A DNA stretch of 64,000 nucleotides from Terebella lapidaria (taxonomy: Eukaryota; Annelida; Polychaeta; Terebellida; Terebellidae), in the NCBI GenBank assembly GCA_949152475.1, contig OX424570.1, forward strand, positions 15,806,694-15,870,693, read 5' to 3'. The translations under genes were made by a program, and so were the position numbers. How positions within the stretch are numbered: position 1 is the stretch's first letter; every line of letters begins with the position of its first letter. Of this stretch, positions 1 to 64,000 are shown piece by piece. Under the pieces are notes generated by a model. It was not told where the DNA came from, ran no database searches, and worked only from the letters and a program-made list of their open reading frames with translations.

Positions 1-633
1 AAGCCTGAATATATATCACGAATTTAATATATCCGACCTGAAAATGGAACTCGAAATACATTTCAAGATGCCAAGAGAATAAATGGGGTTGAATATCTTT
101 GAATGTCCTGAAACTACTACCATGTAGTTTTGGGAGGGGTGGTGGAATTAACAAATTCGACAATTTTCAAAACCAACTCGACTTATGTCAAAATGTGATG
201 GCACCCTGTACCATTCGTGCACAAGCATTGTAGTATTTATTTCTCTACAATAGGCAAAACTGGTAGGGCTTCCAAATACGTCGAATAAATTTATGCAAAA
301 ATATTAAATATGTGATATACAGGTATGAAATTTGGTAACCACAGGGCCATTTGACCAATGAAACACCCTGATTTCTGACATGTAAGAGTTTGGCAATAAC
401 CTGATCATATATATGAATGCAAAAATGTGGTATGGCACATGAAAAGCAAGATTTGATTTGACTTGACATGGAAAATAGATCACGCTCATACAACACAAAA
501 CCAAACGATATGAACAAGAAAATAGACAAATGCATATTCTGGTGTGCTTGGATTTTCCCCCAGAGAGAGAAATACAAGATACTGTCTCTTACAGTTACGA
601 AAACATCCTGGAACACTGAACCCTCAATGGAAC
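1..633. other. 3' flank of ANAPC1, no gene seen
   Basis: AT-rich sequence downstream of the ANAPC1 stop codon and poly(A) signal. A 123-codon open frame on the minus strand (245-616) has no recognisable domain and lies just past the ANAPC1 3' end, so I read it as chance. Confidence 0.6.
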
Positions 634-639
634 TTTATT
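634..639 (-). terminator. poly(A) signal of ANAPC1
   Basis: The plus strand reads tttatt, which is AATAAA on the minus strand, 34-39 bases after the ANAPC1 stop codon (673-675). No other AATAAA lies closer. The very short 3' UTR is inferred from this spacing. Confidence 0.65.
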
Positions 640-672
640 GAGTGGAAAGCTGCACCATTCTAACTTCACGTA

Positions 673-3600
673 TCACCCACAGACTTGCTGCAGGGTTGCT
701 GCTATCGCCATGGTAGCGGAGAGGGAGAGCCCCAGGGGCCTCAGACGGGTGAACAGCTGCGGGAAAGAGCTGCCTCCTATGATATTCAACTGGCCAAGAA
801 TTGCAGGGTGAGGAACATCGAACCATGTCAAGAAAGTTGACAGTTGTTCCGAGTTTGCCGACGAGAGCGGTTGTCCCGAGAAATAACTCAGAAGTAGATC
901 AACGTTCTCTTGGGCCCAGGCATGGAGGTTCTGCTGGAGGCTGTTGCAGAGACTTGTGACAAACTCGGGACTGATGAGTCGTTTATGCTCGCTCGGGGAA
1001 TCCCCCTGGAAATCCCGCTGCATGCGCTCGTAGAAGAGGCAGAGCAGTTTCAGTTGCCACAATTGGACTGCGGTGAGGTTCGTCTTGAACGTGCTGATGA
1101 TCCTTTGCAGTGAGACATAGTATGGCAGCATGTCCAGCTTCTCTTGTGAGACGCATTCGTAGAGGACCCTTGAGAGGAACTGGATCATGTCGAATTCTTT
1201 GTCGTTGGACAATGCGCAGAAGTACTCGGCGAATGCTAAGATCCTCGGATCTGAACTGAACGACTTGATGTCGTCGGTTTTGACGCACTTACTCAGCGAC
1301 ATCTCGCCCGTGAGACATTTCGCGAAGACACTGTGGTAACCGTGGGGATCTGCCTGATAGGACAAGTGTCCCGCTCGTTGTTTGACGTATAATCTTCCTG
1401 ATCCACTTAGGATCTTGATGAGCATGTCCCAGTTCTTGTCGCGGTGGAATGTGATCGGCCAATATCGAGGTCCAAGGATTTTCACCTCCTGCAGTAGATC
1501 AACTTCCGGTAGAAACCACGGTGCCATCACTTGGAAACTCTGGTCGGGGATGGACATGGCGCTTCTGAATGATATCTCAACTGGAACGTAGCAGAGTTTG
1601 CCTGTGCTGACATCTATGGGTAGCACCACTCTCGGCTCAGATGCTAGCACATACAGGTGTCTAAATGCTTGGAGATGGTAGCGGTTGTCATTGCTGTGAA
1701 TTGGGAACTTTGGGAAGAACGCACAGAGCATGATCGCGATGGCTTCAGGACTTGAGCTTAGGGTGTACCGTCCTCCACCTAGGAAAAGTAAACCTATGGC
1801 TTGGCTGATGGCCATGTGAGATCCGTAGAGGACGTGTCCGGAAGACTGCCCGACACGTGACCTCAGGTAGCGGCAGATCCGGAGGACATCAAGGTTACCT
1901 GTGCCAGCTGTCACAATCCCTAGAGATAACACCATGCACACCAGACAGTTTTCCACTGTGCTCTTGCCAGCCTGTTCCACCAGCAGTGGTTTACTTGTGA
2001 GTTTGAGGATTTTCTTGATCATCTCGTAGAGGCAGTGAAAGGCAGCCTCGTTGGCTGTGCCGGCAAACTTCAGTGCCAAGGTCATGCAAGCTCCGACAAC
2101 GATGTGGCAATACGCTTGGCTCATTGTCTCGAAATCAATGTCGCAGTCGGGCTCATTTGCATAATTCATCTTGTTGAATGCATACTTGGAGACGATTTCA
2201 GGAAGATTGCTGTCAATCCATTCTTCTGTTGGTTGCACCTGCTTCCACATCACGAGCCCCCGGCTGATAATCCGAAGCATCAGGAAGTCTGGGCGCACGA
2301 AGTCCAGCAAGAACTGTGTATCAGGTGCTGTTAACCACTCAGCAACAGCCGTGTTTCCTGTGTTGAAGAACATCAGACCCAAGGCAAGGGTAGCCCCTGG
2401 ACTTGTGACATCCACGTTCACTGCATCTCCCTCCTTGATCTGGTAACTAGGGGACCTGTACCGCTCCCTGTAGGCTCCGCTTAGAGGCCGCTTGTGACCT
2501 CCAGCCATGTAATGGTAGAGCTGATCGGCCATGTTCAGTTCCGAGAGCACCATCTCCTCCGAACCTTTCCCCAACATGACGAGGCCGAGAGCCAGACCTG
2601 AGGCCAGTGAGTAACTCTCGCAGTCGATACAGTTCTCCATCTCTGGGCCTGGAGGTCGCCCGATCTCTTGGAGGAGAACTTCTGCGATGTGACGATTTGC
2701 TGTTGTCTGGTAGAGAAGCCCGATGCCCATGATCGCGGCCACTTGGACATTATGCGGGACGTCTAACTCAGTTGAAGTGAGAGGCAACAGGGCCGAGATG
2801 TGAATGCTGAGGAGCCGGTTTGTTGTTGCGTCCATCGTGCCTTGTTTGCCGGCGGCGATTCCAAGTAGGAGTCCGACGCTTGTCATTTCATGGCCTCTGA
2901 CGAGGTAGTCGTGAACGTTCAACGTGGCAAGACTTCGAAGATGCCCGTTCAACCCGAGACCCATTAGGAAGCCAGCATGTTCGTTAGTGAGCTCGTTTGA
3001 CTTTGGTCGGTTATACATGATCCAAGCTGAGTCCAACTGCGTACAATTAGCGATCCGGAGGCCGGCTGCAACCCCGTTGTGGAAGGACGGCCAGTGCGTC
3101 ATGTTGGCAGGGGTCTCAATGTGACTCAAGTCTACTGTGGTATTCCTCGGAGGCGCTCGACCGGTCAACGTCAACTTTGGGATGGGAACAATCTCTGTCG
3201 GAACTGGGTGGTATGTGGAGAGAGTAAACATCCCACGGCCCACGGGAAGTGCCATCGTTCTAATGCAGATCGCGTAGAGGTGCTTTTCTTGTTCTTCGAT
3301 GAACTCGTGATCACTGACTTCCGGACGCTGCTGGATTGCGACTCGAACGGGGCGGGATGACTGCAGCAGATTGCGAACTTCGTCAACGCGGAGGTCTTCA
3401 CTGAACTGCAAACTGAGGAGGTCCTTATGCAGGTATTCCATCCCGTCCTCATCGTCTTTGTTGGATGCGTCCCTCACAGGAGGCACAGGTGGCATGTTTT
3501 CCCGCTCAGCTCGCCTCTGCTTGGCTAGATCCTCCCGTCCGACAAGGTTGTATGCCTGTTCAGGCCAGTGCCCTGGTGGGTTGTCACGGCAATGGAAGAT

Positions 3601-4818
3601 TGCCTCTTTCAGTGGGAGAGCTACACCGGGCTGAAGGCTTTCCTGGAGGCTGGAGTCAAGTTGAGCCATGTAGAGAACGACACGCTCATATGGGTTAGAC
3701 GACAAGTGCTCACTAGGGAAGAAGCGGGTGATTGTTTCTTCAATGTCTGGGGTTCGGTGGCCGGCCGTGGCGACTTTTCGTAAGTACGTGCTCCAGGTGA
3801 TGTCCTTGAAGTCTTCTCTGTTGTTGAGTAAGGAGACGTACATCACGACAACGTGAACGGATCGAACGCTGACGCCGTAGAGGTAAGGGAAAGGGCCCTG
3901 TTGTTTTCCCTGGAGAAAATCATACAGCCACTGGTAGATACTTGGTGGCGATTGTGTGAAAAACGATGGTTTATACATTTGTTGGAAGTTTTCTTCATTG
4001 ATAAGGCTCTCCTCGCCGATATGGGCGAAAAGATCAGGATGGTCTCGACTGTAGTAGTCAGTGTACAGTTCACAGCGCAGATCTCTAGCCATCTGACACA
4101 GCAATGAAGCCAGCTCCTCAAGCTGGCTTTGACAGAGGGTGTTTAGCTTCAACTCCTCGTAAACCAAGTGGAGTGCAAAGAGAAGTGCCGGAAAATGCTG
4201 GAAGAGGAGGGATGAACTGTCAATGGCCGCAGATTCCGAGACAAAGTGCGGATGAGCTTCGAGCGGGTCAAGTCCAGAGAAGTGGAACTCGGTGCTCGAG
4301 ATCATGTGGTGGAGGTCACATCGAAGCAGGTAGTCCCAATCCTGATCACAACTTTGCTTCGAAGTCTTCAGTTTTTTCGGGATGGCTGCTGCTGGTGATG
4401 AGGAATCTTCGCTGTCGCTTTGCCTCGTCAGCCCCAACTTGTCAACGTCATAGCCAATCAGAGAGAGGATACACTTCATGAACTTCTGCCACTCTGACTG
4501 CCCACTGCTGCTCCCTGGTGAGTTACTCGTTGAATACCATCGAGCAAGCACCTGCATTGCCAGATCTTTCGGAAGGATCTGCTTTATCGCATCAAGACAG
4601 GATTGGATCATCGGGGAGTTTGTAATTCCGGGCAGTGTCGTCCTAAACAGTCTCCCATCAGACATATCAAGTGTGAACCGGTTGTTAATTGCATCACGGA
4701 TTCCGAGGACTTGGCCCAAGTGCGAGATGTGGAAACTTGTTGAATCCTCAGCGACAGAGCTCTCTAGGACCTGGCTGGTGTCACTAACCTCCGTGGGTAC
4801 CGGAGATAAACGCTGCAC
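673..4818 (-). CDS. ANAPC1: ANAPC1 terminal exon, 4,146 bp without introns, PC-repeat domain
   Basis: This last exon carries 1,381 codons in one uninterrupted frame. It opens after an AG acceptor with the residues QRLSPVPTEVSD, equivalent to human VVLLSPVPELRD, and closes at the natural C-terminus (LQQVCG, TGA). It holds the middle domain, the acidic loop (NKDDEDGMEYL), the conserved EFIEE and PVGRGMFTL blocks, all PC repeats and the C-terminal domain. The human gene splits the same region into dozens of exons, so an intronless 4.1-kb exon behind five ordinary introns is unusual. No frameshift or stop is seen and the domain looks fully functional. Confidence 0.93.
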   Translation of the reverse strand: MQRLSPVPTEVSDTSQVLESSVAEDSTSFHISHLGQVLGIRDAINNRFTLDMSDGRLFRTTLPGITNSPMIQSCLDAIKQILPKDLAMQVLARWYSTSNSPGSSSGQSEWQKFMKCILSLIGYDVDKLGLTRQSDSEDSSSPAAAIPKKLKTSKQSCDQDWDYLLRCDLHHMISSTEFHFSGLDPLEAHPHFVSESAAIDSSSLLFQHFPALLFALHLVYEELKLNTLCQSQLEELASLLCQMARDLRCELYTDYYSRDHPDLFAHIGEESLINEENFQQMYKPSFFTQSPPSIYQWLYDFLQGKQQGPFPYLYGVSVRSVHVVVMYVSLLNNREDFKDITWSTYLRKVATAGHRTPDIEETITRFFPSEHLSSNPYERVVLYMAQLDSSLQESLQPGVALPLKEAIFHCRDNPPGHWPEQAYNLVGREDLAKQRRAERENMPPVPPVRDASNKDDEDGMEYLHKDLLSLQFSEDLRVDEVRNLLQSSRPVRVAIQQRPEVSDHEFIEEQEKHLYAICIRTMALPVGRGMFTLSTYHPVPTEIVPIPKLTLTGRAPPRNTTVDLSHIETPANMTHWPSFHNGVAAGLRIANCTQLDSAWIMYNRPKSNELTNEHAGFLMGLGLNGHLRSLATLNVHDYLVRGHEMTSVGLLLGIAAGKQGTMDATTNRLLSIHISALLPLTSTELDVPHNVQVAAIMGIGLLYQTTANRHIAEVLLQEIGRPPGPEMENCIDCESYSLASGLALGLVMLGKGSEEMVLSELNMADQLYHYMAGGHKRPLSGAYRERYRSPSYQIKEGDAVNVDVTSPGATLALGLMFFNTGNTAVAEWLTAPDTQFLLDFVRPDFLMLRIISRGLVMWKQVQPTEEWIDSNLPEIVSKYAFNKMNYANEPDCDIDFETMSQAYCHIVVGACMTLALKFAGTANEAAFHCLYEMIKKILKLTSKPLLVEQAGKSTVENCLVCMVLSLGIVTAGTGNLDVLRICRYLRSRVGQSSGHVLYGSHMAISQAIGLLFLGGGRYTLSSSPEAIAIMLCAFFPKFPIHSNDNRYHLQAFRHLYVLASEPRVVLPIDVSTGKLCYVPVEISFRSAMSIPDQSFQVMAPWFLPEVDLLQEVKILGPRYWPITFHRDKNWDMLIKILSGSGRLYVKQRAGHLSYQADPHGYHSVFAKCLTGEMSLSKCVKTDDIKSFSSDPRILAFAEYFCALSNDKEFDMIQFLSRVLYECVSQEKLDMLPYYVSLQRIISTFKTNLTAVQLWQLKLLCLFYERMQRDFQGDSPSEHKRLISPEFVTSLCNSLQQNLHAWAQENVDLLLSYFSGQPLSSANSEQLSTFLTWFDVPHPAILGQLNIIGGSSFPQLFTRLRPLGLSLSATMAIAATLQQVCG

Positions 4819-7800
4819 CTGACCAATGTAAAATAGACAAAGTAGAGGTTATATCATGGTGATGGGTAATTTCAGCATTCAACTTAGCATTTAATAGATA
4901 TTTCATTATTTCAGAGTTGGGAGGCACACACCTCATCGCTGAAGAACCTTGCATCCATGGCGCTCGGGGGTCGGCTGGACGTGAACGGCTCCAGGGAGAG
5001 TCGAGGGTGAGGGGTGCGGGGGGTGCTGGGCAGACAGGGGTCCAGGGCTGGGGGGTGGGGATGTCTGAGGGAGAGGCCGTGGGGGTCCGGCAGACCACCC
5101 ACATGTACTTGGTTCACCTGGAATTGTAAGGGGAGGAGATGAAAAAAATAAAATCATGATCTACATATCTAGACACATGATATTTTTGGGGGTGAGAATA
5201 CATTTAATATGCCAAAGATTGACTGTTCATGATATCTTTCCATGCAAACTAAAACAATATGAATGTGGAAGTGCTAAATGCAATGAATTTATACACCATA
5301 ACAGATTATGAATCCAAGGAAATCGAGAAACAATGGAATGAAACAGTCACAGTAACTCTTCACTTAATACTATAGTGAGGAAATAACAAATCAGTACCAA
5401 CCTTGGTTGTACCACTGTACAAGACGAGATGATACGACAGATCTAGGACAAGGATCATGTGCAGCGTTGATAGCGAGACTGCATCAATTGCTTGGAGCAT
5501 GGAGAGTAGACCGAAAATCAGCTGAGTTTTGTCATTGCTCTCGTTGAACTTAACAAGTCGTAGCTGTTTACAGGTGGTGATGAGATAGCAGAGGTACTGT
5601 TGACCGCATAGGTCTTGTGACAGGAACACCTGCTCGAGAGAAAGACCTTGCTAGTAAGTGTCACATAGTAACTAATAGATCGTCAACTTTATGAACTTAG
5701 TGTTGAGAAATTTGTATTCGCTGGTACATGTACACACAAAAATGGAAGAAAAATGTTAACATGTGCGAACGCTAGGAGCCTGCAGAAGCCTGTCTTTTAT
5801 CGAAGCTGATGATCATTTAATTTTTGCTTAACAATATACCAAGACGAAGTGACAGGAGCGATCGCTACTTGAACACATCTTTATCACTCAATTTGACTGA
5901 CACAAGACATACAGTTTGATTTTTTCCTGCACCCACCTTAGATGCCCGACTGTTGCTGTCCAGTCTGGAAGACACCCCTTCTGTCCAAAGGTGGTCCAGG
6001 CAGATTTCCGGCGCAAGCGGCTCCTTCACCTCTGTGGCACTACTCTCCAGTACACTGCCGCTCATGGAGATCGGCGTCCTGCCAAGGCTACCTGTGTGGC
6101 AGCGGGAGAACAATTCAACGATTGCATTAAAACTATCATTTTATAATTCCTAAGTCAAGAGAGATACAAATGTACATTATATCATATTCATGATAACAAT
6201 GCTTAGTAAATGGTAATAAATGGGCTTTTAATGATGATCTTTTTCTTAAATAGATGTATTGATAAATGTCTTAATGGAAAACTGCACAGGTATGAAAATA
6301 TTGCAGTTGCCAAATGATGAGTTACATTACTGGAAAGGAAATTGGAAACTGTGGCAAATTATACACTCTTTTTCTCTTCCTCAACATGCTTAACAGGCAT
6401 TCAATGATCTATCATTCTGAATTATTCAGTAATATCAATACATTACCAGCTGGTGAGTGGCGAAATCGAGCCTGTGGCGACGGCGTGTGTAAGCGATAGA
6501 CACTACCACTGGCAAACACCGCAGGCGACTGCGACTTGTTGATTGTCAGGCGGGCGAGCGACGGACTTCCATGACGAGATGGTGGACACCCTGGGGAGTT
6601 GAGTCGACTGCTGCAGTTCATTCGGAGGATCGGTGACCCACAACTTGGAGAGTTTGCGGAAATTGTCAAGCGGGAAAACCCACTAGTAGACTGGCTCATT
6701 CCAGGCGTATGGCCAGTGATGTCAGGTTGGGTGATATTTCCAGCGAATCCAGTTCCCATGGCAACATAAGCTTCGTCAGTTTTAGCTTTGCGTATGGCCC
6801 ATACCGAGTGTGCTTGTAATATTGCATCATAGGTTACGAGGAGAGAAGGGTCTTCATTTGTGAACACAATCTTCTGGGACGAATCGGTTACATATGTGAC
6901 TTTGCTAGTGCTCGTATTACCTCCAGTTTTGCATATAACGGGAGTTGCTTCGTCCAAGGGATGCATCAAACTAAAAAGCACTGTTAAGCTTGAGCTGTCC
7001 TTCTTTGGAGTTTTAGCGTAGTCTTTAACTGGAGGCGTCACCAATCTTTCCAAGAGCAGTCCATTTTTCACACTCCAAATTGTGGACACTTGGAATGGCA
7101 AGGTCGTGCTGTAATCTCGTCCATCCGTCGTGAAAATACTAACCGTCTTCGTGTGAACAACACAGACTCCTGCCTGGGTTTTCACTGGTATCGTCTTCAA
7201 GTCTGCATCTTTGTTTGTTCCCATCGATGCACTCTCCTTTGCCTCGTCAAGGGGCAGAAGGAATGAACACCAGAGAGCATCGAGCACGGGGGAATCCAGT
7301 GTAAAACTCTTTATGATCTTGGAGGGTCCATCCGGCGTCCCCTTGCTCCACACGACGACTTGATCGTTGATGTACAGCTCATCTTCGGTGACGTCTTGTA
7401 CGAGAGTTGGACTATTACGCAGCTTCCAGGATTCCTTACGTGGCTGTTCCTTAAGAGCCATCTCCCTGGAATGTCGAAAATAGACATTCATTATAAATAT
7501 ATCAGTGTATATATTATATCGTGATCATTAGTTACTGATTCAGCTGGTGTAATTTTACACAATGTAATCCAACAAATGAACTGTTGCGATTATTTGAGCA
7601 TGAAAAAAAGGCATCACAAACAGTAATTGAGCTATCAATATTTTTAGCTCTCCAATCATATTAAACTTCTTAACTCTAGCGCTACAACTTATATCGTTGC
7701 CATATATGTGAAATGACCATGGTTACCTACCTGAGAGCCTTGTGCAGTAGTAAGCCATGTTCACCAGGGGCGACTACTAGCCCTGACCCAGGTGTGTATT

Positions 7801-7940
7801 TCTGCGGGATGGGCCCTGGATGCAGAGCGCAGTGTTGGCGCCCGTACGGGATGAATTCGCGAGCTTCCTGCGAACAAATCATCTCCTCTAGGCTATTGTC
7901 GTGGGACTCCAGTGTGAATGATGCATGGGTCGGTACAAGT
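673..7940 (-). CDS. ANAPC1: Anaphase-promoting complex subunit 1 (APC1/TSG24), six visible coding exons
   Basis: APC1 is the largest scaffold subunit of the APC/C ubiquitin ligase, which targets cyclins and securin for degradation in mitosis. Exons in gene order with splice sites I could read: 7940-7731, 7465-6447, 6091-5937, 5629-5402, 5117-4932, 4818-673. All phases join without a break. Diagnostic stretches match human APC1: EFIPYGRQHC near the N-terminus, NDKTQLIFG, EDLRVDEVRNLLQS, DHEFIEE, RTMALPVGRGMFTL, GRAPPRNTTVDL and GHEMTSVGLLLG. The N-terminal half is the WD40-like region. Proteasome/cyclosome (PC) repeats run from about residue 1180 to 1700 of about 1,980 (human 1,944). The first visible exon enters mid-codon after an AG acceptor, so the start is either in an unseen upstream exon or at the ATG at 7882, which lies close to human Met11. 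The identification is secure; the exact N-terminus is not. Confidence 0.95.
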
Positions 7941-8960
7941 CTGCAAAGGTAGAGTGTATACTCATGTCAACTTAGAATATTGAATAAGATACAGTGGTTC
8001 ATCCTGCGAAGAGACCCAGCCTTTAATATGACATGTATGATCTACGGCTGGGTTAAGATCTTGTATAAGTTGCAGTCTATTAGATAGGTCCATTCACAGG
8101 TTAAACTATTTCTGGTGCCATAAAAAAAGTTGTTTTAGAGGGGGAAAGTCTTTATTGGGATGAATCTCATCTGAGGGGGGGTGCGACTGATTTCTTCATT
8201 ACATTTTCATATTGTCAGATGGTGAGTTTGGCATGTAAAATTTATCAGTGATGTTCTTTGCTGGAAGCAAGTGAGCACCTGTTGGATACAGTGGGCATTA
8301 TTTGACCTCCATGTTATAACATAACCAAATCATAATGTACCCATTAACCATGTCATAACATATAGGTTGACAACCATATTATAACATATGGGTCGACAGA
8401 ATTTGACTATGTATGTAAGCTGAAACAAGCATAGCACTACTTTGAACACTAGTAAAGGCTAAAACATGGTCCCATGTTATGCAGCTCAAGCGACGCAGAG
8501 CTTGGGCTGATTCTGACCCTGTACGTCGACCCGGATTTTGACAAACGGTGATATGTGGCTCTCCCAACCACGGCTTGAACATGTTGAACCGACCTCAATA
8601 ATTTCTAGGTTTGAGAGAACCACAGCTGGAAAATAATTTCTAGGTTTGAGAGAACCACAGCTGGAAATCATGGAAATAGATGTACCCCAGTGTCTGGGAG
8701 CATGAATTCGCCAATGTTGAAGAATGTGTTGTGTCACTCGAAAATCTTGTTCTTCGCAATTACCGGTCTGGAGTGGCAGTATAAAAAGTGAAGTTAGGAC
8801 AAATCTACGCTGAATGAAGCTAATTACTAGTAGATAGGGGCTAGTGGTTCATGTGGCAAGGCAGCAATTTGCTTATTGAAGCAAGTCTGCAGAAGTGATG
8901 CGGTGCGATAATAAAAGAGCATGAACTGAGAAAACCCAGGTCAGGTGTCCCTTATGGTGG
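7941..8960. other. Upstream region of ANAPC1, no clear gene
   Basis: This should hold the ANAPC1 promoter and perhaps a short first exon, but I cannot point to either. A 35-36 bp unit is tandemly duplicated at about 8597-8668 (aatttctaggtttgag core). No TATA box or CpG-rich block stands out. Confidence 0.4.
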
Positions 8961-9183
8961 TTTCTATCTGCAATAATTTTGAGTTTTACTCACGGGCAAA
9001 GATCCGAAAAAGAAATTATAGAATAGAGTCAATTTCAATGAGTCTAAAACATTTTTTGTGCATCTACTATTAACATTTCTGATGCATCTTAAAATTTTTA
9101 TCGATGCGTCCGAAACATTTTCGATGCATCTCAAATATTTTTGAAGCGTCCATTCCAAAACATTTTCAAAACGTCTAAAATAT

Positions 9184-9227
9184 TTTCAGCCCAACCGACG
9201 CGGAGCTCCGCGTCACTTGGGCTGAAA
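9184..9227. repeat. 44-bp near-perfect palindrome
   Basis: Centred on gagctc at 9203-9208. The arms pair for 9 bp (gacgcggag/ctccgcgtc), then a 2-bp mismatch, then 11 more pairs (ttcagcccaa side with ttgggctgaa). It sits between minisatellite units and is GC-rich against an AT-rich background. It could be the relic of a very short foldback insertion; no function is visible. Confidence 0.8.
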
Positions 9228-9305
9228 TATTTTCGATGCGCCTAAAATAATTTTCAATGTGTCTAAAACATTTTCGATGCATTTAGGATATTTTTGATGT
9301 GTTAT

Positions 9306-9732
9306 AGCCGGCGTCATTGGTCTGTGAGCGGTGGTTTTTCGGCGATTACTCAGTCAATATTTGAGATAATCCGATGGAATTTTGACAGGTATGTTATCTT
9401 ATGACCGCCTAACTAAGGATGCATTTTCGAGAAGATAGGATAAGAAGCAAAAAAGTTGGCCTATCTCATCCATAGTAAAAATCTGGTGAAATCGGCCGTG
9501 GACCGCTCCCGATCGCCGTAGCATTTCTATAGATAACGTTTTGACGTTTTCCTATTTCGTTATATATAGGCCAAATGGGCTAACTTTTTTGTTTACACAC
9601 TAATCTCTCTGAAAAATTATACCCTATTAGGCGAGTATAAAATAACACTCCTGCCAAAATTTCATCGAAATATACAAATTATTGACGGAATAATCGCGAA
9701 AAAACCACCACTCACAGATCAATGACGCTGAC
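9306..9732. mobile_element. Foldback MITE, about 427 bp, inserted in the minisatellite
   Basis: The left end reads GGCGTCATTGGTCTGTGAG and the reverse complement of the right end reads AGCGTCATTGATCTGTGAG. Similarity between the arms continues inward for well over 100 bp (GTGGTTTTTTCG, ATTTTG(A/G)CAGG, CAAAAAAGTT(G/A)GCC). There is no open frame, so it is non-autonomous. The target duplication is unclear (ttata on the left, ttta on the right), and I do not assign a superfamily. Confidence 0.8.
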
Positions 9733-9910
9733 TTTAAAAACATTATTTCAATGCATTCAAAATATTTTCAATGTGTCTAAAACTGTTCTCCATATGCACT
9801 GATATGTCTGAAACATTTTCGATCATCTAAAATATTTTAGATGCATCTAAAACATTTTTTATGTTTAAAATATTTTTGATGCTTCTGAAACATATTTGAT
9901 GCATCTGTGT

Positions 9911-10640
9911 AAAAAGCATTCTCGATAGGTTCTGTACTGTAGATCTAGTGTCTGTGTAAATGTGGGATTTGTACTTGCGGACAATTTCTAAATTGCACAG
10001 CGCGATTTGTGAATAATTCACAATTAAATGGCAGAAAATGGACAAGACGGGAAACACCGTGGATTTGACTGATAAATCTTAATAAAACAAATCTCCATAT
10101 AAATCATAATAATAAATGTATTTAATCTTTGAATAAACATGTGGGAAAATTTTATGAATTTATATTTCTCGATTTTAATTGGAAGGAAAATTGTGTAAAT
10201 ATTGTTTGCTGTTTACATCCAATATTTAATGAGAAACATTTTATATTCCAAGATTGTTCTGGGCAAACTGGGCATCCCCGAGAATGTCCAAATGCCCAAG
10301 ATTAAGAATGAGCACGACAGTAACGACCATGACGACACTCATCTGCTCAGGCACTTGGGAACCATTTAATTGAGGGTACAATGTGCTATCTATAATAATA
10401 TATACAAGGCACTCAAGCCCCTGTCGGGAAAATGGCGGTTGGACAAACACTCGAAACTTCAAAGCTCCACTGTTCCGGTTATGGGGATACAAGATACCCT
10501 TCTACCCCACCCGGCAAAGTATGCCTTTCCTCCCCTGCAAAATTGTGTACTGTGTACTCTGTAATACGGTAATGAGAACAGTTAAGATTGCGGACAGGTA
10601 CGGCTGTCAACGGACTTGTCAGTAGGCCTAGACAAACAAC
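9911..10640. other. Gene-free AT-rich spacer
   Basis: No coding signal beyond short chance frames and no recognisable repeat structure. Confidence 0.4.
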
Positions 10641-10669
10641 ATCATATCAAGGTTACAAACTTATCAAGG

Positions 10670-10800
10670 TTATAAAAGACAGTTAACCGGTGTTTGACGG
10701 CTAACCGGGTAATCGTTTGGGGATTCAACAGCCGGTTATTCGAGGTTATTAAAAAATGCTAGCCGTCGGCGGTTAACCCATTAGTCGTGCAGGCCCTAGT
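10670..10800. mobile_element. Possible hAT-like terminal fragment
   Basis: Read from its right edge on the minus strand, the segment starts TAGGGCCTGCACGACTAA and is followed by several AACCG(C/G)-type short motifs (ggttaacc, gctaaccgg, gccggttatt). Ends of the form CAGGGC(C)TGCACGA are common in hAT elements. No partner end or 8-bp duplication was found, so this is a tentative call. Confidence 0.35.
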
Positions 10801-10806
10801 TTCCAA

Positions 10807-11325
10807 TGCTGCGTTCCATTCATGTCGTGCAAATAGTGATCACGAGTTTCCCAGTAGTAAAAACCGTTCCATTCACGTTACGACTGGTGAGTTCCCATTT
10901 GCACAAGTCGTGAATTGGGTCTGGGTTTTCAGACTCGATTTGCACGAGTAGGAAAAACATGGCGGCAAAGGGAGAGATTTTGTAAGAGAGCAACATATAA
11001 AATGGAAAAACTTAGCTAGTTTTCCCTATTATCATGCATTGATGTTTGCAGTGGTAAAATACTAAACATTGAAATGACGATTCGACTTTTTCCATAAAAT
11101 TATCAAAAATTTTTTTTTTTTACTTTTATTAATTTTTGGCCTGAGTTGGTTAAAAAAATAATAGAATAATGAGTGCCACAATTACTTTCATTTACAAGGT
11201 CCTATTTTAACCCATAGATACTTGAAGGCAATTTGTATGTGTTTTGCCAATGGAACGCTTCGAACTCGTATTGCACCACTTCCCACTCGTGATCACCATT
11301 TGCACGACTTGAATGGAACGCAGCA
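10807..11325. mobile_element. Non-autonomous inverted-repeat DNA element, 519 bp
   Basis: The left terminus is TGCTGCGTTCCATTCATGTC, and the reverse complement of the right terminus is TGCTGCGTTCCATTCAAGTC. The arms continue with GTGCAAAT(A/G)GTGATCACGAGT. A second CGTTCCATT motif lies inside each arm. Possible 3-bp CAA flanks on both sides (10804-10806 and 11326-11328) suggest a target duplication. There is no coding capacity. The ends recall PIF/Harbinger-related families, but I do not claim the superfamily. Confidence 0.8.
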
Positions 11326-11329
11326 CAAG

Positions 11330-12000
11330 TGCCTGTGCTCATCTGTCATGATTCTGTGTCAGTCGGTGTCAGTGAGTCACTCATTGACAGGGAAAGTTCA
11401 AACACACCACAAGCATTTCCCCCACACAGCATACTGTATGATGTAAATATAAAGCCAGGTTTGTGAAATACACAACGAATGAGTCTTTCTTCAATAAATA
11501 CCTACAAAGCTATCAAGTAAATAAAATCAGTTGGAAATCGTGTAAACCGCCGCAGTTATCTCCGTTATACAGAAGTGAACATCCTAAAATACAACAACGA
11601 TATACAACTCGGATTTTGGCGGGAAATTGACAGATCGCGTAAAGCGTGTCACTGAACACAAAAATTAAGTGTCTCAATAAAAACACTTCGCTGCGTTATT
11701 ACAGCCCAAGGGCCTGGCGCCAGGGGCTGAGGGCTTAGTGTAAATTGTAAAACGTGAAGGAAAGTAGGGGTCTACTAGTAGTGAAATCTACCGTTTCGGT
11801 ATTTATATAGGGGCCTAGTGGTATATCGACCGAAGTGTAAGGGAAGATGGTGCGTGCGAACATGGATTCGGCCGCTTTCATCGCTAAAAACGTATTCTAA
11901 AATATACTGAACTGAGAAATCAATTATTAGTGGAATTTATCTTGCTCTTGCATTACCGGCAAAACTTAAATAATAAAGCGGATCCGCCTTATTCCGCAAG
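11330..12000. other. Gene-free spacer left of Gypsy element 1
   Basis: Holds a small imperfect palindrome (cagcccaagggcctggcgcc, about 11704-11740). I see no gene. Confidence 0.4.
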
Positions 12001-12004
12001 ATAT
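12001..12004. repeat. Target-site duplication ATAT (left) of Gypsy element 1
   Basis: ATAT precedes the left LTR, and the same ATAT follows the right LTR at 22743-22746. A 4-6 bp duplication is normal for Ty3/Gypsy integrases. Confidence 0.75.
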
Positions 12005-12739
12005 TGTAAAGTTATTGACTACCGTCCGCTCTTCGGGATCCTCGAGGATAGTCCTCTCTCATCCGAGTCCTTGCGGACGCGCATCCGCTATTCCGGATCC
12101 TCGCGGCAGGGCCGCTCACCGGAGGTCGCGGCGGACACGGTAACTACTTCATCATTAACGGTAACCAGGTAACAGCCCACCCGACACTCCCAGGCCTACG
12201 GACACCGTTCAGAAACTGGTTCATCACCACGGTGTTAACTGGCGGGGCCTGGCGAGCCGCGGTCTGCCTCGGGGACGGAACCCCGTACAGTCCGACATGC
12301 TGGCCAGAGCCTCTGTCACATGTCCCGGGGAGGGAGAGAGCTGGCGATCCACAGGGCCGAAGGCCCCCGAGTCAGCAACTCGTCTCTCCCAGCCCGGGCC
12401 TCCCCACGGAAATCGTCCCCAGGGCTCTAGGAGCCCACTACTCAGACCCAGGGAACACAAAGCTCATGGCGAGCCTCGTGTGCGTCCTAGTCTCGATCTT
12501 GGACAATCTCCTCGAACGAGTCGCTTCCAGTGTATATATAATACACCACAAACTGTAGGACGCACGCGAGGTTAAATCGATCCATTGTTATAGTTTACTG
12601 GAACGTAAATTACAATACGTCGCCGTGGCAACGCACGCTCGAACGGAGCATGTCAAAACAAGGCCAAGTACAGAAAGGCCACATAAATGGCTTTTATGTT
12701 TACAAACACCTGCCGTGTGCTTAGGGCAAAATCGCCACA
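12005..12739 (-). repeat. 3' LTR of Gypsy element 1 (735 bp)
   Basis: Begins TGTAAAG and ends CGCCACA on the plus strand (TG...CA termini). It is a direct repeat of 22008-22742. A TATA-like run (gtatatataatac) lies near 12532-12545. Confidence 0.95.
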
Positions 12740-12741
12740 TT

Positions 12742-12753
12742 ACCCCCTTCTTA
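12742..12753 (-). other. Polypurine tract of Gypsy element 1
   Basis: On the minus strand this reads TAAGAAGGGGGT, two bases upstream of the 3' LTR start, as expected for the plus-strand primer. Confidence 0.75.
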
Positions 12754-14653
12754 CAATGTTGGTCCCCAACATGTTCCGCCCGCGCCCAAAATGCTCGAAA
12801 CCCGACGAAGGCTTCGCATGGCGGGGGCCGGAAGAAGGCACGATGGCAACGCCCGGAAGTCACGGCGCAAACACTAGGACTTTAAGAGTCCCTTTTGGAA
12901 GAATGGGGAACTACCCCCGGACTTATGGAGTAAACTATAACGCGCTTTGCAATTTTGAATAAATCCTAATAAACAAGCTAAAATTTTGACCGAGGTGGTC
13001 CAAAACCGTGTGATGACCTTGAAAGGTCATCCATTATAAAAGGACGGTGTGTCGAGTCTTTGGAATATCTTTAAGGTTAGACTTTAAATTTAGAAATTTT
13101 GTAAAACGACACACCGAGTGATCAAAAGTGATAGTACCTCTAAAATGTTGCCGACCGCCCTGCCGGCCGGCTCCTCAGATCCGCAGAACGGGTCTGAGGC
13201 AGGGCGGAGCCGCGGGAGCGACTCCGGCACGCCCGCATGACATATGTACATCTAGCAGACACACATACACCTGCGGACAGCTGTCGCAGACAGCTATCAA
13301 AGCCAACGCGGCAAGCCGCATCGACTGCCAGTATCTGTATACTGCAACCCGCACAGGCCTGTGTACAGACACGCAGATGGACGGACGTCTGCACTTTCAT
13401 GCAGCCGCCCGCCCGCCCGCACATCTTCAGCACGGCCCGCATGGGGAGTTTACAACTGACAAAATCACCCGCATCTCGAACACCGGACACGCGGATCCCG
13501 CGGAATCCAGCGCCGCATCGGCGGACGAAATGCGGATGGCACAAAACACATGTGCTACACATCTGGAGATTAATAAAAATCCGAGAACGACATTTTTACA
13601 TATATATACATGTAACAAATGACAGCTATACTACACGTGCAGCAATGCACGCGGTGTCGCTGCAAAACTCTGTCCCCGGTCATACTGACACACTGCCGAA
13701 CCAACATACAAACACCATAAAACTCATGCGGAGGCCGTCATTTCCCTCCGGTGACTCCAAATCAAACCATGTATACGGGTAGAAACGCATTTCTATCCCG
13801 GGGGACCTCGCAAATAACTACAGTAATTAAAATCAGTCATTAGCTAAAGCTTCCGCACTGGCGGTAAATGACGTGAAACTAATCACCAAAGCAAGGTAGA
13901 AATTGGGCATAAAATTGACAGTAACCACTAACTTGTGGCTTGTACGAATATGTCAGACGAAAACAACAATAAATTGTCATTCTCCAGTCTTTTCAAATAT
14001 CACAGCAATCCGTCACTGTCAAAATTAGCGCAATCTCTTACACCCCTCTAGCGAAAGCAGAAATCTCCCGATTTCTTACTCTCTTTTGCACCGGAAAGGA
14101 AATTTCACATACTTGTCTCACTTTGTATCAGTAAATGAGCAAGAACAGAATTCTCCAGAGACATGCCGCACACTTGTGGCTTATAATCCTCCCATAAATA
14201 ATAAATGAGATGGAAAATAAACAAAATCACTCCCCATAGCCGCTGGCACGCTTACAGGGCGATCGGACATACCCATGACGTCCGGACAGACAATCGGGCG
14301 CCCTATGGGCGTTTGCAAAGCGCCCACTAGCATCCCCGACGTACTGCCCGGCCGCGGAGCGGTGCCCGGTCCAGCCCAGAGCCTCCTCAAACGACTACCG
14401 GAGCGCGGAGCCAATAGATTAGACGCGGAGCCGGCATGGGCCATAACCTCAATGGTTAGGGGGCGAACCCTTCATACCGGCGCCCAATCTAGAGGCGCCC
14501 AAAGATGGTGAAAGCAATAGCCGGCGGACGTCCGGGGCTGCCCGCGGACGGAGTCCAGGCCGGACGTCTACCATTGTACGGCGTATTGCCCTTATCCAAT
14601 GAAGATGAAATTGGAATTAGAAGCCACCACAAGTGTTGCGCATGTAATATACG

Positions 14654-14665
14654 ACCCCCTTCTTA
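14654..14665 (-). other. Internal copy of the polypurine tract (central-PPT-like)
   Basis: The 12-mer TAAGAAGGGGGT (minus strand) is identical to the polypurine tract at 12742-12753. It is followed by a palindromic cttcttagaagg context. Confidence 0.5.
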
Positions 14666-15370
14666 GAAGGAGGCCGGGGTTCCGGTCATTCCGGCCGGAC
14701 CGCGTATTATAAGGTACGATCCGGACGAGAACGAGCGTCACCCGCTGCCGCGGCTGGTCCGCACACGCGGACTTAACAACCGCTCCATTATCATAATGGA
14801 TAGTCGGTTTCCTGCCGTAAGAAACCTTAATCTACTATAACCGCAATTACAGTAGTGGCTCACGGGGGATAACTACACCGAAGTGCGTTATCTTAAAGCG
14901 CCGCGGACGCCGGACGAGTCACGCGGACGAACCGCGGACATCAGTCCTCATCGGCGGACACTATCCCCGCGTCCAGAGCCAGTTCCCCAAATCCGTGGGA
15001 AGACGCTTCTCCCGTAGCGGACGTAAATCCCAACCTCAGTCTGGCCACATAAGAGGTTGTCCCGGGACCAGGGGCGTCCGGCCGAATCAGTAAATTCGTC
15101 CGGCCAGCGTAACCGTTGTACGGATTACGCCGGACAGCCGTCCACAAGGTGCGGACTGGCCATCCGCACGTCCCTGGCGCTAGAAACTACAGGAGGGCGG
15201 ATGCGGAGCGGCGGCGTTACGACATGAAAGTCTCCGCGGACCTCAACTCCGAAGATGGCCACAAAGTAGCCACCCGCGGAGGTAAGTCGTGCGGACTCTC
15301 ACGGAACGACCTAAAACCCGTCCGTAGTATGATAGACGGGTACCGCAGACGCATCCGCATGGGCGGAAGG

Positions 15371-18300
15371 TTATTCCCACCCATACCGGGCTGGCGCACG
15401 TGGTTTCCGGCGTGGCCGCCCGTCATCCGCAGGTACTGGAGGGAGTGGAGGTACCTGCGGATCGCCGTCATCTGGCTGATAGCCACCCAGCCCATCATCT
15501 GACGGGTCAGAGAGGTCCGGGAGGCCCACCATACGGCGCACACGCTCGTCCGGAGTCCGCGGATGCTGACCGGACGGATCCCATACGGGAGCATCATCCG
15601 GTTCCGCATCTTGAATTAGCGGATCCATGACCAGCGGGCCCTCGTACTTCTTCAGATTATCGATATGGACAACCAGAACCCTGTCCGGATCGGAATCCCT
15701 CCGGATCCGGTAGTCCACATCTGTCACCTGTTTCAGTACGGTAAACGGGCCTATCCACGGCTTAGCAAATTTATTGCCTTGCTTAAGCGGCGGATAATAG
15801 TAGCGCACCTTGTCGCCTTCCGCAAAAGCTGGCCTACCCTTAGCATGGGCGTCATAGCCTCGCTTCTGCCGGAGGGCAGACTTGTCCAGGCGCGCGCGCG
15901 CGAAATCATGGGCGTTCGCCAGGGCGCGGCGAATCCACTCCACGTACTCCGGACCGCACTGGGGTACTGCGCCGGTCTCTGCCGCAGTTGGATACATAAT
16001 ATCCACGGGCAAATTTAACTCCCGGCCGTACAACATCGCGTGCGGAGTAACTCCGGTCGAAGAGTGGACCGACGACCTGTACGCCATTAAGACATACGGG
16101 AGGTGGTCATCCCAATCATTCGCACGATCATTCACAAAGGCCGCCAGCATGTTGAGGACCGATCGATTAAAACGTTCGACCTGGCCATCAGACTGGGGCC
16201 TATAGGGGGTGGTCCGCACCTTGGTACTGCCTAGCATCTGTGCTAGGTTTCGGAACAGGTTGCTCTCAAATTGCGTGCCCTGATCCGAATGTACCTGTTT
16301 AGGTACCCCATGGTACACCACCCATCTATTCACCAATAACCGAGCTACCTCGTCCGCAGTCTGGCGGCGCAGTGGGTAGGCGTCGGTATACTTGGTAAAA
16401 TAGTCGGATATCACCAGGATGTACCGGAAACCGCGCGGGGTGACCCGGTGGGTATCCAGTATATCCAGAGCTATCCGATCAAACGGCGCGCCCGCCTTAA
16501 CCGTGGTTAAGGGGTGGCGGCCAGGAGTCGGGACTCCTTTGCGAGCTTGACACCGAGGGCAGGCTGCGCACCACCGTTGCACGTCCAAGCCGCTACCAGG
16601 CCAATGAAAGCGCTGTTGTAGCCTATGGACGGTCCTCCGGATTCCCAAGTGACCGGTCACCCGGAGGTCATGCAACTGGTGGAGTACTTCTTTCCGCAGC
16701 TCCGCCGGAAGCACCAACTGCCATATTGGAGGCAGTGGGGTCGGTGGCTCATAGCGCCGGTATAAGAGGCCATCCCTCAAGGAGAGTCGTTCCCACTGAG
16801 ATACTAGAGACAAGGTCTCCTCCCTGTAGGTCTTTCGCTCATCCTTCGAGGGCTTCTGGCCGGCCTCAAGGGCTGTGATTACCGGTGCCAGAGCTCTGTC
16901 AGCTCTCTGCGCCGCAGCTATCTGCGCCGGAGAGTAGCCACCCAAGTAATTAGGCTCCTCATCCGTCGCGTCCGGCTGCGCCGCAGCGGCCATCACCACA
17001 GGGGGCAAGGACCGCTCATACTCAGACTCTCCAGAGGACGAGGGTACCCACGAGGAGTACACCGCCGGACTCGAGGAAGACTCGCTGGAGCTGAGCCGCA
17101 CCTCCGCTTCATATGCGGGACGCCCTCGCCGATATCGGCGGGTCCGCGCGCGGAGATGAGCCCTAGACGCTCCGGCCGCCGTGTTGTTAGAGGGGGCGGC
17201 GGCCTGCGGTCTCCCCGGAACGTCCAATTCCGAGTCTGAGGACGAATCCGCGGCTTGCTGGAATGGTGCCATCCCTGCACAACCCGGATTCTTGCACTTA
17301 TGACAACGGGACAGGCCGTCCGCGTTGCCGTGCAACTTACCAGCGCGATGCTCTATCTGCATGTCATACTCTTGGAGTTTGACGAGCCACCGCGCCACCA
17401 AGCCGTCGGCCTCACTATAGTTGAGGAGCCATCTCAGCGAACTATGATCAGTCCGCAAACGGAAATGGCGTCCCAACAAATAGTGCCGGAAGCGCTTGGT
17501 CATTGTAACCACCGCGAGCAACTCGCGATGAGTGGTACAGTAGTTCATTTGAGAGCGGCTCAAGGCCACACTCGCATAAGCTACTACCCGCTCTTGCCCG
17601 TCCACGATCTGCGAGAGGACACCGCCGAGCGCGAAGTTACTCGCGTCGGTGTCCAAGATGAACTCGCAGTCCGGACGAGGGTGCCGCAGCACCGGGGCCA
17701 CTACCAAGGCCTGCCGGAGTCCCGAGAAGGCGTTAGCCTGCTCGGCGGACCAAACAAAATCGGCGCCCTTTTCCGTGAGGATAGTAAGGGGACGCGCGAT
17801 CTCCGCAAAGCCGCGAATAAACCTGCGGTGGTAGCTCGCGAAGCCCAAGAAGGACCTCACGTCCGCCACGTTACATGGCGGAGGCCATTTCTGCACGGCC
17901 GCCACCTTTGCGGGGTCTGGTCTCACTCCGGTGCCCGTTACCATGAAGCCCAAGTACAGGATTTCCTGCGCGAATAGCTCGCACTTACTTGGCTTCAATT
18001 TAAGCCCTGCTCCGCGGATGCGATGGAGCACCATCTGGAGGTTGGTGAGGGTTTCCTCGAACGACCGGCCATACACGACGACATCGTCGATGTAGACCAT
18101 ACATCGCTTCCAGAGGAACCCTTTGAGTACCATCTCCATGAGGCGCTCGAACGTCGCTGGTGCGTTACAGAGCCCGAACGGCATTACCTTGAATTGGTAG
18201 AGCCCGTTCTTGGTAACGAAGGCAGTCTTCGCCCGATCACTCTCCTCCATCTCCACCTGCCAATACCCGGAGGCCAGATCCAGAGCACAGAAATAGTGCG

Positions 18301-19885
18301 ACCCGGCCAGGGCATCGAAGGTATCCTCAATGTGCGGGAGAGGATATGAGTCCTTCCGCGTGGCATCGTTGAGTTTCCGATAGTCCACGCAGAACCTCCA
18401 CGAGCCGTCCTTCTTCTTCACCATAACCACCGGACTGGCCCAAGGGCTGTCACTGGGTTCGATGATGTCCAAGTCGAGCATCTTTTGCACCTCCTGGTCT
18501 ATGACCTCTTGGTGCACTATTGCTGCCCGACGAAGACGCTGCTTGAGAGGACGCTCGTCCACGAGGTCGATGCGGTGCTTGGCGACGTCAGTCTTGCCAA
18601 CCGCACCATCAGGACCCATGAACACATCCGCATACTGCCGTAGCAGTCTGCGGAGCGCTTGGCGCTGCTCTTCATCCAGCCGGTCCTTCGGAACCCGAGA
18701 TTCCAAATGGTCCGGCAGGGTGAACGGATCATCTCCGGCGGCCGCCGCCGCGCACGCAGCGCGGCAGACCGGATCGTCGGGGATGACACGACTCGAAGCC
18801 GCGGGAATAGCAGTAGCTGCTATGCATCCGCGCTTCAGTACAATCGGAGCATCCGTAGGATTCACCACGAGGATGGGCATCGCGCGGGGGTTGGACATGA
18901 CCAGGGCCCCACCCAGCACGAGCCCAGTTCCTGCGGCGAAACTGCTCACGGGTTGCACTATACACGGACGACCATCGAGGGGCATGCGGGGACGCCGCAG
19001 CCTCGTCTCGATGATCATCTCACTCATCGGCGGCACTACTACAGTGCGCGATGTCCGCATCTGGAATGAATGCATCGGGCCCGAGCGGAAGAGGAAGTGT
19101 GTGTCCTCTCCCATCCGGAACTCGCCAGCGCTAAAGTTGGCAATCACCCGGTGGACCCGTAGGAAATTCATCCCAATTATCCCGGCCGCTCCGATATCCG
19201 CCACGATCGCCTCTGTCAGATACACCTTGTCCCCAAGGGTAATAGGCAGATCGATGATGCCATGGATACGGATGCGGTTGTCTCCCGCTCCGTAGAGCTT
19301 GTATGGTCCGGGATCTCGCAACTCAAGGTTGCGGAGTGCGGGCTCCTTCCTAAACGTTCCGGCGGCCACGAGGGTCACCTCCGAGCCTGAGTCTATGAGG
19401 AACCGGACCGGCTCCCGTCCGAAGGACAGGGGCAGGTACCAGCAGGGGTCCCTCACCAGCGCGCAGGTCGGGCGATACCTTTCGCACGCGCTGGGCTCAT
19501 CTACGGAGTCCTCGCCATCCGCCTCAGCCGCGGAGGAGCTAGACTGGTCTCCAAGGACTACTTCCGGAGAAGTCATATCCACTTGGGGTCCGTCCTGCTC
19601 ATCAGCGGGTGGGGCGGCATCGTTTGCCACCGAACAACTATCCCCGGACGCAGTGTTGGTCGCCACCACGTCCGGATCTAGTTTCCCTGCCGCGGGTTCC
19701 GATTCTGCTGTCCCGGAGGACCAGACCGGAAGGAATTCCTCCGTTGCGGGCCAGGGAGAGCTCCCTGGTATCCGCGCGACCGCAGGCGTTCCAACAACTC
19801 CGGACACTTCAGCCAAAAGTGTCCCTGCTTTCCGCAGAAGTAGCAGGGACGGTTCTGAGCTGGTCCGGAGGTGAACGCGCAACAT
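15371..19885 (-). CDS. pol: Gypsy element 1 pol polyprotein
   Basis: An open frame of about 1,500 codons. The aspartic protease motif is LIDSGSEVTLV near 19,400. The reverse transcriptase has the YIDD active-site box near 18,090, and LYQFKVMPFGLCNAPATFE precedes it. RNase H begins around FILDTDASNFALGG. The integrase has a zinc-binding HLGI...CAACPRC region near 16,560-16,650, a catalytic core with FTKYTDAYP, SDQGTQFES and PYRPQSDGQVERFNR, and a C-terminal GPF-type module. It overlaps gag by about 200 bases in the -1 frame and has no start codon of its own at the gag junction, which fits a Gag-Pol fusion made by frameshifting. It looks whole. Confidence 0.93.
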   Translation of the reverse strand: MLRVHLRTSSEPSLLLLRKAGTLLAEVSGVVGTPAVARIPGSSPWPATEEFLPVWSSGTAESEPAAGKLDPDVVATNTASGDSCSVANDAAPPADEQDGPQVDMTSPEVVLGDQSSSSAAEADGEDSVDEPSACERYRPTCALVRDPCWYLPLSFGREPVRFLIDSGSEVTLVAAGTFRKEPALRNLELRDPGPYKLYGAGDNRIRIHGIIDLPITLGDKVYLTEAIVADIGAAGIIGMNFLRVHRVIANFSAGEFRMGEDTHFLFRSGPMHSFQMRTSRTVVVPPMSEMIIETRLRRPRMPLDGRPCIVQPVSSFAAGTGLVLGGALVMSNPRAMPILVVNPTDAPIVLKRGCIAATAIPAASSRVIPDDPVCRAACAAAAAGDDPFTLPDHLESRVPKDRLDEEQRQALRRLLRQYADVFMGPDGAVGKTDVAKHRIDLVDERPLKQRLRRAAIVHQEVIDQEVQKMLDLDIIEPSDSPWASPVVMVKKKDGSWRFCVDYRKLNDATRKDSYPLPHIEDTFDALAGSHYFCALDLASGYWQVEMEESDRAKTAFVTKNGLYQFKVMPFGLCNAPATFERLMEMVLKGFLWKRCMVYIDDVVVYGRSFEETLTNLQMVLHRIRGAGLKLKPSKCELFAQEILYLGFMVTGTGVRPDPAKVAAVQKWPPPCNVADVRSFLGFASYHRRFIRGFAEIARPLTILTEKGADFVWSAEQANAFSGLRQALVVAPVLRHPRPDCEFILDTDASNFALGGVLSQIVDGQERVVAYASVALSRSQMNYCTTHRELLAVVTMTKRFRHYLLGRHFRLRTDHSSLRWLLNYSEADGLVARWLVKLQEYDMQIEHRAGKLHGNADGLSRCHKCKNPGCAGMAPFQQAADSSSDSELDVPGRPQAAAPSNNTAAGASRAHLRARTRRYRRGRPAYEAEVRLSSSESSSSPAVYSSWVPSSSGESEYERSLPPVVMAAAAQPDATDEEPNYLGGYSPAQIAAAQRADRALAPVITALEAGQKPSKDERKTYREETLSLVSQWERLSLRDGLLYRRYEPPTPLPPIWQLVLPAELRKEVLHQLHDLRVTGHLGIRRTVHRLQQRFHWPGSGLDVQRWCAACPRCQARKGVPTPGRHPLTTVKAGAPFDRIALDILDTHRVTPRGFRYILVISDYFTKYTDAYPLRRQTADEVARLLVNRWVVYHGVPKQVHSDQGTQFESNLFRNLAQMLGSTKVRTTPYRPQSDGQVERFNRSVLNMLAAFVNDRANDWDDHLPYVLMAYRSSVHSSTGVTPHAMLYGRELNLPVDIMYPTAAETGAVPQCGPEYVEWIRRALANAHDFARARLDKSALRQKRGYDAHAKGRPAFAEGDKVRYYYPPLKQGNKFAKPWIGPFTVLKQVTDVDYRIRRDSDPDRVLVVHIDNLKKYEGPLVMDPLIQDAEPDDAPVWDPSGQHPRTPDERVRRMVGLPDLSDPSDDGLGGYQPDDGDPQVPPLPPVPADDGRPRRKPRAPARYGWE

Positions 19886-21999
19886 TCTGCGGCTCCCGGA
19901 GCTTCGAGCCCGGCGCAGTGCGCAATCATCTGCGCGGCGCCGAGGTCATATTCCTCTATGTCGCACTCGTCCGAAGGCGAGTGCGGCGCGGCGACCGGTG
20001 CCGCATGTGCGGGCGCCCCTGTAGAAGGTGCCGGCGCACTAACCCACTGCTGGGTAGGTTCCCTGGCGGGTTCCCGGACGACCGGGTCCTGCCACGGGGT
20101 CACCTGCGATGCCTTGACCGGAGGAGGAGTCGCCACCTGCGCGGGCACAGCCGGGGCCGGAGCCGAGGCTGGAGGCAACTGTCTAGGACGGACAGCCATC
20201 TCAAGCGCAAGCGCGGAGTCTATCGCCTCCTCCATCGATCGCTTTTCATGGGTGGCCAGCCCGTACGCTAGGTGGTAAGGCTGGCCATCGATGAACTGAT
20301 CGATCAGCATCGTCTCGAACCGTCTGGAGTCCATGTCCGGAAAGGCTTTCCGGCCGAGTATGCGTAAGCCGTACGCATAGTCTGTCACGGACTCAGTCGG
20401 CTGGCGGATACGCGCCTTGAACTCTCGTTCAGACTGCCGCCGATTGGTCGTCGGCGGGAACAGCAGGCGAAGTTGACGAGCAACCTCGCCGAACGTCACT
20501 GTTCCTACCGGCAGACACGGCATCACGCGGAGAGCTTTCCCTTCCAGGCTCCCCGCGAGGACGTGTCCAGCCTCAGGCTGGGACCATCCTTCGTACACGG
20601 CGGTACGCCATACCTGGAGCAAGTAGTCCTCCAAGTCGGCGTTATCCCCGTTGAACCGTTTCCGCCACGAAGAGTGGTCGGGCCCGTCATCGCGTTTGTT
20701 ACGCGCCCGACGTGCGGTCCCGGCTCCGGGGTCGTCCGTGTACTGCGGCAAGTTCCGCGCGCTTCCCACGCCTGCGGCGGAGTCTGCCGGAGCAAACATC
20801 GACGCCGCGGACATAGGAGCAGGGAAGCTCACGTTTGCCGCCGGGATCATTCCCGCTGAAAACCCACTCTGGCTAGGTGCGGGCGGGGCTCCCATCGAAC
20901 CTACTGGGTAGGCTCCAGAAGGGGCGGCAAAGCTTGGGGCCGAAGCCGCCTGTTGCCACTGCCCGTCCGACACACTGTACGTGCCAGGGTAAGTCGACCA
21001 CGCGGCTTGCGCTCCAACCGTCGGAACGGTCGACGCGGTCGCCAACGTGGTGCCTCCGAGCCGCGGGGCAGGCGCGGGTCCCATTGCGGGGGCCACTGGC
21101 GCCTGCGGACTCGGCAGGACTTGGGGAGGGGCTACTGGCCCAGACATCCCCGGACTTAGGGTGACCGACGGGTCAACGCTCGAATGCAGCTGATTCCGCT
21201 TGAACAGTACAAGCGCCTCGGAAATCAGCCACCTCTCCCTCTCCGTCAAAGGCCCCGAGTTGCCTTGTGACAGCGGAGAAGGGGAGCGGTTCCGCCGGTC
21301 TGATCGTCCCTGATGGGGCGACCGGGCGCGGTCATAGCGCCCGAGGGGAGCCAGCTCACCAAGTGCGTCGGTGAGCTGATCCACCACACTGCCCGGTGCG
21401 GACCGACCAGAACCCATGCCAGAGGCCCGCGAGGGAGCCCACCCGGCCGGGTGCGGCATCTGGTAGGACTGGTCCGCTCGTCCAGAAGGACCCGCATGCA
21501 TCGGCGCTCGATTCCGGACGCTCGAAGGCGTCTTATGGAAGGGTGCCGATTGCCACGGATCTGTTCTGGGCGCGGGCGGGCGCGGCGTAGAGCCGTTGCC
21601 AGCTCCACCCACCGCGCCTAACACGTCAAGGTCCGGCCTTGACGGCAACTCCTGCTGCGGCCCCGCGGGGCCCGACTCTACGTCCGAAGACGGAGCCAGG
21701 GACGCCGGAGTCGTCTCCGCGGACGGGGTCTTGTCCACGGAGGTTTCCGCGCGTTCCTTCCGGCCGCCGGAGTCGTCCGGAGACGTCTCACGGGGGCTGT
21801 CGCGTGACCGGGTGTGGTCCGCGACACTTCCACCCTTATCCCTCCCCTTGGATTCATCGGCCTTATCTTTGGCCTTCTCTTTCGCTCTCGTCATTTTTCC
21901 GAGACGTCCTTGAGGAGCGGGCGATCCCCAGGGACTAAGGAGGCAACAACACTGTGACGGTAGGCTGCGATGGAACACTGTCGGACTGATCCTGGTCAC
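19678..21999 (-). CDS. gag: Gypsy element 1 gag (capsid and nucleocapsid)
   Basis: A 773-codon frame. The likely Met is MTRAKEKAKDKA near 21,894, because the first Met of the open frame lies on the primer-binding site. The order is a charged N-terminus, a long Pro/Ala/Ser-rich region, a capsid region (WRKRFNGDNADLEDYLLQVW through RRFETMLIDQFIDGQ), and a single CCHC zinc knuckle CYFCGKQGHFWLKC near the C-terminus. It is large for a Gypsy gag because of the low-complexity N-terminal half. Confidence 0.9.
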   Translation of the reverse strand: MTRISPTVFHRSLPSQCCCLLSPWGSPAPQGRLGKMTRAKEKAKDKADESKGRDKGGSVADHTRSRDSPRETSPDDSGGRKERAETSVDKTPSAETTPASLAPSSDVESGPAGPQQELPSRPDLDVLGAVGGAGNGSTPRPPAPRTDPWQSAPFHKTPSSVRNRAPMHAGPSGRADQSYQMPHPAGWAPSRASGMGSGRSAPGSVVDQLTDALGELAPLGRYDRARSPHQGRSDRRNRSPSPLSQGNSGPLTERERWLISEALVLFKRNQLHSSVDPSVTLSPGMSGPVAPPQVLPSPQAPVAPAMGPAPAPRLGGTTLATASTVPTVGAQAAWSTYPGTYSVSDGQWQQAASAPSFAAPSGAYPVGSMGAPPAPSQSGFSAGMIPAANVSFPAPMSAASMFAPADSAAGVGSARNLPQYTDDPGAGTARRARNKRDDGPDHSSWRKRFNGDNADLEDYLLQVWRTAVYEGWSQPEAGHVLAGSLEGKALRVMPCLPVGTVTFGEVARQLRLLFPPTTNRRQSEREFKARIRQPTESVTDYAYGLRILGRKAFPDMDSRRFETMLIDQFIDGQPYHLAYGLATHEKRSMEEAIDSALALEMAVRPRQLPPASAPAPAVPAQVATPPPVKASQVTPWQDPVVREPAREPTQQWVSAPAPSTGAPAHAAPVAAPHSPSDECDIEEYDLGAAQMIAHCAGLEAPGAAECCAFTSGPAQNRPCYFCGKQGHFWLKCPELLERLRSRGYQGALPGPQRRNSFRSGPPGQQNRNPRQGN

Positions 22000-22006
22000 G
22001 GCACCA
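21995..22006 (-). other. Primer-binding site of Gypsy element 1, tRNA-His type
   Basis: The plus strand reads gtcacggcacca, which is the 3' end of tRNA-His (GCCGTGA acceptor partner, A discriminator, CCA). One base separates it from the LTR. The extension upstream (cctg) matches less well. The assignment is from memory of tRNA-His sequences. Confidence 0.7.
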
Positions 22007-22007
22007 A

Positions 22008-22742
22008 TGTAAAGTTATTGACTACCCTCCGCTCTTCGGGATCCTCGAGGATAGTCCTCTCTCATCCGAGTCCTTGCGGACGCGCATCCGCTATTCCGGA
22101 TCCTCGCGGCAGGGCCGCTCACCGGAGGTCGCGGCGGACACGGTAACTACTTCATCATTAACGGTAACCAGGTAACAGCCCACCCGACACTCCCAGGCCT
22201 ACGGACACCGTTCAGAAACTGGTTCATCACCACGGTGTTAACTGGCGGGGCCTGGCGAGCCGCGGTCTGCCTCGGGGACGGAACCCCGTACAGTCCGACA
22301 TGCTGGCCAGAGCCTCTGTCACATGTCCCGGGGAGGGAGAGAGCTGGCGATCCACAGGGCCGAAGGCCCCCGAGTCAGCAACTCGTCTCTCCCAGCCCGG
22401 GCCTCCCCACGGAAATCGTCCCCAGGGCTCTAGGAGCCCACTACTCAGACCCAGGGAACACAAAGCTCATGGCGAGCCTCGTGTGCGTCCTAGTCTCGAT
22501 CTTGGACAATCTCCTCGAACGAGTCGCTTCCAGTGTATATATAATACACCACAAACTGTAGGACGCACGCGAGGTTAAATCGATCCATTGTTATAGTTTA
22601 CTGGAACGTAAATTACAATACGTCGCCGTGGCAACGCACGCTCGAACGGAGCATGTCAAAACAAGGCCAAGTACAGAAAGGCCACATAAATGGCTTTTAT
22701 GTTTACAAACACCTGCCGTGTGCTTAGGGCAAAATCGCCACA
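22008..22742 (-). repeat. 5' LTR of Gypsy element 1 (735 bp)
   Basis: Direct repeat of 12005-12739 with the same TG...CA termini. It is followed on the right by the ATAT target duplication. Confidence 0.95.
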
Positions 22743-22765
22743 ATATGTTAGAATAAAGCAGACCT

Positions 22766-22926
22766 GGTTAATTAATTAAGCGGATCTGGTGAATTATTTA
22801 AGTGCATGTGCTTAATAATTAGGAGCATGCGGTTAATAATAACCGTATATGGTTAATTATTTAACCGGATGCGGTTAATCATTAACCGGATGCGGTTAAT
22901 CATTAACCGGATGCGGTTAATTGTGG
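22766..22926. repeat. 22-bp tandem array (ccggatgcggttaatcatta)
   Basis: The three right-most units are almost identical (ggatgcggttaatcattaac). Five or so units to the left decay progressively (gtatatggttaattattta, gcatgcggttaataat). It lies immediately beside the Gypsy element 1 target site. Confidence 0.85.
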
Positions 22927-22929
22927 TGT

Positions 22930-23500
22930 TTTGAGCATAAAATGCCGTCATAAATTACATTATAAGTGTTGGCTTAGGTAGGTATTCGAGGCCTATTTTG
23001 AATGAGCTCCCAATAACCTCGTTTATACCGACAGTGGTCGTAAGGCTGGCAGCACGTGATAGCACGTGCAATGGGTGCCCTTTAATTCGGGACACCGTTG
23101 CGTTTTTGGCGCCAAAACCCATTGCACGCCAACACATGGGTGTCCTTATAAACGAATATTGCTTATGGCGCGAAAAAAGTCAACCTTCTCGAATATAGGG
23201 ACATGTTCTTATATTTGAATATAAGGACAGGCTCGAATATAAGGACAGTGTCCTTATATGCGCGATTATACGGTAGACGTAGATATAATTCCGTATTTCG
23301 TGAACAGACATGGGGCAACGAGTTTATCACTGACTGAAAACGAAAATCGCAAGGGATACGGGAACTCATATCGAAGGTGGTGGGTGCCAAATTAGATATT
23401 CAGGATACGGGTTTATATCACCGAATGTTGTGATTGGCCAATGACAGTCTCGGATTTGCGTTCAGTGTGTCAGTGATAAATTATCATCGGGTGTCATTGG
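22930..23500. other. Gene-free spacer with short repeats
   Basis: Contains the recurring phrase tcgaatataaggacag (about 23189-23250) and an imperfect inverted pair gtgcaatggg / cccattgcac (about 23064-23127). No gene seen. Confidence 0.4.
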
Positions 23501-23514
23501 TATTAGGCTATGTA

Positions 23515-25735
23515 CATATACTTTAGGCCATGCGCTACGGGGGTTTCCCCTTGCACCCCCCATAACTCAGCGAAATATATTTTTCAGAGGCCCCAGTGTG
23601 TCCTTATAGTTGGAAATAAAATGTTAACATTGAAAATATAGAGATGCACTTTCTGTTTACACCACTTCAAGCTACCCTAAATCACTTTTTTGGCACTTTC
23701 GCGTCCAAAAGCACTAGAGGTTATGGTTGCCTTTAGGTCAGTGATATCAGTTACCGCCTCTGTGGCCGAGTGGATTGGACTGATGGCTCTTGAAGCAACG
23801 AAGCTCAGAGGCGGTAGGTGACGCGGGTTCGATCCCCGTCACCGGCTTAAAGTAGGTGGAGTTTTCATCCTGGCGCTGCAAAGGTTTCTCCATTTGAATG
23901 TGCTTTCCAAATTCAAATTTTTCACTCGACGGGGGATGGGGAAGACAGGCAGAATTGCCTATCATCATGGACCGTCGTTAAATAAATCTGATTATATTAT
24001 AATCGGTATATCCGAACACAAGAGGTATCACAAGCAGGGGAATTGAATAACCTTTCGAATGATAAGTCAACCATCACTGTAGACATAATATTCACCCTTC
24101 CACAGAGGTTTAAACAATCTCTTCGAATCGCTCAACAGAACCCATATAGTGTCTGGGCACATTTCGACCCACCTGTATCAAAACAGACCCCTCCCCAACT
24201 GGCATCATTTTGTCCAGTAGGGTCTACTGAATGAAATGAAACATGTTACAACATTGACATATATAGGGACGAACTCCATGTTAACAAAGTATAAACATGT
24301 GTAACCTTAAATGCACTTTTCGCGATTTCCGCATATTCGAAATAAGAGGGTATACTTGGTAAATAGCCTGCTATGTCAGTTTCATGGCATGGATCGAAAG
24401 GGGATTGAGTTACCTGTCCAGTTATGTTTCATATTGCATACATGTTGAATATTCATCTGCCTATTGCAAGTCAGATTAATTTTTATCGATAACGCTCAAC
24501 AAATTCCTCGAATCCTCCATATTACATAGGATGAGTTTATCCCATGTGAACCATTCAAATTTTCCACCCAATGACGTAATTTTGTGAACAAAGGCCCATT
24601 GAAAGAACAAAATAATGTAACCAGTAAATATATACATGTAGGGATCAACTTCATTGATGACATCCTATGAAAACGGGTCCCCTCAAATACATCTTTCGCG
24701 ATTTACGCATACTCAAAATAAGGGGGTATACTTGGTTAATAGCCTACTGTGTCGGTTTCATGGCACTGATCACATGTTATAAATATACCAATGACAAGGG
24801 AAATGGATTCGCTATCTAATGGATGTCTCCAAGTCAAACATATACATGTTGTGTATGGGATATTTATCTGTTCATGGTCAGTCGAACGAAAACATATCCA
24901 CAACTCTGATAAAATCTCTTGGATATCCATGATGTTTTGACTGAGTTCAACTCATTGACTTCTCTACTTCTTCTTTTATTCTGATATAATATCATTCATT
25001 TGTACCTTCTGGATAGAACAGAACAATTCAAATGGAGTGAATATGAGATATATACTACATGTTCACATATAGGAAAAATGCGTGATTGCAGAGAGAGTCT
25101 ATGTAATTTCCTTCCTTCTGAAACAAATGGCTGTGGTTTGTTGCTAATGTGCTACTGCGTGAAACTGAAATATGTTATTGTTACACCTATGCACTGTAAT
25201 CCACCCATAATGTTGTTCTATCTCCTTTCCGGTAATTGATCAGAAACAGTGTTTCCACACACAAAACACAAATATGGCGAACAATCAGTTCAAAGACACT
25301 TGTAAACAAAGAATTCAATGGTAAAGTATTTACTGACTATCATGGTTCAATGGACGAGCAGTGTTCAATGTTCAATGGACGAGCAGTATCAAGAGACAGT
25401 ATGCACTGTATAGGCCCATGATATTCCAATGCCCTTCTTTTGATACCTCTTGTGTGAGGATATAGCAATTAGAACTGATATCACAGACCTAAAGTCTACC
25501 CTAGTGCTTTTTGATGCGAAAGCACCGAAAAGCGATTTAGGGTAGCTTCAAATAAGTGGTGTAAACCGAAAGTGCATGCCTATATTTTCAATGTTATAAC
25601 CATTTGATTTCCAACTGAGGACACCCTGGGGCCTCTGAAAAAATATGTTTGCTGAGTTATGGGTGAGGGGGGGGGGGGGGGGTTATAGGCTGCATTGGGA
25701 ACCTCCGTAGTCACTGGCCTACTTGGTTTGAAATA
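23515..25735. mobile_element. Long-inverted-repeat element, about 2.2 kb, non-autonomous
   Basis: The segment 23515-23750 (continuing after a SINE at about 24005-24040) reappears as its reverse complement at about 25425-25735. Shared blocks include CCATAACTCAGC, TTTTTCAGAGGCCCCAG, ACACCACTT, AGCTACCCTAAATC, GTGATATCAGTT and CACAAGAGGTATCA. The arms are about 300 bp without the SINE. The interior has no coding frame. It holds a diverged direct duplication of about 300 bp (24240-24560 and 24600-24960; shared phrase gggtatacttggt). The outer ends are blurred, so superfamily and target duplication are not assigned. Confidence 0.8.
23751..24003 (+). mobile_element. tRNA-derived SINE
   Basis: It has a pol III A box TGGCCGAGTGG (23763-23773) and a B box GGTTCGATCC (23826-23835) at tRNA spacing, with Leu/Ser-type D-arm wording. 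An unrelated body of about 150 bp follows and ends gaccgtcgttaaataaat, a tail style common in invertebrate SINEs. The acceptor strands do not pair (gcctctg versus caccggc), so it is not a working tRNA. It interrupts the left inverted repeat of the surrounding element. Confidence 0.75.
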
Positions 25736-26870
25736 TATTTGTTGACTAATTTAGCATTGACCTTCAGGGATAGACCCTACTAGTATATCAAGGCCTCCGC
25801 GATAGATATGTACAAGTGCATTAGCACCGTTGATTTGTAATGATCTAAAAAATCCTAGATATCCTCATATATATGAACGATGGTGAATCAGAATGGTGAC
25901 CCCCATATTTGTTCATATTAAAAACATGCACACAATATAAAATATTGAGTGTTGATACAACCTCCCTTATTAATTAATTTTCATGATATATATAGACCTA
26001 TATTTTATTTTCATGTAATGCTAATTGTGCTGTTCATGTGGACATATTCAGGACATGTTCTTGTGACATTAGTTCCTATTGCTGCTCTACGAGCAACCAG
26101 ATTGTTAATATAATATCTCGTCATTTAAGCCGGTGATGTTGCAGTAAACAAGGCGCTAGACAACAATTGGGTGGGCGTGCGAGTATATGTTATAGATTGT
26201 GCCGAATATGTATTGTTATATGTAGGGTTCAATCCCGGGAATGGAATTCCCGGGAATTATCGGGAATTATTAAGATATCAGAGTTCCCGTTTCCCGGGAA
26301 TAAGGTGGCCAGGAACCGGGAATATATCGCCCCCTCCACCAAGAAAAAAACTACGTATTAACGGAAGAAAACAACGGTATCTTTCGTTCCTGTACATTGC
26401 TACAACACTCTGTGGTATAGCAGGACAATGTATTGCCAAAATAAGGTAAAAATAAAGAATAATAAGTATTTAATAACCTTACTGTATGCTTTCATTTGCC
26501 GTTGTCATGGAAAGTCAGTGACATTTTTGTCTAGTGCACCTTGGGTATTTTTTTTTATCTAAAACAAGACATAATGTAACAGTGGGACCACGGTGTTCTT
26601 TGATATGACCAAAATCAATAATTCCATGAAAGATTACCCCCCCCCCCCCCCTAAATTCCCCCCCCCCCCTGTTTTTGAATGCACAATGTCAAATTGGTGA
26701 TTGTCTGAGAGTTTAGCCCCTGGGTGTGTCAACCATTGTATCTCGTCATTAAGTGTATTAGAAACTCGCAGGCATTTTGTGAGGGAAATAATAAAAAAAT
26801 AGGGAAAACTTAAGTTAGCACATAGCCTTGTGCTAAATACTCGTGGACTCTGATTAGCGTGTTGGCCAAA
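25736..26870. other. Spacer with poly-C tracts and a cccggg-rich palindromic patch
   Basis: At 26228-26330 several TTCCCGGGAA-type palindromes cluster (cccgggaattatcgggaatt), possibly the end of a decayed DNA transposon. Two poly-C runs lie at about 26637-26652 and 26660-26669. No gene. Confidence 0.4.
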
Positions 26871-26879
26871 CACTGATGG

Positions 26880-28170
26880 ACAACATGGTGGAAATCGATC
26901 AAGAGAAAGTCAAAGTTGTGAGGGAGATGCCAGAACCCAAGAGCATCGAGGATGTTCAGATACTACTTACTTGGGATGGTGACATCCACGTGCAAATTTC
27001 TCAATAAATTGTCTCCGGTAACAGAGCCGCTCCGAGAGCATATCAAGGAAAGCAGTGACAGAGACTGCAAGTGGCACTTCGACGAAGCTCAACACGAAGC
27101 ATTTCGCATTTTGAAGAATGTGATGACCTCAGCACCAGTGTTGAAGTATTACAGCCCACATGAACAAATAAAAGAATCAAGTGACGCCTCACAATCACGC
27201 CTTGGTTGCGTATTGTCTCAAGGTGGAAAACCAGTCCCACATAGATCAAAGGAATTGACACAATCAGAGTATGCCTATGCACAGACAGAGATAGAGATGT
27301 TTGTGATCGTGTTCGCTTTCAAGAAGTTCCATACCTACCTGTATTGTAGAGATGACATCACAGTTGAAACAGCTCACTTGCCACTCGTCAGAATTGTTGA
27401 GAAGCCACTCTTCCAAGTACCACTCAGTCTACAGAAGAAGAGAGTGACGCTACAGCACTACGACTTCAAGATTGTAGGAAAGAAGGGAACAGAAATTTCA
27501 ATTGCAGACGCACTAAGTCGGGTATATCTCAAAGAAATTGGTCCAAATATGAACAGTCACAATGAAGGCCATGTGTTTACAGTTTCTCTAGAAAGGATGA
27601 TACAGTAAGCACCATAAACTTCACCTCTGAACGCTTGAAGACGATCAAACAAGAAACACAGACATATCCTGCCCCACAGAGACTGATTGAAACCATCACA
27701 GCACCACAAGGATGGCCAGAGACGCGAAAAGGGGTACATCCTGAAACATGACCATACTTCGACTACTGAGAAGAACTTTGTGTGATTGACAGAATAGTTT
27801 TTAAAGGATCAAGAGTTGTCATCCCAAGAAGTCAACAGAAGCATGTTCTGCATGTTCTACATGAAAGCCCCTTTGGCATCGTGAAGTGTACATAACTTGC
27901 ATGAGATGTTGTTCATCGGTGTGCAAAAAACAATGAAATAGAAGACAAGATTGCACAATGCAGCACATATCAAGAACACCGAACGGCGCAGCACAGAGAA
28001 CCAATGATGCCACAAGTACCAGACGGACTTTTAGAGGGAGTAGCAGTTGATTTGTTCATTAAGAACGGCAAATGGCTTGTCTGTGTGGACTATTATAGTG
28101 GATTTTTTGACATAGAAAGACTAGAACATGATTCAACAGCACCAACAGTGATAGAAAAAAATAAAATGCA
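26880..28170 (+). mobile_element. Old Ty3/Gypsy pol fragment
   Basis: Translated pieces match the end of reverse transcriptase (EKVKVVREMPEPKSIEDVQ), the RNase H region (KWHFDEAQHEAFRILKN, SRLGCVLSQGGKPV, VTLQHYDFKIVGKKGTEISI) and an integrase core phrase (VCVDYYSGFFDIERL). No LTRs were found. It is clearly broken in several places and much older than the other two Gypsy elements. Confidence 0.85.
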
Positions 28171-28427
28171 TTGGGGGGATGATACGTATTGTGCGGCTTC
28201 TACGGCATGTCAGATTATGATACTGTTGGAACAAATTCAGTTTGTGTACCCGCTACATCTGTACATGTGTTCGTATTTGATTATTATAGATATACCCGTA
28301 TATCATGTATATCATATTTGTGAGCTATGCATTCCGTTAGGGTAGTTCATTGTGTATTGTAATCTATTATTCTTTTGTGTAAATGTGGGGTTTATCCTCA
28401 CTGAAATTCAGCTTCTGAAGGTTAAAA

Positions 28428-28600
28428 AACATTACAGAAACCAATTCACTGCTGAAATACGAAGTTAATATGACCTACCCACGTATTGCTCTGTGACATC
28501 CGGGACACACTTGTAGGCTACAATGTTTAACATCACGCCATAGTTGTCCAGAGATGTTTATGTAATTGAGAAACATACGCCTTACCTCCCCCCCATCTCA
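28428..28600 (+). promoter_or_regulatory. Conserved upstream block of lectin gene A
   Basis: A block containing ctgctgaaatacgaa, ttaatatgaccta, cacgtattgct and gtgacatcc lies 160-330 bp upstream of the start codon. Close copies precede gene B (about 34795-34950) and decayed gene D (about 59115-59270). Gene C lacks it. A shared promoter or simply the duplicated unit are both possible. Confidence 0.4.
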
Positions 28601-28756
28601 AGTTCAGCGGATAATTGGAGTTGTGTGTCAACTTCCTGGTTAAAAACGGGAGCTTAGTGTTTTTTATGGCGTTCAGTGTGTTTGCAACTGGATGTCACTT
28701 ATAATTTGTATAATTTGTGTACACACATGTTTTATAGGCTTGCAGAGCAAGACAAT

Positions 28757-31230
28757 ATGGACGGAACATCGAGCTTTGTGTATATTTTTATGCTGTTTTC
28801 TATGTTGACTATGTCTTCTGCGACATGTAAGTTAGACAAAATAATACATGTTGTTGCATGCACAGATAACATGATATATCATAAAACAAATATTAATTAT
28901 TATCATAATTATTTATATTGGTCTTGCAGTTCTGAATATGACCTATTGCACCGGACCATATTATAGAAGTAACCCACCACTGTGTGAAGCTGGCGAGGTG
29001 ATTCAGGTGGAGGACGTGTTTGTCTATGAGTCTCAACAAGGACAATGTCGATATGACTCCCGTGACACGGAAGAGCGTTTGTTAGACGTCGGTTCGGCTC
29101 AATTTGCTTGGGTCATCCATTCCTGTGATGGGAAAATCGCCTGTTCAGGTTTTTATATATCAAATGCGGAACTCAGCAATGGACAAATAAGCAGATATGT
29201 GGTTATGCAGTATACATGTACGAGCAACCACATGGGAGGTGAGATGTTTTTATCATATCATGTCTTCACCATAGACAAGCAGATGAGATGCAACGCATTA
29301 AATGCATACTCCCAGAATAACTGGGGAGTTATAAAAGAGTGTAGGATTGAAAATTCACTGAAAATATAGCTTATTAAAGGATTATATGCTTTAGAATATA
29401 TGATCATATATCATTTTATTTGCAGGGTTGAAATTGTTCACGTCAGCAATCAAATTGCAGTGCCCCTCCAAGTACGAGATCCACGTTCTTGCTGCATATT
29501 ATCGTTTCCAACGAGGAAACACATATTGTTCCCATGTGGATCCAGAGTATATGACATACATCCAGCAAGAGTGTGATGGTCAATCAGAGTGTCAGAATGT
29601 CCAGTTCCGAACCCAAAAAGTTGACTGCTCAAGCAACCGAAAGTCAGACCAAGTGGGAGTGTACTTCAAATGCAATACTCCTGCATTAACAACAACGCCA
29701 GACCATCAGACATCACCGAGTGACATTGAAGTCACTCAAGCAAGTCGGAGTGATCAGTCAAGTGGACCAGCGCAGATTGGTAATGCACGCCCGTCTTACT
29801 GAACATACATTTCCTGAAGACTAAGTATAAACTACAACTTATTATACCTTTATGTGATCGAATCTTCAGGCTTGTATGCGGGTGTACCTCTGGCTGGAGT
29901 GGTGATTGTAATCACAGTCGTGATCATATTCTGTATGAAAAGGTAAGTGAAACGGATATGTAAGTAAGGGTGAGTCCTATGCTATTGGTATCGTTACCAA
30001 CACATGAGTTTTCTACAGTGTCGAGAAATATCTGTGTGGCCAGTGGAATTGTTTTGGAATATAACGTCTTGTGTGACTTTTGTTAGACAAAGTAAAACAA
30101 AAATGTAGCTAACAATTTCAAACCAACAATTAGTAATTGGTGATGACAATTTCCATAATTTTGCGCAAACAAAAAGACACGTGAACCTCTAGACATTGAA
30201 CAGTATTGCTGGGTGATGTCCAACAAGACAGGGAATAGATAGTTGAGCTTTAGTAAAGATGGACCCAATAACACAAGTGTGGAAATAACAGATCAGGGCA
30301 AATGAACATTTCCCGTGGCCCCTTTATACCAGTGAAATAAGCTTGGTCATAATGTTGGTGATGTAATAAGTATTTTTTTTTTTGGGGGGGGGGGGGGGGG
30401 CACTGTAAGCAGTTTTGACCCATTCTCAACCACACTAGAGTATAATCGCCCCAACCCCCACCAAGTAAAAAATCTGACAATGTCTGGTGAGGTTATGTAT
30501 CTTTTATTTAACTGTTATAGTGGTAATGCTGTTGGATTGAACGGTCCATTCCAGAAAACAAGCTTCAAAAAAGTACACAGACTCTCCAGCATCTATGAAC
30601 CAGGGTTATGATGGCCACTCAGCCGATCAAGATGACTGTAGCCAAGTGGGGTCTGTTGTGAATGAAGTCACCCCCACCCCAAGAGTAGCCACAGACAACG
30701 TGTACACTATGCCAGAAGAGGACTACAGTGAAGTAGGGCCTGCTACAGACCACGCTGGGGATCACAGAGGGAACAACATTGCTTCAGAGGCTCACGTCAA
30801 CATAGGTGCGAAAAGTGTGCACTATACTACTAACTCCAGTCACAGCGACTCGATTGAAGTGTACAACAAGGATGCTAACCCGGAAGATGACTACAGTCTA
30901 GCCACAGCAGTTGATAAAAATTCAGTAGTTAATCGGCAGAGAAAGGATCCGGATGAGCTGGAGATCGTGGACAATGATGCTTATGAACCGTCTCCTTTCA
31001 TGGCTACAACACAACCCGGCAGAGAGCCACTTCCTGATGGTGATAACAGAGATCACACCGTCATGGTAGAGAACTCTGAGTATGTTCCTTGGACTGGCAA
31101 GTCTAATGCTGAAGTTAGCAAAGACGTCAACTTTTGTGGTGATAGCAGAACCGTTATCACAGAGCAAGACTCACAGGACGAGGGTAATATTGTGGTGGAC
31201 AATGCACAATATGCTGCCTGGATGGAATAG
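28757..31230 (+). CDS. Lectin receptor A: two SUEL-like modules, one membrane segment, class I tyrosine-rich tail
   Basis: Five exons: 28757-28826, 28930-29238, 29426-29779, 29870-29942, 30555-31230; 493 residues, all phases consistent. Exon 1 encodes a signal peptide (MDGTSSFVYIFMLFSMLTMSSA). Exons 2 and 3 each encode a cysteine-rich module of the SUEL/galactose-rhamnose-binding lectin type. The second is the clearer (LQCPSKYEI, AAYYRF, CDGQSEC, VGVYFKC); the first keeps CDGKIAC and YVVMQYTC. Both exons are phase 1-1, typical of shuffled extracellular domains. A short Thr/Ser stalk follows, then a membrane helix (GVVIVITVVIIFCMKR) and a 225-residue tail with tyrosines in DNVYTMP, EDYSEVG, EDDYSLA, NDAYEPS, NSEYVPW and NAQYAAW. 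It is probably a cell-surface carbohydrate receptor; ligand and pathway are unknown. No named orthologue is recognised. Confidence 0.88.
30375..30400 (+). repeat. T/G homopolymer tract in intron 4 of lectin gene A
   Basis: A run of T followed by a long run of G. The paralogous intron of gene B (about 36738-36768) has a differently sized and interrupted run at the same place, so the tract has changed since the duplication. It can form a G-quadruplex in principle. Confidence 0.8.
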
Positions 31231-31340
31231 GGCTAACATATTCACAATGCCTCGTTTTGTGCGTATCCAAGATATATGCAACATTCACACTAACGTGTAA
31301 TCTATTCAAGCAAGGCACAGGAGGCCTCTCAAGTACTTAT

Positions 31341-31346
31341 AATAAA
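31341..31346 (+). terminator. poly(A) signal of lectin gene A
   Basis: AATAAA 111 bases after the stop codon. It is conserved at the same place in gene B. Confidence 0.7.
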
Positions 31347-33195
31347 TGCAACATGTATCAACAAATAACAATCATATCCACATATATAGGAAAAAGTCAT
31401 TCTAATTAAGCTATGTAGAATATACCAGACTGTATATTTATCAGCGTGTGCGTATAATCTTTGTATAACCCGATGTTGGATCATACTGACACCCTATTAT
31501 TCAAGAAGTGAAAAATGTGAAAATTTGAATAATCGTAATTTTACTCTGGTGGATATAGAGCCGCTGAGGGAGGTCTGGAAATTCCATTGGACTCTGAATC
31601 TCATTCCTTTGATAATTTTATTGTTTTCCCTTACATTCCGGGTTGCAATCTTTCATGGTTATAATTCATTCCCTCGTAATCTTGTAGCAAAACAATTTTG
31701 TCAGAAATGATGGGAGTCTTGTGTTCCAACACAATCAAACCCATGGCGAATAATATGGAACACAATAATTTTTTTTTTTGGGGGGGGGGGAAGTGTTAAC
31801 AATGGATCAGAAAATATATCTCCTCTGTCCACTGAGCGAATCCATAGAAAAATCTCCATCACTTTAGTATTTTTTTGTTTGCTCACAAGTTTATGTCAAG
31901 ATGCATGGAAACAATCACTGACGTATTAAAAATAATTTATTTGTGAAGAGTGGTCCAACTGATGGAAATATTTTCATGTACATGTACAATTACAAATAAA
32001 CAATATCACTAAAACTGTTGTCATGTACTATATTATGAACACCAATATACGTGAGATTTGAATGGGTTCAGCCAGCACATTGCAGGTTCGGCCTACGACC
32101 ACTGTGACATGACTGCACCCCTTCAAATCTCATAGTGGGCTCACCAACTACCCATAACTTTATAATAAACAAGTAGTCCATAGATGGACGGAATCAATTG
32201 GTCTCATTCTGTATTTTTTGTTTGCTCACAAGTTATGTCAAGATGTATGGAAACAGTTGCTGGTGTATTAAAAATATTTGCGGACTTACTGTGAACATTT
32301 GTACACTATTGTAAATAGCTGTTCAACTGATGGAAATATTCTCGGTACAATAACATATACCAATATATTATAGTCGGTGAGGGAGACAGAATCAATTGGT
32401 CTTTTTTCTTGTGTAAAGTTGAATTACTGGAGTAATTCAAGTTGATTGTCTTACTGGTGACTTGTCTTTATGAAAATAATTGATTATATTTTACAGCTTT
32501 GATAATTGGAGTGACAGTTGCATATTTGTAGCTTTTTCATTCCTGAATTAAGTCTTTAGAAGGAGTTTCCACTGACCCCCACCCCTGTTTTTCTGTTGAA
32601 ACCAATCAATCTTTTCAATAAAACTGTTTGTCACTGAGGAAATGATTGCCTCATGTAGTAGTGTGGCTTTTGCTATTCCCACTTTAATCAGAATGCTGCA
32701 TGGGAACCATATAATATAGACATCTATATTGAAAAGTATATTATATAATTTCTGGAATTCCGCAGCAAACCTCATCAGACCTCAAAATGTCATTCTCCAG
32801 TTCACCTTCTGCAGGAATCAAGACCATGGAAATTTATTCATTTGGTTCTATCGATGGATCTATTGTATTTGTTTTTTTATAACACCAAAAACATGTCAGT
32901 CAAGCAATTGTGGTGTTCATCGTACCTCTTGGTTCGCAAACAGATGTTCGTAAAATTTAGAGTTTGAAAACGCATTTTAGCTGGAGACAGAGGGTCAGTT
33001 TAATTACGTGGAAGGTTTGGAATATAAAACGGTAATTACACATCACCAAAGGCCTGAAGGGGATCTTTCAGATGCAATTGATTTCAATACCATAAATAAG
33101 TCTCCAGCTATAGCCTCGTGGAGAATCAGATGAAAACGAGAACAAAAACGTGAGCCTGTTTCATTGAGAATCTGAATTTAATTTATTCAACCAAG
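31347..33195. other. 3' flank of gene A, part of the A/B duplication
   Basis: No gene. A segment of about 110 bp (tgtttgctcacaagttt...) occurs twice in tandem fashion (31875-31985 and 32219-32345). A small inverted-repeat unit lies at 32048-32133 (tgagatttgaa / ttcaaatctca). The whole stretch recurs downstream of gene B at 37716-39600. Confidence 0.7.
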
Positions 33196-34150
33196 TTAGG
33201 AATTAGCCAACTAACTCAAGTGCTAATTGCTGAACTCGGTCGGCTGAAGTAGATTAAGATTTTTGCAGGCTTCTGAGTCCGAAACTCTGGGAAACCTAGC
33301 CTGTTGTGAGGTTACCTAAGATAAATCGAGTTAATTATCTCGATAAATCGACTTACGTCCTGGGCATTTAAAGTTCAAGTAAAATGGAAATATGTTTTGA
33401 GTCACATTATTCATATTGAACACAATGTTGAATAGGCTTATATGATGGACCATTATAACGTTAAATGTTGAATAATACAGACCAATCACCGAATTAAAAA
33501 CAATAGTGAAGTTACTATGTCACTATCTCTTAGAAAGATGCAACATGTTCATGAATGAAAATGGTATAATTGTTTTGTTTTTAAAAAATTATTTATCTAT
33601 TAAACATGGAATGAGGTATATTCATCAAGTTATAAATCTGTACGGCTTCTTCAATTGGATAGTTTGGTATTATTTCAGAGATTAATGTAATGACTGTTAA
33701 TCATATACTCCATATAGTTTTCAATATGAGTGATCAGTATATTTTCCTTTTCCTATTGTTGCCAAGGAAACCAATGAAATGGTATGGCTCGCCTATATTA
33801 TGGTCGATGCATATTCATTTTATTTGTACTTTAAATGTCTGAGTCTTATAAGTCAATTTATCGAGATAATTAACTCGATTTATCGAGATAATTGACTCCA
33901 TTTATCGAGATAATTAAGTCGATTTATCGAGATAATATCTCGATTTATCGAGATATTAAGTCGATTTATTGAGATAACTAACTCGATTTATCGAGATAAT
34001 TAGTCAACAAATTGAATTTAAAAAAAACTCATGTGGCCCTAATGTGGCCCTAGGAATCAGCCTACTAACTCCAGTGCTAAATGCTAAACTCAGACGGCTG
34101 ATGTGGATTCAAATTTTTTGTAGGCCCCTTAAACAGAAACTCTGGTTTGA
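33196..34150. mobile_element. Insertion with palindromic ATTTATCGAGATAATTAACTCG arrays, flanked by a 105-bp direct repeat
   Basis: An array of about 21-bp units (atttatcgagataatta(a/g)) fills 33852-34011. The reverse-complement pattern opens the segment at 33321-33357. On both sides lies a diverged direct repeat (33196-33300 and 34045-34150; shared words taggaatnagcc, ctaactc, gtgctaa, cggctga). Gene B's equivalent flank has this segment once and no array, so the roughly 850-bp block arose in copy A only or was lost from B. It is probably a non-autonomous inverted-repeat element; family not assigned. Confidence 0.55.
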
Positions 34151-34183
34151 GGAAACTCTGGTTTATTCGTGTCATTTCCAGTG

Positions 34184-34209
34184 TGACGTCAGCACATGGG
34201 GTATATAAG
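34184..34209 (+). promoter_or_regulatory. CRE and TATA-like pair
   Basis: TGACGTCA (34184-34191) is followed 10 bases later by gtatataag (34201-34209). A short open frame starts at 34253 and AATAAA lies near 34513, as in a compact transcription unit or an LTR-like fragment. The evidence is positional only. Confidence 0.35.
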
Positions 34210-34252
34210 CTCCTTAGGTTTTGTGTCAAAATTTCACCTTTGGCTCAGTGAG

Positions 34253-34339
34253 GATGTCGCACAAGACTGAGAAGAACCCCCTCCTTTCAACTCCAGTTAC
34301 TACTGGCGCCAACTGGAACCGGCTGGCACCCACAAACTA
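34253..34339 (+). CDS. Possible 28-residue small ORF behind the CRE/TATA pair
   Basis: ATG at 34253 opens MSHKTEKNPLLSTPVTTGAN and ends at a TAG after WNRLAPTN. The stretch NWNRLAP recurs in the paralogous flank of gene B (about 39728), but there the upstream TATA/CRE part is absent. It may be real, a fragment of a larger gene, or chance. Confidence 0.2.
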
Positions 34340-35119
34340 GAAGAACTGGTCTCCTCGTCTCTTGCGCAGTGATCCTGCTTTAGAAAGACTCCCTGTAATA
34401 ACATGGAAAGGGATTGTATACTTTGATTTGCACCCAAGGTCAAGAATTCTATTAGCATGCTCATGATACAATATGTCACATGTGATGATTTATAAATCGC
34501 GATGAACATCATGAATAAACGACTCAAAGATAAAGACAACTTGCCTTTGTACTTGTATTTAAAGAAATGTGTTTGTATTTGGTGAGCTCTGGGTGTGTGT
34601 ATTTGTAGTTGGTTTTGCATATTTGTATTTATATTTGACCATCTGTGTTTGACCCCACGGATGAGGGCCACCGTAGTTTATCATATACATTCGTGAGCTA
34701 TGCATTTCGTTGGGATAATTCGTCATGTACTGTGATCATTTATTAACATGAATATGGGCTTCAGCTTAACTGGATTATAGCTTATAAAGGTTAAAAAAAA
34801 TTAACAAAAACCGATTCACTGCTGAAATACGAAATTAATATGACCTAGCACGTATTGCTTTGTGACATCCTGGACAAAAACTCAGTCTAGTACAACCTAT
34901 AATCACACCATATTTGTCCAGCGATGTTTATGTAATTAAAAAACATAAGACCCTCCCACCCCACCCCCTCCATCTCCAGTTCACCGGATGCTAGTATATG
35001 ATGGATTCATGTGCCAAAAAAAAGTTTGGCGACTGTAGCTTCCTAGTGTGTTTGGAACTGTGTCACTTGCGTATAACTTTTGTACTCACATGTATAATAA
35101 GCCATGAGTGGGAGACAAC
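34340..35119. other. Spacer upstream of lectin gene B
   Basis: The left part (to about 34460) belongs to the A/B duplicated unit. 34465-34680 is private to this copy and rich in tttgtatttg phrases. 34795-34950 is the conserved upstream lectin block. An out-of-frame ATG at 35104 precedes the gene B start. Confidence 0.5.
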
Positions 35120-37599
35120 ATGGACGGAACATCGAGTTTGGTGTCTATTTTGATGCTGCTTTCTCTGTTGACTATGTCTTCTGCGACAAGTAAGTTAGAC
35201 ATAATACATGACTGTTGTTCCATGTATATAATATATAGATAACATCAAACATATCAACTATATCAAATTTCCTATGGATCTTGCAGTTCTGAATATGACC
35301 TATTGCATCGGACCATATTATAGACGTAACCCACCACTGTGTGAAGCTGGCGAGGTGATTCAGGTGGAGGACGTGTTTGTCTATGAGTCTCAACAAGGAC
35401 ATTGTCGATATGACTCCCGTGACACGGAAGAGCGATTGTTAGACGTCGGTTCGGCTCAATTTGCTTGGGTCATCCATTCCTGTGATGGGAAAATCGCCTG
35501 TTCAGGTTTTTATATATCAAATGCGGAACTCAGCAATGGACAAATAAGCAGATATGTGGTTATGCAGTATACATGTACGAGCAACCACATGGGAGGTAAG
35601 ATGATATTATCACATCATGTCTTCAACATAGACAAGCAGATGAGATGCAACGCATTAAATGCATACTCCCAGAATAACTGGGGAGTTATAAAAGAGTGTA
35701 GGATTGAAAATTCACTGAAAATATAGCTTATTAAATGATTATATGCTTTAGAATATATGATCATATATAATTTTATTTGCAGGATTGAAATTGTTCACGT
35801 CAGCAATCAAATTGCAGTGCCCCTCCAAGTACGAGATCCACGTTCTTGCTGCATATTATCGTTTCCAACGTGGAAACACATATTGTTCCCATGTGGATCC
35901 AGAGTATATGACATACATCCAGCAAGAGTGTGATGGTCAATCAGAATGTCAGGAGGTCCAGTTCCGAACTCAAAAAGTTGACTGCTCAAGCAACCGAAAC
36001 TCAGACCAAGTGGGAGTGTACTTCAAATGCAATACTCCTGCAACAACAACAACGCCAGACCATCAGACATCACCGAGTGACATTGAAGTCACTCAAGCAA
36101 GTCGGAGTGATCAGTCAAGTGGACCAGCGCAGATTGGTAATGCATGCTCTAATTACTGAACATACATTTCCTGAAGACTAAGTATAAACTACAACTTATT
36201 ATACCTTTATGTGATCGAATCTTCAGGCTTGTATGCGGGTGTACCTCTGGCTGGAGTGGTGATTGTAATCACAGTCGTGATCATATTCTGTATGAAAAGG
36301 TAAGTGAAACGGATATGTAAGTAAGGGTGAGTCCTATGCTATTGGTGTCGTTACCAACACATGAGTTTTCTACAGTGTCGAGAAATATCTGTGTGGCCAG
36401 TGGAATTGTTTTGGAATATAACGTCTTGTGTGACTTTTGTTAGACAAAGTAAAGCAAAAATGTAACTAACAATTTCAAACCAACAATTAGTAATTGGTGA
36501 TGACAATTTCCATAATTTTGCGCAAACAAAAAGACACGTGAACCTCTAGACATTGAACAGTATTGCTGGGTGATGTCCAACAAGACAGGGAATAGATAGT
36601 TGAGCTTTAGTAAAGATGGACCCAATAACACAAGTGTGGAAATAACAGATCAGGGCAAATGAACATTTCCCGTGGCCCCTTTATACCAGTGAAATAAGCT
36701 AATAAGCTTGGTCATAATGTTGGTGATGTAATAAGTATTTTTTTTTGGGGGGGGGGGGGGAGGAGGGGGCACTGTAAGCAGTTTTGACCCATTCTCAACC
36801 ACACTAGAGTATAATCGCCCCAACCCCCACCAAGTAAAAAATCTGACAATGTCTGGTGAGGTTATGTATCTTTTATTTAACTGTTATAGTGGTAATGCTG
36901 TTGGATTGAACGGTCCATTCCAGAAAACAAGCTTCAAAAAAGTACACAGACTCTCCAGCATCTATGAACCAGGGTTATGATGGCCACTCAGCCGATCAAG
37001 ATGACTGTAGCCAAGTGGGGTCTGTTGTGAATGGAGTCACCCCCACCCCAAGAGTAGCCACAGACAACGTGTACACTATGCCAGAAGAGGACTACAGTGA
37101 AGTAGGGCCTGCTACAGACCACGCTGGGGATCACAGAGGGAACAACATTGCTTCAGAGGCTCACGTCAACATGGGTGCGAGAAGTGTGCACTATACTACT
37201 AACTCCAGTCACAGCGACTCGATTGAAGTGTACAACAAGGATGCTAACCCGGAAGATGACTACAGTCTAGCCACAGCAGTTGATAAAAATTCAGTAGTTA
37301 ATCGGCAGAGAAACGACCCGGATGAGCTGGAGATCGTGGACAATGATGCTTATGAACCGTCTCCTTTGATGGCTACAACACAACCCAGCAGAGAGCCACT
37401 TCCTGATGGTGATAACAGAGATCACACCGTCATGGTAGAGAACTCTGAGTATGTTCCTTGGACTGGCAAGTCTAATGCTGAAGTTAGCAAAGACGTCAAC
37501 TTTTGTGGTGATAGCAGAACCGTTATCACAGAGCAAGACTTACAGGACGAGGGTAATATTGTGGTGGACAATGCACAATATGCTGCCTGGATGGAATAG
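35120..37599 (+). CDS. Lectin receptor B: tandem duplicate of A
   Basis: Same architecture and exon sizes as gene A: 35120-35189, 35287-35595, 35783-36136, 36227-36299, 36924-37599; 493 residues. The second lectin module, stalk and membrane helix are almost unchanged, and the first module differs from A at three residues. By eye, most differences from A in exons 2, 3 and 5 change an amino acid (about 15 replacement against about 5 silent). All tail tyrosines are retained. Donor and acceptor sites are intact, as are the Kozak-like caacATGG and a downstream AATAAA, so the gene looks functional. An out-of-frame ATG lies 16 bases upstream of the start, a possible minor uORF. Confidence 0.88.
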
Positions 37600-37709
37600 G
37601 GCTAACATATTCACAATGCCTCATTTTGCGCGTATCCAAGATATATGCAACATTCACACTAACGTGTAATCTATTCAAGCAAGGCACAGGAGGCCTCTCA
37701 AGTACTTAT

Positions 37710-37715
37710 AATAAA
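37710..37715 (+). terminator. poly(A) signal of lectin gene B
   Basis: AATAAA 111 bases after the stop codon, at the same distance as in gene A. Confidence 0.7.
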
Positions 37716-40061
37716 TGCAACATGTATCAACAAATAACAATCATATCCACATATATAGGAAAAAGTCATTCTAATTAAGCTATGTAGAATATACCAGACT
37801 GTATATTTATCAGCGTGTGCATATAATCTTTGTATAACCCGATGTTGGATCATACTGACACCCTATTATTCAAGAAGTGAAAAATGTGAAAATTTGAATA
37901 ATCGTAATTTTACTCTGGTGGATATAAATCAATGCTGTAGACTGATAACTATAGAGCCGCTGAGGGAGGTCTGGAAATTCCATTGGACTCTGAATCTCAT
38001 TCCTTTGATAATTTTATTGTTTTCCCTTACATTCCGGGTTGCAATCTTTCCTGGTTATAATTCATTCCCTCGTAATCTTGTAGCAAAACAATTTTGTCAG
38101 AAATGATGGGAGTCTTGTGTTCCAACACAATCAAACCCATGGCGAATAATATGGAACACAATAATTTTTTTTTGGGGGGGGGGGGGGGGAAGTGTTAACA
38201 ATGGATCAGAAAATATATCTCCTCTGTCCACTGAGCGAATCCATAGAAAAATCTCCATCACTTTAGTATTTTTTTGTTTGCTCACAAGTTTATGTCAAGA
38301 TGCATGGAAACAATCACTGACGTATTAAAAATAATTCATTTGTGAAGAGTGGTCCAACTGATGGAAATATTTTCATGTACATGTACAATTACAAATAAAC
38401 AATATCACTAAAACTGTTGTCATGTACTATATTATGAACACCAATATACGTGAGATTTGAATGGGTTCAGCCAGCACATTGCAGGTTCGGCCTACGACCA
38501 CTGTGACATGACTGCACCCCTTCAAATCTCATAGTTGGCTCACCAACTACCCATAACTTTATAATATACAAGTAGTCCATAGATGGACGGAATCAATTAG
38601 TCTCCTTTCTGTATTTTTTGTTTGCTCACAAGTTATGTCAAGATGTATGGAAACAGTTGCTGGTGTATTAAAAATATTTACGGACTTACTGTGAACATTT
38701 GTACACTATTGTAAATAGCTGTTCAACTGATGGAAATATTTTTGGTACAATAACATATACCAATATATTATAGTCGGTGAGGGAGACAGAATCAATTGGT
38801 CTTTTTTCTTGTGTAAAGTTGAATTACTGGAGTAATTCAAGTTGATTGTCTTACTGGTGACTTGTCTTTATGAAAATAATTGATTATATTTTACAGCTTT
38901 GATAATTGGAGTGACAGTTGCATATTTGTAGCTTGTTCATCCCTGAATTTAAGTCTTTAGAAGGAGTTTCCACTGACCCCCACCCCTGTTTTTCTGTTGA
39001 AACCAATCAATCTTTTCAATAAAACTGTTTGTCACTGAGGAAATAATTGCCTCATGTAGTAGTGTGGCTTTCGCTATTCCCACTCTAGTCAGAATGCTGC
39101 ATGGGAACCATAGACATCTATATTGAAAAGTATATTATATAATTTCTGGAATTCCACAGCAAACCTCATCAGACCTCAAAATGTCATTCTCCAGTTCACC
39201 TTCTGCAGGAATCAAGACCATGGGAATTTATTCATTTTGTTCTATCGATGGATCTATTGTACTTGTTTTTTTTATAGACACCAAAAACATGCCAGTCAAG
39301 CATATGTGGTGTTCGTCGTACCTCTTGGTTTGCAAACAGATGTACGTAAAATTTAGAGTTTGAAAACGCATTTTAGCTGGAGACAGAGTGTCAGTTTAAT
39401 TACGTGGAAGGTTTGGAATATAAAACGGTAACTACACATCACCAAAGGCCTGAAAGGGATCTTTCAGATGCAATTGGTTTCAATACCATGAATAAGTCTC
39501 CAGCTATAGCCTTGTGGAGAATCAGATGAAGACGAGAACAAAAACCTGAGCCTATTTCATAGAGAATCTGGATTTAAGTCATCCAACCAAGTTAGGAATT
39601 AATCTACTGATTCACGTGCTAAATGCAAACCTCAGATGGCTCAAGTGGATTCAGATTTTTTGTAGTGACAAAATTTCACTTTTGACTTTTGGCCCCTCCT
39701 TTCAACTCTAGTTACTAGTTACAGCAACTGGAACCGGCTGGCACCCCAAAACTAGAAGAACTGGTTTCCTCGTCTTTGGCGCAGTGATCCTACTTTAGAA
39801 AGACAAGGATTGGTAAGACTCCCTGTAATAACATCGAAAGGGCTTGTATACTTTCAGTTGCACCCAAGGTCAAGAATTCTATTAGCATGTTTATGATGCA
39901 TAATGGTGAAGACGTGTGCCAATAAAATTTAGCGATTGTGACTTCCTTGTTGAAAATGTTAGCTTAGTGTTGTTTATGGCTTTCACTGTGTTTGCAACTG
40001 TATGTCACTTGCGTATAATTCTTGTACACATACGTATTATAGGTTTGGAGTGCGAGACAAA
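37716..40061. other. 3' flank of gene B and upstream region of gene C
   Basis: Up to about 39660 this mirrors the flank of gene A, including the 110-bp duplicated segment and the small inverted repeat (38448-38535). About 39700-39900 mirrors 34270-34460. The upstream conserved block seen before A, B and D is missing before C. No gene. Confidence 0.65.
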
Positions 40062-42439
40062 ATGGACGGAACATCGAGCTTTGTGTATTACTTCATGCTG
40101 TTTTCCCTGTCGACTATGTCTTCTGCTGCAAGTGAGAGTGTGATATAATACATAAATGTAGTTTCCTATGGATATGATAGAGATAACATCAAACATATAT
40201 AAATTATTTTAATTATTTCTATCGATCTTGCAGTTCTGAATAAGACCTATTGCACTGGACCAAAGTATAACGATAACCAGCCACTCTGTCCAGATGATGA
40301 AGTGATTCAGGTGGAGGACGTATTCGTATATATATCCAATGGAGATAACTTGCGCGAGGATCAGAAACAATGTGTCTATTACTCCGATGACGAAGAAGAA
40401 AGTCTCTTAGATGTCAGTCCGACCAGGTTTGCCTGGGTGGTCCATTCCTGTGATGGAGAGATAACCTGTTTGGATTTCCACATATCAAGAGTAAAACTTC
40501 GTATTGGTAAAATGAGCAACTATGTGGTTATGCAGTACACATGTACGAGCAACCACATGGGAGGTAAGATGATATTATCATATCATGTCTTGAACACAGA
40601 CAAGCACATTAGATGCAACTCATTAAATGCATACCGCATATTGACTCGGGAATTATGAAAGCGTGTAGGATTGTAATAGTGTACAATCATTGAAAATATA
40701 CTTGTTGAATATTTATATGCTTTAGAATGTATGATCTTATATCATTGCATTGCAGGATTATACTTTTTTACGTCAGCAATCAAATTGAAATGTCCTTACA
40801 AGTACAAGATCCAAGTTCTTGCTGCATATTATCGTTTCCAACGAGGAAACACATATTGTTCCCATGTGGATCCAGAGTATATGACATACATCCAGCAAGA
40901 GTGTGATGGTCAATCAGAGTGTCAGGGTGTCCAGTTCAAAACTGAAATAGTTAATTGTACTCGATCAAAGAAACGAAAATCAGACCAAGTGGCAGTGTAC
41001 TTCAAATGCAACATGCGTGCTGCAACAGGAGCAACAACAACAGCAACAACAACACCCACGACAACAACTGATATCACAACGAGAGCACCAACATCCAACC
41101 TTTCGACTGATGTATCAGTCATCATAACTACACCAGACCAGCTCCCTGCTTCCCAGACCGGGGCAACAGAGCAGACATCACCGAGTGACGTCACTCAAGC
41201 AAGTCGGAGTGATCAGTCAAGTGGACCAGCGCAGATTGGTAATGCACGCCCTTATTACTCAACATACATTTCCTGAAGACTAAGTATCAACTACAACTTA
41301 TCATTTTAATACAGACCTCTATGTGACCTAATATTCAGGGCTGCATGCGGGTGTACCTCTGGCTGCTGTCGTGGTGATTGAAGTCATAGTTGTGATGGCT
41401 ATCTGTATGAAAAGGTAAGTAAAACGGATATGTTTGTGGTGGCTATTCATGTGCTATCAATACCATTAATAAGTTTTCTACAGTGGAGTTAAATATTGTG
41501 TATGGCCACCATTTAACAATGATCAATTCGCAAAATAACACCAGCTTTCCATACATGTAGTTTGGTGTGAACAAAAGCTCCGCCCCGCTCCCGGGGTATT
41601 GGTCTCCAATACCAATAGGTAATGAAGCGCTCCTCGGGCTTTAACTACTACGTAATTCTGGCTGCAGTACAATAATACACAATACTAATATAATAGTAGG
41701 ATATACAAAAATCAACAGAACATAAACATGGAAATAACCACGACAGCAAGAACACTGGTAGTGTTTCGAAAATGCAAGAATCGAGAAACAACACTTTTCT
41801 GGCAATCTTATATTGAGTGTACATACAGTTCAGGAACATAACTCAGTCCAAAAGAAGACTGACCAAATAGGCAGATGGACACAATTTCATGCTACTAGGT
41901 AATTACCGGGCGTTTATTGTCAACTAATTTAGGATAATTTAACGTTTGATTCCTCAAAATGTTGTTATTTCAGAAGGCGGGCAAATGAAGCCATCAAAGA
42001 TGTGGGTATCGATTCACCCGTTGTGGAGGATGTCATCTCACAATCTGCCACTGCTAGAGCAAGTCAGCAGCAATCCTGTATCGGGGAAGGTGCTGTCTAC
42101 TGTAAGAGAGATGAGAATGAGATGGAACCGAGTCGTCAAGACGTACCAGAAGCAGAATATGTCGGCCCAGACCCGCCCAGACGGAGTGGGACAAGTCGAG
42201 AATATCTCGGTCTGCTAGACGATTCCCCTGACACTAATCCAGCTGTGCGACTCGTGGCAGCAACATCTCAGCAGTCACCTTACGCAAACATGGACGGAAA
42301 TTGCATGGCTAATAAACCGTGCTCCATTGTGAAGGGGCCCTTGTATGCCAATGTCAACACAACAGGTGGAGCATCGCCTCCAAGACCTGGCTCAGAGCAG
42401 CCAATGTCACAGTATGTCAACCACTCTATCCAGGCTTAA
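40062..42439 (+). CDS. Lectin receptor C: SUEL-like modules with a class II tail carrying SH2-docking motifs
   Basis: Five exons: 40062-40131, 40234-40563, 40756-41238, 41339-41414, 41974-42439; 474 residues, phases consistent. The signal peptide and both lectin modules are homologous to A and B (CDGEITC, YVVMQYTC; LKCPYKYKI, AAYYRF, CDGQSEC, VAVYFKC). The stalk is longer and very Thr-rich (TTTATTTPTTTT), so O-glycosylation is likely. The membrane helix contains one Glu (AAVVVIEVIVVMAICMKR). The tail is unrelated to A/B and holds AEYVGP, REYLGLLD, SPYANMD, PLYANVN and SQYVNHS. YxN matches the Grb2 SH2 consensus and YxxM the PI3K p85 consensus. It is probably a signalling receptor; partners are inferred, not shown. 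A second copy of the last exon follows at 44506. Confidence 0.87.
41595..41613. repeat. Perfect 8-bp-stem hairpin in intron 4 of gene C
   Basis: ggtattgg-tct-ccaatacc. It may mark a small insertion in the intron. Confidence 0.6.
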
Positions 42440-42923
42440 ATGCAGAGAATTTGTCAATATATTCCAGAAGCAATAATTACATTTTATTTAAGGAATATGA
42501 ATCTATTGTGAAGTATGAATGGTATTTATGAAATTATGTCCAGGCCGAAAGATGCTACTGATATAAGAAAAATGACTGGATCTACACACATTTAACAACC
42601 AGGGACTTTAACGAAAACTGTCATTTAGTTTTGGCCGCCAGTGCCTTTAAATCTCCACTAGTGATGTTTCCAATGTACTCGACCAAATTTGTAGTCTTAT
42701 CACATGAAGGCTTCTAGATATACATTGACAACACAGCTAGTGGCAGTTGCATGAATTAGCTCTCAACTTCGTACTAAGTATCCCAATAAGCTGATATGAC
42801 AGGTTGACATCATTGACATTGGAAAATGTTTCGTCTTAAGGTGGAATGATATAGTGATTCAAACAATATGTCTCCCACATTTTATTCTGTATGAACTTAC
42901 AGAATATTCCTTATTATTAGGCA
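42440..42923. other. 3' flank of the first tail exon of gene C
   Basis: It is repeated with divergence after the second tail exon (45235-45560; shared phrases gaagcaataat, aatatgaatctatt, gaaattatgtccagg, acaaccagg). It is therefore part of a duplicated exon-plus-flank unit. No close AATAAA is seen. Confidence 0.6.
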
Positions 42924-44244
42924 TCCCAATTGAAAGTCGGGAGGCTTCATGAATTTGGCTGTTTTTTTTCTTCCGCTGTTTGGTTTCCAGATGATAACTT
43001 TAGTTTTCCTCAATGTATCCTTGCCAAATTTTCACCAATGGTCAAAATGATATAATGAAAAGAAAAAAAATTAGGCCAAGGGCTGAAATAGGTTACCGGA
43101 CAATTTTTACATGTGACCTTGAGATTTAGCACTCAAGGTCATCTGAGGTCAAGTTCAAGGTCACCAAGAGTTGTGCCATATATGACTTCCTATATGCTCA
43201 TAATACAAACTTAAGCTCTATGATCAAGCGTTTTCACTCCAGAGGCCAATTTGTGGATTTCAGGCCATTTTGGAATGGCCGATTTGACCTTTCAAGGTCT
43301 TCAAAGGTCGATTTCAAGGTCACCAATAGTTGCGCCATATATGACTTCCTCATAATACAAACCTAAGCTCTATGATCAAGCGTTTTCACTCCAGAGGCCA
43401 ATTTGTGGATTTCAGGCCATTTTGGAATGGCCGCTTTGACCTTTCAAGGTCATCAGAGGTCGAATTCAAGGTCAGCAATAGTTGCGCCATATATGACTTC
43501 CTATATGCTCATAATACAAACCTAAGCTCTATGATCAAGCGTTTTCACTCCAAAGGCCATACTTTTAATAAACGGCCGCCATTTTGAAAATATTGTGAAA
43601 ATCAAAAAATGGATAGTAACGCGATTTCACCGACCCATCGAAAAATTCAAAATGGCCGCCACACGCAGACCAGCGATACAAGGGCAACGAAACTTATACA
43701 CATTATGAAGGATATAATAAGGCATCCTTGTGCAAAAAAAGAAAAAAAGTTACTGAACAGATTTTGAGAAAATGGCCGCCAAAGCCCAAAATTGACCGAT
43801 TTTCGACGAAAACGACAAATTCAAAATGGCCGCCACACGCAGACCAGCGAATCAAGGGCAAGGAAACTTATACACATTATGAAGGACATAATAAGGCATC
43901 CTTGTGCAAAAAAAGAAAAAAAGTTACTGAACATATTTTGAGAAAATGGCCGCCAAAGTCCAAAATTGGCAGATTTTCGACGAAAACGGCCGCCATTTTG
44001 AAAATATTGTGAAAATCAAAAAACTAAAAAATACCTCCTTCTTGAATTATTTTTGTGCATTTTTGTGCAAAATTTCGGAAAGATTGGTCTGTAAACAAAA
44101 AAGATAAAAATGTGAACGCTGACGCCGACGCCGACACCGGACGCCGGACGCCAGACGCAACGCCATGCCAATAAGTTATTGGACCATAGGTTCGGTAACC
44201 TAAAAATGGGGGATGCCAAGAAGCCTCTAGGCTTTAATGTCTAG
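42924..44244 (+). mobile_element. Helitron-like non-autonomous element, 1,321 bp
   Basis: The proposed 5' end is TCCCAATTG after an A; the 3' end is CTAG before a T. A hairpin AAGCCT-CT-AGGCTT ends six bases before CTAG, the classic Helitron 3' signature. The paralogous flank at 47090-47160 lacks this DNA and shows a continuous ttattattcattttgaatg, as expected for an A/T insertion without target duplication. The interior holds tandem repeats: about 160-180 bp units at 43130-43570 (gcgccatatatgacttcct, atgatcaagcgttttcactc) and two about 185-bp units at 43645-44010 (aaaatggccgcc, aaaaaaagttactgaaca). No Rep/helicase coding. Confidence 0.65.
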
Positions 44245-44505
44245 TTTATTTTGAATGAGTTTGCTCGTTCCAATATAATTCTATCAACTTGGCTTTATGA
44301 GCATGAGTGAGTCAGAGAGCGGAAGTATTTATGATCATATACTCTTAATAACAATACAGTGAACTAAATAATGTATATAGTCATAGATAGATAGGGTTTT
44401 GATATAATCATACTAAATGAAATGGGCAAAAAATATACCGGGCTTGAATTGTCATTTAAGTTAGGATAATTTATCGTTTGATTCCTCAAAATGTTGTTGT
44501 TTCAG
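44245..44505 (+). other. Duplicated end of intron 4 before the second tail exon
   Basis: Its 44250-44410 part recurs at 47150-47213 plus 55838-55960, where a transposon has split it. 44455-44505 matches 41925-41973 in front of the first tail exon, including ttcctcaaaatgttgtt and the acceptor. Confidence 0.7.
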
Positions 44506-44971
44506 AAGGCGGGCAAATGAAGCCATCAAAGATGTGGGTATCGATTCACCCGTTGTGGAGGATGTCATCTCACAACCTGCCACTGCTAGAGCAAGTCAGC
44601 AGCAATCCTGTATCGGGGAAGGTGCTGTCTACTGGAAGATAGATGAGAATAAGATGGAACCGAGTCGTCAAGACGTACCAGAAGCAGAATATGTCGGCCC
44701 AGACCCGCCCAGATGGAGTGGAACAAGTCGAGAATATCTCGGTCTGCTAGACGATTCCCCTGTCCCTGATCCAGATGTGCGACTCGTGGCAGCAACATCT
44801 CAGCAGTCACCTTACGCGAACATGGACGGAAATCGCGGGGTCAATAAACCGTGCTCCATTGTGAAGGGGCCCTTGTATGCCAATGTCAACACAACCGGAG
44901 GTGCATCGCTTCCAAAACCTGGCTCAGAGCAGCCAATGTCACAGTATGTCAACCACTCTATCCAGTCTTAA
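44506..44971 (+). CDS. Second copy of the class II tail exon of lectin receptor C (alternative last exon)
   Basis: It has the same length (466 bp), the same acceptor (tttcag) and the same entry phase as 41974-42439, with an open frame to its own stop. Every tyrosine motif is kept (AEYVGP, REYLGLLD, SPYANMD, PLYANVN, SQYVNHS), while neighbouring residues differ (CKRDENEM versus WKIDENKM; GNCMANK versus GNRGVNK). Alternative splicing from exon 4 could use either terminal exon. Alternatively it is the remnant of a deleted neighbouring gene whose first exons are gone. No lectin exons lie between the two copies, which favours an alternative exon. Confidence 0.7.
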
Positions 44972-45028
44972 ATGCAGAGAAGTCGATAACATTTTTTTCA
45001 GAAGCAAACCACTCCATCCAGCCTTAAA

Positions 45029-45034
45029 AATAAA
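45029..45034 (+). terminator. poly(A) signal after the second tail exon
   Basis: AATAAA 58 bases after the stop codon of the second tail exon. Confidence 0.55.
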
Positions 45035-47089
45035 GAAAGCGATAATAATGTTTCTAGATTATGGCTAGTGGTCAGAAAGACGTGATGACAGTAGTGCACT
45101 AGGGGTTGATAATTAGGGATTATCTGATAGTTTTCAATGGATATTTTGGATTTTAAAAATACAATTACATTGTATTACAAATGGAATATTTTACAAACGG
45201 TTCATAGATGTAAATAGCTTACGAATGGCATATGTTCCAGAAGCAATAATCACATTTCATATAAAGAATATGAATCTATTTTGAAGTATGAATGGCATTG
45301 ATGAAATTATGTCCAGGTCAAAAGATACTACTGATATAATAATAGTGACTGGATATACACACATTAACAACCAGGAAAATAGCAGTTGGCAGCGATGCCT
45401 TTATATATCCACTAGTGATGTTTCCAATATACTCGATCAAATTTGTAATCATATCACATGAATACTCCTAAATATACATCGACAACCGATGTATATCGAT
45501 AGCCAGTGGCATTTACGTGGATTAGCTTTTAATTAGGTACTGAGTATCCCAATATTCTGATATGACAGATTCACGTTATTACCCTCGGCCCGATAGGGGG
45601 GGGGGGGGGGGGGGGGTATTGCATTTGGGTCTGTCTGTTTGTTTCTTGTCTGTCTCCCTGTCTATTTGTCTGTCTGTCTGTCCGCGCGCATAACTCAGAA
45701 ACGAATAGCCCGATCGACCCGAAAGTTATAGAGATGAAGCGGTATCACTCGGACCTCCTCAATTCTTGTCAAAATCGTATAAAAATGGTTGCCATGGCAA
45801 CCGATAAGATGAAAATCACATAATTCTCTATACACCCGGTTCTAATCAATATTAATTTTTCAAACTATTTTTTTTACTTTTCTTTGGCCAATTCCCCATC
45901 GTATGGTGTACGGCCGATGGTTATACGACGAAAATTATTTATTATCGCCCGATGTCGAAAATTATAGGGGTCACGATTTTAAAACTTTTGAGTGTTCTGA
46001 GATTCAAGGCCATATTGTGAAGCTAGTTTTCAATCGTTTTAACCCATTTTCGTTCAGGAGTTGCGCCTGGATGACAGGGACAATACTGTGAAATCTCACA
46101 ACTCAATATTGAGCAACAAGGTCAAGGTCAGACTAAAGATCAAAATCGAAAATTTACAATAACTCTGCTTATATTAGAGATTGATTTCCCCTATAAATTA
46201 TGTATTTTTATGTACTCAATTCCCGTCATATGCTGTATGGCCGATGGTCCTGTGATCAAAACCCCCCATTATCGCCTAAGGTAGCAAGTGTATGGGTCAT
46301 CAGCTGAAATCACTGATTTGTAGTATTTTAAGAAGTGGTAATTCCCAAATGACTGATGATATTCAGTAGAATGTTGAATTTGTGAGAGCTGGCGAAGTTT
46401 GGGTTGTCAGTATCAAGAATTCAGGTCGTGGTCGACAGATCGAGAATATGTTCAAGATAGAAAAATCGCAAGAACTCTACTTTTATTAACGAATATTTTT
46501 CCCGTGATTTTTGTGTTTTTATGGCCAATTTCCGATCATTTGATCGTTTTGTCCACCAGACGGCACTCCGAGCACCCGTCTTTGTAATAACCGATTCTCT
46601 GGTCCCCTGAATCAGGGGACAGTGTCAATGCGCGGAAAAAAATAGTCCGTATTAATGCGCGTTTTGAAAACACGAGCACGTGCTTTCTTGTTTTGCACGG
46701 ATCGACCAGGCAGTCATGCCACAGCCACGGATTTTTCAGAGGCACTAAAGATTGACACGGACACCGTTCTTCTGGAGTTTTATTATCACAATCTCTTAAA
46801 AAATTGTATAGTTTTGCACAATATGTCATGTCTGTAACAAAATATCACAAACATTCAAACTTAATTCGATTGATAGAGGCATCCATGTTGGAACTATTTT
46901 CGGTATCCCAGAATGCAAAGGACGAATTGTGTGAAAGACGGGTGCTGGAGCGCCGCCTTTCGTGAAAATGATCATTTGATATGACCAATAATAGTACGAC
47001 CAAAATCCCCGATTATCGCCCAGGTCCAAAATGTAAGGGTAATAAACTCTAATTTTAGCATATAGCCTTAAATAATTATTTAAATATAA
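45035..47089. repeat. Dispersed unclassified repeats and a poly-G tract
   Basis: 45235-45580 repeats the 3' flank of the first tail exon. A poly-G run lies at about 45594-45616, followed by a ctgtctgtctgtc stretch and the phrase cataactcagaaacgaa. 45620-46540 holds two or three related blocks (ggccaattcccc, cgatggt, tatggccaattt). Similar wording recurs at about 57700-57970 (atggcgaattcccc), so this is an interspersed family. No gene. Confidence 0.45.
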
Positions 47090-47213
47090 GTCTCCCACAT
47101 TTTATTCTGCATAAGCCTACAGAATATTGTTTATTATTCATTTTGAATGGGTTTGGTCGTTCCACTATATTAACCTGGCTTTATGAGCATGAGTGAGCCA
47201 GATGACGGAAGTA
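47090..47213 (+). repeat. Third copy of the tail-exon intron unit (left part)
   Basis: Homologous to 42880-42920 joined to 44245-44323 (tctcccacattttattctg; ttttgaatg(a/g)gttt; ggctttatgagcatgagtgag). The unit continues at 55838-55960 beyond the inserted transposon. No tail exon follows in this copy. Confidence 0.75.
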
Positions 47214-47718
47214 CCGTATTACCCCACATATAGGAGCATGCGCCTAAAAATGGAGGTGCGCCTAGCTTCATTTATAGGCCCATGTGCCTGTAAATGAAGT
47301 TGGTTAAATTTTGCACGAGTGGGTGCGCCTAAAAGTGAAGGTGCGCCTAGCTTCATTTAAAGGCGCATGTGCCTGTAAATGAAGTTGGTTAAATTTTGCA
47401 TGAGTGGGTGCGCCTATAAGTGAAATTTGCTTCATACTGTTGATCAATGTGCGTGCAACCGACAAATATGCAAAGCTCTGAGATTGTTCTAATTTCATTT
47501 TCCATGTTCACGTTTTAATTAAAGCGCAATTAGGGGAGTTCACATTTATCACAGACACCCTCAACTCCATACCATGCCGACGTCAAAATACGTTCACTCT
47601 GTTGAATTGTATGATCGGGAAAATAATAATTATAGTACTTGGCTAGTGAATTCCCGCCTCTGTAGTCCCTGGCTTGTTCGTGATGGATGTAAAGATAGTT
47701 TATCTTGGGATTAGATCT

Positions 47719-48379
47719 ACTCCAGATCCAGTTACAAAATGTCTACCTGGCAATACTACAGAGCAATACTGTTTGCATTGACTATATATTCAATGAAATA
47801 CTGGTATCAATACACACAACGAATACATGTGGTAAAATGTGTCTCTACTGATCACTGCAATATTCACCAAATATCGCTCACTCTACTCAACCTATCGACC
47901 ACCGCAGTTCATGTCAACAAACTAGCACCAAGTATTTTGAACAAATACAGATTTGAGATACTATTCATGCATTTTATATATGTACATTTTTATATTTCAA
48001 TACCTTCTAAAGACACAAAAGCACCAAACTTGACTTGGATCTGAGAAACACGTTTTCCGGAAACCTAACAGCGCACCAATTCTCGCGTTACTTCCGGCCC
48101 TCGAAATGCAACTTTTTCTATCAAACATCCTAAAATCTAACTCTTGAACAAAAATATTGACTATTTCACCATAACTAGTAATAATTTGCACAAGAAGTCA
48201 CAAAACCCTAACAACAATTATCTAAAACTAAATTACAATATATATAGTAGTGCAACAGGGATCCACCAGGTGGCAGCATCTCCCAGTGTCCCCAGCGGGA
48301 ACTCTGGTCCTCGCTCGTCAGCGAGCTTCCAGGGGCAATGTGTGCCCACTTCCTGGGGGAAAACCAGTCACCGGTCACA
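47719..48379 (-). repeat. 3' LTR of Gypsy element 2 (shorter copy)
   Basis: Direct repeat of 55038-55686, with a few differences and one small indel. It ends ccggtcaca, followed by the purine-tract complement. Confidence 0.85.
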
Positions 48380-48426
48380 TTCACCCCTCCTGAAAGTGTA
48401 GTCCTCGACAACATCCAGTCAACACT

Positions 48427-51400
48427 TCACTTGAGAGTTGACTTCGCTAACATCTGCACCAACATCATCTGTGTGTGCGCAATTGTCTCCAGAACGTCAG
48501 AATCTACAGGTGCCTTCACCTGCGGCACATTTGTGGCATTCCTTGGAAGGTGAAACGGATTCGAATGTTGCCCTGCTGTGCGTCGTGTTGACCTCCGAAC
48601 AGGCTGTTGAGCTGTGACTGGCTCTTCTTGATCCTCCCCTTCCTGATCTGATGATTCCTGACTGGTGTGATCCACTCCTGAATTTCTCATGGACGCTGGT
48701 GGCGGTGTGGTGGCTTCCCGTGTGTCTGTCTGCATGCCTCTTGGCACGGCCTGGCTTGGCATTAGACCGATCTCAACGTCCTCTTGCTCCGAGTCTGATG
48801 AGGTGCCCTCCAGAACCAGTTCGTTTTCATTTCCTGGCTCCACTGCTCCATCTATGAGATCCGACTCTCTCTGAGGTACCACTGCTGGGACAAGTTCCCG
48901 TGCATCCAGGAGTGCATTCCTGTGGAGTGTTCTCAGGGGTCCTTCACATTTCATAGGGGCGACTCTGTAAACATTGCCCTGTGGGTCTGGCCTATCAATG
49001 ACTGTGTACGGGTCATCCTCCCATCGGTCTTGCATCTTGTTCCTTCCTCTAATGTGGTAGTTACGGACGAATACACGACATCCTATCGGCAGGTCTGTCC
49101 CATCTGCGTTCTTGTCATGTCTCGACTTGCGTTTCAGTGCCTGTCTCTCTGTGGTCTTTGCTGCCATCTGATATGCCTCTCTCAGCCTCTGCTGATGACT
49201 GGCGACCCATTCATCCACATCACCACTTCCGTTCTCCTCGTCTGAACTCCAGTCTAGAACCTGATCTATTGGGAGCTTTGGGTCTCGTCCGTACATCAGA
49301 AAATAGGGCGTGTACTTTGTAGAGGAGTGTGGGGGTACAATTATAGCTATGAACCAATTCTGGCAGGAACTCGGGCCATTTCTTCTTCTTCTCCTTCGCC
49401 AATGTCCGCAGACGATCATGCAATGTCCGATTATATCGCTCAGCTTGGGCATTCCCCTCGGGATGATATGGTGTCGTCCTACTCTTGACAATCCCGTATG
49501 TTGAACAGAGCTCTTTTACCACTGCACTCTCAAAATTTCTGCCCTGGTCACTGTGGATTCGGCTGGGGACGCCGAAACGGACGAACCAATCATTCACCAG
49601 AGCTTTTGCAACCGTGCGTGCTTTTTGATCCCTTGTTGGTATCACCTGGGTGAATTTTGTGAATACATCTGTCAGGACTAGTGCATTCTCGATCCCTGAG
49701 CTGCTTGGTTCCAACAAAGTGAAGTCTATTGCCAGGACCTCCAGTGGGTGTTTGGCAATGAGTGACCCGAGTGTTGACTTCACAGACTTCCCTTTCGCCA
49801 CTATGCATCTCCGACACTTGTCGCAATACTCCTTGACATCCTTTGACATCCGTGGCCAGAAGCATCTTCTTCTGAGCAACTGCAGAGTTTTCTCACCAGC
49901 CTGGTGTCCCATGTCATCGTGCATGGCTTGAAGCATTCGTGACCTCAACGTCATTGGCAAGACAAGTTGATCTATCGCTTCCCCATCAATGTTGATCTGC
50001 CGACACAATACTCCAGCTTTGAGCTTCAGTCGATCCCAGTCCTTCAGCAGGCGTAATGTATCTTTGGATGCATTTCGACGATCCGCAGCACTTGGCGGCT
50101 TCCCTTCGATGAGGTGTTCTAGTACCTTGGCTATGGAGTGGTCTTCTTCCTGTTGACTCCGGATTTCAGCACTAGTCAACCTAGGGAAAGTATGGGTGGC
50201 GGAGTCAGAGTTTGGGGTGGTCAACTTCTTTACAGAGTGTTCCTGAAGGCTGCACACTCGCCTGCTGGGGAACTGCAGAAACAGTTCTCGAGGAACCGCT
50301 TCACCAACATATAATCCCAGACTACTGGTCTCACAACACAAGCTGACCTCCTCGAAACGCACAGAGTGAGGTTCTGGTTCATGTTCAGGTCTTCGGCTGA
50401 GGGCATCTGCATTGCTGTTCAGTTTCCCTGCCTTGTATCTGATGGATAGTTGGTGCTAACTCCGCTATCCAACGCAGCTCTGAGGCTGCCAGCTTGGCAG
50501 TGGTGTTCACATAAGAGAGTGGGTTATTGTCTGTGTAGACTGTACATGAAGTGCCCAGCAAGTAGTCACGATACTTCTCAGTTACAGCCCACTTCAATCC
50601 TAACAGCTCCAATTTGTGGCTGCAGTAGTTTTCCATATTCTTCTCTGCGGGGCGCAGTGACCGACTGGCATAACTAATAACTACCAGCTTCCCATCCTGT
50701 TCCTGGGACAACACTGCTCCCAAGCCACTGTGGCTGGCATCAATCTCTAGGATGTAGGGTCTACTGAAGTCCGGATAGCCCAACACTGGGGCTTGTGTCA
50801 GCGCCTCCTTCAACCTGCTGAAGGCTCTCTCACATGTATCATCCCATTTCCAAGGTGGGGCCTGAGAGATCTGCTTCCTTCGCTTCCCTTTTCGGCCTCC
50901 TCCCCCTGTCAAGTCATGTAAGGGCCGGGCTATGACTGCAAACTGCGACACAAACCGCCGGTAATAGCCTGCCAGCCCGAGGAACTTCCTGAGTTCTTTA
51001 GCATTTGATGGTACAGGCCAGTCTCGAATTGTTGACAGCTTGCTCGGGTCGGGAGAGACTCCATCTTCTGATACCACATGTCCCAGGTACCGGAGTCTCT
51101 TGAACAACATCTGGCACTTGGAAGGTTTGACTTTCAGGTTCTCCTTCTCTAAACGTTGCAGCACAACTTCGAGGCGCTCCAGGGTTTCTTCCACAGTGGA
51201 GCCAAATACCAGGATATCATCGAGGTATATGAGGAGGTGCCGAAAGTTGAGGTCGCCAAACAGCTTGTCCATTAATCTCATGAACGTTGCTGGTGCACCA
51301 GTGAGTCCAAAACACATGCGAGTGAACTCATACAGACCACCTGTTCCCGAACGGAATGCTGTCTTGTGGATATCATCTTCTGCAATAGGAACTTGGTAGT

Positions 51401-52810
51401 AGCCGTGGGCCAGGTCTAGGCTACAGAAATATTTCGCACCACTTAGTACGTCTAGGGCTTCCTCAATACGAGGCAGAGGATAGGCATCATAGTGAGTTTT
51501 AGCATTGAGACTTCTGTAATCAATGCACAGCCTCATCTCCCCGGTCTTCTTCCTAACGATTACAATCGGGGCTGCATATGCACTGGAAGACTCCCTAAGG
51601 ATTCCTTTGTCAATCCATTGCTTCAAGTGCTGTCTGAGCTCCTCCCAATGGTGGGGTGGTACACGCCGATGAGGGACACGCACAGGGATGTTATCTTTTG
51701 TCCTGATCTGATGGGAGACTGATGTGCTGAGCCCGATGTCTCCTTCAAACTTGCTAAAGGCATTATGTGTTTCCTAATCACCTCGGTCATCATCGATACT
51801 TGGCTATCTGATGCATCTGGCCCCACATCCATCTGCCGCACCAAGTCTTCTCCATCTACAACGTGGTCGAGATCTACTCCAGATACCTCTCTAGCTTCCG
51901 CGACGTCTCCAGCAGGCCGCTGGCTGTTGCCCTCACTCGTCACCACTAACTGAGCTATCTGCGTCCTCGGTCTCAAATACACGTCATCATTACTCATGTT
52001 GGCTACAGAACAGGGCACACTCCCCTTCATGTCAACCGCCACATAGGTGGGACCTATTTGTATGCCTTTTGGCAAGGTACATGCTTCCAATTCTTCGATC
52101 ACTCCATAGTACACCATCCCTCTTGAGGCCGGGGCTACCTTGGCTGGAATGACTTGTACGCAGCCAGCTGGTATGAGTACTGGCTTGTCTGCGCTAATTC
52201 TCACTCTCTCTACGACATGCTCCTCATTGGCAGCTGCCAACTCTTCATACGCGGAGATGACTGCAGACAGGCGCCTTCCTTCCGCATTGTGGTGCAGTGT
52301 TTGTTTGAACGTGGTCCCATGTTCTTTCACCAGGGCATGTCTCATGTCGCGTAATATGTTCGAACCTATCACACCTGGAACCTCAAATTTTCTCCTGGCA
52401 ATCGGAGTGTTGATCGGGTCTTTCACGATCAGAAACCCAACTTGAGAAAACAGTTTCCCAGCTGCCACCAGATCTACTTCGACATATCCCAGGTAGGGAA
52501 CTTCCGCTCCTTGCGCCCCAACTAATGTCATTACCTGGGAAATGTCAATCAACTCCACATCGTCCCGTGCAGAGAGATTCTCCTTGTAGAAAGTCTCAGT
52601 GAGGGAGGACACCTGCGCTCCGGTGTCCAACAGACAGCGCACATCTACTCCCATCACTGTCACTGTCACATCTGGGCATTTACCGACCATCTTGTTGTAA
52701 ACATTTTCTGAGCCACTTTTGTTTTCCTCGGTACCTGCCACCTGGCTCGCGGTCGCAGGTGACTCTAAAAATCCGGAGAGGCTCCACCGGCGGCTTCCGT
52801 CTTCGAGCAT
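48427..52810 (-). CDS. pol: Gypsy element 2 pol region (fossil)
   Basis: In element order: aspartic protease ([12 protein letters not shown]), reverse transcriptase with the YLDD box ([14 protein letters not shown]) and [18 protein letters not shown], RNase H ([18 protein letters not shown]), then integrase with the zinc-binding CDKCRRC region, a core with [24 protein letters not shown] and [14 protein letters not shown], and a long C-terminal extension. Broken; about two or three breaks. Confidence 0.88.
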
Positions 52811-53823
52811 CCATCCACAGAAGGAGTGTCACGGTTGGTATTTGTCCTTGAGGTTGACGCTGTAGCTGGCACGTTAGTACAGTCCTTCACTAGGTGATCA
52901 GGTGACCCACATCCGTAACAGCAGCGTGGTCCCCTTCCTCTCCCGCCTCTGTTACTCCAGTAAGGCTGACGTGTCCCTCGCTTCATCAGCTCTGTGATCT
53001 GCTGTTGTTGCAACTGGAGCTGCTCCGACTGTAGTTTCAACAGCTGTGCTATATCTGCCTGGGTTGATGTTTCTTGTACTGTTGCTGTCTTGGTTGCCGA
53101 TTGCCGCTGTTTTACCTCCACTTTTGACGTCTGTCCTAGCCATTCGACAGCTCGATCTCGAAAATCAAAGTAGGTCAGCACCGGATACTCAATGTTGAGT
53201 CTTCGCAGTTCACGTTGTAACCCAGCATCCAGCACTGCTTCTGCTAACCTCCCCTTCAAAGTCGCTGTCCGTGTCCCCTTGAAGGACGAGTCGAGTTGGC
53301 ACATCCTGTCGTACACCTCTACCAGACGAAGAGAACAGCCGAGAAGATCCTCACCTTCCCTCTGACGATAAGAAAAGAATTTCTGTTGCAGTTGTGCCAG
53401 GCTGTCCCCATCCCCAAACACTTTCAATAGTACAGCGAAAATCTTCTCCGGGTCTTGGCTCACTGATTCGCCTCGGCCGAGTATCTCCTGGCGGGCCTTG
53501 CCTGACAGGTGCTCCACCACAAAGGCAGCCTGTTCTGCCTGCCCTGACTTCCTTGTCACCAATCGAGCTCGGACATCATCAACCCACTCCCTTGCAGTGA
53601 GGTCATCTGCACTGACTGGCCGGTCCTTGAACAACGGCAGCTTACGTGAAGCGGTGATGTAGTATGGCTGTGGTGTTTGTGCCTGACTGTCCGTCTGTCT
53701 GCGCAGTTGTTCCTGCAGGTCTCTTGCCTCCTGTATAACTTGTCCTGTTCGATCCTTCTCTGCTGCCAGCTGTCGCTGCAGATCTGCGACTAAGTTCTGC
53801 AGGTCTTCATCTTCCTTCGACAT
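52765..53823 (-). CDS. gag: Gypsy element 2 gag
   Basis: A 352-codon frame: a coiled-coil-like N-terminus (LVADLQRQLAAEKDRTGQ), a capsid-type core (AREWVDDVRARL through LTYFDFRDRAVEWLG), a Gln-rich linker and one CCHC knuckle CYGCGSPDHLVKDC. It overlaps the start of pol. The short gag with a coiled N-terminus separates it from element 1. Confidence 0.88.
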   Translation of the reverse strand: MSKEDEDLQNLVADLQRQLAAEKDRTGQVIQEARDLQEQLRRQTDSQAQTPQPYYITASRKLPLFKDRPVSADDLTAREWVDDVRARLVTRKSGQAEQAAFVVEHLSGKARQEILGRGESVSQDPEKIFAVLLKVFGDGDSLAQLQQKFFSYRQREGEDLLGCSLRLVEVYDRMCQLDSSFKGTRTATLKGRLAEAVLDAGLQRELRRLNIEYPVLTYFDFRDRAVEWLGQTSKVEVKQRQSATKTATVQETSTQADIAQLLKLQSEQLQLQQQQITELMKRGTRQPYWSNRGGRGRGPRCCYGCGSPDHLVKDCTNVPATASTSRTNTNRDTPSVDGCSKTEAAGGASPDF

Positions 53824-54500
53824 GTTTGAAGCCGTACCTGTGCACCACTATTTACAATTTTACTAGCGCAGATTTCACAATGTGTACTTGTCGCCTCACA
53901 TCAAGGACTACCGGTAGTCACACTAAATACCGGGAACCTTTTTCATGAAATTAGAATGAACAACAGCATCAGCCTGACTTAACATAATACCAACATCTTA
54001 CGAGCATCAACACATTACAGAGACAAAACATATGTGTCCCTGGCAAACACAGCACTCTCAACAAGATATATCACCATTTCACACCAATGACAGGTCAATA
54101 GCTCACCATGGATTTTCACCACTGGACTTTCACTTACTCTTGCCAACTACACCAGCAAGTCTGACATAATACAGGTATAACATATAACATTTGGCAGCTA
54201 ATTTTTTTTTTTTAGGTTTTTTTTTTTTTAAGGTTTTTTTCTCACATCACAAACAATCAAAATTTCAATGCAGGTTATTCAACTATGCAATTCACTTTCA
54301 TTTGTTTACATTACAATGATACATATTAACATGAGTACAAGTCCAAGAGTCATGTCTTCTGTCGTCCCTGCGGGCGGTTGTCGTCGACAATGAAGAGCTG
54401 GCACCCGTCGCTCCTAGTCACCAGTCAGCTGAGGGGCTGTCACACACCATCTGTAGCTCCTGGGGGTTGATTTCTCCAATCAGTCGTTCCAAGGAGATGG
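53824..54500 (-). other. Leader of Gypsy element 2 between the primer site and gag
   Basis: About 680 bases of non-coding element sequence, with two T-rich runs on the plus strand near 54205-54240. Confidence 0.6.
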
Positions 54501-54519
54501 AACCCTGCTCGCAGCGCCA
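54501..54519 (-). other. Primer-binding site of Gypsy element 2, tRNA-Ser type
   Basis: The plus strand reads aaccctgctcgcagcgcca, which is close to the 3' end of a eukaryotic tRNA-Ser (AACCCTGCTCGC(T)GCGCCA). Two bases separate it from the LTR start at 54522. Confidence 0.7.
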
Positions 54520-54521
54520 CT

Positions 54522-55686
54522 TGTGACAGGTTCTTTATTTGGTCGAAACTACATAAACCCTGCCAAAAGCAAGGAAAAGGCAATGTTACAACAAGGTATC
54601 ATCATGAACATAGTCAGCATAGAAATATATATCAGTATGGAAAGTTGTGCGTTGTAAAGTATACAATAGTTCGAATAGTTTCCTATTCCTGACATTTCTC
54701 TGACATTCCCTTAGACAGGATTCAATGACATTCCTTTACAACTGATGCTCTAACAGAGTTGACTTATCTATCTATGGAATTATTAAACTGAGTGACAAGA
54801 TAAAATGTATAGTATTGATTTCTGATTACATATATGAATTCTTAGGACAGCATGTTTGAATAAAATGATTATACAGACAAATATGGCACTCAAATACTTG
54901 ACACGGACCCCAAGAGTACCATCAGTGACATAGCAGGCAGGTAGGTAGGCACACGACACGTCCCTCCAGAACACCGGCTGGGCACCGCTACACAACAAAA
55001 ATCAATGCAGCATTTGTGAATAACAAAATAATACTGAACTCCAGATCCAGTTACAAAATGTCTACCTGGCAATACTACTGAGCAATACTGTTTGCATTGA
55101 CTATATATTCAATGAAATACTGGTATCAATACACACAACGAATACATGTGGTAAAATGTGTCACTACTGATCACTGCAATATTCACCAAATATCGCTCAC
55201 TCTACTCAACCTATCGACCACCGCAGTTCATGTCAACAAACTAGCACCAAGTATTTTGAACAAATACAGATTTGAGATACTATTCATGCATTTTATATAT
55301 GTACATTTTTATATTTCAATACCTTCTAAAGACACAAAAGCACCAAACTTGACTTGGATCTGAGAAACACGTTTTCCGGAAACCTAACAGCGCACCAATT
55401 CTCGCGTTACTTCCGGCCCTCGAAATGCAACTTTTTCTATCAAACATCCTAAAATCTAACTCTTGAACAAAAATATTGACTATTTCACCATAACTAGTAA
55501 TAATTTGCACAAGAAGTCACAAAACCCTAACAACAATTATCTAAAACTAAATTACAATATATATAGTAGTGCAACAGGGATCCACCAGGTGGCAGCATCT
55601 CCCAGTGTCCCCAGCGGGAACTCGTCAGCGAGCTTCCAGGGGCAGTGTGTGCCCACTTCCTGGGGGAAAACCAGTCACCGGTCACA
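54522..55686 (-). repeat. 5' LTR of Gypsy element 2 (about 1,165 bp)
   Basis: The termini TGTGACAGG and CCGGTCACA form a TGTGAC/GTCACA inverted pair. The left boundary is set by the adjacent primer site and the right one by comparison with the other LTR. Confidence 0.8.
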
Positions 55687-55837
55687 TTTATAAAGCATGT
55701 TTCACTTATAGGCATATGCGCCTAGTTTCAGTTATAGGCGCATGCGCCTATAAATGAAATCAGTTAATATTTTCACAATTTCTCAAAAGGCGCTGTTTCA
55801 CCTATAGACGCATGCGCCTATATGAGGGGTAATACGG

Positions 55838-55960
55838 TATTTATGATCACATACGCTCAACAAAAATATTCAATAAAGTTAAATAAATAATGCATATATA
55901 ATGCATAGATGTATTGACATAATCATACTACATGGGATAGGCGAAAATATATAGCTTTAT
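55838..55960 (+). repeat. Third copy of the tail-exon intron unit (right part)
   Basis: Matches 44325-44440 (tatttatgatcata, aataatg(c/t)atata, cataatcatacta). The similarity stops before the position where the tail exon would begin. Confidence 0.7.
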
Positions 55961-58080
55961 TGTGAGCAGTATGTGTTCCTCAGCTTGAATCTCTAACTCA
56001 TCCTGGCATTGTCTGTTTTCTCGGAATATCCGTTGTCTGGCCGGTCTTAACAGGGGCGTGGGAAGGCTCGATTCTGAGCCATCGAGTGAATGATTCGGAC
56101 GGCGCTGTATCGTGGTGTGTCTGCAAATTTTTTGGTGTTAAAGATGGGTTGGGTCTCTTGTATGCAATATGTTTGCTGCTGGTTGGCTATGTGTGTAAAA
56201 TTTGACCAGGGTCAAACGGAACTTGCAAAGTTTGGAGGGATTCTAGCTATGCAAGACGTATATAATTAGTCAAAACGTATATAATTAGGTAAGCATATAT
56301 ATATCATACTACGTAATAGCCAAAACGTGAATATGTTGGATTATGTTGTATGATGATTAATAAATGATAAAGTTTTGTGACAGGTCGGATGGAATTATTC
56401 AGTTGAAAACATCTCATAATATCCCAGATGTCATGTTTTGTATATTACCAGAAATTGTTTATCACTAGACTATTGTATATAATGAGTCATGAGACTGCGA
56501 AATTGTTCACTTCGGTCATTCAACTTGGATTATTGTCACCATCGCCTGCAGTTTGTACTCTCCTGATAAGATGACAAAACCACATGCGTATCAGAGGGTT
56601 ACATGAGCCAATTTTTTGCGCCCAGTCACTAACGGATATCATCTGTGATGATCAGTGATGTGAATTGAGGCAGTAAAATTAGGTTTATATTAGTGACGCT
56701 AAAACCCCCACCAAAAACACGATGATGTTATGATGCCACATAAAACAGTGCTGGCGCTTGCAGATATTCATGAACACCCTCTTTGCTGTGCGCCCAATGA
56801 TGATGTTTCATGTCATATTTAGAAATGTATCAATATGTATCTAGATACAGTATATTATTCGGAAATCATTACGATATGACGTGTCGAACTGTTGCAGTCA
56901 AACCAAATATATGTTGTTTTTCGTTCTGAATGTTACTGTGGAGTGTTTCTGCTACCCTGTGAAGTTTACAATGTAATATAGTAGATAAAGTCTACAGTAT
57001 GCAGGTCGCAGCTCGCATTTCGAGATGGGACTATATTGACTATACTCCTAGTATGCTCGAAAATAGAGCTTAGACATCGGTGTATTTAAACAGGATGTCA
57101 TCTACATCCATGATGATTTGACGGTTGATCTTGAATTCCATCTTTGATCAACTTGAAAGGTTAACACTGTCATTTTGTCATCATGTCAGACTATGTCAAC
57201 ACTACATTTCTCCAGTAACCTTTCATTTTTTATTATTTCATTTTTTATTATTTCATGTTTTCATCTCCTGTATCATGTACTTTGCCAATGACACCAAAAT
57301 ATGTATCTATATCACTATCCTTTGCCTTAGAATATTTTGTACTAGTTTGTAATTTTTCCAATAAATAAGAAAAGTCTTCAAATTCATCTTGTCGGAATGT
57401 TTGATATTGGCTGATTTTCAATTTGCTTCAAGAACGAATTTTGCAGTGAGAAAAGAATTCACTCATGATACCGAAGAATCACTCATAGGTCGGCAAATTT
57501 TGTTAAAGGTTTTTTTTCAGTTATGGACCCATACTACACCACTCCACTTAAATATGCCATTGGTGTGAAATATTGGTTATCTATTGTAAACGTTTTTCTA
57601 TCTATAGACGTTTTCTAAACCATAAACTGCAAAATAAGTTGTGAAATCCACAAGAACAAGATTGCAAAACCCAAATCAGATATTGCAGAACCGCTATCGA
57701 TATTGTAACGAATTTTGAATATTATGTATGAAACATAGCTCTGAGAAAGCTCGAGAAGTTTGGAGGTCAGCGTCATGAATATAGGTCATGGTTGATAATG
57801 AGGTCAAATAAAAAATCGTAATAACTGAATTATAATTTGAAATTTTGCTATGATTTTTCTATGGCGAATTCCCCACCATTTGATAAATAACCATTTATTT
57901 ATCTTATCGTCCAGGGTCCAAAAGATCTTTACAGCCAAAATCTAACGGCGAGGATTGCAATCTCCGCTTGTCTTGTTTTTGGTGTCTCTGCTCATATCAA
58001 CTTATTATTGACAGAAATGATATATGGGGTGTGTCCAGATTTTCAGTCGCAACTAGATGCCAATAACCAGATAGAAGCGA
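55961..58080. other. Gene-free stretch
   Basis: AT-rich with no coding frame over 75 codons. 57700-57970 is a further member of the dispersed repeat seen at 45.8-46.5 kb. Nothing else recognised. Confidence 0.4.
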
Positions 58081-58090
58081 GCTCGCATAT

Positions 58091-58330
58091 ATTGAAGATG
58101 ACTACAGCCTAGCGGATGAATATTCAGTAGTTAATGTTCAGTGGAAGTTCCCAGGTCAGCTAGAGATATTGGACAATCATAATCATAACCAATGTCATAT
58201 TAAACGCGATCCAATACCTTAAACACCATCGTGGTGTAACCTTCCCGGTACAGATCACATCGTTTTGGTGTCTCATTCAGGATGTCACTATCATGGTACT
58301 CTGAGTATATCATATCGTGTGTTGACGATG
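58091..58330 (+). pseudogene. Relic of a class I lectin-receptor tail exon
   Basis: The translated stretch EDDYSLADEYSVVNVQWKFP, followed by GQLEILDN, matches the gene A tail (EDDYSLATAVDKNSVVNRQR ... DELEIVDNDAYEP). Further on, gatgtcactatcatggtac and ctctgagtat match the exon region that encodes DHTVMVENSEYVPW. The frame is lost after the first half and no lectin or membrane exon is seen upstream, so this is a decayed fragment of another family member. Confidence 0.7.
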
Positions 58331-58419
58331 AACCCTAACGTCGGTGCCAAGAATAGATCTATGTACAGACAGAGACAGAGGAAATGGGGAATACCCTGGA
58401 AGATATACTTACATTCATA

Positions 58420-58790
58420 CCACTGAGTCGGTGTCACTGCTGGCGAACGTTAAATCTGTCCCCGAGGATACCATCAACTCAGTAGCCTTCTGGCTTGTGA
58501 TTGGGTACTTTTGTACTTGTCATGTATCTATTCCATGGGGTTAGTTTCGGATTTCTAAATTATTTTCATAGGTTGTTGGGCAGTTGTATACTAATTCTAT
58601 CAGGTGTACAGTAGAAACAACTACATTTAACACACTGTCTGCCCCTGATGACGCCAGTGTGTCTTTGGATAAACTATTTGGTCGGGCTTTGTTTCTATTG
58701 CAAAATGTTGTATTTTACGTTTCGTATTGGCATCATCAAAATCTGATTGTATTGGTGGTAATAGATTGATACTTACATTGATCAGTGTTT
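58420..58790. repeat. 330-bp duplicated segment, copy 1
   Basis: It recurs at 59628-59998 with a few percent difference (cattcataccactgagtcgg, ctgcccctgatgacgccag, aaactatttggtcgggc). One frame reads SVSLLANVKSVPEDTINSVA and another APDDASVSLDKLFGRALFL in both copies, but no known domain fits. Confidence 0.75.
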
Positions 58791-59484
58791 GGATTGGAAT
58801 GAGTAATAGCAGTCGTATGTGCCTATGTGTCAACAATTCAGCTTTTAAAGAGAGATCATACAATGTTTTTATCAAATATATAATTACTTATAAATTAACT
58901 ATCTGACTGACCACCACGAATCGTAAAGTATGCACGTCACACTATATTATCACTCGAAGTTAAGATTCATCAATATATTGTATTTATTATGATTCCGATT
59001 AATAAAACTTCAATGGCAAATAAAATGAAACATGAACACAACTATATACAACTATCATCCCAGCTTCATTGTGTGAATGTGGGTTTAGCTTAATTGGATT
59101 TTAGCTTCTTAATGTATAGGAAAATAGCAGAAACCGATTCATTGCTGAAATACGAAATTAATATGACCTATCCACGTATTGCTTTGTGACATCCTGGACA
59201 CACTATAATGAGCTACACTTTTTACTATCACACCATAGTTGTCCAGGGATGTTTATGTCATTGAGAAACATTCGCAATCCCCCCCCCCCCCTCCCCGCAT
59301 CTCCACTTCAGTAGATACTAGTAAATGATGAATTCGTCTGTCAATAAAAAAGCTGGCGACTGTAACTTCCTGGTTAAAAATGTTAGCTTAGTGCTTTCTT
59401 CATGACGTTGACTGTGTTTGCAGCTGTATGTCATTTGCGTAGAATTTGTACACACATGTAATATAGGCTTGGAGAGTAAGATAA
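58791..59484. other. Upstream region of decayed lectin copy D
   Basis: 59115-59270 is the conserved upstream block also found before genes A and B. A poly-C run lies at about 59280-59290. No gene. Confidence 0.5.
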
Positions 59485-59522
59485 CATGGACGGAGCATCG
59501 CGTTTTTCGTATATTTTGATAT

Positions 59523-59998
59523 ACGAAAACTATTTGGTCGGGCTTTGTTTTTATTCCAATATGTTCTATTTTACATTTGTTTTTGGTATCATCAAAATCT
59601 GACTATTGGTGGTAATAGATTGATACTTACATTCATACCACTGAGTCGGTGTCACTGCTGGCGGACGTTAAATCTGTCCCCGAGGATACCATCAACTCAG
59701 TAGCCTTCTGGCTTGTGATTAGGTACTTATGTACTTGTCATATATCTATTCCATGGGGTTTGCTTCAGATTTCTAAACTATTTTCATATAGGTTGTTGGG
59801 CAGTTGTATACTAATTCCATCAGGTGTACAGTAGAAACAACTACACTTAACACACTTTCTGCCCCTGATGACGCCAGTGTGTCTTTGGATAAACTATTTG
59901 GTCGGGCTTTGTTTTTATTCCAATATGTTCTATTTTACATTTGTTTTCGGTATCATCAAAATCTGACTATTGGTGGTGATAGATTGATATACATTAAT
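59523..59998. repeat. Insertion in exon 1 of copy D, including segment copy 2
   Basis: It holds the second copy of the 330-bp segment, preceded by an extra partial copy (aaactatttggtcgggc at 59529 and again at 59896). The neighbouring copy 1 lies about 1.2 kb upstream, so local duplication into the exon is likely. Confidence 0.65.
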
Positions 59999-60954
59999 GC
60001 TGTTGTATCTGTTGACTATGTCTTCTGCGACAAGTAAGCAAGTGATATAATACATAAATGTACTTTCATACAGATATCATGTAGATACATCAAACATATC
60101 AATTAAAATATGTATTACTATCGATCTTGCAGTTCTGAATATGACCTATTGCACTGGACCAGAGTATAAAGAAAATCAACCGCTCTGTTCAAATGACGAA
60201 GTGATTCAGGTGGACGACGTATTTGTATATGAGTCTCATCGAAATGATTTGCAGGAGGAACAGAAACAATGTAACCATGACTCCACTGACACAGGAAAAC
60301 GTCTGTTAGATGTTAGTCCTACTTGGTTCGCCTGGATGTTTCATTCCTGTGATGGGGTGAATGCCTGTTTGGATGTTAATATATCTAAAGTGGAATTTTC
60401 CAATGAACACTGGAGCAGCTACGTGGTTATGCAATATAGATGTACGGGCAGCCACGCGGGAGGTAAGATGTTATTATAATATATCTCCATCATCTAGACC
60501 ATAATCAGATGAGATTAAAAGCATGTTGATGCACATATACTTGTATACTGTCCTAATGAATCGGGAACTATGAAAGAGTGTAGCAGTGTAATAATATGCA
60601 TTACATTCATTAAAAAAAAATTGAACGATTTTATGCTTTAACATGTATCACCATATAATATTTCATTTGCAGGGTTGAAATTTTTTACGTCAACACTCGC
60701 GTTGCAGTGCCCTTCCAAGTACGAGATACAAGTTGTTGCTGCATATTATCGTTTCCGTGATCGCAACACATATTGTTCCCATGTCGATTCAGGGTATTTA
60801 AAATATATCCAGAAAAATTGTGATGGTCAGTTAGAATGCCAAGATGTCCAATTCAGAACTGAAATGATTGATTGCATCTCAAGGAGAGGAAAGTGGCAGT
60901 GTACTTCAAAACTCAATATAAGTGGCAGTGTACTTCAAAACTCAATATTCGTGC

Positions 60955-60957
60955 TGC

Positions 60958-60993
<36 letters not shown>

Positions 60994-61010
60994 AACAACA
61001 ATAGCAACAA
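60955..61010 (+). repeat. (CAA)n microsatellite in the stalk region of copy D
   Basis: An uninterrupted CAA run followed by degenerate aacaacaat units. In the family frame it encodes the Thr-rich stalk (ACA); in the shifted frame it reads as poly-Gln. Confidence 0.9.
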
Positions 61011-61880
61011 CTCTGCCAATAAAACCCACGACAACAACTGGCATCACAACGAGATCACCAACATCCAACGTTTTGCCTGATGTATCAGACATCACAACTA
61101 TACCTGACCTGCTCTCTGCTTCCCAGACTGGGGTAATTGAACATACGTCACCAAGTGACGTCACTCAAGCAAGTCGGAGTGACCAGTCAAATGGACTAGC
61201 GCAACAAGTCTCACAAACACCAAGGGTAGGTACAGACAACGTGTACACTATGCCAGAAGAGGGCTACAGTGAAGTGGGGCCTGCTACAGACCACGCTGGG
61301 ATCACAGAGGGAACAACATTGCTTCCGAGGCTCACGTCAACATATGCGCGAGAGGTGTGCACTATACCACTAACTCCAGTCTCAGCGGCACAATTGAAGT
61401 GCACAACAAGGATGCTAACCCGGAAGATGACTACAGTCCAACCACTGCAGTTGATGAATGTTCAGTAGTTAATCGGCAGAGAAACGACCCGGATGAGTTG
61501 GAGATCGTGGACAATGATGCTTATGAACCGTCCCCTATGATGGCTACAACACAACCCATCAGAGAGCCACTTCCTGATGGTGAGAACAGAGATCCCACCG
61601 TCATGGTAGAGAACTCTGAGTATGTTCCTTGGACTGGCAAGTCTAATGCTGAAGTGCTGACGTCAACTTTTGTGGTGATAGCAGAACCGTTATCACAGAG
61701 CAAGACTCACAGGACGAGAGTGATGTTGTGGTGGACAATGCTTATGCTGCCTGGGTGAAATAGGGCTATCATATCCTCACAACCTCGTTCTGTAGGTGAT
61801 ATTTCTCAGGCATCCAAGTTATATCAAACATTTCGCATATAAGTGTGATCAATTTGATATTGCAAGCATGTCAAGCACTG

Positions 61881-61886
61881 AATAAA
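61881..61886 (+). terminator. Former poly(A) signal of copy D
   Basis: AATAAA at the position equivalent to those of genes A and B (cactgaataaatgc versus ttataataaatgc). Confidence 0.5.
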
Positions 61887-63284
61887 TGCAATATGTATTT
61901 ATCAACAAATAACAAACATTTTCACAGATATGTCAAAGGAAACATATGTGCAGTTGTAATTTTAACCAGGTTATGTGTATATAGCAGACTGTATATCTTT
62001 CGGCATTATTTTACTCGACGTTGTATCATACTGAAACCCATCATTCAAGAAGTGAGTAATATGAAAATTTGAATAGTCGCAACTTTACTCTTTCGGATAT
62101 GAATGCAATCTGATAACTACACAGCCACCCGGGGAATATATGAAAGTTGTTTTGGGGCACATTATTATCCCATTTCCTCAGAATCCGAAACACTTTACTT
62201 TGATAATTCTTATTGCATTCACTTGCATTCTGGATCGCATTCCCTCATGATCTTGTAGCAAAATCTTTCTAAATATTTTTGGGCTTCAGCACAATCAAAA
62301 TTATAATGAATGTGAATGATTGCGATAATATTGTAAGGGAACGCGGTAACAATGATAAGGGAATATAGCTTCTATGTTCACTAAACGACTTGGTAGAAAA
62401 GTTATATCCCTTTGGTACCTTTTGCTTCCTCACAAGATTATGTGAAGATGCATGAAAACAGTTACTGGTGTATCAAAGACAGATTCTGAATAACTATGAT
62501 CATTTTTACACTATTGTGAAAATATTTTGATGTATATGATCTTTTTATAACATTGTGAAAATATTTTGATGTATTATTTTGATGTACATGTGCATTTAAA
62601 AATAAACAATATCACTAAAACTATTATCATGCACCATATTACCCAAAACAATATATATTACATATTTATTCTTTTAGATGGACTGAATCAATTGGTTTCT
62701 TTCCTTCTGTGGAGTTGATTCGCTGGAGTCTTCAATTGTCTTACTGGAGACCTGTCCTAATAATAGGTCATCATGTGTTACAGCTTTTGTATTTGGAGTG
62801 AAAGTTGCATATATTTAGCTTGTTCATCCATGTATTCAAGTCTTTAGAATGAGTCTTGAGTGACCCCCTGCCCTGTTTCTCTACTGATCCCCATTGCAAT
62901 AGAGCTGACGGGCATAACATTATTATTATAAAATACAGGCACCAGTTAATAATACTCATTATTATAAGAGAATTGATATCTAGATATTTGTTCCATCGAC
63001 TTTACAATTGGATAGGCATAAATATAGGTGTGAACATCACAATAGATATATTTAGTATATTATGCGGTTATGTTGCAAATACTGATCTCGATCTATTTTC
63101 TTATTGATTTTGATTTGGGGTGATTTTCCATCAAAGAAGACCCCAGCAAGATGAAAAAAACTGTTTCCATTTTTCTCAACCATTTTCCGACCGAAAATCC
63201 AAGATGGCTGCCAGTGGTCTCCGAAAATCACCATATCTTCGGCAATAATTGATGTAGAAAAATGAATCTGGTGTCGTTTTATAT
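61887..63284. other. 3' flank of copy D, then unique spacer
   Basis: To about 62890 it mirrors the flanks of A and B (ttggagtgaaagttgcatat; aagtctttagaa; tgcctggtgt-type phrases). Beyond that I see no gene or repeat. Confidence 0.55.
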
Positions 63285-63999
63285 TGTAACGGTTCTAGGG
63301 GTCGATTTTTCTTCTACAGTCTTTTGCAGGTCAACTGTGTGCTGTAGAGACAATCATTGAGCAGCTGTCGCTGGTTCTCGAGGGCAGCTCAGGGACTTCG
63401 GCTACAGAGGCATTTCAGGAGACTCTGGTGCTCCGGCAGCAGACCGTCTCAGTTGACTCTGCTGAGGTACAGCTGCAGGCCGTCTCGTTGGTAGCGTGTT
63501 CGGGTCTGCAGCTGCTCGTGTTCAAGAAGTAGGGATCACCTATCATGTAGTTCCGTGTTCGGCTCCTTCTCTCGACCTCTTCTTCTTTGGTTGTTAGTTC
63601 GGTTGATAGCTGGGTTTCACAGCTATCTCAGACGTTAACAGCTTTGATTTCAACCCGACTGGTCTTCCAGTCCTTTTCTCTTAGTACTTCGGTTGACTTT
63701 ACTTCTATAAATTAAGTTCACTTCGGTTGCCATCCCATCTTTTAAAACCGAACACGTGTCGGGTGGGCTGGCTCAAGGATCAACTCTCGGCAACAGTTAA
63801 AGGTTTATTGACGAATCATACAGTCAGTTGAAATGGTTGAGAATTCATATAGAAATGACATCTTCGGCTGCTCGTCCGCTCTTCGGCCAATTTGACTAGT
63901 TCGGCTGGACCGCGATGTGCTCTGATGGATGTCTCAGGGTTTAAAGGCGCTAACTCCTGTGAGTCAGCAGTATTTATACTTTTCGGGGTAGGTGTCACA
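63285..63999 (-). repeat. Probable LTR at the window edge
   Basis: Starts TGTAACGG and ends GTGTCACA on the plus strand (TG...CA, about 715 bp). On the minus strand it has TATAAATA near 63970-63978 and AATAAA near 63804-63809 in promoter-to-poly(A) order. It is GC-richer than the flank. Only one base follows, so target duplication, internal region and solo status cannot be checked. Confidence 0.45.
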
Positions 64000-64000
64000 T

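Follow-up and report, generated by a model that had tools for sequence, protein, structure and literature searches.

Most paired receptors known so far belong to vertebrate families of the Ig or C-type lectin kind. A gene cluster of the annelid Terebella lapidaria raises the question of whether the same layout can be built on another extracellular module. Within the window, the whole stretch of 64,000 nucleotides of contig OX424570.1 that was analysed, a first-pass annotation had recognised genes with two SUEL-like modules and two unrelated cytoplasmic tails, and had interpreted this as the layout of paired immune receptors, here made of rhamnose/galactose-type lectin modules. As a whole, this interpretation is partly supported. 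The gene models describe a family, expanded in this annelid, whose members are predicted to be single-pass receptors with a signal peptide, two diverged SUEL/RBL modules, a Thr-rich stalk, and a membrane helix. Their predicted cytoplasmic tail is encoded by a last exon of its own, which begins in phase 2.

Genes A, B, and C and the Neighboring Relics

Genes A, B, and C, all on the forward strand like the other features given here, give intact five-exon models with AG/GT borders throughout and phases 1, 1, 1, and 2. The predicted proteins have 493 (A), 493 (B), and 474 (C) amino acids, with cytoplasmic tails of 154-224 amino acids. In gene A, exon 1 (28757..28826) encodes the signal peptide and ends in phase 1. 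Exon 2 (28930..29238) carries the first SUEL-like module, assigned from the exon model, a Pfam match, and hhalign, and exon 3 (29426..29779) the second module and the stalk, assigned from the exon model and profile comparison. Exon 4 (29870..29942) holds the membrane helix and ends in phase 2, and exon 5 (30555..31230) encodes a class I tail with NxxY motifs. Gene B is made up of exons at 35120..35189, 35287..35595, 35783..36136, and 36227..36299, followed by a class I tail (36924..37599). In gene C, exons 1 (40062..40131) and 2 (40234..40563) precede an exon 3 with a longer Thr-rich stalk behind module 2 (40756..41238), a membrane exon with one Glu in the helix (41339..41414), and a class II tail (41974..42439). 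Membrane helices were read from the sequence. Fitting exon borders with the same phases also occur in related genes modelled elsewhere, in a search that required those phases. Since such borders recur in the family and dN/dS between A and C is 0.27 in exon 2 (0.42 in the exon 3 module), the exon layout is more than chance.

The last exons of A and B are, as proposed, unrelated to that of C. Indeed, comparison of the class I and class II tail profiles gave an hhalign probability of 0.04%, and 99 of 100 column shuffles scored at least as high as the real alignment, so that common ancestry of the two classes was rejected. At the level of gene models, a cluster with one ectodomain design and two unrelated last exons is thus confirmed.

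Behind gene C lies a second intact class II last exon (44506..44971) with the same acceptor and phase as gene C exon 5; it belongs to a duplicated unit (41904-42473 / 44436-45007, 93% identity). Two relics were originally thought to share the layout of A, B, and C. Both have class I tails, but relic D is a lone tail fragment (58067..58219) and relic E (59486-61760) a pseudogene without its membrane exon, hence neither keeps the full five-exon layout. In relic E, exon 1 is split by an inserted repeat (59486..60032), exon 2 is open (60133..60462), and the frame is broken both in exon 3 (60673..61203) and in the tail (61206..61760), which is joined directly to the stalk at 61203/61206.

The Family Across the Genome

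Sequence related to exon 2 occurs at no fewer than 41 places in the Terebella lapidaria genome, class I tails at no fewer than 20, and class II tails at no fewer than 11. In seven class II genes, exons 2, 3, 4, and 5 follow one another in this order and in matching phases. Gene I_27594, of class I, is open in exons 2-5, and a dispersed repeat sits in its intron 4; the stretch examined showed no exon 1 for this gene. Examples of the frequent pseudogenes and orphan tails are D, E, E2, and 27582571. About 16 kb downstream of gene C and about 9 kb downstream of I_27594 lie orphan tails of the other class (relic D and, with I_27588 in between, 27582571, respectively); as a lead only, the arrangement resembles the outcome of inserting a new tail ahead of the old one. 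Titles and abstract openings retrieved from the topical and Terebella lapidaria literature describe no such receptor family. A public RNA run for the species is indicated in an excerpt of the literature (ERR12765137; PMC11364976).

Ectodomain Modules

The relation of the outer modules to the SUEL/RBL family (PF02140) depends on the sensitivity of the comparison. In Pfam searches, scores stay below the cut-off (A 16.9 and C 11.0 bits vs. 31.4). At E up to 1, PF02140 is matched by 2/14 exon-2 rows, with a best E of 0.028, and by 9/13 exon-3 rows, with a best E of 0.012. DUF4210 is matched at the same threshold by 6/13 exon-3 rows, with a best E of 0.004 that is better than that of PF02140, although the row shown likewise scores below the cut-off of that family. 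When profiles are compared, exons 2 and 3 align by hhalign with nine SUEL domains at scores of 40.59 (92.6%) and 40.57 (93.5%), the best of 100 shuffles each reaching 23.8 and 18.9. The exon 3 profile also matches a lectin in the PDB (5h4s, whole-chain E 1.3e-6; single stretches 0.099, 45, and 0.064); neither the exon 2 profile nor the A ectodomain alone has a match there. Searches with A and with a four-protein alignment retrieved no relatives from protein databases, which did not include an animal protein collection. Structure prediction from four window rows each gave low-confidence models for exons 2 and 3 (pLDDT 42.1 and 39.3), of insufficient quality for comparing folds. The description as two SUEL-like modules is therefore upheld for both by profile similarity, even though the Pfam search itself remains below its cut-off.

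SUEL/RBL modules have eight cysteines. Neither module of the worm shows this hallmark with its PDPCPG loop: six cysteines are present in 14/14 exon-2 and 13/13 exon-3 rows, and alignments A1 and A2 contain no DPC. A passage on a “ninth cysteine” in an excerpt of PMC2430599 fits the eight-cysteine pattern. According to an uncertain alignment, in which the first equivalence comes from our own reading and the second from hhalign, Glu42 of the latrophilin RBL corresponds to Thr, Ala, or Val in all 14 exon-2 rows (Glu in 0/14), and Lys120 to Lys in 2/14. Because these equivalents are mostly lost, classical sugar binding by the modules is unlikely.

Tail Motifs

Consensus motifs were counted in 10 class I tails, including one identical pair, and in 7 class II tails. 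NxxY occurs in every class I tail (10/10). YxN is found in 7/7 class II vs. 2/10 class I tails, YxxM in 7/7 vs. 0/10, and the ITIM consensus in 6/7 vs. 0/10, the gene C tail having no match to the latter. The six class II tails of the cluster elsewhere in the genome have one NxxY match each. They mix Grb2/PI3K-like with ITIM-like motifs, so that no clean division into activating and inhibitory tails is apparent. YxN sites are present again in the diverged, class II-like tails of C3 and C4, for which the preceding 5 kb or so show no clear SUEL module. Short tails without tyrosine are seen in two near-identical genes, x_27189 and x_27243, whose last-exon start was set by eye; they are apparently truncated class I tails, matched by profile at E 1.4e-4 and, weakly, at 0.22. 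In x_27307, a class I tail has a broken frame. A third tail class in these three genes was rejected.

Exchange of Tails Between Genes

In the ectodomain tree, gene C (tail II) groups with A, B, and E, and I_27594 (tail I) adjoins six class II genes. A single class II clade is rejected by the AU test on the ectodomain tree (p-AU 2.9e-50), and the least number of changes between I and II is two. As tail class disagrees with ectodomain ancestry, at least two tail exchanges are needed; the tree is compatible with more than one direction for them. Exchanges in opposite directions were rejected as an established result, the tree admitting another history in which I_27594 may have kept its class I tail, later made neighbor-like, and the six genes beside it acquired class II tails.

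The DNA around the last exons locates these events. Gene C is closer to A than to II_27413 in intron 3 (90% vs. 74% identity) and in exon 4 (83% vs. 59%), and becomes class-II-like (82%) 28 nucleotides before exon 5. With blastn similarity to A extending until 41508, the join in gene C is mapped within intron 4, in a breakpoint interval at 41415..41945 from A-like to class-II-like DNA. Synonymous divergence follows the same division, with dS between C and II_27413 of 2.06/1.33 in the ectodomain and 0.19 in the tail; between I_27588 and I_27594, dS is 1.36 in exon 2 and 0.155 in the tail. The membrane exon of I_27594 is closer to that of I_27588 (89% identity) than to class II (75%), while its intron 3 is closer to class II (76%), the 66% identity with I_27588 being background. 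This places the second join near the intron 3/exon 4 border or in intron 4. The idea that both joins are inside intron 4 was therefore rejected.

Selection

The A/C values given above indicate that the ectodomains are constrained, as do those from a diverse set of six class I genes (0.32 in exon 2, 0.39 in the exon 3 module). For the class II cluster, dN/dS is 0.52 in exon 2, 0.98 in the exon 3 module, and 0.51 in the tail; the stalk value of 2.39 comes from only 12 synonymous differences summed over 15 pairs. No clear diversifying selection is apparent, and positive selection is not established by these ratios. Between C and the cluster, the tails give 1.05 and 0.86, values near 1 that could correspond to relaxed constraint; between the C tail and the second class II exon (44506), dN/dS is 0.82.

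Relationships with Known Receptors

The closest known architecture is that of EVA-1, which the first-pass annotation had left unnamed. As in EVA-1/EVA1C, two SUEL/RBL modules and one membrane helix are found. EVA1C is defined by a FAM176 tail domain, to which neither A nor C has a match in Pfam at E up to 1. In the excerpts considered, EVA-1, a Slit and MADD-4 co-receptor of C. elegans, is single-pass, with two extracellular modules and a cytoplasmic tail. Its modules also lack the sugar-binding residues (PMC4133157, PMC2430599), and it is known from axon and muscle guidance (PMC4133157, PMC2430599). The annelid family differs by its number of copies, by its six cysteines per module, and by long tails rich in tyrosine, which fall into two unrelated classes and were exchanged between genes.

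The vertebrate paired receptors (KIR, LILR, Siglec, and CEACAM) share with the worm family similar ectodomains joined to different signalling ends, clusters, and short-tail forms. In these systems, the activating partner typically has no motif of its own and uses an adaptor, whereas both tail classes of the worm carry tyrosines. The paired-receptor layout, in the sense of similar ectodomains with different ends, is borne out by the tree, the intron 4 join, dS, and the unrelated tails. The short tails, which resemble class I tails cut short, recall KIR2DS2, in which, as described in part of the source, a remnant ITIM is interrupted by a stop codon (PMC3533184). By the same partial account, vertebrate ectodomains are of Ig or C-type lectin type (PMC3533184), unlike those of the worm. 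Hydractinia Alr and Botryllus fuhc receptors likewise form multigene families in invertebrates, some members being putatively activating and others putatively inhibitory, but the excerpt describes Ig-superfamily and Ig/Sushi receptors and names no SUEL module (PMC12065747). With the SUEL/RBL egg lectins and the latrophilin RBL, the worm modules share the family by profile and differ in the missing loop and the mostly lost sugar-binding residues.

A Paired-Receptor-Like Family?

Taken as a whole, the gene structures are probably, on balance, best explained by a paired-receptor-like family with recombining recognition and signalling modules. Related ectodomains would see related ligands and the tail exon would set the output; thus, the family would work like paired receptors. 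Once phosphorylated, class I tails could recruit PTB-type adaptors via their repeated NxxY motifs. Class II tails could recruit Grb2/PI3K-type SH2 proteins via YxN/YxxM and, where ITIM-like sites are present, phosphatase-type SH2 proteins. The short tyrosine-free tails may be silent, decoy, or partner-dependent. The most likely setting would be worm cells recognising microbes or self. A bolder and somewhat unlikely version is that EVA-1-like guidance receptors turned into a KIR-like recognition complex in an annelid. It would have three signalling states (NxxY tail, YxN/ITIM-like tail, and no tyrosines), tail exons, sometimes with the membrane exon, moving between genes, and a class II tail acting as a mobile module also found on another ectodomain (C3, C4).

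These genes may instead be expanded EVA-1-like guidance or adhesion co-receptors, with tails binding different partners in development or in tube or epithelium biology and no immune pairing. This somewhat unlikely reading draws on the requirement of both EVA-1 modules and the tail for muscle arm extension (excerpt of PMC4133157), and on the related worm Alvinella pompejana, for which part of one study lists 42 genes in PTHR46780:SF9 “protein EVA-1,” over-represented relative to siboglinids (PMC12403961). However, the EVA-1 tail is described as short in the excerpt (PMC4133157), the window tails being longer, tyrosine-rich, and of two unrelated kinds, and tandem clusters, pseudogenes, and chimeras would be expected more often of recognition families. 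Among tandemly arranged genes, chimeras without functional meaning could also arise by unequal crossing-over and gene conversion, as the many pseudogenes and orphan tails, the C tail dN/dS values, and the repeat in intron 4 of I_27594 would suggest; yet the open exons of C and I_27594 and the constrained ectodomains (0.27-0.42) make such neutral churn improbable. It is very improbable that the class II exon is part of a different transcript, or that C uses 41974 and 44506 as alternative last exons with pairing achieved by splicing: two intact class II exons do stand in tandem behind C, and C3 and C4 do lack a clear upstream SUEL module, but the seven class II genes with ordered exons and fitting phases argue against it.

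If the paired-receptor-like reading is correct, an invertebrate family built on a different module would show the same separation of recognition from signalling, and its DNA itself records the exchange of tails. A single genome then lets one ask whether paired signalling evolves via tail swapping, and a candidate recognition system is added for annelids.

Organization of the receptor genes

Each of the three intact receptor genes of the window, A, B, and C, has five exons, all bordered by AG/GT and in the phases 1,1,1,2, encoding a signal peptide (exon 1), a first module (exon 2), a second module with a stalk (exon 3), a membrane helix (exon 4), and a tail (exon 5). A and B, 97% identical in exon 2, are recent copies of each other. 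C differs from them by a longer stalk, a class II tail, and a glutamate in its membrane helix (41339-41414), where none of the 18 other exon 4 translations has an acidic residue. A second intact class II exon is found 2.5 kb beyond that of C, both lying in a duplicated unit (41904-42473 and 44436-45007, 93% identical) behind which a further stretch reaches 78%. Relic D is a class I tail fragment standing alone, and E is a pseudogene whose membrane exon is gone; a repeat at 58568-59989 has three copies, two of them within an insertion splitting exon 1 of E.

Two probable LTR retrotransposons are present. The one at 12005-22578, recognized by eye (long frames 15371-19945, 19678-22014 (-)), has two terminal segments, at 12005 and 22008, that do not differ over 300 nt and is therefore a recent insertion. 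The other (47719-55337), which lies between C and the two relics, has 300-nt terminal segments 99% identical and frames in pieces (48427-53847, -). Just upstream of A, frames at 26922-28345 resemble by eye a retroelement polymerase fragment. A frame of 1391 aa (673-4848, -), long for a stretch without stop, presumably encodes anaphase-promoting complex subunit 1, and that at 6412-7524 (-) may be the N-terminal part of the same protein.

The family across the genome

The genome searched comprises 761.6 Mb in 438 contigs, the published span of Terebella lapidaria wtTerLapi1.1 being 765.2 Mb in 576 scaffolds (PMC11364976), so that some small scaffolds would be absent from the former. Exon 2-like sequences occupy at least 41 places plus one partial (97 matches; E < 1e-10 in 33 of the 41), a lower bound because 90 of 120 candidates were scored. 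Class I tails occupy 20 places (26 matches, the last few weak) and class II tails 11 (19 matches), including the second window exon, a truncated copy at 27582571, and two tails on other chromosomes. Of 20 modelled genes, ten have a class I tail, seven a class II tail, and three (x_) a class I tail that is short or broken. Among the 17 copies lying outside the window, exon 1 could be recognized in three. I_27588 has an exon 4, as seen by DNA comparison, and the acceptor chosen for exon 5 of I_21149 is doubtful. The phase fits the scheme in every exon given a border, but since the search required those phases, the result demonstrates the existence of fitting borders without excluding other ones.

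On the window's contig, a distance of 64 kb separates two class I genes (L019, 27201892-27205521; L025, 27265840-27269466) whose proteins do not differ in exon 2, exon 4, or the tail; they represent either a segmental duplication of very recent date or a duplicate created in the assembly. On the same contig, x_27189 (L017/L018, 27188065-27190162, -) and x_27243 (L023, 27242060-27244137, -) are near-identical copies with exons 1-4 open and tails of fewer than 50 residues devoid of tyrosine; these may represent receptors with a short tail or, alternatively, decaying genes.

Two unrelated tails

The first-pass annotation had described two unrelated last exons and, indeed, comparison of class I and class II tails revealed no similarity. 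By consensus matches, all ten class I tails (those of I_27205 and I_27269 being identical) carry two to four NxxY sites, and all seven class II tails carry two to four YxN sites. YxxM is also present in all seven class II tails and the ITIM consensus in six, the exception being C. YxN sites also occur in two class I tails (I_27507 and I_C1), an ITSM-like site in one (I_27182), and a single NxxY match in each of the six class II tails of the cluster.

Divergent class II-like tails on other chromosomes (L043, contig C4, 41408854-41409453; L044, contig C3, 13374036-13374767) retain repeated YANM-type sites. In our reading, the C3 tail is preceded by a membrane-like exon ending in phase 2. The roughly 5 kb upstream of each tail yielded weak SUEL matches (E ~0.01) but no clear module; the two tails could possibly belong to another receptor family.

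Exchange of tails between ectodomains

Within this genome, ectodomain and tail phylogenies disagree. The ectodomain tree, built from 21 rows of which 19 are distinct, unites C with A, B, and E (100/99). It places I_27594, which has a class I tail, as the sister of the six class II cluster genes (100/100), themselves grouped without it at 98/97. A single class II ectodomain clade is rejected, as forcing the seven together costs 117 log units (p-AU 2.87e-50). I_27594 pairs with I_27588 in the tail tree (100/99). The tail of C and the second class II exon of the window branch together, next to the cluster tails. At least two changes between the classes are required, and assigning the x_ genes and E to class I leaves this number unaltered. 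One of them is the change in C; the other would have occurred either in the six class II genes or, at the cost of one step more, in their common ancestor with I_27594 followed by a return in I_27594, and the tree is compatible with both.

Comparison at the DNA level locates the join of C in intron 4. Intron 3 of C is 90% identical to A vs. 74% to II_27413, and exon 4 83% vs. 59%. By blastn, C remains similar to A over 94 nt of intron 4; the initial 47 nt of this intron do not by themselves discriminate between A and class II. Similarity to II_27413 (82%) begins 28 nt upstream of exon 5. I_27594 is likewise a mosaic. In exon 3 and intron 3 it shows 75-76% identity with class II genes vs. 66-67% with its neighbor I_27588 (intron 3 background, 65%), whereas its exon 4 is 89% identical to I_27588 vs. 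75% to class II, and its later intron 4 and exon 5 are 88.5% identical to I_27588. Synonymous distances are in agreement: dS between C and II_27413 is 2.06 in exon 2, 1.33 in the exon 3 module, and 0.19 in the tail; between I_27588 and I_27594, 1.36 in exon 2 and 0.155 in the tail; the pair I_27594/II_27413 has values of 0.17 (exon 2) and 0.54 (exon 3 module).

For exon 2 and the exon 3 module, dN/dS is 0.27 and 0.42 between A and C, 0.32 and 0.39 in six diverse class I genes (tail, 0.45), 0.63 and 0.59 between I_27594 and II_27413, and 0.52 and 0.98, the latter near 1, in the young class II cluster (tails, 0.51). The tails of A and B differ by seven nonsynonymous and one synonymous changes. 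Because of conversion between copies, these ratios are weak evidence either way.

Nature of the modules

The modules had been called SUEL-like, and the profile comparisons support their relation to SUEL/RBL domains, at the level of profiles rather than structure. Against PF02140, A (16.9 bits) and C (11.0 bits) remain below the cut-off of 31.4. In alignments drawn from relic E and the 20 genes, with near-copies excluded, SUEL matches at E <= 1 occur in two of 14 exon 2 rows and nine of 13 exon 3 rows. DUF4210 likewise matches six of the 13 exon 3 rows (best E 0.004 vs. 0.012 for SUEL). With the exon 3 profile, the L-rhamnose-binding lectin 5h4s is retrieved at E 1.3e-6 over the chain and at 0.064 for the best single stretch; the exon 2 profile had no match in the PDB search. 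When compared profile to profile with nine SUEL domains, the two modules score 40.59 and 40.57, vs. 23.8 and 18.9 for the best of 100 column shuffles each, and comparison of the exon 2 and exon 3 profiles gave 68.8%. Every aligned row has six cysteines per module. In latrophilin, Glu42 and Lys120 are reported as sugar contacts that EVA-1 domains do not have (PMC2430599). At the equivalent places, Glu is found in none of the 14 exon 2 rows and Lys in two; because these residues are mostly absent, classical sugar binding is unlikely.

Relationships with known receptor systems

The module pair is as in EVA-1, which crosses the membrane once and combines two lectin-like modules with a short tail; all of these parts are reported as required for muscle arm extension in C. 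elegans (PMC4133157). The module pair is thus already published, and so is an EVA-1-annotated expansion in this worm group (PMC12403961). In the titles and abstract beginnings of the papers surveyed on the topic, we found no description of the two tail classes or of their exchange. Among invertebrates, families whose members are putatively activating or inhibitory are reported in Hydractinia and Botryllus (PMC12065747).

Paired receptors are defined by similar ectodomains and opposite outputs (PMC3533184). The first half of the definition applies to the family described here, and opposite outputs are putative. The shared ectodomain design with two tails noticed at first pass is real, and stronger than could be seen at that stage. 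The paired-receptor layout was also rightly recognized, similar ectodomains being joined to unrelated tails, and a paired-receptor function of this family is putative.
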